From positions 186,001-250,000 of the forward strand of contig NZ_RBXP01000011.1 of assembly GCF_003634965.1 (NCBI RefSeq): a stretch of 64,000 nucleotides of DNA, in the 5' to 3' direction. Below, in pieces: positions 1-64,000 of the stretch (positions within the stretch are counted from its first letter, which is position 1; every line of letters begins with the position of its first letter). A model generated the notes under the pieces. That model was given only the letters and a program-made list of their open reading frames with translations. It had not been told where the DNA came from and searched no databases. The translations under genes and the position numbers were made by a program. This DNA comes from Azonexus fungiphilus (GTDB taxonomy: Bacteria > Pseudomonadota > Gammaproteobacteria > Burkholderiales > Rhodocyclaceae).

Positions 1-131
1 AGGCAGACGGCAATCCCGGAACGCACCGTGGCGACCAGCGAGTTGGTCGTGCCGAGGTCGATGCCGACGGCCAGCTTGTGCTCGTGCGGGGCTGCGGATT
101 CGCCGGGTTCGGCGATCTGGAACAAGGCCAT
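1..131 (-). CDS. hscA: Fe-S cluster chaperone HscA, N-terminal part (cut by window edge)
   Basis: HscA is the Hsp70-type chaperone that, with HscB, helps transfer Fe-S clusters from IscU to acceptor proteins in the cytoplasm. Only about 43 codons are visible. They start at an ATG at 129-131 on the minus strand and contain the phosphate-1 loop of the Hsp70 ATPase ([15 protein letters not shown]), preceded by the short leader typical of HscA rather than DnaK. It lies 11 bp downstream of hscB in the isc operon, which supports the assignment. The rest of the gene is outside the window. Confidence 0.93.
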
Positions 132-142
132 TGTTGTTTCTT

Positions 143-670
143 TCAGTCATCCAGCGACGCCAGCGCGTCGTCGATTTCGTACAGCAGTTTTTCCAGGAAC
201 ATCAGCCGGCGCACGCGATCGGTGGCCAGCGCGTAATCCTGCGCATCGTCGAGGAGTGCGGCGATCTCGTCGTGACGCCCGGCGATGTCGCTGCGCAGGC
301 GCTGGTAGAGATGCTCCAGTTCGTGGTGATCGCCGCCGGCCCGCGCCTCCATCACCGCTTCGCGCCATTCCATCTGTTCCATCAGGAAATCGGCCGGCAT
401 TGCGGTGTTGCTCTCGGCCTGCAGGTCGTGGCCGGCGAGCTCGAGCAGGTATCGGGCCCGCTCGAGCGGCTTCTTCAGCGTCAGATAGGCCTCGTTGGCG
501 CGCGTCGCCCACTGCATCGACAGGCGACGCTCGGCCTCGGTGGCGTTGGCGAAGCGATCCGGATGTACCTGCGCCTGCACGTCGCGGTAACGCGAGTCGA
601 GCTCGGACAGGCTGAGCCGGAAAGTCCGCGGCAAGCCGAACAGCGAGAAGAAATCGGCAGCGAGATCCAT
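143..670 (-). CDS. hscB: J-domain co-chaperone HscB
   Basis: HscB is the J-type partner that delivers IscU to HscA and stimulates its ATPase. The 175-residue product has the J-domain HPD motif at residues 36-38 (QVHPDRF) and an alpha-helical C-terminal IscU-binding region. Length matches the family (about 171-176 aa). I chose the ATG at 670 over an upstream in-frame start at 700 because it gives the usual N-terminus ([14 protein letters not shown]) and overlaps the iscA stop as TGATG, typical of translational coupling. Confidence 0.95.
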
Positions 671-993
671 CAAACGTTGAAGGACTCGCCGCAGCCGCAC
701 TGGTCCTTGACGTTCGGGTTGTTGAACTTGAACCCTTCGTTCAAGCCCTCGCGGGCGTAGTCGAGTTCCATCCCGTCGAGGTAAGGCAGGCTCTTGGCGT
801 CGACGAAGACCTTGACGCCAGCGCTTTCGAAGACCAGATCCTCGGTATTCACCTCATCGACGAATTCCAGCTTGTACGCCATGCCGGAACAGCCGCTGGT
901 GCGCACGCCGAGGCGCAGGCCGATGCCCTTGCCGCGCTTCTGCAGGAAATTGGCGACGTGCTTTGCCGCCTTGTCGCTCAAGGTGATGGCCAT
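670..993 (-). CDS. iscA: Iron-sulfur cluster assembly protein IscA
   Basis: A-type Fe-S carrier/scaffold that passes clusters to apo-proteins. The 107-aa product carries the three conserved cysteines: C35 (in TSGCSG) and C99/C101 (in CGCGESF) at the C-terminus. It is 2 bp downstream of iscU and overlaps hscB, so it is part of the same transcript. The full set of ligands and the isc operon position separate it from ErpA or SufA. Confidence 0.96.
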
Positions 994-995
994 GC

Positions 996-1379
996 TTATT
1001 CTCCGTGCTTCTTCTTGTAGTCGGCCACGGCCGCCTTGATGGCGTCCTCGGCCAGGATCGAGCAGTGGATTTTAACCGGCGGCAGCGCCAGTTCCTCGGC
1101 GATCTCGGTATTTTTGATCTCGAGGGCCTGGTCGACCGTCTTGCCCTTGACCCACTCGGTCACCAGCGACGACGAGGCGATCGCCGAGCCGCAGCCGTAG
1201 GTCTTGAACTTGGCATCCTCGATCACGCCGGCCTTGTTGACCTTGATCTGCAGCTTCATCACGTCGCCGCAGGCCGGCGCGCCGACCATGCCGGTACCGA
1301 CATTGCTGTCGTCCTTGTCGAGCGAACCGACGTTGCGAGGATTCTCATAATGATCAATGACTTTTACGCTATAGCTCAT
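996..1379 (-). CDS. iscU: Fe-S cluster scaffold IscU
   Basis: IscU is the scaffold on which IscS-derived sulfur and iron are assembled into [2Fe-2S] clusters. The 127-aa protein has all three ligand cysteines at the canonical positions (C37, C63, C106), the stabilising D39, and the HscA recognition motif LPPVK at 99-103. It lies 20 bp downstream of iscS. Confidence 0.97.
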
Positions 1380-1399
1380 GTTATTTCTCCGTTATATCC

Positions 1400-2611
1400 T
1401 TAGTGGGCCGCCCACTGAACCGTGTTCAGGTCGATACCTTCCTTGTACATGTCCCACAGTGGGGAAAGGTCGCGCAGTTTCTGAATCTTCGCGTGCAACA
1501 GCTTGACGGCGTAGTCGATTTCTTCCTCGGTGGTGAAGCGGCCGATGGAGAAGCGGATCGAGCTGTGCGCCAGTTCGTCGTCGCGCCCCAGCGCCCGCAG
1601 CACGTAGGACGGCTCCAGGCTGGCCGAGGTACAGGCCGAACCGGACGACACGGCAAGATCCTTGATCGCCATGATCATCGACTCGCCTTCGACGTAGGCG
1701 AAGCTGATGTTGAGGTTGTGGGCGACGCGATGCTCGAGGTCACCATTGACGAAAGTCGCTTCAATATCTTGAAGTCCTTTCAGAAGTTTGTCACGCAAGG
1801 CCTTGACTCGATTGTTCTCTTCGATCATTTCCTCGCGTGCAATGCGGAAGGCCTCGCCCATGCCGACGATCTGGTGCGTGGCCAGCGTGCCGGAGCGGAA
1901 ACCGCGCTCGTGACCGCCGCCGTGCATCTGCGCTTCCAGGCGGATGCGCGGCTTGCGACGCACGTAGAGGGCGCCGATGCCCTTCGGGCCGTAGGTCTTG
2001 TGCGCCGAGAAGCTCATCAGGTCAACCTTGAGCTTGCTCAGGTCGATATCGACCTTACCGGTTGCCTGCGCCGCATCGACGTGGAAGATGACGCCCTTCT
2101 CGCGGCAGATTTCGCCGAGTTCGGCGATCGGCTGGATGACGCCGACTTCGTTATTGACGAACATCACCGAGGCGAGCACGGTATCCGGGCGGATCGCCGC
2201 CTTGAACACTTCCAGGTCGAGCAGGCCGTTTTCCTGGACGTCGAGGTAGGTCGCCTCGAAACCCTGGCGCTCCATCTCGCGCACCGTGTCGAGGACCGCC
2301 TTGTGTTCGGTCTTGACGGTGATGATGTGCTTGCCCTTGGTGCCGGCGTAGAAATTGGCCGCACCCTTGATCGCTAGGTTGTTCGACTCGGTGGCACCGG
2401 AGGTCCAGACGATTTCCTTGGGGTCGGCGCCGACCAGCGCGGCAACCTGCTCGCGCGCTTCCTCGACGGCGGCTTCGGCAACCCAGCCGAAGCTGTGCGA
2501 ACGCGAGGCCGGATTCCCGAAGTTCTCGAACAGGAAGGGAATCATTTTTTCGGCAACGCGCGGGTCGACCGGCGTCGTCGCCGAATAATCCAGGTAAATG
2601 GGCAGTTTCAT
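1400..2611 (-). CDS. iscS: Cysteine desulfurase IscS
   Basis: PLP enzyme that converts L-cysteine to alanine and provides persulfide sulfur for Fe-S clusters and tRNA thiolation. The 403-aa length equals typical IscS. Visible landmarks are the N-terminus [12 protein letters not shown], the PLP lysine in [11 protein letters not shown] (about residue 206) and the persulfide cysteine loop [13 protein letters not shown] (about residue 328). The ATG at 2611 is preferred over one two codons upstream because it gives the standard [10 protein letters not shown] start and better spacing to a GCGAG ribosome binding site. It follows a second cysteine desulfurase in the same operon. Confidence 0.96.
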
Positions 2612-2640
2612 CGTCATTCTCGCTAGGTCGTCGGGTGGTT

Positions 2641-3798
<1,158 letters not shown>

Positions 3799-3809
3799 GG
3801 GCGCGGGTC

Positions 3810-4313
3810 TCAGACGGTCGCCGCCACCTTCTCGCGGACCGCGCGACGCGGATGCGGGCCGAGCGGACGCTGGTCGGCAATGACCGCCTCGCCGCGCAGG
3901 CCGTTCTTGGCCTTTTCGCGGCCGACCAGATCGGCCAGCGTCACCGAGGCAAGGTATTCGAACATCTTGGCGTTGAGCGTCGACCACAGATCGTGGGTCA
4001 TGCAGCGGTGTTCGTCCTGACAGTTTTCCTGGCCGCCGCACTGGGTCGCATCGAGATGCTCGTCGACGGCACGGATGATGTCGGCGACGGTGACCCGCTC
4101 GAGCGGCCGGGCGATGCGGTAGCCGCCGCCGGGACCGCGCACCGAATCGACCAGCTTGTAGCGGCGCAGCTTGCCGAACAGCTGCTCGAGGTAGGACAGC
4201 GAGATGCTCTGCCGCTCGGCAACGCCGGCCAGGGCAACCGGCCCTTCCTCGCCGCGCAGGGCGAGATCCATCATCGCGGTAACGGCAAAACGTCCTTTGG
4301 TGGTCAAACGCAT
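3810..4313 (-). CDS. iscR: Fe-S cluster-sensing transcription regulator IscR
   Basis: Rrf2-family winged-helix regulator that senses Fe-S status through a [2Fe-2S] cluster and represses the isc operon. The 167-aa protein keeps the complete cluster ligand set C92, C98, C104 and H107 (CGGQENCQDEHRCMTH) and the N-terminal helix-turn-helix. It is the first gene after an IscR-type operator and a good promoter. cysE is directly upstream on the same strand. Confidence 0.95.
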   Translation of the reverse strand: MRLTTKGRFAVTAMMDLALRGEEGPVALAGVAERQSISLSYLEQLFGKLRRYKLVDSVRGPGGGYRIARPLERVTVADIIRAVDEHLDATQCGGQENCQDEHRCMTHDLWSTLNAKMFEYLASVTLADLVGREKAKNGLRGEAVIADQRPLGPHPRRAVREKVAATV

Positions 4314-4329
4314 TTCGGTCTCCCGATCA

Positions 4330-4378
4330 ATAACCTAGTGTTGCGGTCAACTATATAAAAGCAGACAAAATCAGTCAA
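4330..4378 (-). promoter_or_regulatory. iscR promoter with overlapping type 1 IscR site
   Basis: On the minus strand TTGACT (4373-4378) and TATAGT (4350-4355) are separated by 17 bp, a near-consensus sigma-70 promoter. A 25-bp imperfect inverted repeat at 4330-4354 begins ATAGTTGAC and ends GGTTAT, and matches the type 1 IscR consensus (ATASYYGACTRWWWYAGTCRRSTAT) at most positions. It overlaps the -10 element, as expected for autorepression. The -35 overlaps the end of cysE. Confidence 0.8.
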
Positions 4379-5120
4379 CTATTTTGCTCAGGTATTTCGG
4401 GTCGAAATCGTCGGCTGCCTGCACCGCCTTGTCGCACTTGACGCCTTGCGCCTCGAGCAGGCTCAGCAGCGAAGCCAGGCGCCGGTCGGTTTCGGTGGCG
4501 TGATCGAGCAGGCCATGGATGGCCTTGGCCAGCGGATCGTCCTGGTCGCGGGCGACGGCATAGGCGGAAAAGCCCAGCTTTTCGGCCTGCGCCTCGCGCT
4601 CACGGGTCTGCGCGTCGATGATCCGGGCCGGATTGCCGACCGCGGTGGCCCCGGCCGGTACCGGCTTGGTCACCACTGCATTCGAACCGACCTTGGCGCC
4701 GGCGGCGATGACGATCGGACCGAGCACCTTGGCGCCGGCGCCGACGACCACGCCATCGGCCAGCGTCGGATGGCGCTTGCCCTTGTTCCACGAGGTGCCG
4801 CCGAGGGTGACACCATGGTAGAGGGTGACGTCGTCGCCGATCTCGGCGGTCTCGCCGATGACGACGCCCATGCCATGGTCGATGAAGAAGCGGCGGCCGA
4901 TGCTGGCGCCCGGATGAATCTCGATGCCGGTGAAGAAGCGCGACAGGTGCGCGGTGAACCGCGCCAGCCAGCGCAGGCGGTGGCCCCACAGCCAGTGGGC
5001 GATGCGGTGCAGGATCAGCGCGTGGATGCCCGGATAACAGGTCAGCACTTCCCAGAACGAGCGGGCTGCCGGGTCGCGATCGAAGACCGCGCGGATATCC
5101 TCACGCAAGTGCCGGAACAT
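4371..5120 (-). CDS. cysE: Serine O-acetyltransferase CysE
   Basis: Catalyses acetyl-CoA-dependent acetylation of L-serine to O-acetylserine, the first step of cysteine synthesis. The 249-aa protein has an N-terminal helical domain followed by left-handed beta-helix hexapeptide repeats, including [27 protein letters not shown] and [13 protein letters not shown], which hold the active-site histidines. Its position immediately before iscR links cysteine supply to the cysteine desulfurases. The stop codon is next to the -35 box of the iscR promoter, so iscR may be transcribed both from cysE and independently. Confidence 0.94.
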
Positions 5121-5151
5121 GGGCTGCTATCTCCCTATTGAAAGGGGGTGA

Positions 5152-5180
5152 ATTCTAGAATACTCGACTGAATTTGTCAG
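5152..5180 (-). promoter_or_regulatory. Probable cysE promoter
   Basis: On the minus strand CTGACA (5175-5180) and TAGAAT (5152-5157) are 17 bp apart, a good sigma-70 match, about 30 bp upstream of the cysE start. The -35 overlaps the 3' end of the upstream beta-lactamase gene. Confidence 0.5.
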
Positions 5181-6049
5181 CTATTTGCCGCGAGATCGGC
5201 CAGGATTTTTCCGACGGCGGCCAGACAGGCCTCGCGTGCCGCCGGTTCGGCCGGGCTGCCGCTCAGGTAGGCGGCGACCAGCAGCGGCGGCCGACCGGGT
5301 GGCCAGACGATGCCGACATCGTTGGCGTCGCTGCGGCTGCTGCCGGTCTTGTCGCCGATTCGCCAGCCGACCGGCAGGCCGGCCTTGAGCCGGCGCTCGC
5401 CGGTGGCGCAGGCGAGCAGCCAGTCCTGCAACTGCCGGCGCGACGCCGGCGAGAGCACGTCGCCAAGCAGCAGCCGCTGCAGCGTCGCGGCCATCGCCCG
5501 GGGTGTCGTCGTGTCGAACGCGGGATCGGCAGCAGGCTGGTTCAGCTCGGGTTCGCGCCGGTCGAGCCGGCTGACGTCGTCGCCGCTGCCGCGCAGGAAG
5601 GCGGTCAGCGCCGCCGGTCCGCCGAGGCTGTCGAGGATCAGGTTGGCGGCAGCGTTGTCGCTGGTGGCGATGGTCGCCGCGCACAGCTCGCCGACGGTCA
5701 TGCCCCGACCGTCGGCAAATTTCTCGGTCACCGGCGACCACGGCAGCAGGACCGAACGGTCGAAGACGATGCGCCGATCAAGACGCTCGCGCCCGGCGTC
5801 GACACGCTGCAGCACGCAGGCACCGGCAAGCGCCTTGAACGAACTGAGCAGCATGAAGCGCTCGTCGGCACGGTAGCCGACGCTGGCGCCGCTGGCGGTA
5901 TCGATGATGAAAACACCGAGACGACCGCCGACGGCTGCCTCGAGGGCAGCCAGGCGGGCGCCGAAATCGGCAGTGGCCAGCGCCGCACGTGGCGCGGCGG
6001 CAATCAGGGCGCTGGCGGAAAGGGCATGCAGGAAGTGGCGGCGCGACAT
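5177..6049 (-). CDS. Class A beta-lactamase, Tat-exported
   Basis: Serine beta-lactamase predicted to hydrolyse beta-lactam antibiotics in the periplasm. In the 290-aa precursor I see S69-x-x-K72 (SSFK), the S130-D-N loop (TSDN), E166 with N170 in the omega loop (REPELN) and K234-T-G (GDKTGSS), so every class A catalytic element is present. No cysteine precedes the catalytic serine, so the C69-C238 disulfide of class A carbapenemases is absent. The signal sequence has SRRHFL, a Tat motif. It is a single gene without a visible regulator, just upstream of cysE. Spectrum cannot be read from sequence. Confidence 0.9.
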   Translation of the reverse strand: MSRRHFLHALSASALIAAAPRAALATADFGARLAALEAAVGGRLGVFIIDTASGASVGYRADERFMLLSSFKALAGACVLQRVDAGRERLDRRIVFDRSVLLPWSPVTEKFADGRGMTVGELCAATIATSDNAAANLILDSLGGPAALTAFLRGSGDDVSRLDRREPELNQPAADPAFDTTTPRAMAATLQRLLLGDVLSPASRRQLQDWLLACATGERRLKAGLPVGWRIGDKTGSSRSDANDVGIVWPPGRPPLLVAAYLSGSPAEPAAREACLAAVGKILADLAANS

Positions 6050-6069
6050 GCGCGCATTGTGCCAGCCGC

Positions 6070-6786
6070 TCAGGCGCTCGGCCAGACGACGGCAGCGCCG
6101 TCGGCGTTCAGGCTCATGCTGCCGGTGGCGGAAAACTGCAGCGAGATCTGCGCGGCCGGACGGTTTTCAGCGAACAGCCAGGCATACTTGGCAACCACCG
6201 CCGCCGCTTCGGCGGACGATCCGGCCGCGGCGTATTCCTCGTGGAACGGCATCGCCTTCTGCAATTCGACATAGTGGGAGGTCAGCGCGGCAGCGCTCTG
6301 CATGCTGCGCTCGAGCGCCGGTTCCTTGGCCAGCGCCGCCTTGAACTGTTCGGCGTAAGGATAGTCGGCCGGCAGCTGGATCTGTCCCTGGCGGTCGTAG
6401 CTGACGCTCGCCGGCGCCGCCGGAATGCCGTTGGCGGCGAGGAAGGCCGGCATCTTCTGCGAAACGTAGTTGCTCAGCGCCTGGATGTTGGCCGGCGACG
6501 GCATCAGCAACGGCGGCAGTTCGGTGAACCCGCCGGCCGGTGGCTGGAAATAGGCTTCGATATCGATGTCGACCGTTCCCTGGTTGGTATCGAAGCTCGC
6601 CGTGCGCGTCGCCGCGGCCGTCGTGCCTTCGGCCGCCAGACGGTCGCGGGCCGACTGCGAGATGCTCACCGTGCCGGCAGCATTTGCCGGCGCCGGGGCA
6701 GCGCTTGCCGCCGGTGGCGTGCTGCGGAACGACGAAGATACCGGGGAAATGACGCTGGACCACGGATTGACGGCTTGAACGAACAT
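6070..6786 (-). CDS. Unrecognised 238-aa protein
   Basis: I do not recognise the family. From the ATG at 6786 the protein has an Ala/Pro/Ser-rich, probably disordered first 60 residues. A mixed region follows with TVDIDIEAYFQPP and YDRQGQIQLPADYPYAEQFK, and the C-terminus is Ala-rich. No signal peptide or membrane segment is evident. An open frame extends further upstream to 6957, but the extension is low-complexity and overlaps the 3' end of the neighbouring regulator gene, so the shorter form is more likely. It sits 20 bp before the beta-lactamase on the same strand, but no functional link is apparent. Confidence 0.65.
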   Translation of the reverse strand: MFVQAVNPWSSVISPVSSSFRSTPPAASAAPAPANAAGTVSISQSARDRLAAEGTTAAATRTASFDTNQGTVDIDIEAYFQPPAGGFTELPPLLMPSPANIQALSNYVSQKMPAFLAANGIPAAPASVSYDRQGQIQLPADYPYAEQFKAALAKEPALERSMQSAAALTSHYVELQKAMPFHEEYAAAGSSAEAAAVVAKYAWLFAENRPAAQISLQFSATGSMSLNADGAAVVWPSA

Positions 6787-6832
6787 GGCACTTGGCTCTC
6801 GGGCAATGAAGTTGCAGCCTGTACTGCAAACC

Positions 6833-8257
6833 TCATGCCACTTCCGCCCGAGCGGTGGCAACAGCCAGGCGACGAACCAGTTCGGGAATGATCGCGGCGC
6901 CGTAGCCGAGCACCAGGCCGTTGTCGCCGCCGTCGCTGCTGTAGCGGCTGAGCGCACTCGCCGCGACGCCCTGCCCGGCTGCCGCGGCGACGATCGCCGT
7001 ATCCGGCGCCCGCCCCGGCAGATGCAGCACCAGATGCAGGCCGGCGTCGCCGCCGGCGATGCTGGCGCCGGGGAAATGCCGGTTCAGCGCCGCCCGCAAA
7101 ACCTGCTGGCGCGCCCGGTAGACCGGGGCCATCGCCCGCAGATGGCGGGTCAGCCGGCCGCTGTCGAGAAAGCGCGCCAGCGCCCGCTGTTCGACCGCCT
7201 GGCCGCCGCGATGAAGTTCGCCGAGCGCCTGCCCGAAACTGTCGACGGCCCAGCGCGGCAGCACCAGGTAGGCGATGCGCAGGCCGGGATAAAGCAGCTT
7301 GCTGAAGGTGCCGAGGTAGACCACCGGCGCTTCCGGACGCAGCCCCTGGATCGCCGGCAGCGGCCGGGCGTGGTTGAACTCGCTGTCGTAGTCGTCCTCG
7401 ATCAGCCAGTGTTCTCCGGGTACCAGGCGGGCCAGGAAAGCCAGCCGCCGTTCGAGCGCCAGCACGCTGCCGCCCGGATACTGGTGCGACGGCGTCAGGT
7501 GCAGCAGGCGCGGCGGCCTTTCCCGCCACAGCGCATCCGGTGCCGCCATGCCCTGCCCGTCCACCGGCACCGACTGCACCGTCAGCCCGGCGGCGAGCAG
7601 CGTGTTGCGGGCGACCGGATAGCCCGGCGCCTCGACCCAGGCAATGTCGCCGGGATCGGCCAGCAGGCGGGCGCAGGCGTCGAGCGCCGCCTGGGCACCG
7701 GGCAGGATGAAGACCTGCGCCGCCGTGCAGGCGACACCTCGGCGGGCACCGAGGAAATTGGCGACAGCCTGGCGCAGCGCCGGTTCGCCGCCGACCTCGG
7801 CATAGGCCAGGTGACGGGCACCGACCGCCCGCCAGGCCTCCTGCAGCAGGCGCGACCAGAGCGACCAGGGAAAGGCGTTGAGGTCGGGAACGCCGGGCGC
7901 GAACGGCAGCGTCGGCTCGCCGCGGGCGCTGGCCGACAGCGCCGCAGCGCGTTGCGACAGGACGCCGGCAGCCGGCAGCGACAACGGCAGTGTCGGTGCC
8001 GCCGGCAGCCTGGCGACGCGCGTACCGCCACGGTCGGCGACCAGGAACCCTTCGGCGAGCAGTTGCTGATAGGCGTACAGCACGCCGTTGCGCGCCATCG
8101 CGAGATCGCCCGCCAGGCGCCGGCTGGCCGGCAGGCGCAGACCGGCGCCGAGGCGGCCGTCGACGATGGCCTGCTTGAGCAGGCGGTACAGCCGCTGCTG
8201 GCGTGCTTCGCCAGCAGCGGGTCGGCGCAGTTCGTCGAGAAGGAGGTCGAGTGCCAT
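6833..8257 (-). CDS. MocR-type transcription regulator (GntR HTH fused to aminotransferase fold)
   Basis: A 474-aa fusion of an N-terminal GntR winged helix (about residues 15-80) and a fold type I aminotransferase domain that binds PLP. The PLP lysine lies in YLGTFSKLLYPGLRIAY. MocR proteins usually control vitamin B6, GABA or amino acid genes and commonly act on a divergent neighbour. Here the divergent gene encodes an FMN-binding split-barrel protein of the pyridoxamine-phosphate-oxidase superfamily, and a perfect 24-bp palindrome lies between them. Confidence 0.9.
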   Translation of the reverse strand: MALDLLLDELRRPAAGEARQQRLYRLLKQAIVDGRLGAGLRLPASRRLAGDLAMARNGVLYAYQQLLAEGFLVADRGGTRVARLPAAPTLPLSLPAAGVLSQRAAALSASARGEPTLPFAPGVPDLNAFPWSLWSRLLQEAWRAVGARHLAYAEVGGEPALRQAVANFLGARRGVACTAAQVFILPGAQAALDACARLLADPGDIAWVEAPGYPVARNTLLAAGLTVQSVPVDGQGMAAPDALWRERPPRLLHLTPSHQYPGGSVLALERRLAFLARLVPGEHWLIEDDYDSEFNHARPLPAIQGLRPEAPVVYLGTFSKLLYPGLRIAYLVLPRWAVDSFGQALGELHRGGQAVEQRALARFLDSGRLTRHLRAMAPVYRARQQVLRAALNRHFPGASIAGGDAGLHLVLHLPGRAPDTAIVAAAAGQGVAASALSRYSSDGGDNGLVLGYGAAIIPELVRRLAVATARAEVA

Positions 8258-8280
8258 CTGGCTCCATGAATAACCGGTTT

Positions 8281-8304
8281 TGTGGCACCATCGATGGTGC
8301 CACA
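8281..8304. promoter_or_regulatory. Perfect 24-bp palindrome between MocR and FMN-binding protein genes
   Basis: The arms TGTGGCACCATC and GATGGTGCCACA form an uninterrupted inverted repeat in the short divergent intergenic region, 24 bp upstream of the regulator start. This is the expected place for an operator of the MocR protein. There is no T-run, so a terminator is unlikely. Confidence 0.7.
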
Positions 8305-8342
8305 GGCCAGCTATGCTGGGCGGACTTTTTCAGGAGAAACCC

Positions 8343-8990
8343 ATGCCAGCCCGCCCGCCCAGCCCGAGAACCCGGATCCGTCGCAAGCCGCAGCGCGGCC
8401 ATTACGATTTCGCCACCATTGCCGCCATCGTCGATGCGGCGCTGATCTGCCAGATCGCCTTTGCCGAAGGCGGCAGCGTGCATTGCCTGCCGACCGCCTG
8501 CTGGCGCGTCGGTCGTCACCTGTACATCCACGGCGCCAGCAATTCGCGGCTGACCGGAACGCTGACCGGCAGCGACTGTTCGGTCTGCATCGCCCACCTC
8601 GACGGACTGGTGCTTGCCCGCTCGGCCTTCCACCACTCGATGAATTTCCGCTCGGTGGTCGTCTATGGGCGCTTTGTCACGGTCGACGACCCGGAAGAGA
8701 AGAAAACCGTGCTTGCCGCCTTCGTCGACCACGTCAGTCCGGGGCGCTCGGCGCTGGTGCGCCCGGCCAGTCCGGCCGAAGTCGCCGGGACGGCGGTGCT
8801 GCGCCTGAGCCTTGACGAAGCAGCGGCGAAGATCCGCAACTGGGGCGTCGAGGACGCCGCCGACGACCTTGGCATCCCGGTCTGGGCCGGCGTCGTGCCC
8901 TTGCGCCTGAGCGCCGCCCCGGGACAAGCCGAAGCCGGCAGCGAGGGCTTCGCCGAACCCGCCCTGCCGGCCGGAATACTTGCCGCGTAA
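8343..8990 (+). CDS. FMN-binding split-barrel protein (pyridoxamine 5'-phosphate oxidase superfamily)
   Basis: A 215-aa protein of the flavin-nucleotide-binding, PNPO-like group. Typical blocks are RGHYDFATIAAIVDAALICQ near the N-terminus and WRVGRHLYIHGASNSRL (about residues 52-68). True PdxH substrate residues cannot be confirmed, so enzymatic function is uncertain. Proteins of this group are often paired with MocR regulators. The ATG at 8343 follows AGGAGA and avoids translating the palindromic operator. It ends before a GC-rich hairpin. Confidence 0.8.
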   Translation: MPARPPSPRTRIRRKPQRGHYDFATIAAIVDAALICQIAFAEGGSVHCLPTACWRVGRHLYIHGASNSRLTGTLTGSDCSVCIAHLDGLVLARSAFHHSMNFRSVVVYGRFVTVDDPEEKKTVLAAFVDHVSPGRSALVRPASPAEVAGTAVLRLSLDEAAAKIRNWGVEDAADDLGIPVWAGVVPLRLSAAPGQAEAGSEGFAEPALPAGILAA

Positions 8991-8996
8991 ACGAAA

Positions 8997-9018
8997 ATCG
9001 CCGGCCTCGGCCGGCGAT
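8997..9018. terminator. GC-rich hairpin between convergent genes
   Basis: Perfect 10-bp arms (ATCGCCGGCC / GGCCGGCGAT) with a 2-nt gap lie directly after the stop at 8990 and before the end of the convergent DUF3149 gene. There is no clear U-run, so termination strength is uncertain. Confidence 0.45.
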
Positions 9019-9040
9019 CGATCTGCCTGCGCCAGCGCCC

Positions 9041-9202
9041 TCAGTGGGCGCCCGGGCGGGCCCCCGGGCCCGGGTTGTGCGCTTCCTTGTCCACCTGCTT
9101 GGCTGCGTAGCGGCCGATGTAGATGGCCATCACGATCATGAACAGGATCGTGAACAAGCTGAGCAGGCCGATGTCGGATGTGAGAAGTAGATTCCACGCC
9201 AT
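9041..9202 (-). CDS. Small DUF3149-type membrane protein
   Basis: A 53-aa protein with one hydrophobic segment (GLLSLFTILFMIVMAIYIG, about residues 11-29) preceded by a short LLLTSDIG motif and followed by a basic, then Gly/Pro-rich tail. This matches the DUF3149 family of single-pass peptides known in betaproteobacteria. The function is unknown. The ATG at 9202 is chosen because the longer upstream frame is a low-complexity extension with no conserved start. Confidence 0.75.
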   Translation of the reverse strand: MAWNLLLTSDIGLLSLFTILFMIVMAIYIGRYAAKQVDKEAHNPGPGARPGAH

Positions 9203-9431
9203 TGCTGTTCTCCCTCGAATTGTTGGAAAGTGCCGGGTCAAGCGCCCATGCCGGCGCAATAAGCATGCCCAGCTGCCCACACCGCCCGGCAAGCCCCGTA
9301 GAATGGCGATTCCCCGGCGACCGGCAGGCGCGCCGCCGCCACGCCGGGGGAACGAAACAAGGGGCAACCTGTCAGAACTGGCAGAACCTCTCCGCCACCC
9401 CTGTCAAATCCGGCACGCCGCGACCCTTCCG

Positions 9432-10091
9432 ATGACCACCGACACCCCGACCCGCCTGCTGCTTGAAATCGTTTCCGACGTCGTCTGCCCCTGGTGCTTC
9501 ATCGGCCTGCGCCGCCTCGACCGGGCCCTGGAAACACTGCGCGACCGCCACCCCGGACTGGTCGTCGAGACGCGCTGGCGGCCCTTCTTCCTGAACCCGG
9601 ACACGCCGCCCGAAGGCGAACCCTACCGCCCCTTCCTCGAGCAGAAATTCGGTGGCAGCACCGCCGTCGAGGCGCTTTTCCAGCGCGTCCGCGAAGCCGG
9701 AGCCGCCTGGGGCATCGACTACCGGTTCGAGGCGATCCAGCTGCGCGCCAACACCCTCGCCGCGCACCGGCTGATCCACTGGGCCCAGCAGCGTGGCGAT
9801 GCACGGGCGCTGGTCGAACGGATCTTCGTCGGGCAGTTCCAGCGCGGCGAGCACGTCGGCGACCCGGCCATACTCGCCGACATTGCCGCCGCATGCGGCT
9901 ACGACCGGGCCGCGGTTGCCGCCTACCTGGCTTCAGATACCGACGCCGAGCAAGTGCGCAAACTCGAGCGCGAAGCACGCGACTGGGGCGTGCGCGCCGT
10001 ACCGACCTTCGTCGTTGACCGGCGCATTGTCGTCCCCGGCGCCGAAGACCCGGCGATGCTGGTGACGGCGATCGAACAGGCGCTGGCCTGA
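9432..10091 (+). CDS. FrnE/DsbA-family oxidoreductase
   Basis: A 219-aa thioredoxin-fold protein with the active site CPWC (in SDVVCPWCFIGLRRLD, about residues 21-24) and the large helical insertion of the FrnE/2-hydroxychromene-carboxylate isomerase group. The cis-proline region is VRAVPTFVVDRR near the C-terminus. There is no signal peptide, so it is probably a cytoplasmic dithiol oxidoreductase. The start at 9432 gives the family N-terminus. It stands 41 bp before the MaoC gene and may be cotranscribed with it. Confidence 0.85.
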   Translation: MTTDTPTRLLLEIVSDVVCPWCFIGLRRLDRALETLRDRHPGLVVETRWRPFFLNPDTPPEGEPYRPFLEQKFGGSTAVEALFQRVREAGAAWGIDYRFEAIQLRANTLAAHRLIHWAQQRGDARALVERIFVGQFQRGEHVGDPAILADIAAACGYDRAAVAAYLASDTDAEQVRKLEREARDWGVRAVPTFVVDRRIVVPGAEDPAMLVTAIEQALA

Positions 10092-10132
10092 GCGCTATCA
10101 TCGAGCCTTTTCAGCCCGCGGAGCGAAACACG

Positions 10133-10585
10133 ATGCACGGAAAATTCCTCGACGACTTCACCCCCGGCCAGACCTTCACCACCGGCGGCATCACGCTGAC
10201 CGAGGCCGAAATCATCGATTTCGCCTGGCGCTACGATCCCCAGCCCTTCCACCTCGACAGCGGCGCCGCCGAACGCTCGCCCTACGGCGGCCTGATCGCC
10301 AGCGGTTTCCAGACGCTGGCGCTGTGTTTCCGGCTGTTCATCCAGCGCGGCGAACTGGCCGAATCCAGCCTCGGCTCGCCGGGCATCGACGAGCTGCGCT
10401 GGCTGGCGCCGGTACGCCCGGGCGACACGCTGCACACCTGCATCGAAGTGCTCGAACTGCGCCCGTCGAAATCCAAGCCCGACCGCGGCATCGCCCGCTT
10501 CCGCTACCAGGCGGTCAACCAGCGCGGCGAAGCGGTCCTCGGCTTCATCGTCAACCACCTGCTGCTGCGCCGGCCGGCGGCCTAG
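10133..10585 (+). CDS. MaoC-family hydratase (hotdog fold)
   Basis: A 150-aa single hotdog domain with the hydratase motif region YDPQPFHLDSGAAERSPYGGLIASG (Asp and His about residues 40-45 supply the catalytic pair in (R)-specific enoyl-CoA hydratases). It probably hydrates an enoyl-CoA or a related acyl thioester; the exact substrate is unknown. Its last bases overlap the 3' end of the convergent dnaE2 by 4 bp. Confidence 0.82.
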   Translation: MHGKFLDDFTPGQTFTTGGITLTEAEIIDFAWRYDPQPFHLDSGAAERSPYGGLIASGFQTLALCFRLFIQRGELAESSLGSPGIDELRWLAPVRPGDTLHTCIEVLELRPSKSKPDRGIARFRYQAVNQRGEAVLGFIVNHLLLRRPAA

Positions 10586-13500
10586 TGGAAATCGCGGCTG
10601 GAGGTCTCCAGCCGCCCCAGCCAGGCCGACAGGTCGACCAGGCGCTGGGCGACCAGATGGACGACGCCGTCGCTCGCCTGCAGCTGTCCATAGACCCCGA
10701 GCAGCGGCGCGCTCAGCAGTTCGCGCCGCTGTTTCTCGACCAGCGCCGGCTTGACGACGACGTTGGTCCAGCCGGTTTCATCCTCCAGCGTGACGAAGAC
10801 GATGCCGGTCGCCGTGCCCGGCCGCTGACGGCCGGTGACGATGCCGGCAACGCGGACCAGCGCGCGGTCGCCGCGTTGCGCCAGTTCACCGGCACTGAGG
10901 AAGCGCCGCGCTGCGAGATGTTCGCGCAGCAGGGTCAGCGGGTGCGGGCGCAGGCTGTGGCCGAGCTGGCGGTAATCGGCGACCAGGTTGTCGGCCAGCG
11001 TCGGCGCCGCCAGCTCGACCGCTGCTTCCGGTGCCGGCAGGCCGGCGAAGAGGTCGCCCTGCACCGCCCGCCGGCCGCTGTCGGCGACCTGCCAGGCGGC
11101 CTGGCGGCGATGGCCGGCGAGGCTGCGCAAGGCATCGGCGGCGGCGAGCAGGTCGAGTTCGCGCCTGCCCAGGGCGCAGCGCGCGGCGAGGTCGGCAACA
11201 TCGGAAAATGGCCGGATCTGACGGTCGACCGCAATATTCAAGGCAATTTCACGGCGCAGCCCCTTGATCTCGCGCAGGCCGAGGCGCACCGCGCCACCCT
11301 CGTCGATACGGCTGTCCCAGTCGCTGGCCGTGACATCGGCCGGCAGCACGCTGACGCCGTGGCGGCGGGCGTCCTGGATCAGCATCGACGGCGAGTAGAA
11401 GCCCATCGGCTGGCTGTTGAGCAGGCCGCAGAGGAAGGCTGCCGGATGATGGCGCTTGATCCAGGCCGAGGCATAGACCAGCAGCGCGAAGCTGGCGGCG
11501 TGCGATTCGGGGAAGCCGTATTCGCCGAAGCCCTGGATCTGGGCGACGATACGCTCGATGAAGGCGGCCGGCACGCCGTTGCGCGCCATGCCGGCGCGCA
11601 GCTTGTCCTGGTAGCGGGCGAGATTGCCTTTACGCCGCCAGGCCGCCATCGCCCGCCGCAATTCGTCGGCCTCGCCGGGCGTGAAGCCGGCGGCGACGAT
11701 GGCCAGTTGCATCACCTGTTCCTGGAAGATCGGCACGCCGCAGGTGCGCGCCAGCACCGCGTCGATGGCCGGCGTGATCTGCTCGATACGCTCCTTGCCC
11801 TGGCGCCGTTTCAGGTAGGGATGGACCATGTCGCCCTGGATCGGCCCGGGGCGCACCAGCGAGACCTCGATCACCAGGTCGTAGTAGTTGCGCGGTTTCA
11901 GGCGCGGCAGCATGCTCATCTGCGCCCGCGATTCGACCTGGAAGACGCCCATGCTGTCGGCGCGGCCGAGCATGTCGTAGGTCGCCGCGTCGCCTTCGGG
12001 GATTTCGCTCAAATTCTGCGGTCGACCGCAAGATTCGCCAATAATCGCCAGCATCCGGCGCAGCGCCGACAGCATGCCGAGCGCCAGCACGTCGACCTTC
12101 ATCAACCCAACCGCATCGAGGTCATCCTTGTCCCACTGGATCACCGTGCGCTCGGCCATCGCCGTATTCTCGACCGGTACCAGCCGCGCCAGCGGCCCGC
12201 GCGACATGACGAAGCCGCCGACGTGCTGGGTCAGGTGGCGGGGAAAGCCGCGCAACTGCTCGGCCAGCCACAGCCACTTGGCGACGCGCGGCGACGCCGG
12301 GTCCAGCCCCTGCTCGGCGAAGCGTTCCGGCATCTGCTCGCGTTTGTCCCACCAGGCGAGCGAGGCGGTCAGCGCGTCGATGCGGGCGATGTCGAAGCCG
12401 AGCGCGCGGCCGGCGTCGCGCAGCGCGCCCTTGGTCCGGTAAGTGATGACGGCGGCGGCCAGCGCCGTGCGCTCGCGGCCGTATTTTTCGTAGATGTAGG
12501 CGATGACCTCGTCACGCCGCTCGTGCTCGAAATCGACATCGATGTCGGGCGGCTCGCCGCGCTCCTTGGAGACGAAGCGCTCGAACAGCATCGCCGAGCG
12601 CGCCGGGTCGACCTCGGTGACGCCGAGCGCGAAACAGACCGTCGAGTTCGCCGCCGACCCGCGCCCCTGGCAGAGGATGCCGGCGCCGCGGGCGAAGCAG
12701 ACGATGTCGTAGACGGTCAGGAAATAGGCTTCGTAGCTCAACTCCGCAATCAGTCGCAGTTCGTGTTCGATGCGCTCGCGCACCGCGTCCGGCACGCCCG
12801 CCGGATAGCGCCGGCGCAGCCCGGCCTCGGTTTCGTGGCGCAGCCAGGAGGTCGGCGTGTGGCCGGCGGGGACGATTTCCTCCGGGTATTCGTAGCGCAA
12901 CTCGTCGAGCGAAAACGTGCATTTTTCCGCGATGCGCAGTGTCTCGGCCAGCAGTTCGGGCGGATACAGCCGTGCCAGCCGCAGACGCGAGCGCAGGTGG
13001 CGCTCGCCGTTCGGGAACAGCGCGTGGCCGGCGTCGAACACCGAGGTCTTCAGGCGCAGCGCGGTCAGCACATCCTGCACCGGCCGCCGCGCCCGCACAT
13101 GCATGTGCACGTCGCCGGCCGCCACCAGCGGCAGGCCGCAGGCGGCGCCGAGCGCCTGCAGGTCGGCGAGCCTGGCCGCGTCGTCCGGGCCGGCGTGCAG
13201 TTCGACAGCGATCCAGCAACGCCCGGGAAAACGTTCGGCCAGCCAGCGCCCGTCGGCGACCGAGGGCGTCGCCTCGGGCACCCATAGCACCAGGCAGTCG
13301 GGCAGCGCGCCGTTCGGCGAGATGGCGTTCAGGTCATGGCGCTGCAGCGTGTAGGCGCCCTTCTCCGCCCGCCGCCGGGCAAGCGTGATCAGCGCCGACA
13401 GGTTGCCGTAACCCTCCCGGTTCTGCGCCAGAAAGACCAGTTTCAGGCCGTCGACCGTGCGCATCTCGCTGCCGATCAACAGGCGCGGCATTTTTGCCCC

Positions 13501-13746
13501 GTTTTCACGGTCGACCGTCAAATCCGCCGATTTTTCCAGCGCCCGGAACGCCTGATGCACGCGCACCACGCCGGCCAGCGAGCACTCGTCGGTCAGCGCC
13601 AGCGCCGCATAGCCCTGCGCCACCGCCTGCGCCGCCAGTTCCTCCGGGTGCGAGGCACCGCGCAGGAAGCTGAAGTTGGACAGGCAGTGCAGCTCGGCGT
13701 AGTCGGGAAGGGTGTGAGCTTGATGCAGCAATGAACACCAGAACAA
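10582..13746 (-). CDS. dnaE2: Error-prone DNA polymerase DnaE2 (ImuC), with three internal palindromic elements
   Basis: C-family polymerase that performs damage-induced translesion synthesis with ImuA and ImuB. Order: PHP domain (YAELHCLSNFSFLRGASHPEEL at the start), polymerase palm with the catalytic Asp cluster PPDIDVDFEHERR, helix-hairpin-helix region and a C-terminal OB domain (VRVAGIVTGRQRPGTA). Length (1054 aa) is normal. The frame opens at a TTG at 13746 directly beside a LexA box, so the true start may be an internal TTG at 13731. Three copies of a CGGTCGACCG palindrome lie inside at about residues 77, 573 and 839. The first coincides with what looks like an insert (ADLTVDRENGAKMP) before the conserved RLLIGSEM. 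Confidence 0.93.
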   Translation of the reverse strand: MFWCSLLHQAHTLPDYAELHCLSNFSFLRGASHPEELAAQAVAQGYAALALTDECSLAGVVRVHQAFRALEKSADLTVDRENGAKMPRLLIGSEMRTVDGLKLVFLAQNREGYGNLSALITLARRRAEKGAYTLQRHDLNAISPNGALPDCLVLWVPEATPSVADGRWLAERFPGRCWIAVELHAGPDDAARLADLQALGAACGLPLVAAGDVHMHVRARRPVQDVLTALRLKTSVFDAGHALFPNGERHLRSRLRLARLYPPELLAETLRIAEKCTFSLDELRYEYPEEIVPAGHTPTSWLRHETEAGLRRRYPAGVPDAVRERIEHELRLIAELSYEAYFLTVYDIVCFARGAGILCQGRGSAANSTVCFALGVTEVDPARSAMLFERFVSKERGEPPDIDVDFEHERRDEVIAYIYEKYGRERTALAAAVITYRTKGALRDAGRALGFDIARIDALTASLAWWDKREQMPERFAEQGLDPASPRVAKWLWLAEQLRGFPRHLTQHVGGFVMSRGPLARLVPVENTAMAERTVIQWDKDDLDAVGLMKVDVLALGMLSALRRMLAIIGESCGRPQNLSEIPEGDAATYDMLGRADSMGVFQVESRAQMSMLPRLKPRNYYDLVIEVSLVRPGPIQGDMVHPYLKRRQGKERIEQITPAIDAVLARTCGVPIFQEQVMQLAIVAAGFTPGEADELRRAMAAWRRKGNLARYQDKLRAGMARNGVPAAFIERIVAQIQGFGEYGFPESHAASFALLVYASAWIKRHHPAAFLCGLLNSQPMGFYSPSMLIQDARRHGVSVLPADVTASDWDSRIDEGGAVRLGLREIKGLRREIALNIAVDRQIRPFSDVADLAARCALGRRELDLLAAADALRSLAGHRRQAAWQVADSGRRAVQGDLFAGLPAPEAAVELAAPTLADNLVADYRQLGHSLRPHPLTLLREHLAARRFLSAGELAQRGDRALVRVAGIVTGRQRPGTATGIVFVTLEDETGWTNVVVKPALVEKQRRELLSAPLLGVYGQLQASDGVVHLVAQRLVDLSAWLGRLETSSRDFH
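11212..11241. repeat. Palindromic element copy inside dnaE2 (1)
   Basis: The core CGGTCGACCG lies at 11222-11231, preceded by GGATCTGA and followed by CAATATT. On the coding strand it is read as ITVDR-like peptide NIAVDRQIR. The arms beyond the core are degenerate. Upstream flank GGAAAATGGCCGG resembles the flank of the copy at 41105. Confidence 0.65.
12012..12035. repeat. Palindromic element copy inside dnaE2 (2)
   Basis: The 14-bp perfect palindrome TGCGGTCGACCGCA lies at 12017-12030 and extends to 24 bp with two mismatched pairs. In dnaE2 it is read in a different frame from the other two copies, giving SCGRPQN. Confidence 0.7.
13503..13522. repeat. Palindromic element copy inside dnaE2 (3)
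   Basis: Contains TTTCACGGTCGACCGTCAAA, a 20-bp imperfect palindrome with one mismatched pair, identical over all 20 bases to the copy at 36622-36641 in an unrelated gene. It is flanked by CATTTTTGCC on one side and GATTTTTCC on the other. Confidence 0.8.
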
Positions 13747-13762
13747 CTGTATTTAAAACCAG
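13747..13762. promoter_or_regulatory. LexA box upstream of dnaE2
   Basis: CTGTATTTAAAACCAG is a 16-bp SOS box of form CTG-N10-CAG, one base off the CTGT-N8-ACAG consensus. It touches the first possible dnaE2 codon, so dnaE2 should have its own LexA-repressed promoter, independent of the lexA-imuAB promoter. Confidence 0.75.
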
Positions 13763-13826
13763 TTATTCTAGATCACTCACGCCGCCCCGACGACTCCTTG
13801 GGGGACGAGCCAATCGAGATGAACTG

Positions 13827-14528
13827 CTACTTGGGCTCCGGAATCGCCACCGCTCGAGCAGCAGTCGATACGGCAGGGAGACGCTGTCCAGGCATGCCAA
13901 TGCTGACTCGTACAGGCGGCGGCAATATGGCAACCGGTGCCGCGGCGCCAACCGGCGGGCTGATCAGAGCCGAATGAGCGATCGCCTCAACACGAGCCTG
14001 ATGCCGAGGGAAAAAAGTCAACGCCGGGGCAACATACACCAGAGCAAAAAGCTCCCCATCATCGACTGCACCGTAACCGAAGCCCAACTGGCGCAGGTTA
14101 TCGTTCCGGCGAATCCGCTCGAACTCGAACAGGAAACCTTTCCTGCCAGCAAAACTGCTCGGTTCGATGCGCAGCAACTTGAACACCGAATCGTCCCGGG
14201 TCATCACACTTTCGAACATCGAAACGATTTTTTCAGTCGGCATGTCGCGACGGAACACCACGTTCTGTTTCTTCGTTTGTGCGGCATTATCAGGATGCAT
14301 CACCTGCCCATCCTTGATGCCGGCATAGATGATCAATTCGTCGACGGTGATCCCCTCCATTGTCCATAGCTGCCCCGGCTTTATGCCAGGAAAATCAACA
14401 TGGTTCCAGGGCCCCTCAAGCTGCATGGAAAAGCGTTCGCCAACCTTGTTGGTGCCCGTTTCCACCTTGCGGACGCTACCGCAACCGGCAAGCACCACGA
14501 CGGCTACCATGACAATGAGATACTTCAT
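13827..14528 (-). CDS. Predicted lipoprotein
   Basis: A 233-aa protein with a lipoprotein signal peptide and lipobox LAGC (residues 13-16, MKYLIVMVAVVVLAGCGS). The mature part has FSMQLEGPWNHVDFPG and a mixed alpha/beta region, then an Ala/Pro-rich tail. I do not recognise a named family. Its start overlaps the stop of the M48 peptidase (ATGA), so it is the last gene of a three-gene cassette. A link to outer-membrane or lipoprotein quality control is inferred only from the neighbour. Confidence 0.8.
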   Translation of the reverse strand: MKYLIVMVAVVVLAGCGSVRKVETGTNKVGERFSMQLEGPWNHVDFPGIKPGQLWTMEGITVDELIIYAGIKDGQVMHPDNAAQTKKQNVVFRRDMPTEKIVSMFESVMTRDDSVFKLLRIEPSSFAGRKGFLFEFERIRRNDNLRQLGFGYGAVDDGELFALVYVAPALTFFPRHQARVEAIAHSALISPPVGAAAPVAILPPPVRVSIGMPGQRLPAVSTAARAVAIPEPK

Positions 14529-15676
14529 GCTGACTCCAGATAGGATCTAATCAAACCGGCATCGGGCGCGCCGGGAGAAAGTTCGAGATACCGACGAAAA
14601 GCCTGCGCCGCTTCCGAATTTCGATGACGCTGGCGCTCGATCAAGCCGATACCCCGGTAAGCCTTGGCAAGTGGAGCGCCATCCCGAGTCGCCAGTCGGT
14701 AGTCGGAAAGCGCCCGCTCGTCATCGCCATCAGCACCACGCAAGCGGTAGGCTTCCGCCCGATAACACTGCATCAAGCCAGCTACCGGCGAGGCCACCAT
14801 CAGGCGACTGAACAAGGCAACACTCTCAGAAAACTGATGTCGCTTGACTTCATCCTCACACCAGTCATCGAGAAAGGGCGATACCCGGGTGAGATAGCTT
14901 TCCGTGCCGGCGCTGCCACCCGGTAACAGGGCGGCAATTGCGGACAGGGAATCCCGCCGCTCGGGTGTGGGTGGATGTGTGGCAAACAAGGGACTGACCG
15001 TGGCACCATCCCCGTCACGAGCACGCATTTCCTGGAGCATGCCATCCCAGACCTTGGCTGACTCTTCGACGCTGTAGCCAGCGCGATGCATCAGAACAGC
15101 ACCGATCCTGTCAGCTTCACGCTCATGGTCACGCTGATAGGCAAATGCGGTCGCGTTCAGGGCCACCTGGCCGACCAGACCGGCAATCCCGAATAGACCA
15201 AGCACCTGGCCCAAGGCGGCCTTGTCACGGATATCACGCAAGCGCGCCAGCGAATGCCGCTGCAGGTAATGCCCCACCTCATGTCCAATGACAGCTGCCA
15301 ACTGGGCTTCGTTGGCCACCCTCAGCAGCAAACCGGACCAGATCTGCATGGAGCCGTTAGGTGCCATGCTGGCATTGAACTGGGGAGTGCGCACAAGATA
15401 AACGCGAATATCCCCGCAATGCTCGCCCGCTAGGCTGCAAGCCAGCGACTGGATGTAGCGGTTGAGTTGTTCGTCGCGCAGGAGAAGCCCACTGCGACGC
15501 AGGTTTTTTTCTTCCCGGTCCATCATTGCCCAAAGGCCGCCTTCATCGCTTGCTGCATCTGGGCGGGCCAGACGCTCAGGCGGCGCATAATCAAGGTCAC
15601 CTTGGGCCAGTAAGCCGCCAGCCGCCAGACTGGCGCAGACGGCACAACCCATGTGCAACCACTGACGACGCTTCAT
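14525..15676 (-). CDS. M48-family zinc metallopeptidase
   Basis: A 383-aa periplasmic or membrane-associated peptidase. It has a signal sequence with an RRQWL motif, the zinc-binding HEVGH at 132-136, the third ligand in the EREAD block (about residues 185-189), and a C-terminal region with tetratricopeptide-like helices (about 290-380). It resembles BepA/YfgC-type proteases that act in outer-membrane protein quality control. That role is an inference. It overlaps its two neighbours by ATGA junctions, so the three are translated together. Confidence 0.85.
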   Translation of the reverse strand: MKRRQWLHMGCAVCASLAAGGLLAQGDLDYAPPERLARPDAASDEGGLWAMMDREEKNLRRSGLLLRDEQLNRYIQSLACSLAGEHCGDIRVYLVRTPQFNASMAPNGSMQIWSGLLLRVANEAQLAAVIGHEVGHYLQRHSLARLRDIRDKAALGQVLGLFGIAGLVGQVALNATAFAYQRDHEREADRIGAVLMHRAGYSVEESAKVWDGMLQEMRARDGDGATVSPLFATHPPTPERRDSLSAIAALLPGGSAGTESYLTRVSPFLDDWCEDEVKRHQFSESVALFSRLMVASPVAGLMQCYRAEAYRLRGADGDDERALSDYRLATRDGAPLAKAYRGIGLIERQRHRNSEAAQAFRRYLELSPGAPDAGLIRSYLESA

Positions 15677-16392
15677 CGTGCAGCCACGGCAGGAAAATCA
15701 TTTAACAGGGCATTAACGGTTTCAGTAGCCGGCGCCTGCTCGCGCAAGTCCCCTGTCCCCCGCAGCAAGCGGTTGAACCAGAGAACCTGGCCGTTTTTGA
15801 GATCAACCAGTGATGCATAGCCGACCTGTATTCCACCGCTGATACCGATACCCAGCAAAGCCATTGCGAACATTGCTGCCTTGCGTTCACTACTGGCATA
15901 ACTGTCACGAAACCATACGAACAACGCATAATCTGCCCCGTGTTTCTGACGAATCGGGGTGACAGCATCTCCCAGTGACCAGTCCATTTGATCGTTCTTG
16001 GTTGGCAACTTGAGGTTTCCACCAGACAGGTGATGCAGAGCTATCGACTGAGCAACTGCGGCATGCAGGGCGCTGATCTCGGCAAACGCATCGCCATCCT
16101 CCTCGGGCAAAAACTGGACTTTCAGTTGAGAACCTGTCATCCGCGTCTGTAGCGAAGCCTGGAGGTGTCGCTGGGCAGATTCCGTCCAGTCCGCTTTCGG
16201 CTCGATCACGCCACCGGCCGATATTGAATAAAGCTCAACATCGGGCGTCATCACTAGAATGCTGGCCTCCTTGGCCAAATCGGAAAACCCTGGAGCACGA
16301 TTTTTCGATTGCGCTAATGCGGGCGATAGCACTGCGGGCAAGGCTGAAAACAAAAAAAAGACAACAAGGTAACGCCGGATCAGAAGGGACAT
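15673..16392 (-). CDS. Secreted protein of unknown function in the M48 cassette
   Basis: A 239-aa protein with a classical signal peptide (MSLLIRRYLVVFFLFSALPAVLSPALAQS). The mature part has a DYALFVWFRDSYAS block and a glycine-rich hydrophobic stretch (ALLGIGISGGIQVGYASLVDL). I recognise no named domain. I chose the ATG at 16392 because it begins the signal peptide; two upstream in-frame starts add no hydrophobic or conserved sequence. It is the first gene of the cassette and overlaps the peptidase gene by 4 bp. Base composition is AT-richer than the flanking imuB and dnaE2. Confidence 0.72.
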   Translation of the reverse strand: MSLLIRRYLVVFFLFSALPAVLSPALAQSKNRAPGFSDLAKEASILVMTPDVELYSISAGGVIEPKADWTESAQRHLQASLQTRMTGSQLKVQFLPEEDGDAFAEISALHAAVAQSIALHHLSGGNLKLPTKNDQMDWSLGDAVTPIRQKHGADYALFVWFRDSYASSERKAAMFAMALLGIGISGGIQVGYASLVDLKNGQVLWFNRLLRGTGDLREQAPATETVNALLNDFPAVAAR

Positions 16393-16533
16393 TACGACTC
16401 CAGAAATATTGTTCCACGTCATAATTATGCCCTTGAGATTTCCAAAAGAACAACGCCTCGGTGCAACAAAGCACTGCCACAAGGGTTTTCAGCAAAATGA
16501 CAAACAGTATCGAGCGCAGGTTACATCCAGGAC

Positions 16534-17973
16534 TCAGGCGAACAGGCCGTGCAGGAACCAGCCCTGCGCGTCGCGAAAGATCCACGCCCACTGCCCTTCG
16601 CCGGTACGGGCGACGAAGTAGTCGCGGCGCAGGTCGCCGACGGCAGACTGCTCACCGCTGTCCCACCAGCCGCTTTCCAGCCGTTCGCCGCGGGTGACGA
16701 GTTGCAGCGGACCGTGCCAGTGCGGGCCGTCGACACGTTCGGCCAGCGGCTGCGGTGCCGGCAGCAGCCAGAGCGGGCGCGGCTTGCCGAATGTTGCGGT
16801 CGACGCGGTTTTGGCGGCAAAAATGCCGGCCGGGTCGTCGCTACGGCTGGCGCATTCCGGCCGGTGGTCGGCATGCAGCGCCAGGCTGCGCACGGCGTCG
16901 TCGCCGAGCCGGGCGCGCAGGCGTTCGATGCAGGCGGCCGCACCCTCGCCCTGCACCGCCTGCTCGAACAGGCCAGCGCTGGCGTCGGGCCGGGCGACGA
17001 GCTCGTCGGCCATCAGGCTGAGTGCCTCGACCGGCGCCACCAACTGCAGGCGACTCAGATGCTCGCGCAACAGGCGCATGAAGCGGCCTTCGTCGGCGCA
17101 GGGTTCGCCGAAACGCAGCGGCAGCGCGCTGCTCGAGCCGTCGTCGTGAGTCAGCTGCAGCGTGCCGACGCGCAGCAGCGACTGGCGCACCTGCAGCCAG
17201 CCGGCCAGCGCGGCAAACAGACGCTGCGCGGCGAAGGCCAGACCTTCGGCGAATTCGACGCGCGACGGCAGTTCCAGCCCGGCGGCGAAACGCTCGGGAA
17301 AGACGAAGGCGCGCTGCGGATCGGGCAGTTCGCCGCAGGCGCGCAGCAGGTCGTCGACCGGGCCGTTGCCGATCCGCCGGCGCAAGCCGCCGGCCGGCTG
17401 TGCGCTCAGTTCGCCGAGACGACGCAGGCCGAAAGCGTCGAGCCGGGCGACGACCTCGGCCGGCCAGTCGGGTACGGCACACGGTAAATCGGCCAGCGCC
17501 GCCTGCAGCGCGGCCAGGCTCTCGTAGCAGGCCGCCGCGCCGGCACGCGCCAGCCAGCGGGCGCCGAGCGGCGTCGGTGCGACCGCCCAGTCCACACTCC
17601 AACCCTGTATCCGGCAGCCATCAAGCACGGCCGCGACAATCGCTTCGATACCGCCGAACAGCCGGCGACAGCCGCCGATTTCGAGCAACAGCCCGGCCGG
17701 CGGCGCCAGGCTGACGGTCGGCGTGAAACGCCCGGACCAGCAGGCAAGATCGGCGAGCGCCCGGGCTTCGCGTGCCGGATCGCGCTCGCAGGCGCGCAGC
17801 CCGGGCAGCAGGCCGAGTGCGGTCGACAGCTTGTGGCCGGGCAAAATGCCGGCCGCTGCGGCAACAGGATCGGCGGCCAGAACCCGGCCGCGCGCCGTGA
17901 CGACGCTAGGCGACTGCCGCAGCGGCAGTGCTTCCAGCGTCAGCTGCGGAAAATGCAGGGCCAGCCACAACAC
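16534..17973 (-). CDS. imuB: Y-family DNA polymerase-like mutasome subunit ImuB
   Basis: ImuB is a catalytically inactive Y-family protein that bridges ImuA, DnaE2 and the beta clamp during SOS mutagenesis. The product begins [15 protein letters not shown] and has the Y-family palm/fingers region and little-finger domain. It ends with the typical WIFRDAQGWFLHGLFA. The catalytic acidic residues of active DinB/UmuC enzymes are not obvious. A GTG at 17973 gives the expected N-terminus (479 aa) and overlaps imuA by 68 bp. A degenerate palindromic element (GCGGTCGACGCGGTT near 16797) lies in the stretch before RPLWLLP. Confidence 0.9.
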   Translation of the reverse strand: MLWLALHFPQLTLEALPLRQSPSVVTARGRVLAADPVAAAAGILPGHKLSTALGLLPGLRACERDPAREARALADLACWSGRFTPTVSLAPPAGLLLEIGGCRRLFGGIEAIVAAVLDGCRIQGWSVDWAVAPTPLGARWLARAGAAACYESLAALQAALADLPCAVPDWPAEVVARLDAFGLRRLGELSAQPAGGLRRRIGNGPVDDLLRACGELPDPQRAFVFPERFAAGLELPSRVEFAEGLAFAAQRLFAALAGWLQVRQSLLRVGTLQLTHDDGSSSALPLRFGEPCADEGRFMRLLREHLSRLQLVAPVEALSLMADELVARPDASAGLFEQAVQGEGAAACIERLRARLGDDAVRSLALHADHRPECASRSDDPAGIFAAKTASTATFGKPRPLWLLPAPQPLAERVDGPHWHGPLQLVTRGERLESGWWDSGEQSAVGDLRRDYFVARTGEGQWAWIFRDAQGWFLHGLFA

Positions 17974-18619
17974 GTGTTTTCCTTCCCGGTCGGGGGATCT
18001 CGACCTGCAACAGACGCGACGCCGGCCGGCCGCGCCGCTTGAGGATGCGCAGCGCCAGCCGGTCGGCACCGGCGGCCAGCGTCAGACGCAAAGGTGCCGG
18101 CGACGGGGTTGCAGCGTCCACGGTCGACCGCCACAAAACGGCAAAAACCGACTGCCCTTCGGCCGCCACCTGCAGGCGGCGCAGCGCCCGGGCATCGATG
18201 CTGGCGTCCGGCCAGGCGAGCAGCCCGGCGAAGCCGCCGCATCTGAGCAATTGCTCGACACACCAGGCCAACTGCTTGCCCGGCCGGATCACCAGCAGGC
18301 GCTCCGGCGCCACGCCGGCCGCGGCCCAGGCCGGCGCATGCGGCAGCCAGGGCGGTGCAACCAGGGCCAGGCAACCGCCCTCGCCCGACAAGCGGGCCAG
18401 CGCCGGCAGCAGCAGGCTGATTTCGCCGATGCCGCCACGGTCAACCAGGATTTCGGTGAGATTGCCGCGCGGCCAGCCGCCGCCCGGCAGTTCGGCGTCG
18501 AGTTCGGCGTAACCGCTGGCGATGGTGCCGGCCGCCAGGCCGGGCAAGGCATCGCCGCGCCAGATGTCGCCGCGCGCCAGGACCGCCGCCAAACTCACCG
18601 GCGACGGCTGCGCGCTCAT
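17906..18619 (-). CDS. imuA: Mutasome subunit ImuA
   Basis: A 237-aa RecA-like protein without a complete Walker A, the usual form of ImuA in the LexA-ImuA-ImuB-DnaE2 cassette. Visible blocks are [26 protein letters not shown] and the [19 protein letters not shown] segment. Its start overlaps the lexA stop by 4 bp. A CGGTCGACCG core lies in it at 18121-18130 and encodes part of [11 protein letters not shown]. Confidence 0.88.
18121..18130. repeat. Palindromic element core inside imuA
   Basis: An exact CGGTCGACCG core, followed on the plus strand by CCACAAAACGGCAAAAA, which resembles half of the longer copies. Only the core is palindromic here, so this could be a decayed copy or a chance match. 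Confidence 0.45.
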
Positions 18620-19221
18620 GAGAGTTTCGAAATGGCTCCGCGGATCAGCCCGACAGCGACACCCTCGATGGCGAATTCAACTTCGCCCGGGTTGATCACG
18701 ATGGGCTCGAAATCCGGGTTTTCGGCGATCAGGCGGATCTGGTTCTTGCCGCGTTCCAGGCGCTTGACGGTGACTTCCTCGTCGATGCGGGCGACGACGA
18801 TCTCGCCGTCGCGCGCCTGATTCGTCTTATGCACGGCGATCAGGTCGCCGTCGAAGATGCCGGCGTCGATCATCGACAGGCCGCGCACCTTGAGCAGAAA
18901 ATCGGCGCGCGGATTGAACAGGCCGGCGTCGAAGTTGTAACGCCCCTGCACGTTCTCGACGGCGAGGATGGGCGAGCCGGCGGCGACGCTGCCGATCAGC
19001 GGCAGGCCGAGTTGCTCGACCAGGCGGATGCCGCGCGCCGAGCCGGGTTCGAGGTTGATCGCGCCCTTCTTGGCCAGTGCCTTGAGGTGGTCTTCGGCAG
19101 CGTTGGCCGAGGCGAAGCCGAAAGCGGTGGCGATTTCGGCGCGGGTCGGCGGCGCCCCGAGCACCTCGACGGTGTTCTTGATGAAATCGAGGATTTCCTG
19201 CTGACGCGGGGTGAGTTTCAT
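18616..19221 (-). CDS. lexA: SOS repressor LexA
   Basis: Represses SOS genes and self-cleaves when RecA is activated. The 201-aa protein has the N-terminal winged helix ([14 protein letters not shown]), the Ala81-Gly82 cleavage site (VAAGSP) and the Ser116/Lys153 dyad ([15 protein letters not shown]). A perfect SOS box precedes it, so it is autoregulated and drives imuA and imuB in the same operon. Confidence 0.96.
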
Positions 19222-19247
19222 GACGGGGCTCCGGCAGTTTCCGATGC

Positions 19248-19263
19248 CTGTATTTTTGTACAG
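19248..19263. promoter_or_regulatory. LexA box upstream of lexA
   Basis: CTGTATTTTTGTACAG is an exact CTGT-N8-ACAG SOS box 27 bp upstream of the lexA start codon. Confidence 0.9.
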
Positions 19264-19292
19264 TTACCGGAAATTGGCAAGCCCGGCGTCGG

Positions 19293-20609
19293 TCAATCCT
19301 GGATCGTGCTGGAAAACGCCTGGACGACGTCGACCACCCGGGTCGCCCCGTCGCGCATCTGCTTGATCGCCGCGCCGGCGCTGTTGGCCAGTTCGACGCC
19401 GGCGCGCACCTCGGCCAGGCCGTTGTTCATGCTCGCCGTCACCGAGCCGGTTTCCTGCTGGATGGTGCGGATCATCGTGCCGATCTCGCCGGTCGACTTG
19501 CCGGTGCGCTCGGCCAGCTTGCGCACCTCGTCGGCGACGACGGCAAAGCCGCGCCCGGACTCGCCGGCGCGCGCCGCCTCGATCGCCGCGTTGAGGGCCA
19601 GCAGGTTGGTCTGGTCGGCAATCTCGCGAATCGTATCGACGATCGACGAAATGCCTGCCGTCTGCTCGCCGAGGACCGCGACCAGCGCCGCCGATTCGTC
19701 GACGATGCCGGCGATGCGCTGCATCTTGTCCACGGTATCGAGAATGATGCCTTCGCCGGACTGCGAGATTTCGCGGGTTGCCAGCGCCACCTGGTAGGCG
19801 GTCTCGGCGCCTTCGCGCTCGGCCAGGTTGCGGCGCACGCGCTCGCTGATGTCGGTGGCGAACTTGACCACCTTGACAACCTGGCCATCCGGCCCGAATA
19901 CCGGGTTGTAGCTGGCTTCGAGCCAGATCTCGCGCCCCTGGCGATCGAGCCGCGCGTACTGGCCGGTACAGAATTCGCCGCGCGCCAGGCGGGCCCAGAA
20001 CTGGGCATATTCCGGGCTGCGCGCCAGGCTGTCGGCGCAGAAGATGCGGTGATGCCGGCCGACGACTTCGCTCGCCGCGTAGCCCATGGTCCGGCAGAAA
20101 TTGTCGTTGGCGCGCAGGATCGTGCCGTCGGTGCGGAACTCGATGACCGCCATCGAACGCTCGATCGCCTCGACCAGCGCCCGCTGGCTGGCGGCTTCGA
20201 GCACCTGCTGGCTGACATCGGTGGCGAACTTGATCACCCTGGTCACCTGCCCGGCGGCATCGCGGACCGGGTTGTAGGTCGCCTCCAGCCAGATCTCGCG
20301 GCCGTCGCGGTGACGCCGGCTGATCGTCCCGCGCGAGAATTCGCCGCGCCGCAACGCCGCCCAGAAAGCCGCGTACTCAGGTCCGGCGGCATATGCCGGA
20401 GCGCACAGACTGCGATGGTGCTGCCCCTTGAGCTCGGCCAGCGTGTAGCCCATCGTCCGGCAGAAATTCTCGTTGGCGTCGATGACGATCCCCTCGGGCG
20501 TCAACTCGATCACCGCCATCGACTGCCCGAGCGCAGCCTGCACCGCCCGGCACTCGCTCAGAGCGGCTTCCAGTTCGCTGACCTGCTGCCGATACTTGCT
20601 GCCGAACAT
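19293..20609 (-). CDS. Soluble PAS-PAS-MCP signal protein (BdlA-like architecture)
   Basis: A 438-aa chemoreceptor-type protein without a membrane segment. Two very similar PAS domains (about residues 30-135 and 150-258) share the repeated blocks NFCRTMGY, YAxFW and [13 protein letters not shown]. A methyl-accepting signalling domain with the hairpin tip ([39 protein letters not shown]) follows. This is the layout of BdlA, which links redox or energy sensing to biofilm dispersal in Pseudomonas. The similarity is in architecture, and the role here is inferred. The HHRxxC motif in each PAS might bind a cofactor. Confidence 0.88.
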
Positions 20610-20697
20610 GCCAAATCCTCGAATTAATTAATTTGCGAAATACTACCAAAATTAATAAGCAAACGGCGTTTTTTGTCGTCCTGAAAATCGGCTACCA

Positions 20698-20716
20698 TCC
20701 ACCGTCGACCGCAACA
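20698..20716. repeat. Possible degenerate palindromic element upstream of a small gene
   Basis: CCGTCGACCG at 20702-20711 differs from the core by one base and lies 15 bp before the start codon at 20726, next to a CGTTTTTTGTCG tract. It may be a decayed copy of the dispersed element. Confidence 0.35.
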
Positions 20717-20725
20717 GGACCGCCC

Positions 20726-21031
20726 ATGAAACTCCAGCACCTCGCCATCGGCGACCGCTTCGAATACGCAGGGAAAATCTTCGTCAAGACCGGCCCGCTC
20801 ACCGCTTCCTCGGACCAGGGCGGCCAGCAGGTCATTCCCCGTTACGCCGTGCTCAAGCCGCTCGACCAACCGCTGCCGGAAAGCCGGGCCAGCACCCGCG
20901 ACAAGGTGAACAAGGCCGCCGTGCTGGCCGCCTTCGACCGTTTCTACCGGACCAGCGAACGGCTGTGCGACGCCGCCGGCCACGCCGAACTGGCGCGTGC
21001 GCGCAGCGAATTCATCGCCCTCTTCGACTGA
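20726..21031 (+). CDS. Unrecognised 101-aa protein
   Basis: A small hydrophilic protein beginning MKLQHLAIGDRFEYAGKIF, a beta-rich start, followed by a basic helical half ending RARSEFIALFD. There is no signal peptide or membrane segment. I recognise no family. The start at 20726 is the only ATG giving a compact protein. Its stop abuts the convergent dgt stop with no spacing. Confidence 0.65.
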   Translation: MKLQHLAIGDRFEYAGKIFVKTGPLTASSDQGGQQVIPRYAVLKPLDQPLPESRASTRDKVNKAAVLAAFDRFYRTSERLCDAAGHAELARARSEFIALFD

Positions 21032-22384
21032 TCAGGTCGGCAGGTCGTAGCCTTTGAGCTTGCGATACATGTCGACGGCGTAGGAGTCGGTCATCCCGGC
21101 AACGAAATCGGCCACCTGAAGCAGGCGCACGTAAGGATCGGCATCGGGCTGGCCGCCGTGACCAAGAAATTGCGTCGGCAGCAACTTGAGCAGCATCCGC
21201 TCGCGCGTCGTCACCCGCGTCCCGGGAACCCGCGCGGCGGCCTCGACGGCATTGGTGAACAAGCCGAGCAAGGCACCGAGGACCTCGAAGCCGGCGGTCT
21301 CGATCTCGAGCGCCGGGCGCGCCGTGTAGATCGTTTCCTTGGCCATCTTCAGCACCGCCTGCAACGGCACGCCGACCGGCGAGGCGGCGAGCAGCTCGTC
21401 GTCGAAACTGCCGTCGAGGATGGCCGCCTCGTTCTCCAGGAAAACCCCGGCGGCACTTTCGAGCAGCCGGCCGATCGCCTTGGCGCGCAGATACTCGAGG
21501 CGCTCCTTGGGATCGTGCAGGCGCTCCAGGCGGCCGCCGTTGATGGTGTTGCCGGCGAGATCGGCAAGCAGGCACTCGGCATCGCGGTAAGGCACGAAAC
21601 CGAGCCGGGCAGCGTCCTCCATGTCGACGATCAGGTAGCAGGTGTCGTCGGCGACCTCGACCAGGAAAGCCAGTGGATGGCGGCGCCAGGCCTGGCCGGG
21701 AAGGCGTTCGACCAGTCCGGTCGAGCGGGCGACGCGGGCGAAGTTGTCGGCATCGTGCTGGAAGAAGCCGAACTTCTTGCCGCTTTTTCCCGGTAAATCG
21801 ACGTCGACCGTGGACGGTCGCGGATACTTGGTGAAAGTCGCCAGGACCGCGCTGGTCAGCTGCAGGCCGCCCGGGTTGGCCGGGCTCTGCAGCCGCGAGA
21901 CGATGCGGAAGCCCTGGGCGTTGCCCTCGTATTTCTCGAAGTCGGCGCGCTGCGCCGGGCTGAAGGCATGACGTTCGAGCAACCCGGAGCTGCGGAACCA
22001 TTCGCGGATCGCATCCTCGCCGGCGTGGCCGAAGGGCGGGTTGCCGATGTCGTGGGCCAGGCAGGCGGCGGCGACGATCGCCCCGAAGTCGCCCGACTCG
22101 ACGTCCTTCAACCCGTGCCGGGCGATGATCTCGCGACCGACGACGGCGCCCAGCGAGCGGCCGACGCAGCTGGCCTCCAGACTGTGCGTCAGGCGGGTAC
22201 GCACGTAATCGCTCTTCGACAGCGGGAAAACCTGGGTCTTGTCCTTCAGCCGGCGAAAGGCCGAGGTGAACACGATACGGTCGTAATCCTGCTGGAAAGC
22301 CGTGCGCTCGGCCGTGCCCGGCGCCTTGCCGGCGCCCAGGCGCTCGCTCGACAGCAGTTTTTCCCAGATCTTCTTCTTGCCCAT
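21032..22384 (-). CDS. dgt: dGTPase (deoxyguanosinetriphosphate triphosphohydrolase-like)
   Basis: HD-domain hydrolase that cleaves dNTPs to deoxynucleoside and tripolyphosphate. The 450-aa protein shows the HD ligands in RTRLTHSLEA and LAHDIGNPPFGHAGED and the SAFRRLKDKTQVFP block near the N-terminus. The ATG at 22384 gives MGKKKIWEKLLSSER, typical of the family. A degenerate palindromic element (GACGTCGACCGTGGACGGTCG near 21800) encodes STVDVDLPGKSG just before KKFGFF, a position that varies within the family. Confidence 0.9.
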   Translation of the reverse strand: MGKKKIWEKLLSSERLGAGKAPGTAERTAFQQDYDRIVFTSAFRRLKDKTQVFPLSKSDYVRTRLTHSLEASCVGRSLGAVVGREIIARHGLKDVESGDFGAIVAAACLAHDIGNPPFGHAGEDAIREWFRSSGLLERHAFSPAQRADFEKYEGNAQGFRIVSRLQSPANPGGLQLTSAVLATFTKYPRPSTVDVDLPGKSGKKFGFFQHDADNFARVARSTGLVERLPGQAWRRHPLAFLVEVADDTCYLIVDMEDAARLGFVPYRDAECLLADLAGNTINGGRLERLHDPKERLEYLRAKAIGRLLESAAGVFLENEAAILDGSFDDELLAASPVGVPLQAVLKMAKETIYTARPALEIETAGFEVLGALLGLFTNAVEAAARVPGTRVTTRERMLLKLLPTQFLGHGGQPDADPYVRLLQVADFVAGMTDSYAVDMYRKLKGYDLPT

Positions 22385-22421
22385 GTGCGTTCCGCCGGTG
22401 CTTTTGCAATGGGCGCCGAGT

Positions 22422-22826
22422 TTACTCCGCTTCCAGCGCTGCCCGCACGTGATCCGGCAAAGGCACCGACTTGCCGGTGCGGGTGTCCATCCAGACAACC
22501 TTGGCCGAACCTTCGGCGTACAGCTCACCATCGACCAGCAGGTCGACGTAGGTCTGGCAGCTGGAGCGGCCGACCGCACCAACGTAGGTGCGGACCTCGA
22601 CGGTTCCCGGATAGGTCATCGGCCGCAGGAAGGTGCATGCGGTGTTGATGATCACCGGCCCGTCGCCGCCGGGGCGGACGACGACCTGCTCCTGTTCCAG
22701 CCACTCGACGCGTGCCTGTTCCATGTAGCGGAAATAGACGGTGTTGTTGACGTGCCCGTAAGCATCCATGTCGCCCCAGCGGATCGGCATGCGGGCGGTG
22801 TGCAGCAGTTTTTTTCGATGGTCCAT
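22422..22826 (-). CDS. Acyl-CoA thioesterase (4HBT hotdog)
   Basis: A 134-aa hotdog thioesterase with the 4-hydroxybenzoyl-CoA thioesterase-like motif RWGDMDAYGHVNNTVYFRYMEQAR, in which the first Asp is the usual catalytic residue. It should hydrolyse a short or aromatic acyl-CoA. The ATG at 22826 is the first base of a 16-bp palindrome, so a repressor bound there would block this gene and possibly the divergent ETF-QO gene. Confidence 0.85.
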   Translation of the reverse strand: MDHRKKLLHTARMPIRWGDMDAYGHVNNTVYFRYMEQARVEWLEQEQVVVRPGGDGPVIINTACTFLRPMTYPGTVEVRTYVGAVGRSSCQTYVDLLVDGELYAEGSAKVVWMDTRTGKSVPLPDHVRAALEAE

Positions 22827-22841
22827 CAAACGATCGTTTGA
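22826..22841. promoter_or_regulatory. 16-bp perfect palindrome, PsrA/FadP-like operator
   Basis: TCAAACGATCGTTTGA contains CAAAC-N4-GTTTG, the form reported for the TetR-family fatty acid regulator PsrA (G/CAAAC-N2-4-GTTTG/C). It lies between the thioesterase and ETF-QO genes. ETF-QO is a member of fatty acid oxidation regulons elsewhere. The regulator is not in the window. Confidence 0.6.
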
Positions 22842-22913
22842 AAAAGGGTTGGTGACGGTTTACCATACTGTAACGTATTGAAGAAAACGGCAACAACAAA
22901 CGGAGGAGACATC

Positions 22914-24557
22914 ATGGAACGCGAAGCCATGGAATTCGATGCGGTCGTCGTCGGCGGTGGTCCCGCCGGCCTGGCCGCCGCCATTCGCCTGAAGCAACTG
23001 GCGGCGGCAAGCAATCAGGAAATCGCCGTCTGCCTGATCGAGAAAGGCGCCGAGATCGGCGCGCACATCCTCTCCGGCGCGGTGATGGACCCACGCGCCC
23101 TCGACGAACTGCTGCCCGACTGGAAAACGACCGGTGCGCCGCTCAACGCCCCGGTCAGCGAGGATCGCTTCCTTATCCTCTCGGAAACCGGCGCGACGCG
23201 GGTACCGAACGCCCTGCTCCCCGGCTGTTTCCACAACGAGGGCAATTACGTCATCTCGCTCGGCAACGTCTGCCGCTGGCTGGGCGAACAGGCTGAGGCG
23301 CTCGGCGTCGAGATCTATCCCGGCTTTGCCGGCAGCGAAGTGCTGTTCGACGAGAACGGCGCGGTCAAAGGTGTCGCCACCGGTGACATGGGCCGCCTGC
23401 ACGACGGTTCGGAAGGCCCGAACTTCCAGCCGGGCATGGAACTGCATGGCAAATACACCTTCTTTGCCGAAGGCTGCCGCGGCCACCTCGGCAAGCAGCT
23501 GATCGCGCATTTCGCGCTCGACCGCGATGCCGACCCGCAAACCTACGGCATCGGCCTCAAGGAACTCTGGGAAATCGACCCGGCCAGGCACCAGCCGGGA
23601 CTGGTCGTCCACAGCGGCGGCTGGCCGATGCAGCCCGACACTTATGGCGGCGGTTTCCTCTATCACCTGGAGAACAACCAGATCGCGGTCGGCTTCGTTG
23701 TCGGTCTCGGCTACGCCAACCCGCATCTTTCGCCCTACGAGGAATTCCAGCGCTACAAGACGCATCCGGAAATCCGCAAGTTCCTCGAAGGCGGCAAGCG
23801 CATCGCCTACGGCGCCCGCGCGCTCACCGCCGGCGGCCTGCAGTCGCTGCCGGAAACGGTGTTTCCCGGCGGCGTCCTGGTCGGCGACGATGCCGGCTTC
23901 CTCAACGCCGCGCGCATCAAGGGTTCGCACTGCGCGATCAAGACCGGGTCGCTGGCCGCCGAAGCCTGCTTTGCGGCGCTCGGCGCCGGTCGCCAGCGCG
24001 ACAGCCTGACGGCTTATCCGCAAGCTTTCAGGGAGAGCTGGCTGTACGACGAACTGCACCGCGCCCGCAATTTCAAGCCGTGGATGAGCAAGGGCCTGTG
24101 GCTCGGCTCGCTGATGTTCGGTATCGACCAGGTGCTGCTGCGCGGCAAGGCCCCATGGACGCTGCGCCACGGCAGCCCCGACCACGCCAAGCTGAAGCCG
24201 GCCGCCGACTGCCCGCGCATCGACTACCCGAAGCCCGACGGCGTGCTCAGCTTCGACCGCCTGTCCTCGGTCTTCCTGTCCAGCACCAATCACGAGGAAG
24301 ACCAGCCCTGCCACCTGCAGCTCAAGGATGCGTCGGTGCCCGTCGCCATCAACCTGGCGACCTACGACGCGCCCGAGCAGCGCTACTGCCCGGCCGGCGT
24401 CTACGAAATCCTGCACGACGCCGGCGGTGAGCCGCGCCTGCAGATCAATGCGCAGAACTGCTTGCACTGCAAGACCTGCGACATCAAGGACCCGACGCAG
24501 AACATCACCTGGGTGACGCCGCAGGGCGGCGAAGGCCCGACCTATCCGAACATGTAG
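22914..24557 (+). CDS. Electron transfer flavoprotein-ubiquinone oxidoreductase
   Basis: Membrane-bound flavo-iron-sulfur enzyme that passes electrons from ETF (acyl-CoA and amino acid oxidation) to ubiquinone. The 547-aa protein has the FAD dinucleotide motif GGGPAG at residues 14-19, the long central FAD/quinone domain, and a C-terminal [4Fe-4S] motif NCLHCKTCDIKDPTQNITWV with additional ligand in YCPAGVYE. The ATG at 22914 follows GGAGGA. A hairpin follows the stop. Confidence 0.94.
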   Translation: MEREAMEFDAVVVGGGPAGLAAAIRLKQLAAASNQEIAVCLIEKGAEIGAHILSGAVMDPRALDELLPDWKTTGAPLNAPVSEDRFLILSETGATRVPNALLPGCFHNEGNYVISLGNVCRWLGEQAEALGVEIYPGFAGSEVLFDENGAVKGVATGDMGRLHDGSEGPNFQPGMELHGKYTFFAEGCRGHLGKQLIAHFALDRDADPQTYGIGLKELWEIDPARHQPGLVVHSGGWPMQPDTYGGGFLYHLENNQIAVGFVVGLGYANPHLSPYEEFQRYKTHPEIRKFLEGGKRIAYGARALTAGGLQSLPETVFPGGVLVGDDAGFLNAARIKGSHCAIKTGSLAAEACFAALGAGRQRDSLTAYPQAFRESWLYDELHRARNFKPWMSKGLWLGSLMFGIDQVLLRGKAPWTLRHGSPDHAKLKPAADCPRIDYPKPDGVLSFDRLSSVFLSSTNHEEDQPCHLQLKDASVPVAINLATYDAPEQRYCPAGVYEILHDAGGEPRLQINAQNCLHCKTCDIKDPTQNITWVTPQGGEGPTYPNM

Positions 24558-24565
24558 CGAACACC

Positions 24566-24603
24566 GTAAACCGCCGGCGGTGACGTCACGAACGGCGGTT
24601 TAC
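24566..24603. terminator. Hairpin between ETF-QO and fabI
   Basis: Perfect 11-bp arms GTAAACCGCCG and CGGCGGTTTAC enclose a 16-nt loop 8 bp after the stop. It is followed by GGTTTATAATC, whose TATAAT (24609-24614) is a likely fabI -10. The hairpin may terminate the upstream gene or mark a regulatory structure in front of fabI. Confidence 0.5.
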
Positions 24604-24647
24604 CGGTTTATAATCTCGCGCCTGAACCCCTAAGGGAGAATAAACAC

Positions 24648-25445
24648 ATGGGCTTTCTCGCCGACAAGAAGATTCTGATCACCGGTCTGCTCTCCAAGCA
24701 TTCCATCGCTTACGGCATCGCCAAGGCCTGCCATCGCGAAGGTGCGCAGCTGGCTTTCACCTATCAGAACGAACGTTTCGAAGACCGCATCAAGAAATTC
24801 GCCGCCGAATTCGACAGCGACATCACCATTCCGCTCGACGTCACCAGCGACGAGCAGATCACCAACCTCTTCGTCGAACTCGGCAAGCGCTGGGACGGCC
24901 TCGACGGGCTGGTGCATTCGATCGCCTACGCGCCGACCGAGGCGATCGAGGGTGACTTCCTCGAAGGCATCACCCGCGACGCCTTCCGCATCGCCCACGA
25001 GATTTCCTCGTACAGCTACCCGGCGCTGGTCAAGGCCGCCCGGCCGATGATGCGCGGCCGCAAGAGCTCGGCGCTGGCGCTGTCCTATCTGGGCGCCGAA
25101 CGGACCATGCCGAACTACAACACCATGGGCCTGGCCAAGGCCAGCCTCGAGGCCGCCACGCGTTACCTGGCTTTCTGCCTCGGCCCCGAAGGCATCCGCG
25201 CCAACGCCATCTCGGCCGGTCCGATCAAGACCCTGGCCGCTTCCGGCATCGGCAACTTCGGCAAGCTGCTCGCCTACAACTCGCACAACGCGCCGCTGCG
25301 CCGTAACGTGACCATAGAGGAAGTCGGCAATGCCGCCGCCTTCATGCTCTCCGACCTGGCCAGCGGCATCACCGGCGAAATCACCTACGTCGATGGCGGC
25401 ATGAACACCGTCGCCCTGGGCAACGCCGAACCGCTGCCGGCCTGA
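24648..25445 (+). CDS. fabI: Enoyl-ACP reductase FabI
   Basis: NADH-dependent reductase for the last step of fatty acid elongation. The 265-aa SDR protein starts [25 protein letters not shown] and has the FabI active site Tyr-x6-Lys (YNTMGLAK) plus the [13 protein letters not shown] substrate loop. A TATAAT -10 lies 34 bp upstream, so it has its own promoter. A strong terminator follows. Confidence 0.96.
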
Positions 25446-25477
25446 ACGATCTTGCGGTCAACCCGCAAAAACACCCC

Positions 25478-25514
25478 AAAACGCCGACCCGGCCTTGCCC
25501 GGTCGGCGTTTTTC
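25478..25514 (+). terminator. Rho-independent terminator after fabI
   Basis: Arms AAAACGCCGACC (25478-25489) and GGTCGGCGTTTT (25501-25512), loop of 11 nt, followed by TTTTT. It lies 33 bp after the fabI stop. Just upstream TTGCGGTCAACCCGCAA (25452-25468) is a small palindrome that resembles the dispersed element. Confidence 0.85.
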
Positions 25515-25536
25515 ATTGCCCCGGCGGCGCCCTGAG

Positions 25537-27225
25537 ATGCGCCTGCTGCCATCCTGGGCCTCGCCCTACCCGCGCCACCACCTGACCAGCGACCTGCTCG
25601 CCGGAATCATCGTCACCATCCTGGTCATCCCGCAGAGCCTGGCCTACGCGCTGCTCGCCGGATTGCCGCCGCAGGCCGGGCTGTATGTCGCCATCCTGCC
25701 GGCGATCGCCTACGCGCTGTTCGGCAGCAGCATGGTTCAGGCAGTCGGCCCGGTGGCGATCACCTCGATCATGACCTGGTCGGTACTGACCCCGATCGCT
25801 GCACCCGGCTCGCCCGAATACCTGGCACTGGCGGCCGCGCTGGCACTCGGTTCGGGCTTGCTGCTGCTGGCCTGCGGCCTGCTCCGCCTCGGCTTCCTGG
25901 CACAATTGCTGAGCCGGCCGGTGATCGCCGGCTTCATCGCCGGTTCGGCAGTGCTGATCGTGCTCAGCCAGCTGAAGTACCTGTTTGCCGTGCACCCGGC
26001 CGGCAGCGACGCCTGGCGCGTGATCGCCGCGTTGCTCGCCGGCGGACGTCTCGGCGTCGACACGGCGATCGGGGTGGCGGCAATTGCCGTACTCGCCTTC
26101 GCCCGCCTGGGATTGACCGGCCTGCTCGGGAAAACCGGCCTGAAGCCGGCGTCGACGGCATTCATCGTCCGCCTGGCGCCGCTTTTCGTCGTCCTTGCCG
26201 GTACTGCGCTGGTCGTCGCCCAGGACCTCGACCTGCGCCACGGCGTTGCCGTCGTCGGCCAGGTCGCCGCCGGCCTGCCCGGGCTGGCGCTGCCGCTGCC
26301 CGATGCCGGCCAGTGGCGCCAGCTGGCCTTGCCTATCGTGCTGATGGCACTGATCGGCATGGTTCAGAACATTTCGATGGCGCAGGCACTGGCCATCCGG
26401 CGGCGCGAAAGGATTAACGCCAACGCCGAGTTGGTCGGCCTCGGCGCTGCCAACCTGGTCGCGGCCTGCAGCGGCGGCATGCCGGTCGGTGGCGGTGTCT
26501 CGCGCTCCGCGGTCAACGTTGCCGCCGGCGCACAAACGCCGCTCGCCGGCATCGTCTCGGCCTGCGCCATGCTCGCCGTGGTCGCCGGTGCCGCGCCGCT
26601 GTTCGCCCGCCTGCCGCTGGCCGTGCTGGCGGCCAGCATCATCGTTGCCGCGTTGAGCATGATCGACCTGCGCGCCCTGCGCCAGGCCTGGGATTACGAC
26701 CGTGCCGACGGCATCGCCGCCCTCGGTACCGCCGTCGGCGTCTTCCTGCTCGGCATCGAGGCCGGCATCGGCCTGGGGATCCTGTTCTCGCTGGCGACCC
26801 TGCTCTATCGCGCGAGCACGCCGCACATCGCGGTCATCGGCCGGATTCCGGGCAGCGAGCATTTCCGCAACGTCGACCGCCACGCCGTCGAAACCCTGCC
26901 CGAAGCCCTCTTCCTGCGCATCGACGAAAGCCTGTTCTTCGGCAACCTCGGCGCTGTCGAGGCACGCCTCGCCGGCGAACTCGAGAAAGCCCCGGCCACC
27001 CGTGACGTGGTCCTGATCATGAGCGCAGTAAACCGCATCGACGCAACCGCCGCCGAAGTCCTCGGCGACCTCAACCGCGACCTCGGCGCCCGCGCCATCC
27101 GCCTGCACCTGGCCGAGATCAAGGGACCGGTGCACGACCGCCTCGGGCGCACCCCGCTGCTCGCCGAACTGTCCGGCGAAGTCTTCCTCTCGGTCAACGA
27201 CGCCTACCGCGCACTGGTCCGTTGA
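25537..27225 (+). CDS. SulP-family anion transporter
   Basis: A 562-aa SulP/SLC26-type inner-membrane permease (sulfate, bicarbonate or other anion). It has the sulfate transporter signature region near residues 20-60 (DLLAGIIVTILVIPQSLAYALLAGLPPQAGLY), about 10-12 hydrophobic helices, and a C-terminal STAS domain (about residues 440-555). The substrate cannot be told from sequence. The ATG at 25537 lies inside the fabI terminator trailer, so a separate promoter or read-through is needed. Confidence 0.9.
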   Translation: MRLLPSWASPYPRHHLTSDLLAGIIVTILVIPQSLAYALLAGLPPQAGLYVAILPAIAYALFGSSMVQAVGPVAITSIMTWSVLTPIAAPGSPEYLALAAALALGSGLLLLACGLLRLGFLAQLLSRPVIAGFIAGSAVLIVLSQLKYLFAVHPAGSDAWRVIAALLAGGRLGVDTAIGVAAIAVLAFARLGLTGLLGKTGLKPASTAFIVRLAPLFVVLAGTALVVAQDLDLRHGVAVVGQVAAGLPGLALPLPDAGQWRQLALPIVLMALIGMVQNISMAQALAIRRRERINANAELVGLGAANLVAACSGGMPVGGGVSRSAVNVAAGAQTPLAGIVSACAMLAVVAGAAPLFARLPLAVLAASIIVAALSMIDLRALRQAWDYDRADGIAALGTAVGVFLLGIEAGIGLGILFSLATLLYRASTPHIAVIGRIPGSEHFRNVDRHAVETLPEALFLRIDESLFFGNLGAVEARLAGELEKAPATRDVVLIMSAVNRIDATAAEVLGDLNRDLGARAIRLHLAEIKGPVHDRLGRTPLLAELSGEVFLSVNDAYRALVR

Positions 27226-27227
27226 CG

Positions 27228-27259
27228 AAAAAAAGGCGAGGTCGCAACCCCGCCCTTTT
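27228..27259. terminator. Bidirectional terminator between SulP gene and ppiD
   Basis: An AAAAAAA tract, then GGCGAGGT/ACCCCGCC arms (one mismatch), then CTTTT. The position between two convergent stops suits termination in both directions. Confidence 0.65.
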
Positions 27260-27277
27260 CAAGCCTATGCATCAGCC

Positions 27278-29155
27278 TTAGCGTTCGCTGGCGGTCAGCG
27301 CCTTCTCGTTGATTTCAACCTTGTAGCGGGCACGCAGGGCACTCAGGTAGATTTCCAGCTCCTCCTGGGCAGCCAGCGAGCGCAGCTGGCCGATCAGGCC
27401 CTGGCGGCGGACGTCGTCGAGCTTGTCGCCGGCACCGACCTTGTTCAGGCGGTACAGCGCGTAGCCGCTGCCCGGCAGTTCGACGCCGGTATAGGCAGGC
27501 AGCTTGCCGGCATTCATCCGGAACACCGGCTGCAGCGCGGCCGGCGGCAGCTGGCGGGCATCCATCCGCGAGACGCGCTTGACGCCACCCCAGGCAAGCT
27601 TGTCGTCACCACTCTTGAGCGCGGCCAGACGGGCTTCGCCATCGGCCTTGGCCAGTTTCTGGGCTTCCTGGCTGGCGAGCATCTTCTCGATCGTCGGCTG
27701 CAGCGACTCGAAAGGCTGCAGTGCAGCCGGCTTGTACTCGACGATGCGGGCCGAGACCAGGGTATTCGGGGCGATCTCGACGGCCTCGGTGTTGCGCTTG
27801 CTCTTGACTGACTCTTCCGAGAACAGCGCCTCGATCAGCTTGGCATTGCCGAGCGGACCATTGGCCGGGTTGGCCTGGCGGCCGAGCCAGCCGCTCTGCT
27901 CGATCTTCAGCTTGAACTGGTCGGCAGCCGGCTGGAGGCTGTCGGACTGCTCATAGACCAGGTTGCTGAAGGCTTCGGCAGCTTCGGCAAACTTGCGCGC
28001 GGCCGCCGCTGCCTTGAGTTCGCTCTCGATCTCGCCGCGCACCTCGGCCAGCGGCTTTTCCTTGGCAGCACGGACGGTTGCCAGGCGGATGATGTGGAAG
28101 CCGAAATCGGACTCGACGATGCCCGAGGTCTCGCCTTCCTTCATGCCGAAGGCGGCGTCCTCGAACGGCTTGACCATCATGCCGCGGCCGAAGAAACCGA
28201 GATCACCGCCCTGCGCCGCCGAACCCGGGTCATCGGAATACTTCCTGGCCAGCTCGCCGAACGCGGCCGGCTTCTTCTGCACTTCTGCCAGCACTTCCTC
28301 GGCCTTGGCCCGGGCCTTGTCCTTGCCGAGCTTTTCCGAGGCGATCAGGATGTGGCTGGCGCGCCGCTCTTCCGGCTGCTGGTAGCGATCCTTGTGGCCG
28401 TCGTACCAGGCCTTGATTTCGCTGTCGGCGACCTTGACCTCGACCGAATTCTGCGCCAGGACCACGTATTCGACGCGGGCCTGGTCGGGGGTTTCGAACT
28501 GCTTGCTGTTGTCGTCGTAGAACTTGCGGGCGGCACCGTCGGCAAGCTTGACCTTGCCCAGGTAATCGGCAGTTGCCAGCAGGACTTCCTGGACTTCGCG
28601 CTGCTCGGTCTGCAGAGCCAGGATGCGCTCGCTGACGGTGGTCGACAGCGTGCCGGTGCGGGCGATGGTGCCGGCCAGCTGCTGCAGCGTCAGGTCCTGG
28701 CGCACCTGCGCCTCGAAACCGGCGGGCGACATGCCCTGGGAACGCAGCACGGCTTCATAGCGCTCCTGCGAGAACTTGCCATCCTGCTGGAAGGCCTCGA
28801 TCGAGGCGATCGCATTGACCACCGCGTCGTTGCCGGCGAACAGGCGGCGCTTGCCGGCTTCGAGCACGAGCAGGCGCTGGTCGACCAGGTCGTTGAGGAT
28901 GGCCTTGCGGAACTCGGGATTGTCGAGCATCTTCGGATCGACCTGGCCGAGCTGGGCGCGCAGGCGCTCCTGCTGCTCGCGCAGCGACTGCTGGAATTCC
29001 TGCTGACTGATCTTGATGTTGCCGACCTTGGCGACGTCGGCACCGGCGCCGCCGCCATTGACGTAGGAATCGAGGCCGAAGAAGGCGAAAGGAAGCGCGA
29101 TCAGCACCAGGAATACCTGGACGATCTTCTTGTTGTTGCGGACTGCGTCGAACAT
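27278..29155 (-). CDS. ppiD: Periplasmic folding chaperone PpiD
   Basis: Inner-membrane anchored chaperone near the Sec translocon that helps exported proteins fold. The 625-aa protein has an N-terminal membrane anchor (VQVFLVLIALPFAFFGLDSYV), a SurA-like N-terminal chaperone domain, a parvulin (PPIC) domain about residues 260-360 (RRASHILIASEKLGKDKA), and a C-terminal PpiC-like region. Length is typical. Confidence 0.93.
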   Translation of the reverse strand: MFDAVRNNKKIVQVFLVLIALPFAFFGLDSYVNGGGAGADVAKVGNIKISQQEFQQSLREQQERLRAQLGQVDPKMLDNPEFRKAILNDLVDQRLLVLEAGKRRLFAGNDAVVNAIASIEAFQQDGKFSQERYEAVLRSQGMSPAGFEAQVRQDLTLQQLAGTIARTGTLSTTVSERILALQTEQREVQEVLLATADYLGKVKLADGAARKFYDDNSKQFETPDQARVEYVVLAQNSVEVKVADSEIKAWYDGHKDRYQQPEERRASHILIASEKLGKDKARAKAEEVLAEVQKKPAAFGELARKYSDDPGSAAQGGDLGFFGRGMMVKPFEDAAFGMKEGETSGIVESDFGFHIIRLATVRAAKEKPLAEVRGEIESELKAAAAARKFAEAAEAFSNLVYEQSDSLQPAADQFKLKIEQSGWLGRQANPANGPLGNAKLIEALFSEESVKSKRNTEAVEIAPNTLVSARIVEYKPAALQPFESLQPTIEKMLASQEAQKLAKADGEARLAALKSGDDKLAWGGVKRVSRMDARQLPPAALQPVFRMNAGKLPAYTGVELPGSGYALYRLNKVGAGDKLDDVRRQGLIGQLRSLAAQEELEIYLSALRARYKVEINEKALTASER

Positions 29156-29232
29156 GAGCAGAAAATCCTTCGGATGCGTTCAGAACGGCAAGCCGGGGCT
29201 TGCCCAAAAAGGGGCAATGATACCGTAGTTGC

Positions 29233-30681
29233 TCATCCCCTGCCCGCCTGCGGCGTGCCTTCGCCACCGCCGAAAATGCGGCCGAGGCGGCGGATTGCGT
29301 CGTCGATTTCCGGCGTGTGCGGATTGCCGCAGTTGAGGCGCAGACAGTTGCGGTACATCCCGCTCGGCGAAAACAGCTCGCCCGGCACGTAGGAAAGCCC
29401 CTCACGCAGCGCCCGGGCGTGCATCTGGGTGGTGTCGATGTGCTCCGGCAGCTCGATCCACAGCACATAACCGGCCTGCGGCTGGGCAATCCGGGTCGAC
29501 GCCGGAAAATAGCGCGACACCGCGGCCCGCATCGCATCGACCTGGTTGCGGTAGGTCCGCCGCAAATGCCGCAGGTGGCGGTCGATGGCGCCGGATTCGA
29601 GGTATTCGGCCAGCACCATCTGGGTCAGCGGATTGGTACCGCCGCTGGTGATCGTCTTCTGCAACGCGACGGCGGCGCGATGGCGGCCGGCGGCGACGAA
29701 GCCGATGCGCAGTGAAGGCGACAGGCACTTCGAGAAAGAGGCGCAGAGCATGACGTTGCCGGCGCTGTCGAAGGCCTTGACCGGCCACGGGCGGCTATCG
29801 CCGAAATAGAGATCGCCGTAGATGTCATCCTCGATCACCGGGATGCCGCGACTGGCGGTCAACGCCGCCAGGCGGCGTTTTTTGTCGTCGGGCATCAGGC
29901 TGCCGAGCGGATTGCTGCCGTTGGCGACGAGCAGGCAGGCCGCGACACCACCGTTGCGGGTTGCCAGTTCGAGCGCTTCGATCGACATCCCGGTGCGAGG
30001 ATCGCAGGGAATCTCCAGCGCTTTCAGGCCGAGCGTCTCGAGCAGCTGGAGCATCAGGTAGTAGGCCGGCGACTCGACGGCAACCGTATCGCCCGGCCGG
30101 GTTACTGCGCGCAGGCAGAGATTGAGCGCCTCGGTGCAGGAGTTGGTAATGACGAATTCCTCGGCCGGCAGGGGCGCCCCCCAGGACAGCGAGCGCCGGA
30201 CCAGTTGGCGGACCAGCGGCGGCAGGTCCATGTGCACATGGCTGCCGGTTTCGAGCAGCTGCGGGTGGCGCCGGGCGACACCGCTGTAGAGCCGGTGCAG
30301 AGCCGCGATCGGCAGCAGCTCGTTGGCCGGCAACGCCGCCGACAAGGGCGCGACACCGGGCTGAGCGCCGGCCTGCAGGACATGCACCAGACGCTCGGAA
30401 ATATCCACCGGCATCGGCGCATCCGGGGTCGAGCGCGCCTGCGGCTCGCTGCGCACGGTCGCCGCCGGACGGACGAAATAGCCGGACTGCGGCCGCGCCT
30501 CGACCAGGCCACGCCCCTCCAGCTGGCGCAGCGCCTGCACCACCGTGGATACCGACAGCCGGCGCTCCTGGGCCAATTGCCGTACCGACGGCAGGCGATC
30601 GCCCTGGGCGAGCACGCCGCCGCTGATCATGGTCGCCAGTTCGCCGGCGAGTTTCTCGTAACGAAGCGGTTCTACGGACAT
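29233..30681 (-). CDS. Second MocR-type regulator (GntR HTH plus aminotransferase domain)
   Basis: A 482-aa GntR/aminotransferase fusion. The winged helix (about residues 10-75) has GDRLPSVRQLAQERRLSVSTVVQALRQLEGRGLVEARP. The PLP lysine is in LCASFSKCLSPSLRIGF. It is divergent from a DUF2917 gene, with inverted GATACAGT half sites in the intergenic region, so local regulation is likely. The amino-acid or vitamin signal cannot be deduced. Confidence 0.9.
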   Translation of the reverse strand: MSVEPLRYEKLAGELATMISGGVLAQGDRLPSVRQLAQERRLSVSTVVQALRQLEGRGLVEARPQSGYFVRPAATVRSEPQARSTPDAPMPVDISERLVHVLQAGAQPGVAPLSAALPANELLPIAALHRLYSGVARRHPQLLETGSHVHMDLPPLVRQLVRRSLSWGAPLPAEEFVITNSCTEALNLCLRAVTRPGDTVAVESPAYYLMLQLLETLGLKALEIPCDPRTGMSIEALELATRNGGVAACLLVANGSNPLGSLMPDDKKRRLAALTASRGIPVIEDDIYGDLYFGDSRPWPVKAFDSAGNVMLCASFSKCLSPSLRIGFVAAGRHRAAVALQKTITSGGTNPLTQMVLAEYLESGAIDRHLRHLRRTYRNQVDAMRAAVSRYFPASTRIAQPQAGYVLWIELPEHIDTTQMHARALREGLSYVPGELFSPSGMYRNCLRLNCGNPHTPEIDDAIRRLGRIFGGGEGTPQAGRG

Positions 30682-30689
30682 TTCACACC

Positions 30690-30775
30690 GATACAGTGGT
30701 CGTCGAATTCAAGCAGCACAGTTAGAAATTGGCAGGACTGTGTTGATCACAATTTTGTTTTTGTGTGACTGTATC
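30690..30775. promoter_or_regulatory. Inverted half sites in the MocR-DUF2917 intergenic region
   Basis: GATACAGT at 30690-30697 and its exact inverse ACTGTATC at 30768-30775 lie 70 bp apart in the 146-bp divergent spacer. The spacer is AT-rich (TTGATCACAATTTTG) and probably contains both promoters. Widely spaced half sites are common for MocR regulators. Confidence 0.45.
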
Positions 30776-30827
30776 ATTGATCGTGCCGCGCCTAAACTGT
30801 GCCTGCATTGTGAAAGGAGATGCAGCG

Positions 30828-31157
30828 ATGAAGATCGATCTGGGCAACAGGGAACTCTACTTGCGGGAACACTGCCCGTTGCGCCTGTCGGACGCACCGG
30901 GAATTTCGGTGCGCTGTACCAAGGGCGTGCTCTGGCTGACGGTCACCGGCGATGCCGGCGACATCATTCTGGCCAGCGGCGAAACCCACCGCATCCGCGG
31001 CAACGGTCGTATCGTCATCGAAAGCGTCGGCGGCGACGCCCGCCTGCGCTTCGAGCGCAGCGCCAGCGAACGCCTGCTGCGTGCCCTGGCCTGGCTGGCT
31101 GACAAGCTGCGGGCGCAGGCCGGCAAGCTGGTTGCCAACGGCCGCCTGACCGCCTGA
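30828..31157 (+). CDS. DUF2917-family protein
   Basis: A 109-aa protein with a cupin-like beta-rich core (ISVRCTKGVLWLTVTGDAGDIILASGETHRI) and a basic helical C-terminus. The DUF2917 family has no assigned function and commonly lies next to MocR-type regulators in betaproteobacteria. The ATG at 30828 follows AAAGGAGA and fits the family length; the frame is open further upstream but without a ribosome binding site. Confidence 0.75.
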   Translation: MKIDLGNRELYLREHCPLRLSDAPGISVRCTKGVLWLTVTGDAGDIILASGETHRIRGNGRIVIESVGGDARLRFERSASERLLRALAWLADKLRAQAGKLVANGRLTA

Positions 31158-31164
31158 GCCGGAC

Positions 31165-31773
31165 TCAGGTGGCGAGGTAGCGGCCAGCCTTGTGGTTGGC
31201 CGCGAGCACCAGATTCAGGGCCAAGGCGCCGACGATAGACAGCACCACCGTCAGCGGATCGCGGATGACCAGCCCGGCGAGCAGGATCAGCGCGTCCGCC
31301 GCCATCTGCACCTTGCCCGCCGACCAGCCGCGGGTGTTCTGCAGGTACAGCGCGAGCACCCCGAGACCGCCGAGGCTGGCCTTGTGGCGGACGATCATCA
31401 GCAGTCCGACGCCGATCAGGAAACCGCCCATCACAGCCGCGAACAGCCGGTCGACGGCCTGCAGCGCGATCACTTCCGGCAACAGGGCGGTGTATAGCGA
31501 GAGCAGACCGACACAGATGAAGGTCTTGACCGTGAACACCATGCCCATCGCCCGCCAGGAAAAAACGTAGAACGGCAGGTTGACCAGGAAGACCACCCAG
31601 GCCATCGGCCAGCCCTGCAGGTAATGAACCAGGAAGGCCAGGCCGACGGTGCCGCCGGTCAGCAGGCCGGCGTGCTGGAACAGCAACACCGCGAAGGCGA
31701 CGAACATCGGCGCCACCAGCAGCGCCTGGGCGTCTTCAAACAAACTGTGTCGGGTTACTTGTTCCTGCTTCAC
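31165..31773 (-). CDS. YitT-family membrane protein
   Basis: A 202-aa integral membrane protein with about five to six transmembrane helices of the YitT/DUF161 type (LLVAPMFVAFAVLLFQHAGLLTGGTVGLAFL). Function unknown; some relatives are linked to antibiotic or amino acid export. A GTG start at 31773 is favoured because GGAGG lies five bases upstream, while the longer frame has no ribosome binding site. Confidence 0.78.
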   Translation of the reverse strand: MKQEQVTRHSLFEDAQALLVAPMFVAFAVLLFQHAGLLTGGTVGLAFLVHYLQGWPMAWVVFLVNLPFYVFSWRAMGMVFTVKTFICVGLLSLYTALLPEVIALQAVDRLFAAVMGGFLIGVGLLMIVRHKASLGGLGVLALYLQNTRGWSAGKVQMAADALILLAGLVIRDPLTVVLSIVGALALNLVLAANHKAGRYLAT

Positions 31774-31918
31774 GGCATCCTCCAGGCCGCCATTGTGGCC
31801 GATTTGGCCCCGGAATTGCTTCCTGGCAGAAATCTGCCCGTTCACCGCGCTTCTTTGTCAGCTCTCCGACAAGCCGGCGGGCGTCCACATTTTCCCAACC
31901 CGACCAGGAGTCACCACG

Positions 31919-32137
31919 ATGTCGATCGTCCCGATCAAGGCCTTTTCCGACAAAGCCCGCAACGACGCAGCGCTCGCCGAGCAACTGCGCGCCTGCCAGA
32001 AAATCAAGGAACTGCGCGCGCTGGCGCAGGAGCACGGTTTCACGATCGAGGAAAACTCGCTCTACCCGCCCAACGAACCACAGTTCACCGAGGAGCAGTT
32101 GTCCGAACGGCTGATCAAGGCGCTGCTGCGCGTCTGA
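31919..32137 (+). CDS. Nif11-like small protein
   Basis: A 72-aa protein with the Nif11-type pattern: AFSDKARNDAALAEQL, then ELRALAQEHGFTIEENSLY, which matches the family's DxxL and LAxExGF(T/S) features. Nif11 proteins occur near nitrogen fixation genes and as leader-like peptides of some modified peptides. There is no GG-type leader cleavage site and no modifying enzyme nearby, so a stand-alone role is more likely. The ATG follows CAGGAG. Confidence 0.65.
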   Translation: MSIVPIKAFSDKARNDAALAEQLRACQKIKELRALAQEHGFTIEENSLYPPNEPQFTEEQLSERLIKALLRV

Positions 32138-32150
32138 GCGCCGATCCGGC

Positions 32151-33479
32151 TCATTCGTGCCGGGCCTGCCGCCGGATCGCCGACGACATCGCGATCCGGC
32201 CACTTCCGGCAAAGGCTTCGAGATTGCCTTCGAGGTCGTCGAGTTCGTAGCGGTAATTGACCATCAGGCCGAACGACTGGGCAAAACCCTTGGCCGAATT
32301 GTCGGCCAGATAGTTCAGGCGCTCGATGCGGGCGCCGTTGCCGAGATGGAAGCGCGCCACCGGATCGTAAGGCGGCCCGCCATCCTGATTGCCGCGCTTG
32401 GCCGTCGCCAGGTAGCGTGCGGCCAGCCGCGTCAGCGGCTCGCGCAGCTGGCGGGCAATCTCGCGGTCCTGCGCCCAGGTGCCGTCGGCCAGCTGGGCCA
32501 GCGAAAAATCGATGCCGGCCTCGCCCAGGGCCTGCGGATGATGGCGCAGCCAGCTGGCCAATGCCGGAATCGGCGACAGCGTCGCAAACTTGTCGAGCTT
32601 GGGAAAATCGCGCCGGAGATCGTCGATGACGCGCTTGAGCAGGAAGTTGCCGAAGGAAACGCCGCGCAGGCCGACCTGGGTGCTCGAGATCGAATAGAAG
32701 ATCGCGGTGTCGGCCTTGCGGTGGTCGAACAGCGGCGCATGCACGTCGAGCAGCTCCTGGACATTGTCGGCCAGGTGATCGGTCAGCGCGACTTCGACGA
32801 AGATCAGCGGCTCCGCCGGCATGCGCGGATGGAAGAAGGCGTAGAGCCGGCGGTCGGAATCGAGGCGATTCTTGAGGTCGGTCCATGACTGGATCTCATG
32901 CACTGCCTCGTACTCGATCAGCTTTTCGAGCAGCGCCGCCGGCGAGTTCCAGGTCAGCCGCTGCAACTCGAGGAAGCCGACATCGAACCAGGCATTCAGG
33001 CGCGACTCCAGCTCACGGTCGAGGACCGCCAGTTCGCGGTCTTCCTGGAGATAGCGCAGGAGGTCGGCGCGCAGGTCGACGAGGAACTTGACGCCCTGCG
33101 GGATGGCGTTGAACTGCGTCATGATGCGGATGCGTGCCGAGCGCATCGCCCCGCGCAAGGCTGCTTCCGCCTTCCACTGCCCGGGCGTGCCGACGGCGGC
33201 CTGGTACTCGGCATGGGCAGCGGCGACACGGGCCGGATCGGGGCCGAACTCGAGGGCGATCAGCTTGAGGAACTGCAGGCGACCGCCGTCGTCGAGCCCG
33301 AGATAGGTTTCCGCCAGCTTTGCCGCCCGCGTGCGCGCCGAAACGTCGCCGCCGATTCCATCGGCGCATTCGCGCAACTGTCCGCGCAGACGCTCGAGAC
33401 CGCGCGCGGACAAGCTGCTGCGCGGCTTGTCGGTGGCAATCAGCGAACGCAGCTTGCCGACCAGGCTGTCGTTGGTCAT
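32151..33479 (-). CDS. Malonyl-CoA decarboxylase
   Basis: Converts malonyl-CoA to acetyl-CoA and CO2. The 442-aa protein shows the all-helical N-terminal domain and the C-terminal acyltransferase-like domain with HPRMPAEPLIFVEVALTD, STQVGLRGVSFGNFLLKRV and FATLSPIPALASWL, which are characteristic of MCD. The ATG at 33479 follows AAGGAGGA. No malonyl-CoA synthetase or dicarboxylate transporter gene accompanies it. Confidence 0.9.
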   Translation of the reverse strand: MTNDSLVGKLRSLIATDKPRSSLSARGLERLRGQLRECADGIGGDVSARTRAAKLAETYLGLDDGGRLQFLKLIALEFGPDPARVAAAHAEYQAAVGTPGQWKAEAALRGAMRSARIRIMTQFNAIPQGVKFLVDLRADLLRYLQEDRELAVLDRELESRLNAWFDVGFLELQRLTWNSPAALLEKLIEYEAVHEIQSWTDLKNRLDSDRRLYAFFHPRMPAEPLIFVEVALTDHLADNVQELLDVHAPLFDHRKADTAIFYSISSTQVGLRGVSFGNFLLKRVIDDLRRDFPKLDKFATLSPIPALASWLRHHPQALGEAGIDFSLAQLADGTWAQDREIARQLREPLTRLAARYLATAKRGNQDGGPPYDPVARFHLGNGARIERLNYLADNSAKGFAQSFGLMVNYRYELDDLEGNLEAFAGSGRIAMSSAIRRQARHE

Positions 33480-33543
33480 GGGCACATCCTCCTTCTCCGG
33501 CATTCTGCCCGAGAAGGTCTGCGGCGTCAGTCCCGGCGGCCGT

Positions 33544-34203
33544 TCAATCGGCGTTCTGCAGGGTCGTCAGGTAGGCAAGGACATTGCGGATCTCGTCCTC
33601 GGAAACCTGGTAGAGGATGCCTTCGCTGGCCGTCTCGTCCTCGTGCGGGCGCTCGCCGCGGCGATAGGCGTCGATCTGCTTCTTCAGGTAATTGGTGTAC
33701 TGGCCGACCAGCATCGGGAACATCCCCCGCCCCTTGCCCTGGCGGCCATGGCAGCCGCCGCAGTGTTCCTGGTAGACCTTGCCGCCGGCAGCGACGTCGC
33801 CCTCGGCCCGGGGCACGATCATCACCTTCTCGACCATGTTCAGCCGGGTCAGCGCGTCCTCGTCGCCGTTGAAGGTCGGCATCCTGGTCGGCAGTTCGAC
33901 CGTTTCCAGCCAGGCGGCGACCAGCTTCATGTCCTCCTCGGGCAACTCGCGCTCCTTGGTGTAGGGGAACATCGGCAGATTGAGGCGATGCTGGCTCTGG
34001 AAGTTCTTCAGCTGCTCGTAGGTATAGCGCGCATGCTGGCCGGCAATGCGCGGGTATTCGCCCTTCTTGCCGCCGGCGCCGAACTGCCCGTGGCAGGCAG
34101 CGCAGGGGCCGTAGATTTCCTTGGCCTTATCGACGTCGATCTCGGCCCGCAGCGCCCCGGAAAAACCGGCAATAACCACAAGCAAGCAACTGATTTTATT
34201 CAT
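33544..34203 (-). CDS. Dihaem cytochrome c (c4-like)
   Basis: A 219-aa periplasmic electron carrier with a signal peptide (MNKISCLLVVIAGFSGALRA) and two c-type haem sites, CAACH at 34-38 and CGGCH at 148-152. Two tandem class I cytochrome domains fit cytochrome c4 layout, which usually feeds terminal oxidases. The ATG at 34203 begins the signal peptide. The partner cannot be told. Confidence 0.88.
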   Translation of the reverse strand: MNKISCLLVVIAGFSGALRAEIDVDKAKEIYGPCAACHGQFGAGGKKGEYPRIAGQHARYTYEQLKNFQSQHRLNLPMFPYTKERELPEEDMKLVAAWLETVELPTRMPTFNGDEDALTRLNMVEKVMIVPRAEGDVAAGGKVYQEHCGGCHGRQGKGRGMFPMLVGQYTNYLKKQIDAYRRGERPHEDETASEGILYQVSEDEIRNVLAYLTTLQNAD

Positions 34204-34389
34204 TAAACAGAACTCCGGACAGGAGGCGCGGATTATAGCCAGCCGCTCCCGCAGCCGTGATTGATCTCGATCAAAACGGCGGATTCGCCGTCCTGGCGGG
34301 ATTTGCACGCTTCCTGTCGGGCCCTGCAATCGCCGCCGGCAAGGCGGCGGCCTATCATCGTCCGCTGATTTTCAACCGGAGAACCGCAG

Positions 34390-34851
34390 ATGCCCGCCTT
34401 CCAGGATTACTACCCCGAAAACGTCGCCCATTGCTACGGCTGCGGCAAGCTCAACGCGCACGGCCACCAGATCAAGACCGACTGGGACGGCGACGAGACC
34501 GTCACCCGCTTCACCCCGCGCCCGGAACATACGGCGATCCCCGGCTTCGTCTATGGCGGCCTGCTCGCCTCGCTGATCGACTGCCACGGTACCGGCACCG
34601 CGGCGGCGGCGATGTATCGCCAGGAAAACCGGGCGATGGACAGCGAACCGCCGTTCCGCTTCGTCACCGCCTCGCTGCATGTCGATTACCTGAAGCCGAC
34701 GCCGCTCGGCCCGGAACTCGAGATCCGCGGCAAGGTCAAGGAAATCCGCGGCCGCAAGGTGATCGTCGAAGCCACCGTCTATGCCGAAGGCGTCGCCACC
34801 GCGCGCGGCGAGATCGTCGCCGCCCAGATGCCCCCCAGCTTCACCGCCTGA
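34390..34851 (+). CDS. PaaI-type thioesterase
   Basis: A 153-aa hotdog thioesterase with the PaaI-like block FVYGGLLASLIDCHGTGTAAAAM and an unusual Cys-containing N-terminus (HCYGCGKLNAHGHQIKTDWD). It probably hydrolyses an acyl-CoA; substrate unknown. The ATG at 34390 follows ACCGGAGAACCGC. Confidence 0.82.
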   Translation: MPAFQDYYPENVAHCYGCGKLNAHGHQIKTDWDGDETVTRFTPRPEHTAIPGFVYGGLLASLIDCHGTGTAAAAMYRQENRAMDSEPPFRFVTASLHVDYLKPTPLGPELEIRGKVKEIRGRKVIVEATVYAEGVATARGEIVAAQMPPSFTA

Positions 34852-34941
34852 ACACCGGCAACAGATCGTTACAGACGGCTACTGTCAAAACCCCGGGGCC
34901 ATCGGCAGAATGGCGCGATTGCCACCAACCGAGACATCGCC

Positions 34942-35901
34942 ATGACCCCGGAAAACGCCATCCTGACGATCAGCCTGTTCGCCGCCTTCGCCGACGGCAG
35001 CAACGACGACCGCGAGCGCGAGCACATCCGCCGCTTCGCCGACTCGATCGGCGAGACCGCGCCCGAACTGCCGAAGCTCTACCAGGACGTGCTGTTCAAG
35101 CGGGTGACGCTGGACGGCGCCGTGCAGGCGCTGGGCGAACTCGGCCAGCGCCAGTTCGCCTACGAGATGGCGGTCTGCGTCTGCGACGCCGATGGCGTCC
35201 AGAGCGCTGCCGAACAACGCTTCCTCGCCGACCTCAAGACCCGCCTCGGCCTCGACGGCGACGCCGAAGCCAGCGCCTTCGCCGCCCAGGCCGATACGCT
35301 GGCGGCCAGCGCCGCGGCAGCCATGCCGGCGGCGGCCGCGGCAGCCATGCCGGCGGCGGCCGCGGCGAATGTGACGGTCAACGCGGCTGAACTCGACAAA
35401 ACCATCCTCAACTACGCGATCCTCAACGGTGCCCTCGAACTGCTGCCGCAATCCTGGGCCTCGGTGGCGATCATCCCGCTGCAGGTGAAGATGGTCTGGC
35501 GCATCGGCAAGGCTTACGGGGTCGATCTCGACCAGGGCCACATCAAGGAATTCCTCGCCACCGTCGGCGTCGGCCTGACCTCGCAGTACCTCGAACAGTT
35601 CGGCCGCAAGCTGCTCGGCGGCCTGCTCGGCAAGATGGCCGGCAAGACCGCGGGCAAGATCGGCCGCGCCGCCACCGGCATGGCCTTCTCGTTCGCCACC
35701 ACCTATGCCCTCGGCCAGGTCGCCAAACGCTATTACGCCGGCGGCCGGCAGATGAGCACGCAACTCCTGCAGGACAGCTTCCAGGGCCTGCTCGGGCCGG
35801 CCAAGCAACTGCAAAGCCAGTATCTGCCGCAGATCGAGCAGCGGGCGCAGACGCTGGACGCCGGCCAGGTCATGAACCTGGTCCGCGGCGGCGGCCTGTA
35901 A
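34942..35901 (+). CDS. TerB-like protein with glycine-rich membrane-associating C-terminus
   Basis: A 319-aa protein. The first 115 residues form a TerB-like helical domain ([41 protein letters not shown]). A low-complexity linker follows with two copies of [10 protein letters not shown] (about residues 130-150, encoded by a direct repeat of about 21 bp). The second half is DUF697-like, with basic, glycine-rich helices ([21 protein letters not shown]). The function is unknown; attachment to membranes is inferred. It lies directly before the MBL-fold gene (4-bp spacing), so the two are cotranscribed. Confidence 0.72.
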
Positions 35902-35905
35902 GCCG

Positions 35906-36985
35906 GTGCGCGCCCGCCTCCCCGGCCTGCTGCTGGCTTGCGCGCTGGCCGGCTGCGGCACGGTCAATCCGTATTACGACGCCGGCAAGGCACATCACCG
36001 GCCGGATGGCTTCGTCAACAGCGATCCGGCCGCCCGGGTCGAGGGCGCGCCCTGGTACGAAGTGATCTACCGGCGCTGGCGCGGCGATTTCCGCCCCGCC
36101 GCCGAACCGGCCGGCGGCTACGCCGCCTTCGCCGAACGCTGGCGGGCAGTCCCCGACCGCGCCCGCCTCGACGATCCGGCGGGGCCGCCGCGGCTGACCT
36201 GGCTCGGCCACGCCAGCCTGCTGCTGCAGGCCGGCGGGCGCAACATCCTGATCGACCCCAACCTCTCGTCCTTCGCCGGCCCGTCGCCGTGGCTGGCCGC
36301 CGAACGCAAGGTGCCGCCGCCGCTCGAGGTCGCCGGGCTGCCGCGCATCGACCTGGTGCTGATCTCGCACAACCACTACGACCACCTCGACGAGCCGACG
36401 CTGCGGGCCCTGCTCGCGCGCGGCGACACGCCGGAGTTCATCGTTCCGCTCGGCGTCAAGGCCTGGTTCGACGCCGCCGGCATCGGCCGGGTGCGCGAAC
36501 TCGACTGGTGGCAGCGGATCGATTTCGACGGCCTCAGCCTGCACCTGACGCCGGCCCAGCACTGGAGCAAACGCACCCTGTTCGACGCCAACGCGACGCT
36601 GTGGGGCGGTTTTTTCCTCGATTTCACGGTCGACCGTCAAAAAAGCACATTTTTGTACACCGGCGACACCGGCTACTCGTCGGACTTCCGCGAGATCCGT
36701 CGCCGGCTCGGCCCGGTCGACCTGCTGGCGGTACCGATCGGCGCCTACGAGCCGCGCGAGTTCATGCGCCGCCAGCACAACAACCCGGACGAAGCCGTGC
36801 GGATCATGGAAGACACAGGCGCCGCCCAGGCCATCGGCGTGCACTGGGGCAGCTTCGCGCTGTCGCAGGAAAGCCTCGACCAGCCGCCGCGCGACCTCGC
36901 CGCAGCCCTCGCCGGCCACGGTGTCGCCGCAGAACGTTTCTGGCTGCCGCGCCAGGGCGAGACGCGCGACCTGCCGCTACGCTGA
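35906..36985 (+). CDS. MBL-fold metallo-hydrolase lipoprotein with an internal palindromic element
   Basis: A 359-aa metallo-beta-lactamase-fold hydrolase of the NAPE-PLD/UlaG-like group. It starts at GTG 35906 and has a lipoprotein signal with lipobox LAGC (residues 13-16), so it is lipid-anchored. The metal motif is SHNHYDHLD (about residues 153-161), with further ligands in HWGSFALS. Residues 239-247 (DFTVDRQKS) are encoded by a dispersed palindromic element placed before LYTGDTGY, a site where relatives have a short turn. The substrate is unknown. Confidence 0.82.
36622..36641. repeat. Palindromic element copy inside the MBL-fold gene
   Basis: TTTCACGGTCGACCGTCAAA, 20 bp, with one mismatched pair; identical to 13503-13522 in dnaE2 although the host genes are unrelated. 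Preceded by TTTTTTCC and followed by AAAGCACATTTTTG. Confidence 0.8.
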
Positions 36986-36999
36986 AAGCGGCCGCCGCC

Positions 37000-38883
37000 T
37001 CAGACGCGGAAGCGATCCATCAGCACCTTCATGTCCTGGGCAAGCTGACGCAGCTGCTGCGTCTGGCTTTGCGTCTCGCGCACCGAAATATCGGCATTGC
37101 GGGCCATGTCGTGAATCCGCTCGACGTTGCTGGCGATCTCGCGGCTGCTGCCGGACTGCTGGGCGGTGCTGCTCGCGATCAATACCAGCGCCTGCTCGAC
37201 GGCAGCGGCGTTGCGCTCGATCAGGTCGATCGAATGCGTCACCGCCTGCGACTTCTCGACCCCGCTATTGACCTGCTCGACCGCCATCTGCATGCTGCCG
37301 ACGGCGCTCTTGGTCTCTTCCTGGATCAGCTGGATCATCTTGCTGATCTCGACGGTGGACACGCCGGTCCGTTCGGCCAGCTTGCGCACCTCGTCGGCCA
37401 CCACCGCGAAACCGCGCCCCTGCTCGCCGGCCCGCGCCGCCTCGATGGCCGCATTGAGTGCCAGCAGGTTGGTCTGGTCGGCAATATCCTTGATCACCCC
37501 GACGATGTTGCTGATTTCCATCGAACGACCATCGAGCGCCTTGAGGACGGTTTCCAGCTGGCGCACGGTCGTCTCGATCAGGGCGATTTCGTTGGCCGCC
37601 TCGCGCACCTCCCGGGCCAGCTGACGCGAGGCACGCTCCGACTCGTGGGTCATGCCCTCGGCGTTGCGCGCCGACTCGGCGATGTCACCGATGCTCGAGG
37701 TCATGGCCTCGACCGCGGCCGAGGTCGCATCGGCGGCATTGGTCTGCGCCGCCGACGACTCGCTGATGCGCTCGGTCGCCTGGCTGACGGTTTCGATGCC
37801 GTCGAGCAGCCTCGACGAATCGGCCTTGATGTCGCTGACCATGTTGCGCAGCGATGCCAGGAAGCGGTTGAAGGCCTGCTTGGTTTCACCGACCTCGTCG
37901 CGGCTGTCCACCGCCAGCGATACCGTGAGGTCGCCGCCGCCACGCGAAATGTCGGCCATCGCATCGCGCAGGAGCGAAATCCCGCTCATCAGCCGAGCGA
38001 TGCCGAACGAGGTGACGAAGAAGACGACGACCAGCGCCACCGCCATCACTGCCAGCATGCCGTAGAGCAAGCGATTGATCGGCGCCATTGCCTTGCTCTC
38101 GGGGACGACCACGCCCATCAGCCAGTCGGTGCGCCCGATCGGGAACAGGGTGGCGAGAACCTGCTCCCCATCGAAGGAGAGCGAGCGCAGTTTGCCATCC
38201 TGGCTCAGGTCGGCCAGTTTCAAGCCGGCGATCACGGTGTCGATCTTCTTCAGCCCCGAATCCTTCGCCGGATGGGCGATCACGACGCCGTCACGGGTGA
38301 TCAGGAAAGCATAGCCGTCGCCCGGCAAGCGCGCCGCCAGGACCTCGTCCACCACCCGCTTGAGCTGGACATCGCCGCCGGCCACCGCCAGCACCTTGCC
38401 GTCGGCAGCGTAGAGCGCCTTGGCAAAGGTGATGATCGGCAGCTTGGTCGACGCATCGATATAGGGCGGCGAGGCGATCGCTTCCTTACTCGCCGATGCA
38501 GCGACATACCACGGGCGGACGCGCGGATCGTAACCGGCCGGCACCAGCGTTGCCCCCGAGAACTGGGTCATCCGCCCGCTGGCCTCGCCGACGTACATGT
38601 CGTCGAAGCTCCCGGCTTCCTTCGCCTGATCGAGCACCGGCTTCAGTTCGCCGGCCTGGAAACGGCCCAGCACGGAGGCGACGACCTGCTGCCGCGAAGC
38701 CACCCATTCGGCGATGAAACTGACTTTTGCGCCAGCGGCCTGGTCGACCTGGTTGATGATCGCCTCGGCCATTGCTTCCTTCATCTTCCAGTAAGCCAGC
38801 GTACAGAAAATCACCGAAATGATGACGATGACGCCAAGCACGAAGGCCGTCATCCTGCCCTTGATTGAAGAAAACATATTCAC
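37000..38883 (-). CDS. Methyl-accepting chemotaxis protein with dCache sensor
   Basis: A 627-aa transmembrane chemoreceptor. It has an N-terminal membrane helix ([21 protein letters not shown]), a periplasmic Cache-type sensor (about residues 40-275, with [18 protein letters not shown], a typical dCache motif for amino- or organic-acid sensing), a second membrane helix near residue 280-300, a HAMP domain and a methyl-accepting signalling domain with the conserved hairpin ([20 protein letters not shown]). The ligand is unknown. The ribosome binding site is GGGGGTG. Confidence 0.92.
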
Positions 38884-38995
38884 CCCCTTTTGCCATTTTT
38901 GTTAACTTAGCATAGCAAACCGTCTTTTTCATTACTGCAACCGCAGCCGGCCCGCGTTGCCTGGCCGACTGAATGCGCCTATCCTCCGCCTGTCT

Positions 38996-39136
38996 TCAGG
39001 GCGGGGTGGAACTCCCCACCGGCGGTAAGTGCGCGTGCGAACGCGGACGAGCCCGCGAGCGCCGCGACAGCCGCGGGTCAGCAGATTCGGTGCGATGCCG
39101 AAGCCGACGGTCACAGTCCGGATGAAAGAAGGCAGC
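38996..39136 (+). ncRNA. FMN riboswitch (RFN element) upstream of ribB
   Basis: The conserved RFN segments occur in order: AGGGCGGGGTGGAACTCCCC at the 5' side, ACCGGCGGT, AGCCCGCGAGC, GGTCAGCAGATTCGGTG, GCCGACGGTCACAGTCCGG and ATGAAAGAAGG at the 3' end. The element is followed by a GC-rich hairpin (CCCGCG/CGCGGG at 39142-39171) that ends in CTTTCT and is a likely expression platform. High FMN is expected to reduce ribB expression. Together with a short unannotated lead-in it fills the 336-bp gap between the chemoreceptor and ribB. Confidence 0.95.
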
Positions 39137-39219
39137 CATGTCCCGCGACCATCCGCCAGGATCGCCGCGGGCTTTCTGCATCCCTGGAACGCCTCTCTTC
39201 AACCTTACAGGAGCGTTTC

Positions 39220-39852
39220 ATGCAAACCACGCAACCCCTCTCCCCCCACGCCGGCGAACAGCTGGCCGCGGCCATCGCCGCGATCCGTGCCGGCCGGCCG
39301 GTGATCGTCCTCGACGACGACGACCGCGAGGACGAAGCCGACCTGATCATGGCCGCGCAACACGTCACCGCCGCCTGGATGACCCGCTTCATCCACGACT
39401 GCAGCGGCATCGTCTGCCTCTGCCTCGACAACGCCACTGCCGACCGGCTCGAACTGCCGCCGATGGTCGCTGCCAACGGCAGCCGCCACGGCACCCCGTT
39501 CACCGTCTCGATCGAGGCCCGTCACGGCGTCACCACCGGCGTTTCCGCCGCCGACCGCTGCGTCACCGTGCTCATGGCCGCCGCCGAGAACGCGCGTGCC
39601 GAGGACCTGGTCCGCCCCGGCCACATCTTTCCGCTGCGCGCCCACGACCGCCGCGTGCACGGCCGCCGCGGCCATACCGAAGGCGCGGTGCTGCTCGCCG
39701 AACTGGCCGGTCTGCGCCCGGCAGCCATCCTCTGCGAACTGATGAACCCGGATGGCACGATGATGCGCGGCCAGGCCGTACGCGACTACGCCGCCCGCCA
39801 CGACCTGGTGATCACCTCGATTACCGCCCTCGCCGCCCACACTGCCGGCTAA
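39220..39852 (+). CDS. ribB: 3,4-dihydroxy-2-butanone-4-phosphate synthase RibB
   Basis: Makes the four-carbon precursor of riboflavin from ribulose 5-phosphate. The 210-aa monofunctional protein has the [12 protein letters not shown] metal-binding block, HDCSGIVCL, and the catalytic-site [13 protein letters not shown] and [17 protein letters not shown] regions. There is no fused GTP cyclohydrolase II domain. Located behind an FMN riboswitch, with ACAGGAG upstream of the ATG at 39220. Confidence 0.95.
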
Positions 39853-39971
39853 GTTCCGGCCTGCGCCGCGGCAGCCGCCCGGCGCGGGCTTTTCGGCGAT
39901 TTTGCGAAAGCCTGAAATTGGCCTTGCCAGGCTTCGATTCTTGCCTTAATATTCGCCCCCTTTCGACGCCT

Positions 39972-40056
<85 letters not shown>

Positions 40057-40100
40057 ACGAAAGATCGGGCGCCATGCGCCCTGTCCGCAACCCGGACGAA

Positions 40101-40185
40101 GCTCTGGTGGTGAAATTGGTAGACACGCTATCTTGAGGGGGTAGTGTCGCAAGACGTGCGAGTTCGAGTCTCGCCCAGAGCACCA
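40101..40185 (+). tRNA. tRNA-Leu (anticodon GAG)
   Basis: An 85-nt class II tRNA with encoded CCA. Acceptor GCTCTGG/CCAGAGC, anticodon loop CTTGAGG (GAG), a long variable arm and AGTTCGAGTCT T-arm. It lies 44 bp after the first tRNA-Leu, so the two are probably one transcript. Confidence 0.96.
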
Positions 40186-40226
40186 GGAAAAGCTATTCTC
40201 TGCCTTTTCCGACAAATCCCATCCCC

Positions 40227-40859
40227 ATGTCACTGCAAACCTGGTTCGCCTTCTTCATCGCCTGCTGGGTGATCAGCCTGTCGCCCGGCGCCGGTGCCAT
40301 CGCCTCGATGTCGTCCGGCCTCAGCTTCGGCTTCCGCCGCGGTTTCTGGAACGCGATCGGCCTGCAACTGGCGCTGCTGCTGCAGATCGCCATCGTCGCC
40401 GCCGGCGTCGGCGCGGTGCTGGCCACCTCGGAACTTGCCTTCGCGCTGATCAAGTGGTTCGGCGTCGGCTACCTGCTCTATCTCGGCTGGAAGCAATGGA
40501 TCGCCCCGGCCGGCGAACTCTCGGCCGAGGCCGTCGACGCCCGCCGCGGCCGGCCGCTGGCGCTGGTGCTGCGCGGCTTCGTGGTCAATGCCAGCAACCC
40601 GAAGGCGATCGTCTTCATCCTCGCGGTGCTGCCGCAATTCCTCGATTCAAGCCAGCCGCTGCTGCCGCAATACCTGACCATGGCGGCGACGATGGTTGCC
40701 GTCGACCTGGTCGTCATGGCCGGCTACACCGGGCTTGCCGCCCGCGTCCTGCGCCTGCTCCGCGAACCCGGCCAGCAGCGCCTGCTCAACCGCGTCTTCG
40801 GCGGCCTTTTCGCCGCTGCCGCCGCCCTGCTCGCCAGCGTCAGGCAGGCCGCACACTGA
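40227..40859 (+). CDS. LysE/RhtB-family amino acid exporter
   Basis: A 210-aa membrane protein with six predicted helices and the family hallmark near the N-terminus, SLSPGAGAIASMSSGLSFGFRRGFWNAIGLQ. It exports amino acids or related compounds. A LysR-type regulator remnant lies convergent just downstream and may once have controlled it. Confidence 0.88.
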   Translation: MSLQTWFAFFIACWVISLSPGAGAIASMSSGLSFGFRRGFWNAIGLQLALLLQIAIVAAGVGAVLATSELAFALIKWFGVGYLLYLGWKQWIAPAGELSAEAVDARRGRPLALVLRGFVVNASNPKAIVFILAVLPQFLDSSQPLLPQYLTMAATMVAVDLVVMAGYTGLAARVLRLLREPGQQRLLNRVFGGLFAAAAALLASVRQAAH

Positions 40860-40871
40860 ACCGAGCTGGCG

Positions 40872-41078
40872 CTAGCGCGGCGTCGCGTACAGACGGGGCT
40901 GCAACACCTCGGCCAGCCAGTTCATGAACAGCCGCACGCGCTTGGCCAGGTGGCGCCGGTTGCCGTAGAGCAGCGTCACCGGCAGCGCCGGCGGCCGGTA
41001 GTCGGGCAGGATTTCGACCAACTCACCGCGCGCCAGCGGCGGCTGCATGCCATGCAGCGGCGCCTGGATGCTAATGCC
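40872..41078 (-). pseudogene. LysR-family regulator remnant (C-terminal fragment)
   Basis: The last 68 or so codons of a LysR substrate-binding domain are recognisable (ISIQAPLHGMQPPLARGELV, LPDYRPPALPVTLLYGNRR). The frame upstream to 41249 contains no helix-turn-helix and encodes the palindromic element (STVKIRQKCPE). The break lies right at that element. The N-terminal three-quarters of the gene are missing. Confidence 0.8.
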
Positions 41079-41104
41079 CGGGAAGACTTCCGGGCATTTT
41101 TGCC

Positions 41105-41132
41105 GGATTTTTACGGTCGACCGCAAAATTCC
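41105..41132. repeat. Palindromic element at the break point of the LysR remnant
   Basis: GGATTTTTACGG, the core centre and CCGCAAAATTCC make a 28-bp imperfect palindrome centred on the core at 41114-41123. It is preceded by GGGCATTTTTGCC and followed by CGAGTTTTTGC. Confidence 0.8.
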
Positions 41133-41322
41133 CGAGTTTTTGCTGAAAGTCGATCGAACGACGGCCGGACACAAGGGTCTTCGTGAAACCAGGCGGGATG
41201 CCGGGAGCCCCCAAAACCGCTTGCGCGCCTCTCCGGAGGCAGCTAGCATAAATCCTGCAATATTCTTTATTTTTCAATAGCTTAAATTCAACTATCCGTT
41301 GAATTTCCGTAGGAGAAAGACC

Positions 41323-41595
41323 ATGAAACGAATCCCGGAAATCACCGCTTCCGACCTCCGTCTGCACTCATCCATCGCCGCTATTGGCCCGGATGGTTAC
41401 GGCGATATCGTTTGGGAAACAAGGCTCCTGGCACCACTGTGCTCACCGGAAAACGAAGGCAAGCCTGTGGCCAATCAGCTATGCGTCAGCATTCCGGACT
41501 TTTCGGAATCGGGTTTGCAGCAGCTTTACGCAAAGCTCCTTGAGATCGATCCGTCGCTCGCTCTCCACTGGTGCGGTACGCCCAGGCAAAACTGA
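41323..41595 (+). CDS. Orphan small protein, unrecognised
   Basis: A 90-aa protein starting MKRIPEITASDLRLHSSIAA with an AGGAGA ribosome binding site 6 bp upstream. It has no signal or membrane segment, and no family is recognised. Base composition is lower in GC than the neighbours, and AT-rich DNA (TTTATTTTTCAATAGC) precedes it. Together with the adjacent LysR remnant and repeat this suggests acquired or decaying sequence. It is closed by a strong terminator. Confidence 0.6.
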   Translation: MKRIPEITASDLRLHSSIAAIGPDGYGDIVWETRLLAPLCSPENEGKPVANQLCVSIPDFSESGLQQLYAKLLEIDPSLALHWCGTPRQN

Positions 41596-41618
41596 ATCCA
41601 AACCATGCAATAAAAAAA

Positions 41619-41642
41619 GCCGGGATCGCTCCCGGCCTTTTT
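41619..41642. terminator. Bidirectional Rho-independent terminator
   Basis: An AAAAAAA tract, GCCGGGA, TCGC, TCCCGGC, then CTTTTT. It ends the orphan gene on the plus strand and probably ppsA on the minus strand. Confidence 0.9.
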
Positions 41643-41649
41643 CGTTTTT

Positions 41650-41682
41650 CCCGGAATCTGACGGTTGACCGTCAAATCCGGG
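41650..41682. repeat. Palindromic element downstream of ppsA
   Basis: A 33-bp imperfect palindrome: CCCGGAATCTGACGG and CCGTCAAATCCGGG with a one-base bulge and the variant core CGGTTGACCG at 41662-41671. It lies 11 bp past the ppsA stop, outside any gene. Confidence 0.8.
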
Positions 41683-41692
41683 CAATTTTCGT

Positions 41693-44068
<2,376 letters not shown>

Positions 44069-44111
44069 CAGGGGGTCCTTTCGGTGGGGTCGAAATTGAA
44101 AAGCGGAAAAA

Positions 44112-44879
44112 TCAGGGGGTCGAGAAATCGGTATTCAGCCGGCGTTCGGCGGTTTCGCGGCGGGCGACCGAGCGCAGCGTCTGCGCCAGCGTCTCGCGCA
44201 CGAAGTCGATGTGCGTTTCGGCGGCAGCCCGCGCCGCCTGCGGCTTGCGTTCGGCGATCGCCGCGTGGATCGCCGCATGCTGGCTCATCAGCAGCTTGCC
44301 GGCGGCCGGCACGCTCTTCAGTTCGCCGAGGTTGAGGCGGATGTTGTCGTGCATCAGGCGCAGTAGCGCCGCCGACAGGTGGCCGATCAGGACATTGTGC
44401 GAGGCGTCGCCGATGGCCTGGTGGAAGGCGATGTCGGCGGCCGAGCGCTTTTCGGTGTCGTCGTTGCCGAACGAGGCCTGGAGTGCGGTGTAGGCCTGCT
44501 CGAGGCGCTGCAGGTCGGCGTCGGTGGCGCGCTCGGCGGCCCATTCGGCGGCCTGGCCTTCGAGCATGCGGCGGAATTCGAGCATGTCCTCGCGCAGATT
44601 CGGGTAGGAACCCATCATGTCCTGCCAGGGGTCGAAGAAACTCTTCTCCAGCGCCGCCGTGACAAAGGTGCCGCCGCCCTGGCGGCTTTGCAGCATGCCT
44701 TTCGAGGCCAGCTTCTGGATCGCCTCGCGCAGGCTCGGCCGCGACACGCCCAGCTCGATCGCCAGCTCGCGCTCGGCCGGCAAGCGGTCGCCGGGCTTCA
44801 GCGAGCCCTCGAGGATGCGGCGTTCGAGCGTCGAGGCGACGGCATCGGAAATTCGCGGAACCTGCACCTTGTTCGGCAT
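44112..44879 (-). CDS. FadR-subfamily GntR regulator (LldR-like)
   Basis: A 255-aa transcription regulator with an N-terminal winged helix (about residues 10-70, [23 protein letters not shown]) and a C-terminal FCD ligand-binding domain. The divergent lactate oxidation operon and the lactate regulator LldR family suggest a lactate- or hydroxyacid-responsive regulator. The ATG at 44879 gives [11 protein letters not shown] and places the start next to the first operator half-site pair. Confidence 0.85.
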
Positions 44880-45021
44880 TGGTAAGACCACCAAGATTGG
44901 TAAGACCGCGCCATTCTAACCAGCCGCTGGCCAAATCGCAAGCCTAGGGATTTCCCTTTGTCGATTGACCAAGTCACGGTTTTACCTTAAATTTCCAATA
45001 CACAAATAACTGGTCTTACCA
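44880..45021. promoter_or_regulatory. Three GntR/FadR-type operator sites in the lldR-lut intergenic region
   Basis: TGGTAAGACCA (44880-44890), TGGTAAGACCG (44898-44908) and TGGTCTTACCA (45011-45021) fit the FadR-subfamily consensus TNGTNNNACNA exactly, or with one change for the second. Two sites flank the regulator start and one lies 32 bp upstream of lutA, allowing control of both directions. Confidence 0.85.
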
Positions 45022-45052
45022 TTTATCCAGACAAACGAATGATGGAGCGAGG

Positions 45053-45838
45053 ATGACAAACCCGACCCCCCAGGCACGCCGGCCCGCCGACGTGTATTTT
45101 TTTGCCACCTGCGTCGTTGACCAGTTCTTCCCCGATGCCGGCATGGACGCGATCACCCTGCTCGAACGCCAGGGCATCCGCGTGCACTTTCCCGAAGACC
45201 AGACCTGTTGCGGTCAACCGGCCTACAGCAGCGGTTTCGAGGAAGAGGCCAGGCGCGTCGCCGCGCAGCAGCTGACGCTGTTTCCCAACGACTGGCCGGT
45301 GGTCGTCCCGTCCGGCTCCTGCGCCGGCATGATGAAGCACCACTACCCGACGCTGTTCGCCGCCGACCCGGCGCGCAAGGCGCTGGCGGAGAAGCTCTCG
45401 GCACGCGTGTACGAGCTGACCCAGTTCCTCGTCGAAGTACTCGATTTCAAGCCGCAGGACTGCGGCAGCCCATGCACCGTCGTCCTCCACACCTCGTGCT
45501 CGGCGCGCCGCGAGATGGGCGTGCACCTGACCGGGCACAAGCTGCTCGGCGAACTCGCTCAGGTCACCGTCGCCCGCCAGGAGCACGAAGCCGAATGCTG
45601 CGGCTTCGGCGGCACCTTCTCGATCAAGCAGCCGGAGATTTCCGGCGCCATGGTCGAGGACAAGGTCAAGGCGCTCAAGGCGACCGGCGCCGAGCGCGTG
45701 GTCAGCGCCGACTGCGGCTGCCTGATGAACATCCTCGGCCACGCCGCCTGGCGCGACAAGCAGGAAGGCCGGGCGCCGAGCCTGCCCGGCGAGCACATCG
45801 CCAGTTTCCTGCTGCGCCGCAGCGGAGGTGAACAATGA
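45053..45838 (+). CDS. lutA: L-lactate oxidation Fe-S protein LutA (LldE)
   Basis: Subunit of the LutABC L-lactate dehydrogenase complex. The 261-aa protein has two CCG cysteine-rich domains (TCCGQPAYSSG; ECCGFGGTFS), which bind Fe-S clusters. It is the first gene of the operon and overlaps lutC by 4 bp. Confidence 0.92.
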   Translation: MTNPTPQARRPADVYFFATCVVDQFFPDAGMDAITLLERQGIRVHFPEDQTCCGQPAYSSGFEEEARRVAAQQLTLFPNDWPVVVPSGSCAGMMKHHYPTLFAADPARKALAEKLSARVYELTQFLVEVLDFKPQDCGSPCTVVLHTSCSARREMGVHLTGHKLLGELAQVTVARQEHEAECCGFGGTFSIKQPEISGAMVEDKVKALKATGAERVVSADCGCLMNILGHAAWRDKQEGRAPSLPGEHIASFLLRRSGGEQ

Positions 45839-46503
45839 GCGCGCGTGACCGCATCCTCGGCAAATTGCGCCAGAACGCGCCGTCGACCGTCAGATCGCTG
45901 CCCGACGTCGCCGCCTGGTACGCCAGCCATCGCCCGAGCGAGACCGCCGACGCGCGGGTCGCCCGCTTCCGCCACTACATCGAACTCGCCCACGCCGAAG
46001 TCTATTCGGTCAGCCGCGGCGACTGGACGGCAACCCTGCACCAGGTGCTCAAGGCCCGCGGCATCGACCGCCTGCTGGTCGCCGAAGGCACGCCGCACGG
46101 CGAGCTGGCGCTCGACGAACTGCCGCCGCGCGGCGTCGAATGCAGCCTCTACGACATGGCCATCGAGGCCTGGAAGAGCGAACTGTTCAACGCCACGCCG
46201 GCCAGCCTGACCGCCGCCCGCGGCGCCATCGCCGAGACCGGCACGCTGATCCTGTGGCCGGACGAAAAGGAACCGCGGCTGATGTCGCTGGTGCCGCCGG
46301 TGCACATCGTGCTGCTCGACGCGACGAAAATCCACAACACCTTCCACGAGGCGATGACCAGCGAAGGCTGGGCCGACGGCCTGCCGACCAATGCGCTGCT
46401 GATCTCCGGTCCGTCGAAGACCGCCGACATCCAGCAGACGCTGGCCTACGGCGCGCACGGCCCGAAGGAACTGATCGTCCTGCTGCTGGAGGGCGAGGCA
46501 TGA
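45835..46503 (+). CDS. lutC: L-lactate oxidation protein LutC (LldG)
   Basis: A 222-aa LUD-domain protein (AETGTLILWPDEKEPRLMSL, about residues 130-150; HIVLLDATKIHNTF), part of the LutABC complex. The core CCGTCGACCG (45880-45889), one base off the dispersed palindrome, encodes part of APSTVRSL near the N-terminus. ATGA overlaps join it to lutA and lutB. The order lutA-lutC-lutB differs from Bacillus lutABC. Confidence 0.9.
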   Translation: MSARDRILGKLRQNAPSTVRSLPDVAAWYASHRPSETADARVARFRHYIELAHAEVYSVSRGDWTATLHQVLKARGIDRLLVAEGTPHGELALDELPPRGVECSLYDMAIEAWKSELFNATPASLTAARGAIAETGTLILWPDEKEPRLMSLVPPVHIVLLDATKIHNTFHEAMTSEGWADGLPTNALLISGPSKTADIQQTLAYGAHGPKELIVLLLEGEA

Positions 46504-47936
46504 GCGAACATACCTTGCACTTCAAGCCGGCCGAGGGTTTCCGCGCCCGTTCCAAGGCCGTCGTCGACAGCCCCTTCCTGCGTCAGAGCTTCCGCGGCGC
46601 GATGGATTTCCTGATGAGCAAGCGCGCCGCCCAGTTCCCCGACCCCGAGGAACTGGAAAGCCTGCGCAGCCTGGGCGAAGCGATCCGCCAGTACAACCTG
46701 GCCAAGCTGCCCGACCTGCTTTTGCAGCTGGAAAGCCGGTTGACCGTCAACGGCATCAAGGTGCACTGGGCCGAGACGCCGGACGAGGCCAACGCGATCA
46801 TCCTCGGCATCGTCGAGGGCCACGGCGCGACCCGGATGGTCAAGGGCAAGTCGATGGTCAGCGAGGAAATCGAGCTCAACCACGCCGCCGAAGCGGCCGG
46901 CATCGAGGCGCTGGAATCCGACATGGGCGAGTACATCGTCCAGCTGGCCAATGAAAAGCCGTCGCACATCATCATGCCGGCGATCCACAAGACCAAGGAG
47001 GAAATCGCCCGCCTGTTCCATGAGAAGGTGCCCGGCGTCGATTACACCGACAACGTCGATGCGCTGATCCAGATCGGCCGCAACGTGCTGCGCCGCAAGT
47101 TCCTCGAAGCCGAGATCGGCCTTTCCGGCGTCAATTTCGCCGTCGCCGAGACCGGCACGCTGTGCCTGGTCGAGAACGAGGGCAACGGCCGCATGTGCAC
47201 CACGGCACCGGCCATCCACATCGCCATCACCGGCATCGAGAAGATCGTCGAGAAACTCGAACACGTACCGCCGCTGCTCTCCTTGCTGACCCGTTCGGCG
47301 ACCGGCCAGAACATCTCGACCTACTTCAACATGATCTCCTCGCCGCGCAAACCCGGCGAAAAGGACGGTCCCGAGGAAGTGCACCTGGTGCTGCTCGACA
47401 ACGGCCGCAGCCAGGCCTACGCCGACGAGCAGCTGCGCAAGACGCTGCAGTGCATCCGCTGCGGCGCCTGCATGAACCACTGCCCGGTGTATACGCGCAT
47501 CGGTGGCCACGCCTACGGCACCACCTACCCCGGGCCGATCGGCAAGATCATCTCGCCGCACATGCTCGGCCTCGACGCCACCGCCGGCCTGACCACGGCA
47601 TCGTCCCTGTGCGGTGCCTGCGGCGAGGTCTGCCCGGTCAAGATACCGATTCCCGAACTGCTCATCCGCCTGCGCAACGAGGCCTTCTCGGCGCCGCAGG
47701 CCAAGCCGGCGATGCGCGGCCAGGGCGCCGGCCACTCGCCGCTGATCTCGGCGATCTGGCGCGGCTGGGCGCTGGTTTACCGTTCGCCCGCGCTGTACCG
47801 CGCGGCCTCCTGGCTGGGCAGCCGTTTCGGCTGGCTGCTGCCGGCGCATCAGGGCGCGTGGACGAGCGTCCGCGAACCGCTGCGGCCGGCGCCGCAACGC
47901 CTGCGTGATCGTTTAAAGGAACGGAACAAAGCATGA
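46500..47936 (+). CDS. lutB: L-lactate oxidation Fe-S protein LutB (LldF)
   Basis: A 478-aa LutB with an N-terminal LUD domain (ETGTLCLVENEGNGRMCTT) and two [4Fe-4S] motifs, CIRCGACMNHCPVY and CGACGEVCPVK (about residues 318-375). It supplies the electron relay of the lactate oxidase. The start at 46500 overlaps the lutC stop (ATGA), and its end overlaps the dld start. Confidence 0.93.
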   Translation: MSEHTLHFKPAEGFRARSKAVVDSPFLRQSFRGAMDFLMSKRAAQFPDPEELESLRSLGEAIRQYNLAKLPDLLLQLESRLTVNGIKVHWAETPDEANAIILGIVEGHGATRMVKGKSMVSEEIELNHAAEAAGIEALESDMGEYIVQLANEKPSHIIMPAIHKTKEEIARLFHEKVPGVDYTDNVDALIQIGRNVLRRKFLEAEIGLSGVNFAVAETGTLCLVENEGNGRMCTTAPAIHIAITGIEKIVEKLEHVPPLLSLLTRSATGQNISTYFNMISSPRKPGEKDGPEEVHLVLLDNGRSQAYADEQLRKTLQCIRCGACMNHCPVYTRIGGHAYGTTYPGPIGKIISPHMLGLDATAGLTTASSLCGACGEVCPVKIPIPELLIRLRNEAFSAPQAKPAMRGQGAGHSPLISAIWRGWALVYRSPALYRAASWLGSRFGWLLPAHQGAWTSVREPLRPAPQRLRDRLKERNKA

Positions 47937-50701
47937 GCCAGCTACTGACCGCCACCCTGCGTGAACAACTGCCGACCTCGCAGGTCATCACCGATGAATT
48001 GCGCCGTCTCGCCTACGGCACCGACGCCAGCTTCTACCGCCTGATTCCGCAGGTCATCGCGATCATCGAAAACGAAGCCCAGGCCCGCCACGTCATGGCC
48101 ACCGCCCATCGCCTGCAGGTTCCACTGACCTTCCGTGCCGCCGGCACCAGCCTTTCCGGGCAGGCGATTTCGGACGGCATCCTGGCGCTGATCGGCGAAG
48201 GTTTCGCCACCTGCGAAATCGCGGCGGACGGCGGCAGCGTCCGTCTCGGCCCGGGCATCGTCGGCGGCGAGGTCAATCGCCGGCTGGCGCCGCTCGGGCG
48301 CAAGATCGGTCCCGACCCGGCCTCGATCGGTGCCGCCAAGATCGGCGGCATCGCCGCCAACAACGCTTCCGGGATGTGCTGCGGCACGGCCCAGAACAGC
48401 TACCGGACGTTGGCCGGCCTGCGCGTGATGCTTGCCGACGGCACCCTGCTCGACACCGAAGACCCGCTCAGCCGCGACGCCTTCGCCAAGTCGCATGCCG
48501 TCCTGCTCGGCGAACTCGAGCGCCTGGGCCAGTCGACGCGGGCCAACCCACGGCTGGCCGAACGCATCCGCCAGAAGTTCAAGATCAAGAACACCACCGG
48601 CTACAGCCTCAACGCGCTGGTCGACTTCGAAGACCCCTTCGACATCCTCGCGCACCTGATGATCGGCTCCGAAGGCACGCTCGGCTTCATTTCGCGGATC
48701 ACCTACCAGACCGTCGTCGAGGACCCGTGCAAGGCCTCGGCGCTGGTCTTCTTCCCCGACATCCGCAGCGCCTGCGAAGCGGTCATCCGGCTCAAGACGC
48801 AGCCGGTCGCGGCGGTCGAACTGCTCGACCGGCCGGCGTTGCGCTCGGTCCAGGACAAACCCGGCCTGCCGGCGGTGATGCGCAGCCTGGGCGACGACGC
48901 GGCGGCACTGCTGATCGAGGTACGGGCCGGTGACGCGGCCGCGGTCGCCGACAGGATCGCCGCCGTGCACGGCGCACTGGCCGGCGTCGCCACGGTCGAG
49001 CCAATCCAGTTCTCGACCGACCCGGCGACCTGCGAAATGTACTGGAAGGTGCGCAAGGGCACGTTCCCGGCGGTCGGCGCAATGCGCAAGACGGGCACGA
49101 CGGTGCTGATCGAGGACGTCGCCTTCCCGATCGCCGCGCTCGCCGACGCCACCCTCGACCTGCAGGCGCTGCTCAGGAAGCATGCCTACGACGAGGCGAT
49201 CATTTTCGGCCACGCCCTCGAAGGCAACCTGCACTTCGTGATCACCCAGGATTTCGCGACGCCGAGCGAGATCGACCGCTACGCGCGCTTCATGGACGAA
49301 CTGTGCGAGATGGTGGTCAGCCGCTACGACGGCTCGCTCAAGGCCGAGCACGGCACCGGCCGCAACATGGCGCCCTTCGTCGAACTTGAATGGGGGCGCG
49401 AGGCGACCGAACTGATGCACCGGATCAAGGCGCTGTTCGACCCGGCCGGCCTGCTCAACCCGGGCGTCATCCTCAACGCCGACCCGCAGGCCCACCTCGC
49501 CCACCTCAAGCCGATGCCGGCGGCCGAAGACATCATCGACCGCTGCATCGAATGCGGCTTCTGTGAACCGCTGTGCCCCTCGCACCGGCTGACGCTGAGC
49601 CCGCGCCAGCGCATCACCAGCGTCCGCGAACTGGCCCGCCGCGAGGCGGCCGGCGAAGCCGCCGGCAAGATCGCCGAGGACTACGCCTACATGGGCCTCG
49701 ACACCTGCGCCGGCTGCGGCCTGTGCTCGACCGCCTGCCCGGTCGGCATCGACACCGGCGACCTCACCCGGCGCCTGCGCGGACGTCGTCTGAACGACGG
49801 CGCGCGCGCGGTCAACGCCTGGAGCGGGCGCAATTTCGGCGTCCTCGCCGGTGCTGCCCGCGCCGGCCTGGCGCTCGGCCACGCCGCCGCCGCGGTGGTC
49901 GGCCAGAAAACCCTGGCGAAGCTTTCCGGCGGCGCCTGGAAGTTGCCGATGCCGCGCCCCGGCCGCGCCCCGGCGGCGATCCGGGCGAGCGGCGACCCGG
50001 TCGTCTATTTCCCGACCTGCGGCGGCCGCATCTTCGGCCCGACCGGCGCCGGCGACGCCCAGCTCGGCGATGTCGTCAGCGAACTGCTGCGCCGTGCCGG
50101 TTACGCGCCGATCCTGCCCGAAGGTTTCGACAAGCTGTGCTGCGGCCAGATGCTGGCGAGCAAGGGCCTGGCGATCGAGGCCGACGCCATGTCGGCGCAG
50201 CTCGAGGCGGCGCTGCTGAAAGCCTCGGACAACGGCCGCTACCCGGTGATCATGGACGCCAGCACCTGTACCGCCCGCATGCAGAAGCACCTGGCCGGCC
50301 GCCTGCAACTCTTCGATTTCCACGAATTTGCCCACGACGCGCTGCTGCCACGGCTGATGATCGTCCGCCAGCACGAACCGGTCGCCCTGCACATCAACTG
50401 CAGCGTGCGCAAGAGCGGCAGCGATGCCAAGCTGCGCGCCCTGCTCAAGGCCTGCGCCGAAACCGTGATCGAGCCGGCCGCCGTGACCTGCTGCGGCTTC
50501 GCCGGCGACCGCGGCTTCGCCGTTCCCGAACTCAACCGGCACGCGCTGCGCCACCTCAAGCCGGCCCTGCCGGCCGCCTGCGGTTGTGGCGTGTCGACCA
50601 ACCGGACCTGCGAAATCGGCCTCTCCGCCGAATCCGGCATCGACTACCGATCGATCGCATATTTGCTCGAAAAATGCAGTCGACCGCAAAACACCTGTTG
50701 A
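47933..50701 (+). CDS. FAD/Fe-S D-lactate dehydrogenase (Dld-II type)
   Basis: A 922-aa enzyme that oxidises D-lactate or a similar D-2-hydroxyacid to the ketoacid. Order: FAD-binding type 4 domain (about 35-215, with RAAGTSLSGQAISDG), the FAD-linked oxidase C-terminal domain (about 270-520), two [4Fe-4S] ferredoxin motifs (CIECGFCEPLCP and CAGCGLCSTACP, about residues 545-600) and CCG domains (CCGQM, CCGFAG). It ends with a palindrome core (EKCSRPQNTC). It overlaps lutB by 4 bp and completes the lactate operon for both isomers. Confidence 0.9.
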   Translation: MSQLLTATLREQLPTSQVITDELRRLAYGTDASFYRLIPQVIAIIENEAQARHVMATAHRLQVPLTFRAAGTSLSGQAISDGILALIGEGFATCEIAADGGSVRLGPGIVGGEVNRRLAPLGRKIGPDPASIGAAKIGGIAANNASGMCCGTAQNSYRTLAGLRVMLADGTLLDTEDPLSRDAFAKSHAVLLGELERLGQSTRANPRLAERIRQKFKIKNTTGYSLNALVDFEDPFDILAHLMIGSEGTLGFISRITYQTVVEDPCKASALVFFPDIRSACEAVIRLKTQPVAAVELLDRPALRSVQDKPGLPAVMRSLGDDAAALLIEVRAGDAAAVADRIAAVHGALAGVATVEPIQFSTDPATCEMYWKVRKGTFPAVGAMRKTGTTVLIEDVAFPIAALADATLDLQALLRKHAYDEAIIFGHALEGNLHFVITQDFATPSEIDRYARFMDELCEMVVSRYDGSLKAEHGTGRNMAPFVELEWGREATELMHRIKALFDPAGLLNPGVILNADPQAHLAHLKPMPAAEDIIDRCIECGFCEPLCPSHRLTLSPRQRITSVRELARREAAGEAAGKIAEDYAYMGLDTCAGCGLCSTACPVGIDTGDLTRRLRGRRLNDGARAVNAWSGRNFGVLAGAARAGLALGHAAAAVVGQKTLAKLSGGAWKLPMPRPGRAPAAIRASGDPVVYFPTCGGRIFGPTGAGDAQLGDVVSELLRRAGYAPILPEGFDKLCCGQMLASKGLAIEADAMSAQLEAALLKASDNGRYPVIMDASTCTARMQKHLAGRLQLFDFHEFAHDALLPRLMIVRQHEPVALHINCSVRKSGSDAKLRALLKACAETVIEPAAVTCCGFAGDRGFAVPELNRHALRHLKPALPAACGCGVSTNRTCEIGLSAESGIDYRSIAYLLEKCSRPQNTC
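50677..50686. repeat. Degenerate palindromic element at the end of dld
   Basis: CAGTCGACCG, one base off the core, follows TTTGCTCGAAAAATG and precedes CAAAACACC. It encodes the last residues of the dld product, so the element defines that C-terminus. Confidence 0.5.
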
Positions 50702-50775
50702 GGATTTCCCTAACTGCCGAAACCTCGGCGAATTGCTAACTTACGCGCCACTCAAGACTTTCCGGAGATTTTTCA

Positions 50776-51222
50776 ATGTACAAGAACATCCTCGTCGCCA
50801 TCGACGATAGCGACACCTCGCGCTGCGCCCTCAACGAAGCACTGCACATCGCCCGCAGCAGCAAGGCCAAGCTCTATATCTGCCACGTTGCCGACGAAAC
50901 GCTGATGGCCATGCACGGCCGCACCTTCACCACCTCGCTGAACATCGACAACGCCCTCCAGGCAATCGCCAATGCCGGCCGCAAGCTGCTCGACGACGCC
51001 CTCGCCGAGGCCACCGACATCGATGCCGAAAGCGTGCTGCTCGAGGCACGCAACCGCCGCGTCTCGGAAACCATCGCCGACAAGGCCGGCGAACTCGGCG
51101 TCGACCTGATCATCATCGGCCGCCACGGCCGCCGCGGCCTGGCGACGCTGATCCTCGGCTCGGTCGCCGAGCAGCTGGCGCGCATCGCCAGCGCCTCGGT
51201 GCTGCTCGTCCGCCAGCACTGA
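50776..51222 (+). CDS. Universal stress protein (UspA family)
   Basis: A 148-aa ATP-binding universal stress protein: NILVAIDDSDTSRCAL at the start and the nucleotide motif GRHGRRGLATLILGSVAEQL near the C-terminus. It is likely induced by starvation or electron-acceptor limitation. It follows the lactate operon by 74 bp and has its own leader. Confidence 0.9.
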   Translation: MYKNILVAIDDSDTSRCALNEALHIARSSKAKLYICHVADETLMAMHGRTFTTSLNIDNALQAIANAGRKLLDDALAEATDIDAESVLLEARNRRVSETIADKAGELGVDLIIIGRHGRRGLATLILGSVAEQLARIASASVLLVRQH

Positions 51223-51232
51223 AGCCAACGAC

Positions 51233-51256
51233 GGATTCCCGCCGCCGCGGGAATCC
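51233..51256. terminator. Hairpin after the universal stress protein gene
   Basis: Arms GGATTCCCG and CGGGAATCC with a 6-nt loop, 11 bp after the stop, but no U-run. Possible weak terminator. Confidence 0.4.
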
Positions 51257-51350
51257 TGCACAATCCGGGGGCCTCGCCGGCGCCAGCCGCCCGAGGCCCT
51301 TGACACGAACAGCCGCCGCCGGCGGCACCACCCCGACGAGACCCACCGCG

Positions 51351-54113
<2,763 letters not shown>

Positions 54114-54125
54114 AATCCCCAAACC

Positions 54126-54944
54126 ATGCCCAATCCGATCAAACGCACCGTCTTCTTCATCTCCGACGGCACCGGCCTGACCGCCGAAGCCCTCGGCCAC
54201 AGCCTGCTCACCCAGTTCGAGGAAGTCGAGTTCAAGCAGGTTCGCATCCCCTTCCTCGACAGCCTCGAAAAAGCCCAGGAGGCAATCGCCCGGATCAACG
54301 CCCAGGGCGAGGAAGACGGCATGCGGCCGATCGTGTTCACGACGCTGGTCAACCAGGAACTCGGCGAACTGGTGCACCAGGCCGACGCCTTCTGCCTGTC
54401 CTATTTCGACACTTTCCTAGCGCCGCTCGAAGCCGAGCTCGGCCGCAAGTCGAGCCACACCGTCGGCCGTTCGCACGGCACCGCCGAAAGCTCGGAATAC
54501 AAGAAGCGGATCGAGGCAATCAACTACACGCTGGCCCACGACGACGGCATCACCGACCGCGACCTCGCCGAGGCCGACGTCATCCTGGTCGCCGTCTCGC
54601 GCTGCGGCAAGACGCCGACCTCGCTCTACCTGGCCATGCAGTTTGGCCTCAAGGCCGCCAATTTCCCGCTGATCCCGGAAGACTTCGATCGCGGTCGACT
54701 GCCGGGAACGCTGGAAAAGCACCGCGCCAAGCTGTTCGGCCTGACCATCCAGCCCGAGCGCCTGCACCAGATTCGTGAGGAGCGCCGCGCCGGCAGCAAG
54801 TACGCCTCGCTGCCCAACTGCCGCTACGAGATTGCCGAGGCCGAGAAGATGATGCGCCGCGAAGGCATCCGCTGGCTCGATTCGTCGACCAAGTCGATCG
54901 AGGAAATCTCGGCAACCATCCTGCAGGAACTCAACCTGCGCTGA
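54126..54944 (+). CDS. ppsR: PEP synthase regulatory protein PpsR (DUF299 kinase-phosphorylase)
   Basis: Bifunctional enzyme that inactivates PpsA by ADP-dependent threonine phosphorylation and reactivates it by Pi-dependent dephosphorylation. The 272-aa protein starts [24 protein letters not shown] and contains the P-loop-like [14 protein letters not shown]. Its presence near ppc and 10 kb from ppsA agrees with control of the pyruvate-PEP step. Confidence 0.93.
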
Positions 54945-55712
54945 TCAGGCGCGTCGGCGGACCATCTCGAACAGGCAGACGGCCGCCGCCGCACCGACAT
55001 TGAGCGACTCGACCGCGCCCGGCATCGGGATGCGCAGGCGCAGACCGGCGGCGGCGATCAAGGCCGGACGCACGCCCTGCCCCTCGGCGCCGAAGACCCA
55101 GGCCAGCGGTCCCTGCCATTCGCTGGCGAACAGGTCGCTAGCCCCCTCGAGACAGGTGACCGCCACGGTGCCGCGGTAGTCGGCGATGAAAGCGGCGAGA
55201 TCGGCCTCTTCGTGGATGTCGAGCAGGAAATGGGCGCCCTGCCCGGCGCGCAGCGCCTTCGGCGACCAGGCTGCGGCACAGCCCGGTGACAGCAGCGCCT
55301 GGCGGATGCCGGCGGCGGCGGCACTGCGCAGCAGGCTGCCGAGGTTGCCCGGATCCTGGACACCGTCCAGCAAAATTGCGTCGCCGGCAAGGTCGACCGT
55401 GAACTTCGCCGCCGGCGTCTCGACCACGGCGAGCAGACCGCTCGGCGTATCGACAATGCCCAGTTCGCGCAGCAGCGGATCGGCAAGAACGGTCACCTCG
55501 CGCCCGCCCACATAGGCGGCGATTTCGCCGCCGGCGAGCGCCGATTCGCCGACGATCAACTGCTCGACCGGACCATGGCAACGCTCCCAGGACTCGACCA
55601 GATGCACGCCGTCAAGCAGCGAAAGCCCGCGCTTGCGCCGCTCGCGACCGGATTCGGCGAGCCGCCGCAACTGCTTGTAGAAGGCGTTGTCGCGCGACTG
55701 GATCAGCTTCAC
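54945..55712 (-). CDS. TrmH-family (SPOUT) RNA methyltransferase
   Basis: A 255-aa RNA 2'-O-ribose methyltransferase with an N-terminal substrate-binding domain and the SPOUT knot motifs [26 protein letters not shown] and [22 protein letters not shown]. Its rRNA or tRNA target is unknown (RlmB- or TrmH-like). It overlaps rnhB by 4 bp at the end of the lpx cluster. Confidence 0.88.
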
Positions 55713-56299
55713 AGCAGTGCCAACTGACGGGCCACCGGCCCGAAACTGCGTCGATGCACCGGCGAGGCGCCGTGCGCGGCCAGGGCTGCGCAGTGGGCGG
55801 CGGTCGGGTAGCCCATGTGACGGTCGAAACCGTACTCCGGGTATTGTTCGTGCAAGGCCAGCATGCCGGCGTCGCGGACCGTCTTGGCCAGGATAGACGC
55901 CGCCGCGATCGAGCCGATCTTGCCGTCGCCCTGGACCACCGCCTCGGCCGGCATCGCCAGCGGCGGGCAGCGGTTGCCGTCAACCAGCGCCCGCTCGGGC
56001 GTCACCGCCAGCGCCGCAACCGCCCGCTGCATGGCGAGCATCGTCGCGTGCAGGATGTTCAGGCGGTCGATTTCCTCGACGCTGGCCTCGGCCACCGCCC
56101 AGGCCAGCGCCTTTTCGCGGATCTCGCCGGCCAGCAGATGGCGCTTCTTTTCCGAAAGCTTCTTCGAATCGTCGAGGCCGGCGATCGGCCGCGCCGGATC
56201 GAGAATCACCGCCGCTGCCACGACCGGTCCGGCGAGCGGCCCGCGGCCGGCTTCGTCGATACCGCAGACGAGGCCGTCGGGAACGATCAGCGCAGGCAT
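55709..56299 (-). CDS. rnhB: Ribonuclease HII
   Basis: Removes RNA from RNA/DNA hybrids and misincorporated ribonucleotides. The 196-aa protein has the catalytic [19 protein letters not shown] (D15, E16), [16 protein letters not shown] and DKxR-type region (KTVRDAGM). The start at 56299 gives the standard N-terminus and overlaps the lpxB end by 13 bp. Confidence 0.94.
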
Positions 56300-57429
56300 T
56301 CGACGACCGCCCGCGCCGCCTTCTCGGCGGTATTCTGGCGCAACTGCAGATGCAGGTCGGTGAACGCCGCCTCGATCGCCTTGGCGCCCTCCTTGTCCTC
56401 GTAGAGCTTGACCAGCGCTTCCGCGAGCTTCTCCGGGGTCGCCTCGTGCTGGAGGAGCTCGGGCACGACGAAACGCCCGCAGAGCACGTTGGGCAGGCCG
56501 ACGTACGGCAGGTAGGCCATGCGCTTCATCAGCCAGTACGAGAACTTGGCGATCTTGTAGGTGATCACCATCGGCCGCTTGATCAGCGCCGCCTCCAGCG
56601 TCGCCGTACCGCTGGCGATCAGCGCCACGTCGGCGGCACCGACGGCATCCTGGGCATGCCCGAAGAGCAGCCGGAAGGGAATGTCGGCCGCCTGCTGGCG
56701 GTAGATCGCCGCCTCGAACTGCAAGCGCGTTTCGCGCGTCGCCAGCGGCACGACGAACACGGCCTCGGGCAGGAAGCGTTCGCGGATCAGCTTGGCGGTC
56801 TGCACGAAGAGTTCGCCCATCGTCTCCAGTTCGCCGCGCCGGCTGCCCGGCAGCAGCGCGATGATCGGGTAGTCGCGGGGCAGCGCAAGCTTCTCGCGCA
56901 CCGCCTGGCGGCTGGTCTCGAGCGGGATCGAATCGGCCATCGGGTGGCCGACGTAGGTCACCGGAATGCCGGCCTTCTCGTACAGCGGCGGCTCCATCGG
57001 GAAGAGCGCGAGGACGCGCCGGACGGCTCGCCCGATCTTGTGGATCCGGCCGCCGCGCCAGGCCCAGATCGACGGGCTGACGTAGTGGATGGTCGGCACG
57101 CCGGCCGATTTCAGGGCGGTTTCGAGGCCGAGGTTGAAATCCGGCGCATCGATGCCGATGAAGATGTCCGGCCGCAGGTCGAGCAGCCGCTTCTTCAGCT
57201 GCCGGCGGATGCCGGCGATCTCCCGGTAATGCTTGAGCGCATCCCAGTAGCCCATCACCGACAGCTTGCCCATCGGCCACCAGCACTCCATGCCCTGCGA
57301 CTGCATCCGCGGTCCGCCGATGCCGTAGAACACGGCATCCGGCAGCTGCTGCTTGAGCGCCGCGATCAGGTGGCCGCCCAGCAGGTCGCCGGAGGCCTCT
57401 CCCGCCACCATGGCAATACGCACGACCAT
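56287..57429 (-). CDS. lpxB: Lipid-A-disaccharide synthase LpxB
   Basis: Joins UDP-2,3-diacylglucosamine and lipid X to form the lipid A disaccharide. The 380-aa protein has [12 protein letters not shown] at the N-terminus, [14 protein letters not shown] and [11 protein letters not shown] chose ATG 57429 because the upstream 66 codons are out-of-family and overlap lpxA. Confidence 0.95.
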
Positions 57430-57430
57430 G

Positions 57431-58201
57431 TCAGCGAATGATGCCGCGCTTGGAAACGGCCAGGAAATCGACGAAGCGCTGGACGTCCGGCTGGGTCTTC
57501 GCCTCCTCGACCAGCTTGAGCTTGGCTTCCTCGAGCAGCAGGCCGGACTTGTAGATGGTCCGGTAGGCCCGCTTGAGCGAGGTGATCGACTCGGCGTTGA
57601 AACCGCGCCGCTTAAGGCCCTCGACATTGATCCCGTAAGGCTGCGCGGTATTGCCGGCGGCCATCAGGTAGGGCGGAACATCTTGCAGGATGACCGTGCT
57701 GACCGCGGTCATCACGTGCGCGCCGATGCGGCAGAACTGGTGGACGCCGGTGAAGCCGCCGAGGATCGCCCAGTCCTCGACGACGACGTGGCCGGCGAGC
57801 TGAGCGTTGTTGGCGAAGGTGCACTTGTTGCCGACCTGGCAATCATGGGCGATATGCACGTAGGCCATGATCCAGTTGTCGTCGCCGATGCGCGTCACGC
57901 CGCAATCCTGGACGGTGCCCAGGTTGAAGGTGCAGAACTCGCGGATGGTGTTGCGGTCGCCGATTTCGAGGCGCGTCGGTTCGCCGGCGTACTTCTTGTC
58001 CTGCGGTACCTCGCCGAGGGAGCAGAACTGGAAGATGCGGTTGTCGCGGCCGATCCGGGTATGCCCGGAAATCACCACATGCGGCCCGATCACGGTGTTG
58101 TCGCCGATCTCGACATGCGGCCCGATGATCGAGTAGGCGCCGATTTCGACGTTGGCGCCGATTTTCGCGCCGGGATCGACGATGGCAGTCGGATGGATCA
58201 T
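57431..58201 (-). CDS. lpxA: UDP-N-acetylglucosamine acyltransferase LpxA
   Basis: First step of lipid A synthesis: transfers a hydroxyacyl chain from ACP to UDP-GlcNAc. The 256-aa protein has left-handed beta-helix hexapeptide repeats (starting [21 protein letters not shown]), the catalytic-His region [16 protein letters not shown], and a helical C-terminus. One base separates its stop from the lpxB start codon. Confidence 0.96.
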
Positions 58202-58202
58202 G

Positions 58203-58646
58203 TCAGAGGTCCCGCTTGGCGCACATCAGCTTGGCCGAGGCGGCGAGCTGGCCATCCACCCTGGCCTCGGCGCTGTACTTCCAGATGCCGCGCATCTGGC
58301 GTTCGATCTCGACGTGCAGGTCGAGACGGTCGCCCGGCATCACCGGGCGCTTGAAACGGGCCTCGTCGATGCCGGCGAAATAGAACACCGTGTCCGGCGA
58401 CGGCTTCTCTTCCATCGTCTTGAACGACAGGATGCCGGCAGCCTGGGCCAGCGCTTCCATGATCAGCACGCCGGGCATCACCGGGTGATGCGGAAAATGG
58501 CCGACGAAGAAAGGTTCGTTGATGGTCACGTTCTTGTAGGCATGGATAGCCTTGCCCGGCACCAGGTCGACCACACGGTCGACCAGCAGGAAGGGATAAC
58601 GGTGCGGCAAGTGTTCGAGAATCTGGTGAATATCCATTTTTATCAA
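58203..58646 (-). CDS. fabZ: 3-hydroxyacyl-ACP dehydratase FabZ
   Basis: Dehydrates 3-hydroxyacyl-ACP in fatty acid synthesis. The 147-aa hotdog protein has the catalytic His50 and Glu64 in [20 protein letters not shown]. It overlaps lpxD by 4 bp and is followed by lpxA after 1 bp. FabZ competes with LpxA/LpxD for the hydroxyacyl-ACP pool. Confidence 0.97.
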
Positions 58647-59689
58647 CCCCTTGTATCGTTTTCTTTAAGTTTTTTCTCAAGCTCGGCCACGCGCTCCGCG
58701 AGCTTTGCCAGGCGTCGGATATGCGCCGCATTGCGCACCCAGTCCTCGTGCTGCTCGGCCGGGAAGACGCCGCTCAGGCGGGCGCCACTTTCGTTGACGC
58801 TCTTCATCGCCAGCGTTCCGGCGGAGATCGTCGTGCCCGCCGCCAGTGTGATGTGCCCGCTGACCATGCCCGCCCCGCCGACAATGCAGTGCTCGCCCAT
58901 GGTGACGCTGCCGGCAACGCCGGCACAACCGGCCAGCACGCTGTAGTCACCGATTCGGCAGTTGTGGGCGATCTGGACCAGGTTGTCGATCTTGCAACCG
59001 TTGCCGATCACCGTATCTTCAAGTGCACCACGGTCGACCGTCGTATTGGCACCAATTTCGACGTCGTCGCCGATCACGACCCGACCGATCTGCGGAATCT
59101 TGACCCAGGTCTTGCCTTCCGGTGCGAAACCGAAACCATCGGCACCGATGACCGCGCCGGAGTGGATGATCGCGCGTTCGCCGATGCGACAGTCGTGATA
59201 GACGGTCACGTTCGGATAGAGCACGCTGCCGGCACCGATGTGCACGCCATCGCCGATGACGCAGCCGGCATGCACGACGACGTTCTCGCCGAGCACGACA
59301 TCGCGACCGATGCAAGCTTGCGGTCCGACGCTGACGCTGTCGGGCAGCGTCGAGTCGACGACGGCCGAACGATGGACGCCGGCAAAACCGGCACGCGGCG
59401 GATTGAGCAGCGCGGCGACACGTGCGTAGTAGGCGTAGGGATTGCCGGTGACGATGCGCGGACCGGCAAAACCGTCGGCTGCATCGGGCCCGACGATGAC
59501 CGCCGCGGCCCGGGTCGTCTGCAACTGGCTACGGTATTTCCGGTTGGCGAGAAAGGCGATCTCGCCCTCACCCGCCGTGGCCAGGGTCGACACCCGGAAA
59601 ATGCGAATATTGCCGTCCCCAAGCACATCGCCGCCCAGTCGGGCGGCGATTTCGGCAAGCGAGAACGAAAGCGCGCCGACCGGCATCAC
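58643..59689 (-). CDS. lpxD: UDP-3-O-acylglucosamine N-acyltransferase LpxD
   Basis: Third step of lipid A synthesis. The 348-aa protein has the N-terminal uridine-binding domain, then hexapeptide repeats with the conserved [16 protein letters not shown] and the catalytic [13 protein letters not shown] region. The CGGTCGACCG at 59031-59040 here encodes the family-conserved TTVDRGAL, so it is native coding sequence, not a repeat copy. It overlaps skp by 4 bp. Confidence 0.95.
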
Positions 59690-60192
59690 TTGCCGTCGGA
59701 CAGCGCCTTGATGACGCGTTCGGTGACATCCAGGCGCGGGCTGACCCAGACGACATCCTGCAGGATCAGGTCAAACTTTTCCGACTCGGCGATCTGCTTG
59801 ATCGCACGGTTGGCCTTTTCAATGACCGCGGCGTTTTCTTCGTTCTGGCGCAGGTTCAGGTCTTCGCGGAATTCGCGCTGACGGCGCTGGAACTCGCGCG
59901 ACAGGTCGCCGAATTCCTTTTCCTTGGCCCGACGCTCGGATTCGACCATCGTCACCGAATTCTTTTCCAGCGACTCCTGCAGGCCTTGCAGCTGCTTGGC
60001 CATCCGCTGCAGTTCCTGGTCGCGGCGGGAGAACTCGCTTTCCAGCTTCTTGGCCGCCTTCTGCGCCGCCGGAGCGTCACGGAAGATGCGCTGGGTGTCG
60101 ACATAGCCGACCTTCAGCTCGGCGGCAACGGCACCGGTCGCGCCCAGGACGGACATCAGGGAAGCGAGGACGAGAGTTTTAGCTTTCAACAT
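59686..60192 (-). CDS. skp: Periplasmic chaperone Skp (OmpH)
   Basis: Trimeric chaperone for outer-membrane proteins. The 168-aa precursor has a signal peptide (MLKAKTLVLASLMSVLGATGAVAAE), a beta-strand core start (LKVGYVDTQRIF) and a long Lys/Glu/Arg coiled coil (about residues 45-125). It lies between bamA and lpxD as in most proteobacteria. Confidence 0.93.
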   Translation of the reverse strand: MLKAKTLVLASLMSVLGATGAVAAELKVGYVDTQRIFRDAPAAQKAAKKLESEFSRRDQELQRMAKQLQGLQESLEKNSVTMVESERRAKEKEFGDLSREFQRRQREFREDLNLRQNEENAAVIEKANRAIKQIAESEKFDLILQDVVWVSPRLDVTERVIKALSDGK

Positions 60193-60204
60193 GAGACTCC
60201 TGAA

Positions 60205-62481
60205 TCAAAAAGTGGTACCCAACTGGAACTGGAAGGTTTCAGCCTCATCGGTGCTCTTCTTGTTCAGCGGAGCACCGATGCTGAATTTCAGCGGACCGAC
60301 GGGCGACAGCCAGGCTGCCGTGACACCGGTCGAATAACGCAGTTCGCCCAGATCGAACTTGTCTCCGGACGCATAGACCTGGCCGGCATCGAAGAACAGG
60401 CCGACACGCGCGGAATTCTCGAAGCCCGGGAGGCTCCACAGCAATTCGGCATTGCCAACCACCTTGCGATTGCCGCCCAGGCGATCCTCGCCTTCGATCG
60501 TACCGGCGGTCCCCAGCGTGCTGGCCTTGTAGCCGCGCACCGAATTGACACCACCGGCGTAGTAGTTCTTGAAGAACGGCAATTCCTTGCCGCCCAGCCC
60601 CTTGGCGTAACCGACATCACCGTTGAGCATCAGCGTGAACCGCTTGGACAGCGGAATGAAATGCTGCAACTGGTAATTGGCGCGATAGTAGGTCAGGTCG
60701 CCGCCGGGAATGCCGACTTCCAGGCCGGCGCGCTGGTAGGTACCCGAGGTCGGGAAGAAGAAGCTGTTCTTGCTGTCGTTGACCCAGGCCAGGGTCAGCG
60801 GGAACGAGGTGTTGGTCTCGCCGAACTTGGCGACGTAGCGCTTGTAGTAGGTCGGGCTGTCGTCGAAAACGTTGATCGTCGTCGAGTCGGCGGCAATGCC
60901 GACCGAGAACGACTGGGTTTCGCTGATCGGGAAACCGAAGCGAATGCCGCCGCCGGTCGACTTCGACTTGTAGTAGGCGATGTCGGTCGAACTGGTATCG
61001 ACGGTGCGGTGGTAGATGTCGAAGCCCTGGCTGACGCCGTCCGGCGTGAAATAGGGGTTGGTGTACGAAAGCGCGTAGGTGCGGTTCGACTTCGACGAAT
61101 TGACCTGGATCGAGACGTTGTTGCCGCTGCCGAGGAAGTTGTTCTGCGAGATCGAGCCGGACAGGATGATCTTGTCGGTGCTCGAGGTACCGACACCGAG
61201 CATCAGGTTGCCGGTGGCTTTCTCGGTAACGCTCATGTTGACGTCGAGCTGGTCCGACGTCCCCGGCACCGGCGGCGTCTCGACGGCAACCTCGGTGAAG
61301 AAGCCGAGCCGGTCGACACGCTCCTTCGAGTTCTTGACCTTGTCGGCGTTGTACCAGGCGCTTTCCATCTGGCGGATTTCGCGACGGACGACTTCGTCGC
61401 GCGTCTTGGTATTGCCGGTGACGTTCACCCGGCGCACGTAAACGCGCTTGCCCGGATCGACGAAGATGGTGAAATCGACCAGTCGCTTCTCGCGATTGAT
61501 CTCGGGCGATGCATTGACGTTGGCGAAGGCATAGCCTTCGGTACCGAGACGATCGCTGATCGCCTTGGTCGAATTGTTCAGCCGTTCGCGGGAAAAGACG
61601 TCGCCCGGGCGGATCGTCACCAGCTTGCGGACATCTTCCTCGGGAATCGAGAAATCGCCGGCCAGCTTGACCGAGGAAACCTTGTAGCGTTCGCCTTCGA
61701 CCACGTTCAGGGTGATGTACACATCCTGCTTGTCAGGCGAGATCGAAACCTGGCTGGACTCGACGTTGAACTCGAGGAAGCCGCGGTCGAGGTAGAAGGA
61801 CTTCAGCTTTTCCAGGTCGGCCGTCAGTTTCTGCCGCGAGTACTGGTCGTTCTTGCTGTACCAGGTCAGCCAGCCGGGCGTCGTCAGCTCCATCAGCGAC
61901 AGCAGTTCCTTCTCCTTGAAGGCTTTGGCGCCGACGATGTTGATCTGGCGGATCTTGGCCGCCTCGCCCTCGACGATGTTGAAGTTGATGCCGACGCGAT
62001 TGCGTTCCAGCGGCGTCACCGTCGTCGTGATCTGGGCTGCGTACTTGCCGCGGGACAGGTACTGGCGCTTGAGTTCCTGCTCGGCCTTGTCGAGCAGCGA
62101 GCGGTCGAAGATGCGCCCGGTGGCGATGCCGACTTCCTTGAGCGCCTTGACGATGGCTTCCTGCTCGAACTCCTTCATGCCGACGAAATTCAGCGAGGAA
62201 ATCGCCGGCCGCTCCTGGAGGACGACGACCATGACGTTGCCTTCGACGTCGATGCGGACATCCTTGAAGAAGCCGGTGGCGAAGAGCGCCTTGATCGCCT
62301 GAGCCGCCTTGTCGTCGTTGAGCGTATCGCCGACCTTGACCGGCAGATAGCTGAAGACGGTTCCCGCTTCGGTGCGCTGAATGCCCTCGACGCGAATGTC
62401 CTTGACCGTGAATGGCTGGAAGGCCATTGCAGGCAAGGAAAAGAGACCGGCAATCAGGGCTGGCAACAGGGATTTTTTCAT
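60205..62481 (-). CDS. bamA: Outer-membrane assembly factor BamA
   Basis: The central Omp85 protein of the BAM complex that inserts beta-barrel proteins. The 758-aa precursor has a signal peptide (MKKSLLPALIAGLFSLPAMA), five POTRA domains (about residues 22-350) and a C-terminal 16-strand barrel with VRGYKASTLG and a terminal phenylalanine (FQLGTTF). It lies 12 bp upstream of skp. Confidence 0.96.
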   Translation of the reverse strand: MKKSLLPALIAGLFSLPAMAFQPFTVKDIRVEGIQRTEAGTVFSYLPVKVGDTLNDDKAAQAIKALFATGFFKDVRIDVEGNVMVVVLQERPAISSLNFVGMKEFEQEAIVKALKEVGIATGRIFDRSLLDKAEQELKRQYLSRGKYAAQITTTVTPLERNRVGINFNIVEGEAAKIRQINIVGAKAFKEKELLSLMELTTPGWLTWYSKNDQYSRQKLTADLEKLKSFYLDRGFLEFNVESSQVSISPDKQDVYITLNVVEGERYKVSSVKLAGDFSIPEEDVRKLVTIRPGDVFSRERLNNSTKAISDRLGTEGYAFANVNASPEINREKRLVDFTIFVDPGKRVYVRRVNVTGNTKTRDEVVRREIRQMESAWYNADKVKNSKERVDRLGFFTEVAVETPPVPGTSDQLDVNMSVTEKATGNLMLGVGTSSTDKIILSGSISQNNFLGSGNNVSIQVNSSKSNRTYALSYTNPYFTPDGVSQGFDIYHRTVDTSSTDIAYYKSKSTGGGIRFGFPISETQSFSVGIAADSTTINVFDDSPTYYKRYVAKFGETNTSFPLTLAWVNDSKNSFFFPTSGTYQRAGLEVGIPGGDLTYYRANYQLQHFIPLSKRFTLMLNGDVGYAKGLGGKELPFFKNYYAGGVNSVRGYKASTLGTAGTIEGEDRLGGNRKVVGNAELLWSLPGFENSARVGLFFDAGQVYASGDKFDLGELRYSTGVTAAWLSPVGPLKFSIGAPLNKKSTDEAETFQFQLGTTF

Positions 62482-62483
62482 CG

Positions 62484-63848
62484 TTAGCCGCCAAACAGGC
62501 GATTCAAGTCGTTAAAAAATGCGAAAGCCATCAGGGTGAACAAAATGGCCAGACCCAACTGCTGCCCGATGGCCATTGCCCGCTCGGAGAGGGGCTTCCG
62601 CCTGACGACTTCGATCATATGATACATCAAATGCCCACCGTCCAGCACCGGGATGGGCAGCAGGTTCAGGACGCCGAGGCTGATGCTGACAAGCGCCATG
62701 AACTTGACGTAGTAATCGAAACCGAGCCTTGCCGACTGCCCCGCATAATCGGCGATCGTCACCGGCCCCGAGAGATTCTTCAGCGACACCTCGCCGGTCA
62801 GCATCTTGCCCAGCATCAGCAGGCTGAACACCGACTTGTCCCAGGTCTCGCGCACCGCCTTGACGGCCGACTCGACGGGGCCGTAGCTGACGAAGGTACG
62901 CAGCGGACGGCGGCTTTCGCCGGTCTCGGCGACGCCGATGCCGATCTTGCCGATGCGCTTGCCGGCCTCGGAAAACACCTCTGGAACGAGGTCGACCGTG
63001 AAATTCTCCGTCTGGCGCACCAGTTCAAGACGCAACTGACGACCGCCGGCATCGCGGATGGCCATGACCAGTTCATGCCAGCTGGCGATCGCCCGGCCGT
63101 CAATGGCGACGACCCGATCGCCGGGCTGGATGCCGGCATGCTGCGCCGGACCATCCATGACCCGGCCGATCACCGGCGGCAGGTCGGGCCGATAGAAACG
63201 CAGGCCGAGACGCTCGAGGGCATCGCCCTCCCAACCATCCTCGGCGGCCGCCGCCAGTGCCAGGCGGCGGATGGCGATCTCGCCGCGGGCATTGATCACT
63301 TCCAGGACCGCCTCGTCCTCGACGGTGGCTTTCTGCAGCACCTGCCAGCGCAGGTCGTTCCAGGTCTGCACCGGCTCACCGTCGATGCTGCGCACCTGCT
63401 CGCCGGCCTGGATGCTGGCCACGGCAGCCGGCGTTCCGGCCGGTGGCTGGCCGAGCAAGGGCAGCAGTTCATCGCTGCCGTACATGAAAATACCCCAGTA
63501 GAGCAGGATCGCCAGCAGGAAATTGGCGAGCGGTCCGGCGGCGACGATCAGGCTGCGCCGCCCGACCGTCTGCCGGTTGAAGGCACGCTGCGCCTCGGCC
63601 GGGGCGACGTCACCCTCGCGTTCGTCGAGCATCTTGACGTAGCCGCCGAGCGGGATGACGCTGACTGCCCATTCGGTGCCGTCGGCGCCGAAACGCCGCT
63701 GCCACAGGACGCGACCGAAGCCGACCGAGAACCGGAGGACCTTGACGCCACACCAGCGCGCCGCCAGATAGTGGCCGAGCTCATGAAAGACGACCAGAAC
63801 CCCGATGACCAGCGCGAAGGCGGCCAGATAGAACGGCAGTTCGCTCAC
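62484..63848 (-). CDS. rseP: Site-2 protease RseP
   Basis: Intramembrane zinc protease that cleaves RseA in the sigma-E response and degrades signal peptides. The 454-aa protein has HELGH at 22-26 in the first membrane helix, two PDZ domains (about 115-200 and 205-285) and the LDGGHLMYH motif near the C-terminus. It starts with GTG at 63848, overlapping the dxr stop as GTGA, and lies 2 bp upstream of bamA. Confidence 0.94.
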   Translation of the reverse strand: MSELPFYLAAFALVIGVLVVFHELGHYLAARWCGVKVLRFSVGFGRVLWQRRFGADGTEWAVSVIPLGGYVKMLDEREGDVAPAEAQRAFNRQTVGRRSLIVAAGPLANFLLAILLYWGIFMYGSDELLPLLGQPPAGTPAAVASIQAGEQVRSIDGEPVQTWNDLRWQVLQKATVEDEAVLEVINARGEIAIRRLALAAAAEDGWEGDALERLGLRFYRPDLPPVIGRVMDGPAQHAGIQPGDRVVAIDGRAIASWHELVMAIRDAGGRQLRLELVRQTENFTVDLVPEVFSEAGKRIGKIGIGVAETGESRRPLRTFVSYGPVESAVKAVRETWDKSVFSLLMLGKMLTGEVSLKNLSGPVTIADYAGQSARLGFDYYVKFMALVSISLGVLNLLPIPVLDGGHLMYHMIEVVRRKPLSERAMAIGQQLGLAILFTLMAFAFFNDLNRLFGG

Positions 63849-64000
63849 GCGAAACGCGCCCCGGCAACCATTGCCGCGGCCATCCGGCGCGCCTCGGCGT
63901 CGGCGCCGAGAACATCGGCCAGACTGCCTTCCGGACCGGCCGGCAAGGCCGCGAGCACGGCCTCGTTGAGCCGGGCAATACCAAGAAACGGCAAGCGCCC
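63845..64000 (-). CDS. dxr: 1-deoxy-D-xylulose 5-phosphate reductoisomerase, C-terminal part
   Basis: The last 51 codons before the window edge are visible (FLGIARLNEAVLAALPAG, then GSLADVLGADAEARRMAAAM) and match the C-terminal helical domain of Dxr. Its position directly upstream of rseP is the usual proteobacterial order. The upstream part is outside the window. Confidence 0.82.
   Translation of the reverse strand, partial: GRLPFLGIARLNEAVLAALPAGPEGSLADVLGADAEARRMAAAMVAGARFA

Follow-up and report, generated by a model that had tools for sequence, protein, structure and literature searches.

The 64,000-nucleotide stretch of Azonexus fungiphilus DNA analyzed here (hereafter the window) raises the question of why one short palindromic sequence, with the core CGGTCGACCG, should recur both within genes and between them. 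A sequence-only reading had located six exact cores, at 11222, 12019, 13508, 18121, 36627, and 41114, all of which are present, and had overlooked a seventh at 59031. With these 7 copies, CGGTCGACCG ranks first among the palindromic 10-mers of the window (runner-up, 6 copies), and core sites with at most one mismatch number 34, compared with 7.9 in dinucleotide shuffles. A 56-bp model, whose 456 kb of training sequence include the window, scored 26 window sites at 14 bits or more, 20 of which are described below with no strand assigned to any. The near-exact and degenerate copies that had been proposed at 16797, 20702, 21801, 41662, 45880, and 50677 each score at least 16 bits with this model.

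Three of the exact-core elements lie in imuC/dnaE2 (10582-13746, minus strand; NCBIfam NF004225, error-prone DNA polymerase), at 11199..11254 (core 11222-11231; 41.7 bits), 11996..12051 (core 12019-12028; 36.4 bits), and 13485..13540 (core 13508-13517; 44.5 bits), the last with A/T tracts on both sides. The others are found at 36604..36659 (core 36627-36636; 41.3 bits) in the gene of a metallo-beta-lactamase-fold hydrolase (35906-36985, plus strand; Pfam Lactamase_B_2), at 59008..59063 (core 59031-59040; 31.0 bits) in lpxD (58643-59689, minus strand; TIGR01853), at 41091..41146 (core 41114-41123; 44.2 bits) in a small ORF with weak support (40872-41249, minus strand), where the copy is possibly intergenic, and at 18098..18153 (core 18121-18130; 25.3 bits), where the tract is one-sided. 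This last core is assigned by the gene caller to the intergenic gap between an ImuB-like gene (16534-18069, minus strand; Pfam IMS, 25.3 bits) and lexA, but a 237-aa ORF (17906-18619) spans it and also contains a degenerate element at 18415..18470 (core 18438-18447; 18.5 bits). Degenerate elements also occur in the ImuB-like gene at 16774..16829 (core 16797-16806; 23.0 bits), in the dGTP triphosphohydrolase gene (21032-22582, minus strand; TIGR01353) at 21778..21833 (core 21801-21810; 25.2 bits), in ppc (51300-54113, plus strand; NF000584) at 51694..51749 (core 51717-51726; 25.8 bits), in rseP (62484-63848, minus strand; TIGR00054) at 62966..63021 (core 62989-62998; 21.3 bits), and at the end of the ORF 47933-50701, at 50654..50709 (core 50677-50686; 16.3 bits). 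An intergenic element with the core CGGTTGACCG is located downstream of the phosphoenolpyruvate synthase gene (41693-44068, minus strand; NF005057) at 41639..41694 (core 41662-41671; 43.4 bits; hairpin z of -2.5), and a degenerate intergenic one at 4321..4376 (core 4344-4353; 21.3 bits). The remaining degenerate elements are at 2539..2594 (core 2562-2571; 24.6 bits), 2941..2996 (core 2964-2973; 19.8 bits), 8657..8712 (core 8680-8689; 21.1 bits), 20679..20734 (core 20702-20711; 18.7 bits), and 45857..45912 (core 45880-45889; 19.7 bits).

The recurrence extends far beyond the window. Throughout the genome CGGTCGACCG occurs 344 times, against 116 for the reversed pattern, and in 456 kb the model, which was trained on those same 456 kb and was also used to score the controls, finds 151 sites (about 1 per 3 kb) where about 4 are expected (4.0 in Markov-5 text and 2 in the reversed sequence). 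The element spans 46-56 bp and consists of a near-invariant GTYRAC center with two A/T tracts on each side, one helical turn (about 11 bp) apart. Around 54 cores the mean A/T content is 0.57-0.70 at +3..+7 and 0.59-0.85 at +13..+17 from the core, over a background of 0.34, and the tracts reach 17-18 bp from the core; the T tracts noticed earlier beside several copies are indeed part of the element. Such tracts are absent from the flanks of the HIP-like 10-mer GGCGATCGCC (25 copies). In palindrome scans CGGTCGACCG came out on top in genomes G000 (56 copies, 9.5 expected) and G147 (16, 1.3 expected). Perfect copies and those with a single mismatch number 112 and 282 in G000 (both strands) and, for the 10-mer, 29 and 65 in G359, while the 12-mer CCGGTTGACCGT has 22 perfect copies in G359 against 23 for all single mismatches summed.

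In coding sequence there are 37 exact cores, whereas 100 synonymous shuffles gave a mean of 7.9 and a maximum of 15. A codon-usage artefact is thereby rejected, and the refuting condition named by the sequence-only reading, counts no higher than in codon-usage-shuffled controls, did not come true. Of these 37 cores, 24 are in the frame that reads xVDR, mostly TVDR or AVDR. When the 151 sites are assigned with a simple GC3-based gene caller, 111 are coding and 40 intergenic, an excess for intergenic DNA, which makes up 12% of the total (p=2e-6). The 37 classable intergenic copies are divided among convergent (7), tandem (25), and divergent (5) gene pairs, for which the corresponding DNA amounts to 7.8, 25.3, and 11.1 kb. 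Even spacing of the copies was looked for and not seen, as the gaps look random (CV 0.94; random 0.83-1.17). A weak depletion is found in low-GC DNA (0.9 versus 1.75 sites per 5 kb; Spearman 0.23, p=0.03), which perhaps was acquired. Two of five folded intergenic copies form hairpins with z below -6 and are long, near-perfect inverted repeats.

How the copies came about can be read from alignments with element-poor relatives, in which exact cores were used regardless of their flanks. At coding sites, 61 of 83 alignments are gap-free (the 61 represent 47 distinct poor-species sequences and are thus partly non-independent), and 51 of the 61 copies are only 1-3 substitutions away from the sequence of the poor species; the other 22 contain gaps. 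At intergenic sites 3 of 14 are gap-free and 11 have gaps, which also occur at gene ends in example alignments. At site 16801 the outer tract was built by synonymous changes. Coding copies therefore appear to have arisen mostly by base changes in place and not by insertion, and comparison with orthologs indicates that the copies are not simply conserved as ordinary coding sequence.

High copy numbers are restricted to one genus, which we infer to be Azonexus/Dechloromonas. With a cut-off ratio of 1.3, set within the empty interval from 1.10 to 1.56, 39 of its 76 genomes are rich in the element and 37 are poor. The two classes are interspersed on a tree built from the single locus gltA-sdhA for 61 of the 76 genomes (the 15 omitted are G831, G823, and genomes with partial or no matches), which implies that richness was gained or lost about 14 times; presence and near-absence are found among species whose gltA-sdhA DNA is 80-94% identical. 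The lowest rich genome has 127 copies, while the maximum among 290 genomes of 61 other genera of the family is 71. A few genomes outside the genus exceed the reversed control by ratio at low counts (G037, 51 versus 17; G009, 34 versus 14), an observation that weighs against an uptake function. A strict 29-mer pattern matched 12 of 395 genomes, all within the genus, and a strict 32-mer none, both being too narrow; a looser pattern matched 10 stretches. Scans of k-mers and palindromes for another dialect in poor species, covering 416 kb in G786 and 220-240 kb in G781, revealed no motif with flank tracts. The strongest palindrome of G786, TCGTCGACGA (11 copies, 1.6 expected), was rejected as a dialect in view of its equal commonness in G000 (14, 2.9 expected) and its lack of tracts.

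The rich genomes use two dialects, the palindromic CGGTCGACCG of the source species and CGGTTGACCG (TG). Among the four bearers profiled, G000 (56 sites) and G147 (16 sites) have equal tracts on both sides, whereas the CGGTTGACCG dialect is one-sided in both genomes profiled, G359 and G327, where dyad symmetry is absent. The outer tracts of the two sides contain 4.69 and 2.45 A/T of 5 in G359 (29 sites, p=7e-6), whose sign approximates GATTTCAATTTTGGCCATTTTTTCCGGTTGACCGTGGGAAT, and 4.58 and 2.58 in G327 (12 sites, p=5e-4). Palindromy is thus a property of one dialect only, the form in these two sister species being non-palindromic. No strand bias was detected for the one-sided dialect in a small sample from two genomes (24:17, p=0.35). 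Dialect follows the tree, with 2 changes on 32 rich tips compared with a mean of 8.1 and a minimum of 4 in shuffles.

The core with two phased A/T tracts, the origin in place, the absence of any preferred strand, the enrichment between genes, and the dialects that differ by clade are all characteristic of the uptake signal sequence (USS), the kind of tag with which Haemophilus picks out and imports kin DNA, and on this comparison the element is probably a DNA-uptake signal, a genus-specific analog of the USS of Pasteurellaceae and the DNA uptake sequence (DUS) of Neisseriaceae. We infer uptake, a receptor, and drive by transformation as follows: a receptor on the cell surface, belonging to the type IV pilus/competence system, would bind both the GTYRAC core and the A/T tracts set in phase with the helix, fragments of kin DNA bearing the sign would be drawn in preferentially, and homologous recombination would then spread sign-bearing alleles, such that copies would build up by substitution within and between genes. 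According to passages of PMC1626085, the USS has a short core with two A/T-rich segments alongside, the second about 12 bp past the first; passages of that paper and of PMC7811141 on Haemophilus influenzae and Actinobacillus pleuropneumoniae also describe hundreds of coding and intergenic copies, mutation in place, and clade dialects, all of which resemble our element. The present core, CGGTYRACCG, is nevertheless different from AAGTGCGGT/ACAAGCGGT, the host belongs to a different class of Proteobacteria, and in the putative uptake sign of the source species the palindromic core is flanked by tracts on each side. The two-sided tracts of G000 and G147 correspond to a USS-type layout that is doubled, and the palindromic sign may, in this reading, be two overlapping one-sided signs that share a core and are readable from either strand. 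The DUS is likewise a genome-wide sign with dialects, and Frye 2013 describes overlapping DUS pairs with dyad symmetry for S. muelleri and Kingella, but it is described without flanking motifs in PMC1626085. Its reported receptor is ComP (PMC3868556).

ComEC exceeded the cut-off in 68 of 76 genomes, a ComP_DUS-family pilin in 70, and a ComEA-type protein in 67, and none of them splits rich from poor; ComEA falls below the cut-off in 9 genomes, 5 of them rich, including the complete genome G268, and ComEA-type and pilin families are present in rich and poor genomes alike. The presence of FimT, ComP_DUS-type pilin, or ComEA gave no separation among the 76 genomes, and 6 of the 7 without a FimT match are poor. 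After 10 of the 76 genomes were set aside as ambiguous, ComEC is, by our own reading, clearly broken in 8 of the remaining 31 poor genomes and in 3 of the 35 rich ones (Fisher p=0.097), a difference that is no more than suggestive of ComEC loss as the rich/poor switch. Minor-pilin operon layouts (FimT, ComP_DUS-type) showed no correspondence with dialect or richness, and hence no receptor was identified. That competence genes do not separate the two classes weighs against the uptake reading, as do the gapped coding and intergenic alignments and the failure of an excess of perfect over mismatched copies in G000 and for the 10-mer of G359.

The uptake signals described in the consulted papers, apart from DUS pairs, are not long palindromes, and a palindromic site points to a protein that acts as a dimer, which also weighs against the uptake reading. 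An abundant intracellular dimer, nucleoid-associated or chromosome-organizing, whose binding bends the DNA across these phased tracts would fit the dyad symmetry and the helical phasing over about 4-5 turns in G000 and G147, the density of the sites, and their intergenic excess. We nevertheless consider it unlikely, given the clearly one-sided form in the two sister species and a patchiness among close relatives that is unexpected for chromosome organization; no gene tracking the motif was found in a search that was not unbiased. The "widespread protein-binding site" proposed by the sequence-only reading comes near the mark, the element being a genome-wide recognition-type motif. A DNA methyltransferase or a repair bias acting on GTYRAC/GGTCGACC might instead maintain a highly iterated palindrome like the cyanobacterial HIP1 (GCGATCGC), in keeping with a palindromic core whose near-invariant hexamer is of a kind recognized by methyltransferases and with the alternate HIPs that accompany matching enzymes in some cyanobacterial lineages (Elhai 2015). 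HIP1 is, however, an 8- to 10-mer linked to methyltransferases, for which the consulted part of that paper mentions neither phased flanks nor a one-sided form, and the element does not fit that description, having another core and phased flanks. An enzyme site of 6-10 bp would leave the tracts out to 17-18 bp, their spacing, and the one-sided dialect unexplained, which makes such maintenance improbable.

REP- and MITE-type palindromic repeats are likewise dispersed inverted repeats, and they insert. Short mobile repeats in decay would agree with the long intergenic inverted repeats and the gapped sites, but gap-free orthologs largely refute them as the source of the coding copies, which arose by substitution and whose reading-frame preference and synonymous tract-building at site 16801 are difficult to reconcile with insertion. 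Descent from such repeats thus seems very improbable, and the "non-autonomous palindromic repeat family" that was the other proposal of the sequence-only reading is not supported for coding copies. Equally slight is the chance of a chromosome orientation or recombination signal (KOPS-, AIMS-, or Chi-like) or a terminator family. The motif is short and abundant, and strong hairpins are possible for some intergenic copies, but a palindrome has no orientation, the one-sided dialect has no strand bias, most copies are inside genes, and intergenic ones are not concentrated between convergent genes.

In the open-licence literature, no papers on an uptake sequence in Rhodocyclales were found, none of the matches listed for Dechloromonas with natural transformation or an uptake sequence names that genus, and none of those listed for Azonexus or Dechloromonas with competence names either. 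No title among the matches listed concerns such an element in searches on Dechloromonas palindromes and repeats, or these genera in searches on the core sequence, and the word palindrome is absent from the examined part of the D. aromatica genome paper. Strong uptake preferences are described only for Pasteurellaceae and Neisseriaceae in the consulted parts of this literature. Returning to the DNA-uptake signal, we lean, by analogy, towards regarding these bacteria as a third lineage that takes up self-DNA, with a USS-like sign that within one genus has both a strand-blind, palindromic dialect and a one-sided one, and with about 14 rich/poor transitions on the one-locus tree. If this is true, uptake specificity converges on the same design of a core plus phased A/T tracts and can swap a symmetric for an asymmetric reading. 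The origin of strong uptake specificity is an open question, and the 39 rich and 37 poor genomes, with dialects of two symmetries, form a natural series on the rise, change, and death of uptake signals. The sign would also make it possible to predict what DNA is exchanged among these bacteria, and it would offer a route to transform them.

The core CGGTCGACCG occurs exactly seven times in the window, at 11222, 12019, 13508, 18121, 36627, 41114 and 59031; the first six had been located by the sequence-only reading, and 59031 is an additional one. With up to one mismatch, 34 sites were found versus 7.9 in dinucleotide shuffles, and the genome (3.55 Mb in 20 contigs, with the window at C1:186001-250000) contains 344 exact cores versus 116 for the pattern read backwards. 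The flanks of exact cores are non-random. Around 54 exact cores, taken from the window and 392 kb of the same contig, the A/T fraction going outward from the core was 0.57-0.70 at +3 to +7, 0.19-0.30 at +8 to +12, 0.59-0.85 at +13 to +17 and 0.09 at +19, against a background of 34% A/T. This double A/T tract was absent around the control palindromic 10-mers CGCTCGAGCG, GGCGATCGCC and CGGCGCGCCG (8 to 25 copies each), including the HIP1-like GGCGATCGCC, which has 6 copies in the window and 25 profiled in 456 kb; two other palindromic controls, with 1 and 3 copies, were uninformative, and a non-palindromic one had 0 copies. An iterated symmetric 56-bp model detected 151 sites of at least 14 bits in 456 kb, about one per 3 kb, where fifth-order Markov text gave 4.0 and reversing the sequence gave 2; the GTYRAC hexamer is near-invariant across the 151 sites. 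The 26 such sites within the window include all the degenerate copies noted by the sequence-only reading, whose observation is confirmed and extended. Six lie in a cassette of imuC/dnaE2, an ImuB-like gene and lexA (10582-19221).

Codon usage as the cause of the excess is ruled out by synonymous shuffles, a control that had been proposed together with the original observation: 385 called genes contain 37 exact cores versus a mean of 7.9 and a maximum of 15 in 100 within-gene synonymous-codon shuffles, and model sites number 107 versus 26-39 in ten shuffles. The exact coding cores prefer the frame reading xVDR, mostly TVDR or AVDR (24 of 37). Intergenic DNA is enriched in the element: it makes up 12% of the sequence and holds 40 of the 151 model sites (p=2e-6). 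Some intergenic palindromic copies are predicted to form hairpins, at 5154 (z -6.2) and 8976 (z -2.9) of locus L012, at 12786 of locus L001 (z -7.6), at 41662 of the window (z -2.5) and, weakly, at 41114 of the window (z -1.8), and these may double as terminators.

Among 346 Rhodocyclaceae genomes at least 90% complete, 56 in the window's genus and 290 in 61 other genera, the relaxed core CGGTYRACCG reaches 613 copies within the genus and at most 71 outside it, where modest excesses over the reversed control were seen at low counts in G037 (51 to 17) and G009 (34 to 14). G702, which belongs to another genus (g202), also has a modest excess, 80 cores versus 2 for the reversed control. All 76 genomes of the window's genus fall into two groups by the core-to-control ratio, 37 poor (0.21-1.10) and 39 rich ones (1.56-6.01; 127-613 cores), divided at a threshold of 1.3. 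We infer that this genus is Azonexus/Dechloromonas, because genomes of named species, when scanned with a pattern, gave 10 stretches, which belong to records bearing the names Dechloromonas, Azonexus, Rhodocyclaceae or Betaproteobacteria. The two states are partly clustered and have often switched: a gltA-sdhA tree of 61 genomes requires 14 changes, versus a mean of 20.7 and a minimum of 14 in 1000 shuffles. The window's nearest relatives at this locus, G788, G786 and G787 (94, 93 and 92% identical), are all poor, and G368, also 92% identical, is rich.

The sequence-only reading had proposed either a palindromic repeat family or a widespread protein-binding site, and for coding copies a mobile repeat can be rejected. 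A spanning match in a poor species was available for 97 of the 209 exact cores of rich species in all fetched loci. Among the 83 coding cores, 61 matches were gap-free, 10 had gaps of at least 10 and 12 had smaller gaps or insertions; only 3 of the 14 intergenic matches were gap-free. Where a coding match was gap-free, the poor counterpart departs from the core at 0-5 positions (1-3 in 51 of the 61), and coding copies therefore mostly arise in place. When a 20-kb TCA-cycle region was aligned with 20 relatives, coding site 17482 of locus L013 was seen to arise by substitutions in a gapless alignment. At site 16801, a gene end, the core or a near form is present in six of nine other aligned rich species (G368, G293, G281, G254, G327, G359) and missing in rich G338, G784 and G783 and in all seven aligned poor species. 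The final codons of the gene preceding it read TTTTTT in the window's own genome, G000, and the six core-bearing species, and TTCTTT in the other ten, a synonymous change building the A/T tract. In G794, which lies outside the alignment block and with a ratio of 1.10 is poor but close to the threshold, the site has TTTTTT and an apparently decayed core.

The element exists in two dialects. The form that prevails in G359 (613 cores) is CGGTTGACCG; when oriented by it the element, there about GATTTCAATTTTGGCCATTTTTTCCGGTTGACCGTGGGAAT, is one-sided, with two A/T tracts on the left and none as strong on the right. G327 also has a one-sided form, and G147 has the symmetric one. In these genomes and G000, the four in which flanks were profiled, A/T positions out of 5 in the left and right outer tracts average 4.69/2.45 in G359 (n=29, p=7e-6), 4.58/2.58 in G327 (n=12, p=5e-4), 3.84/3.88 in G000 (n=56) and 4.38/4.44 in G147 (n=16). 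When dialects are cut by the CG share, 14 of the 39 rich genomes lie below 0.40 and 25 at 0.46-0.84, and the dialect changes twice on the 32 rich tips of the gltA-sdhA tree versus 8.1 times in shuffles. The one-sided form showed no strand preference (24:17, p=0.35).

According to PMC1626085, the uptake signal sequence (USS) of Pasteurellaceae consists of a core and, to one side of it, two A/T-rich segments, of which the second is centred 12 positions further out than the first in the H. influenzae type. It is described as originating by mutation and not insertion, showing no significant bias in orientation, being commoner in non-coding DNA and being divided into clade dialects; the weak and sparse USS of H. 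ducreyi is interpreted there as an old loss of uptake. PMC7811141 names strong uptake preferences for two families and suggests that rigidity and bending at A/T tracts aid uptake. From architecture and evolution, we consider that the present element is probably a DNA-uptake signal.

The symmetry of the window's form could also suggest a dimeric intracellular protein that recognises the element, which we regard as unlikely, or a methylation-linked palindrome, which seems less probable still. The arms of individual copies vary largely independently (outer-tract correlation -0.03), and a strong outer tract stands on both sides of 29, one side of 24 and neither side of 3 of 56 exact cores. As a DNA-uptake signal, the palindromic dialect is readable as an overlapping dyad-symmetric pair, like the paired DNA uptake sequences of S. 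muelleri, which, according to Frye 2013, may indicate dimer-based recognition. Core pairs 29-30 bp apart with one arm in common, at 12756/12786 of L001 and at 185195/185224, 185522/185551 and 280520/280549 of G147:C1, fit this reading because the inner tract of one core lies about where the other's outer tract is expected.

The one-sided form was also found in two IMG/VR virus records (L169 and L170), one with 1 core in 37.6 kb and the other with 3 cores in 40.6 kb, the latter with genes matching phage primase and tail families; the symmetric pattern used for the search was found in no IMG/VR record. These cores are not against uptake, nor strongly for it, because temperate phages of Pasteurellaceae likewise accumulate USS, according to PMC6776037.

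Among the uptake machinery, ComEC was at the family cut-off in 68, ComP_DUS-family pilins in 70 (0 of 14 control genomes), ComEA-type domains in 67 and FimT-type in 69 of the 76 genomes, and the presence of none of these separates rich from poor. Five of the nine genomes below the ComEA cut-off are rich; poor genomes account for the other four and for six of the seven lacking FimT. Minor-pilin operons near fimT have at least three layouts that track neither richness nor dialect, and therefore no receptor is named. In loci L099-L118 the ComP_DUS-type pilin adjoins fimT or lies about 2.3 kb or some 5-8 kb off, differing between close species, and the operon looks to have been exchanged between lineages. 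In G781, G785, G833, G832, G812, G817, G814, G201, G359 and G801 the pieces of the comEC match lie a few to tens of kb apart. The breaks often fall at similar family positions (about 146, 161-166 and 590), which would fit repeated entry of mobile elements into this gene for the DNA-uptake channel. By our reading of the matches, with 10 ambiguous genomes excluded, ComEC is clearly disrupted in 8 of 31 poor versus 3 of 35 rich genomes, a difference that is not significant (p=0.097). If the element is an uptake signal, the breakage in those three rich genomes, G359, G801 and G201, must be recent.
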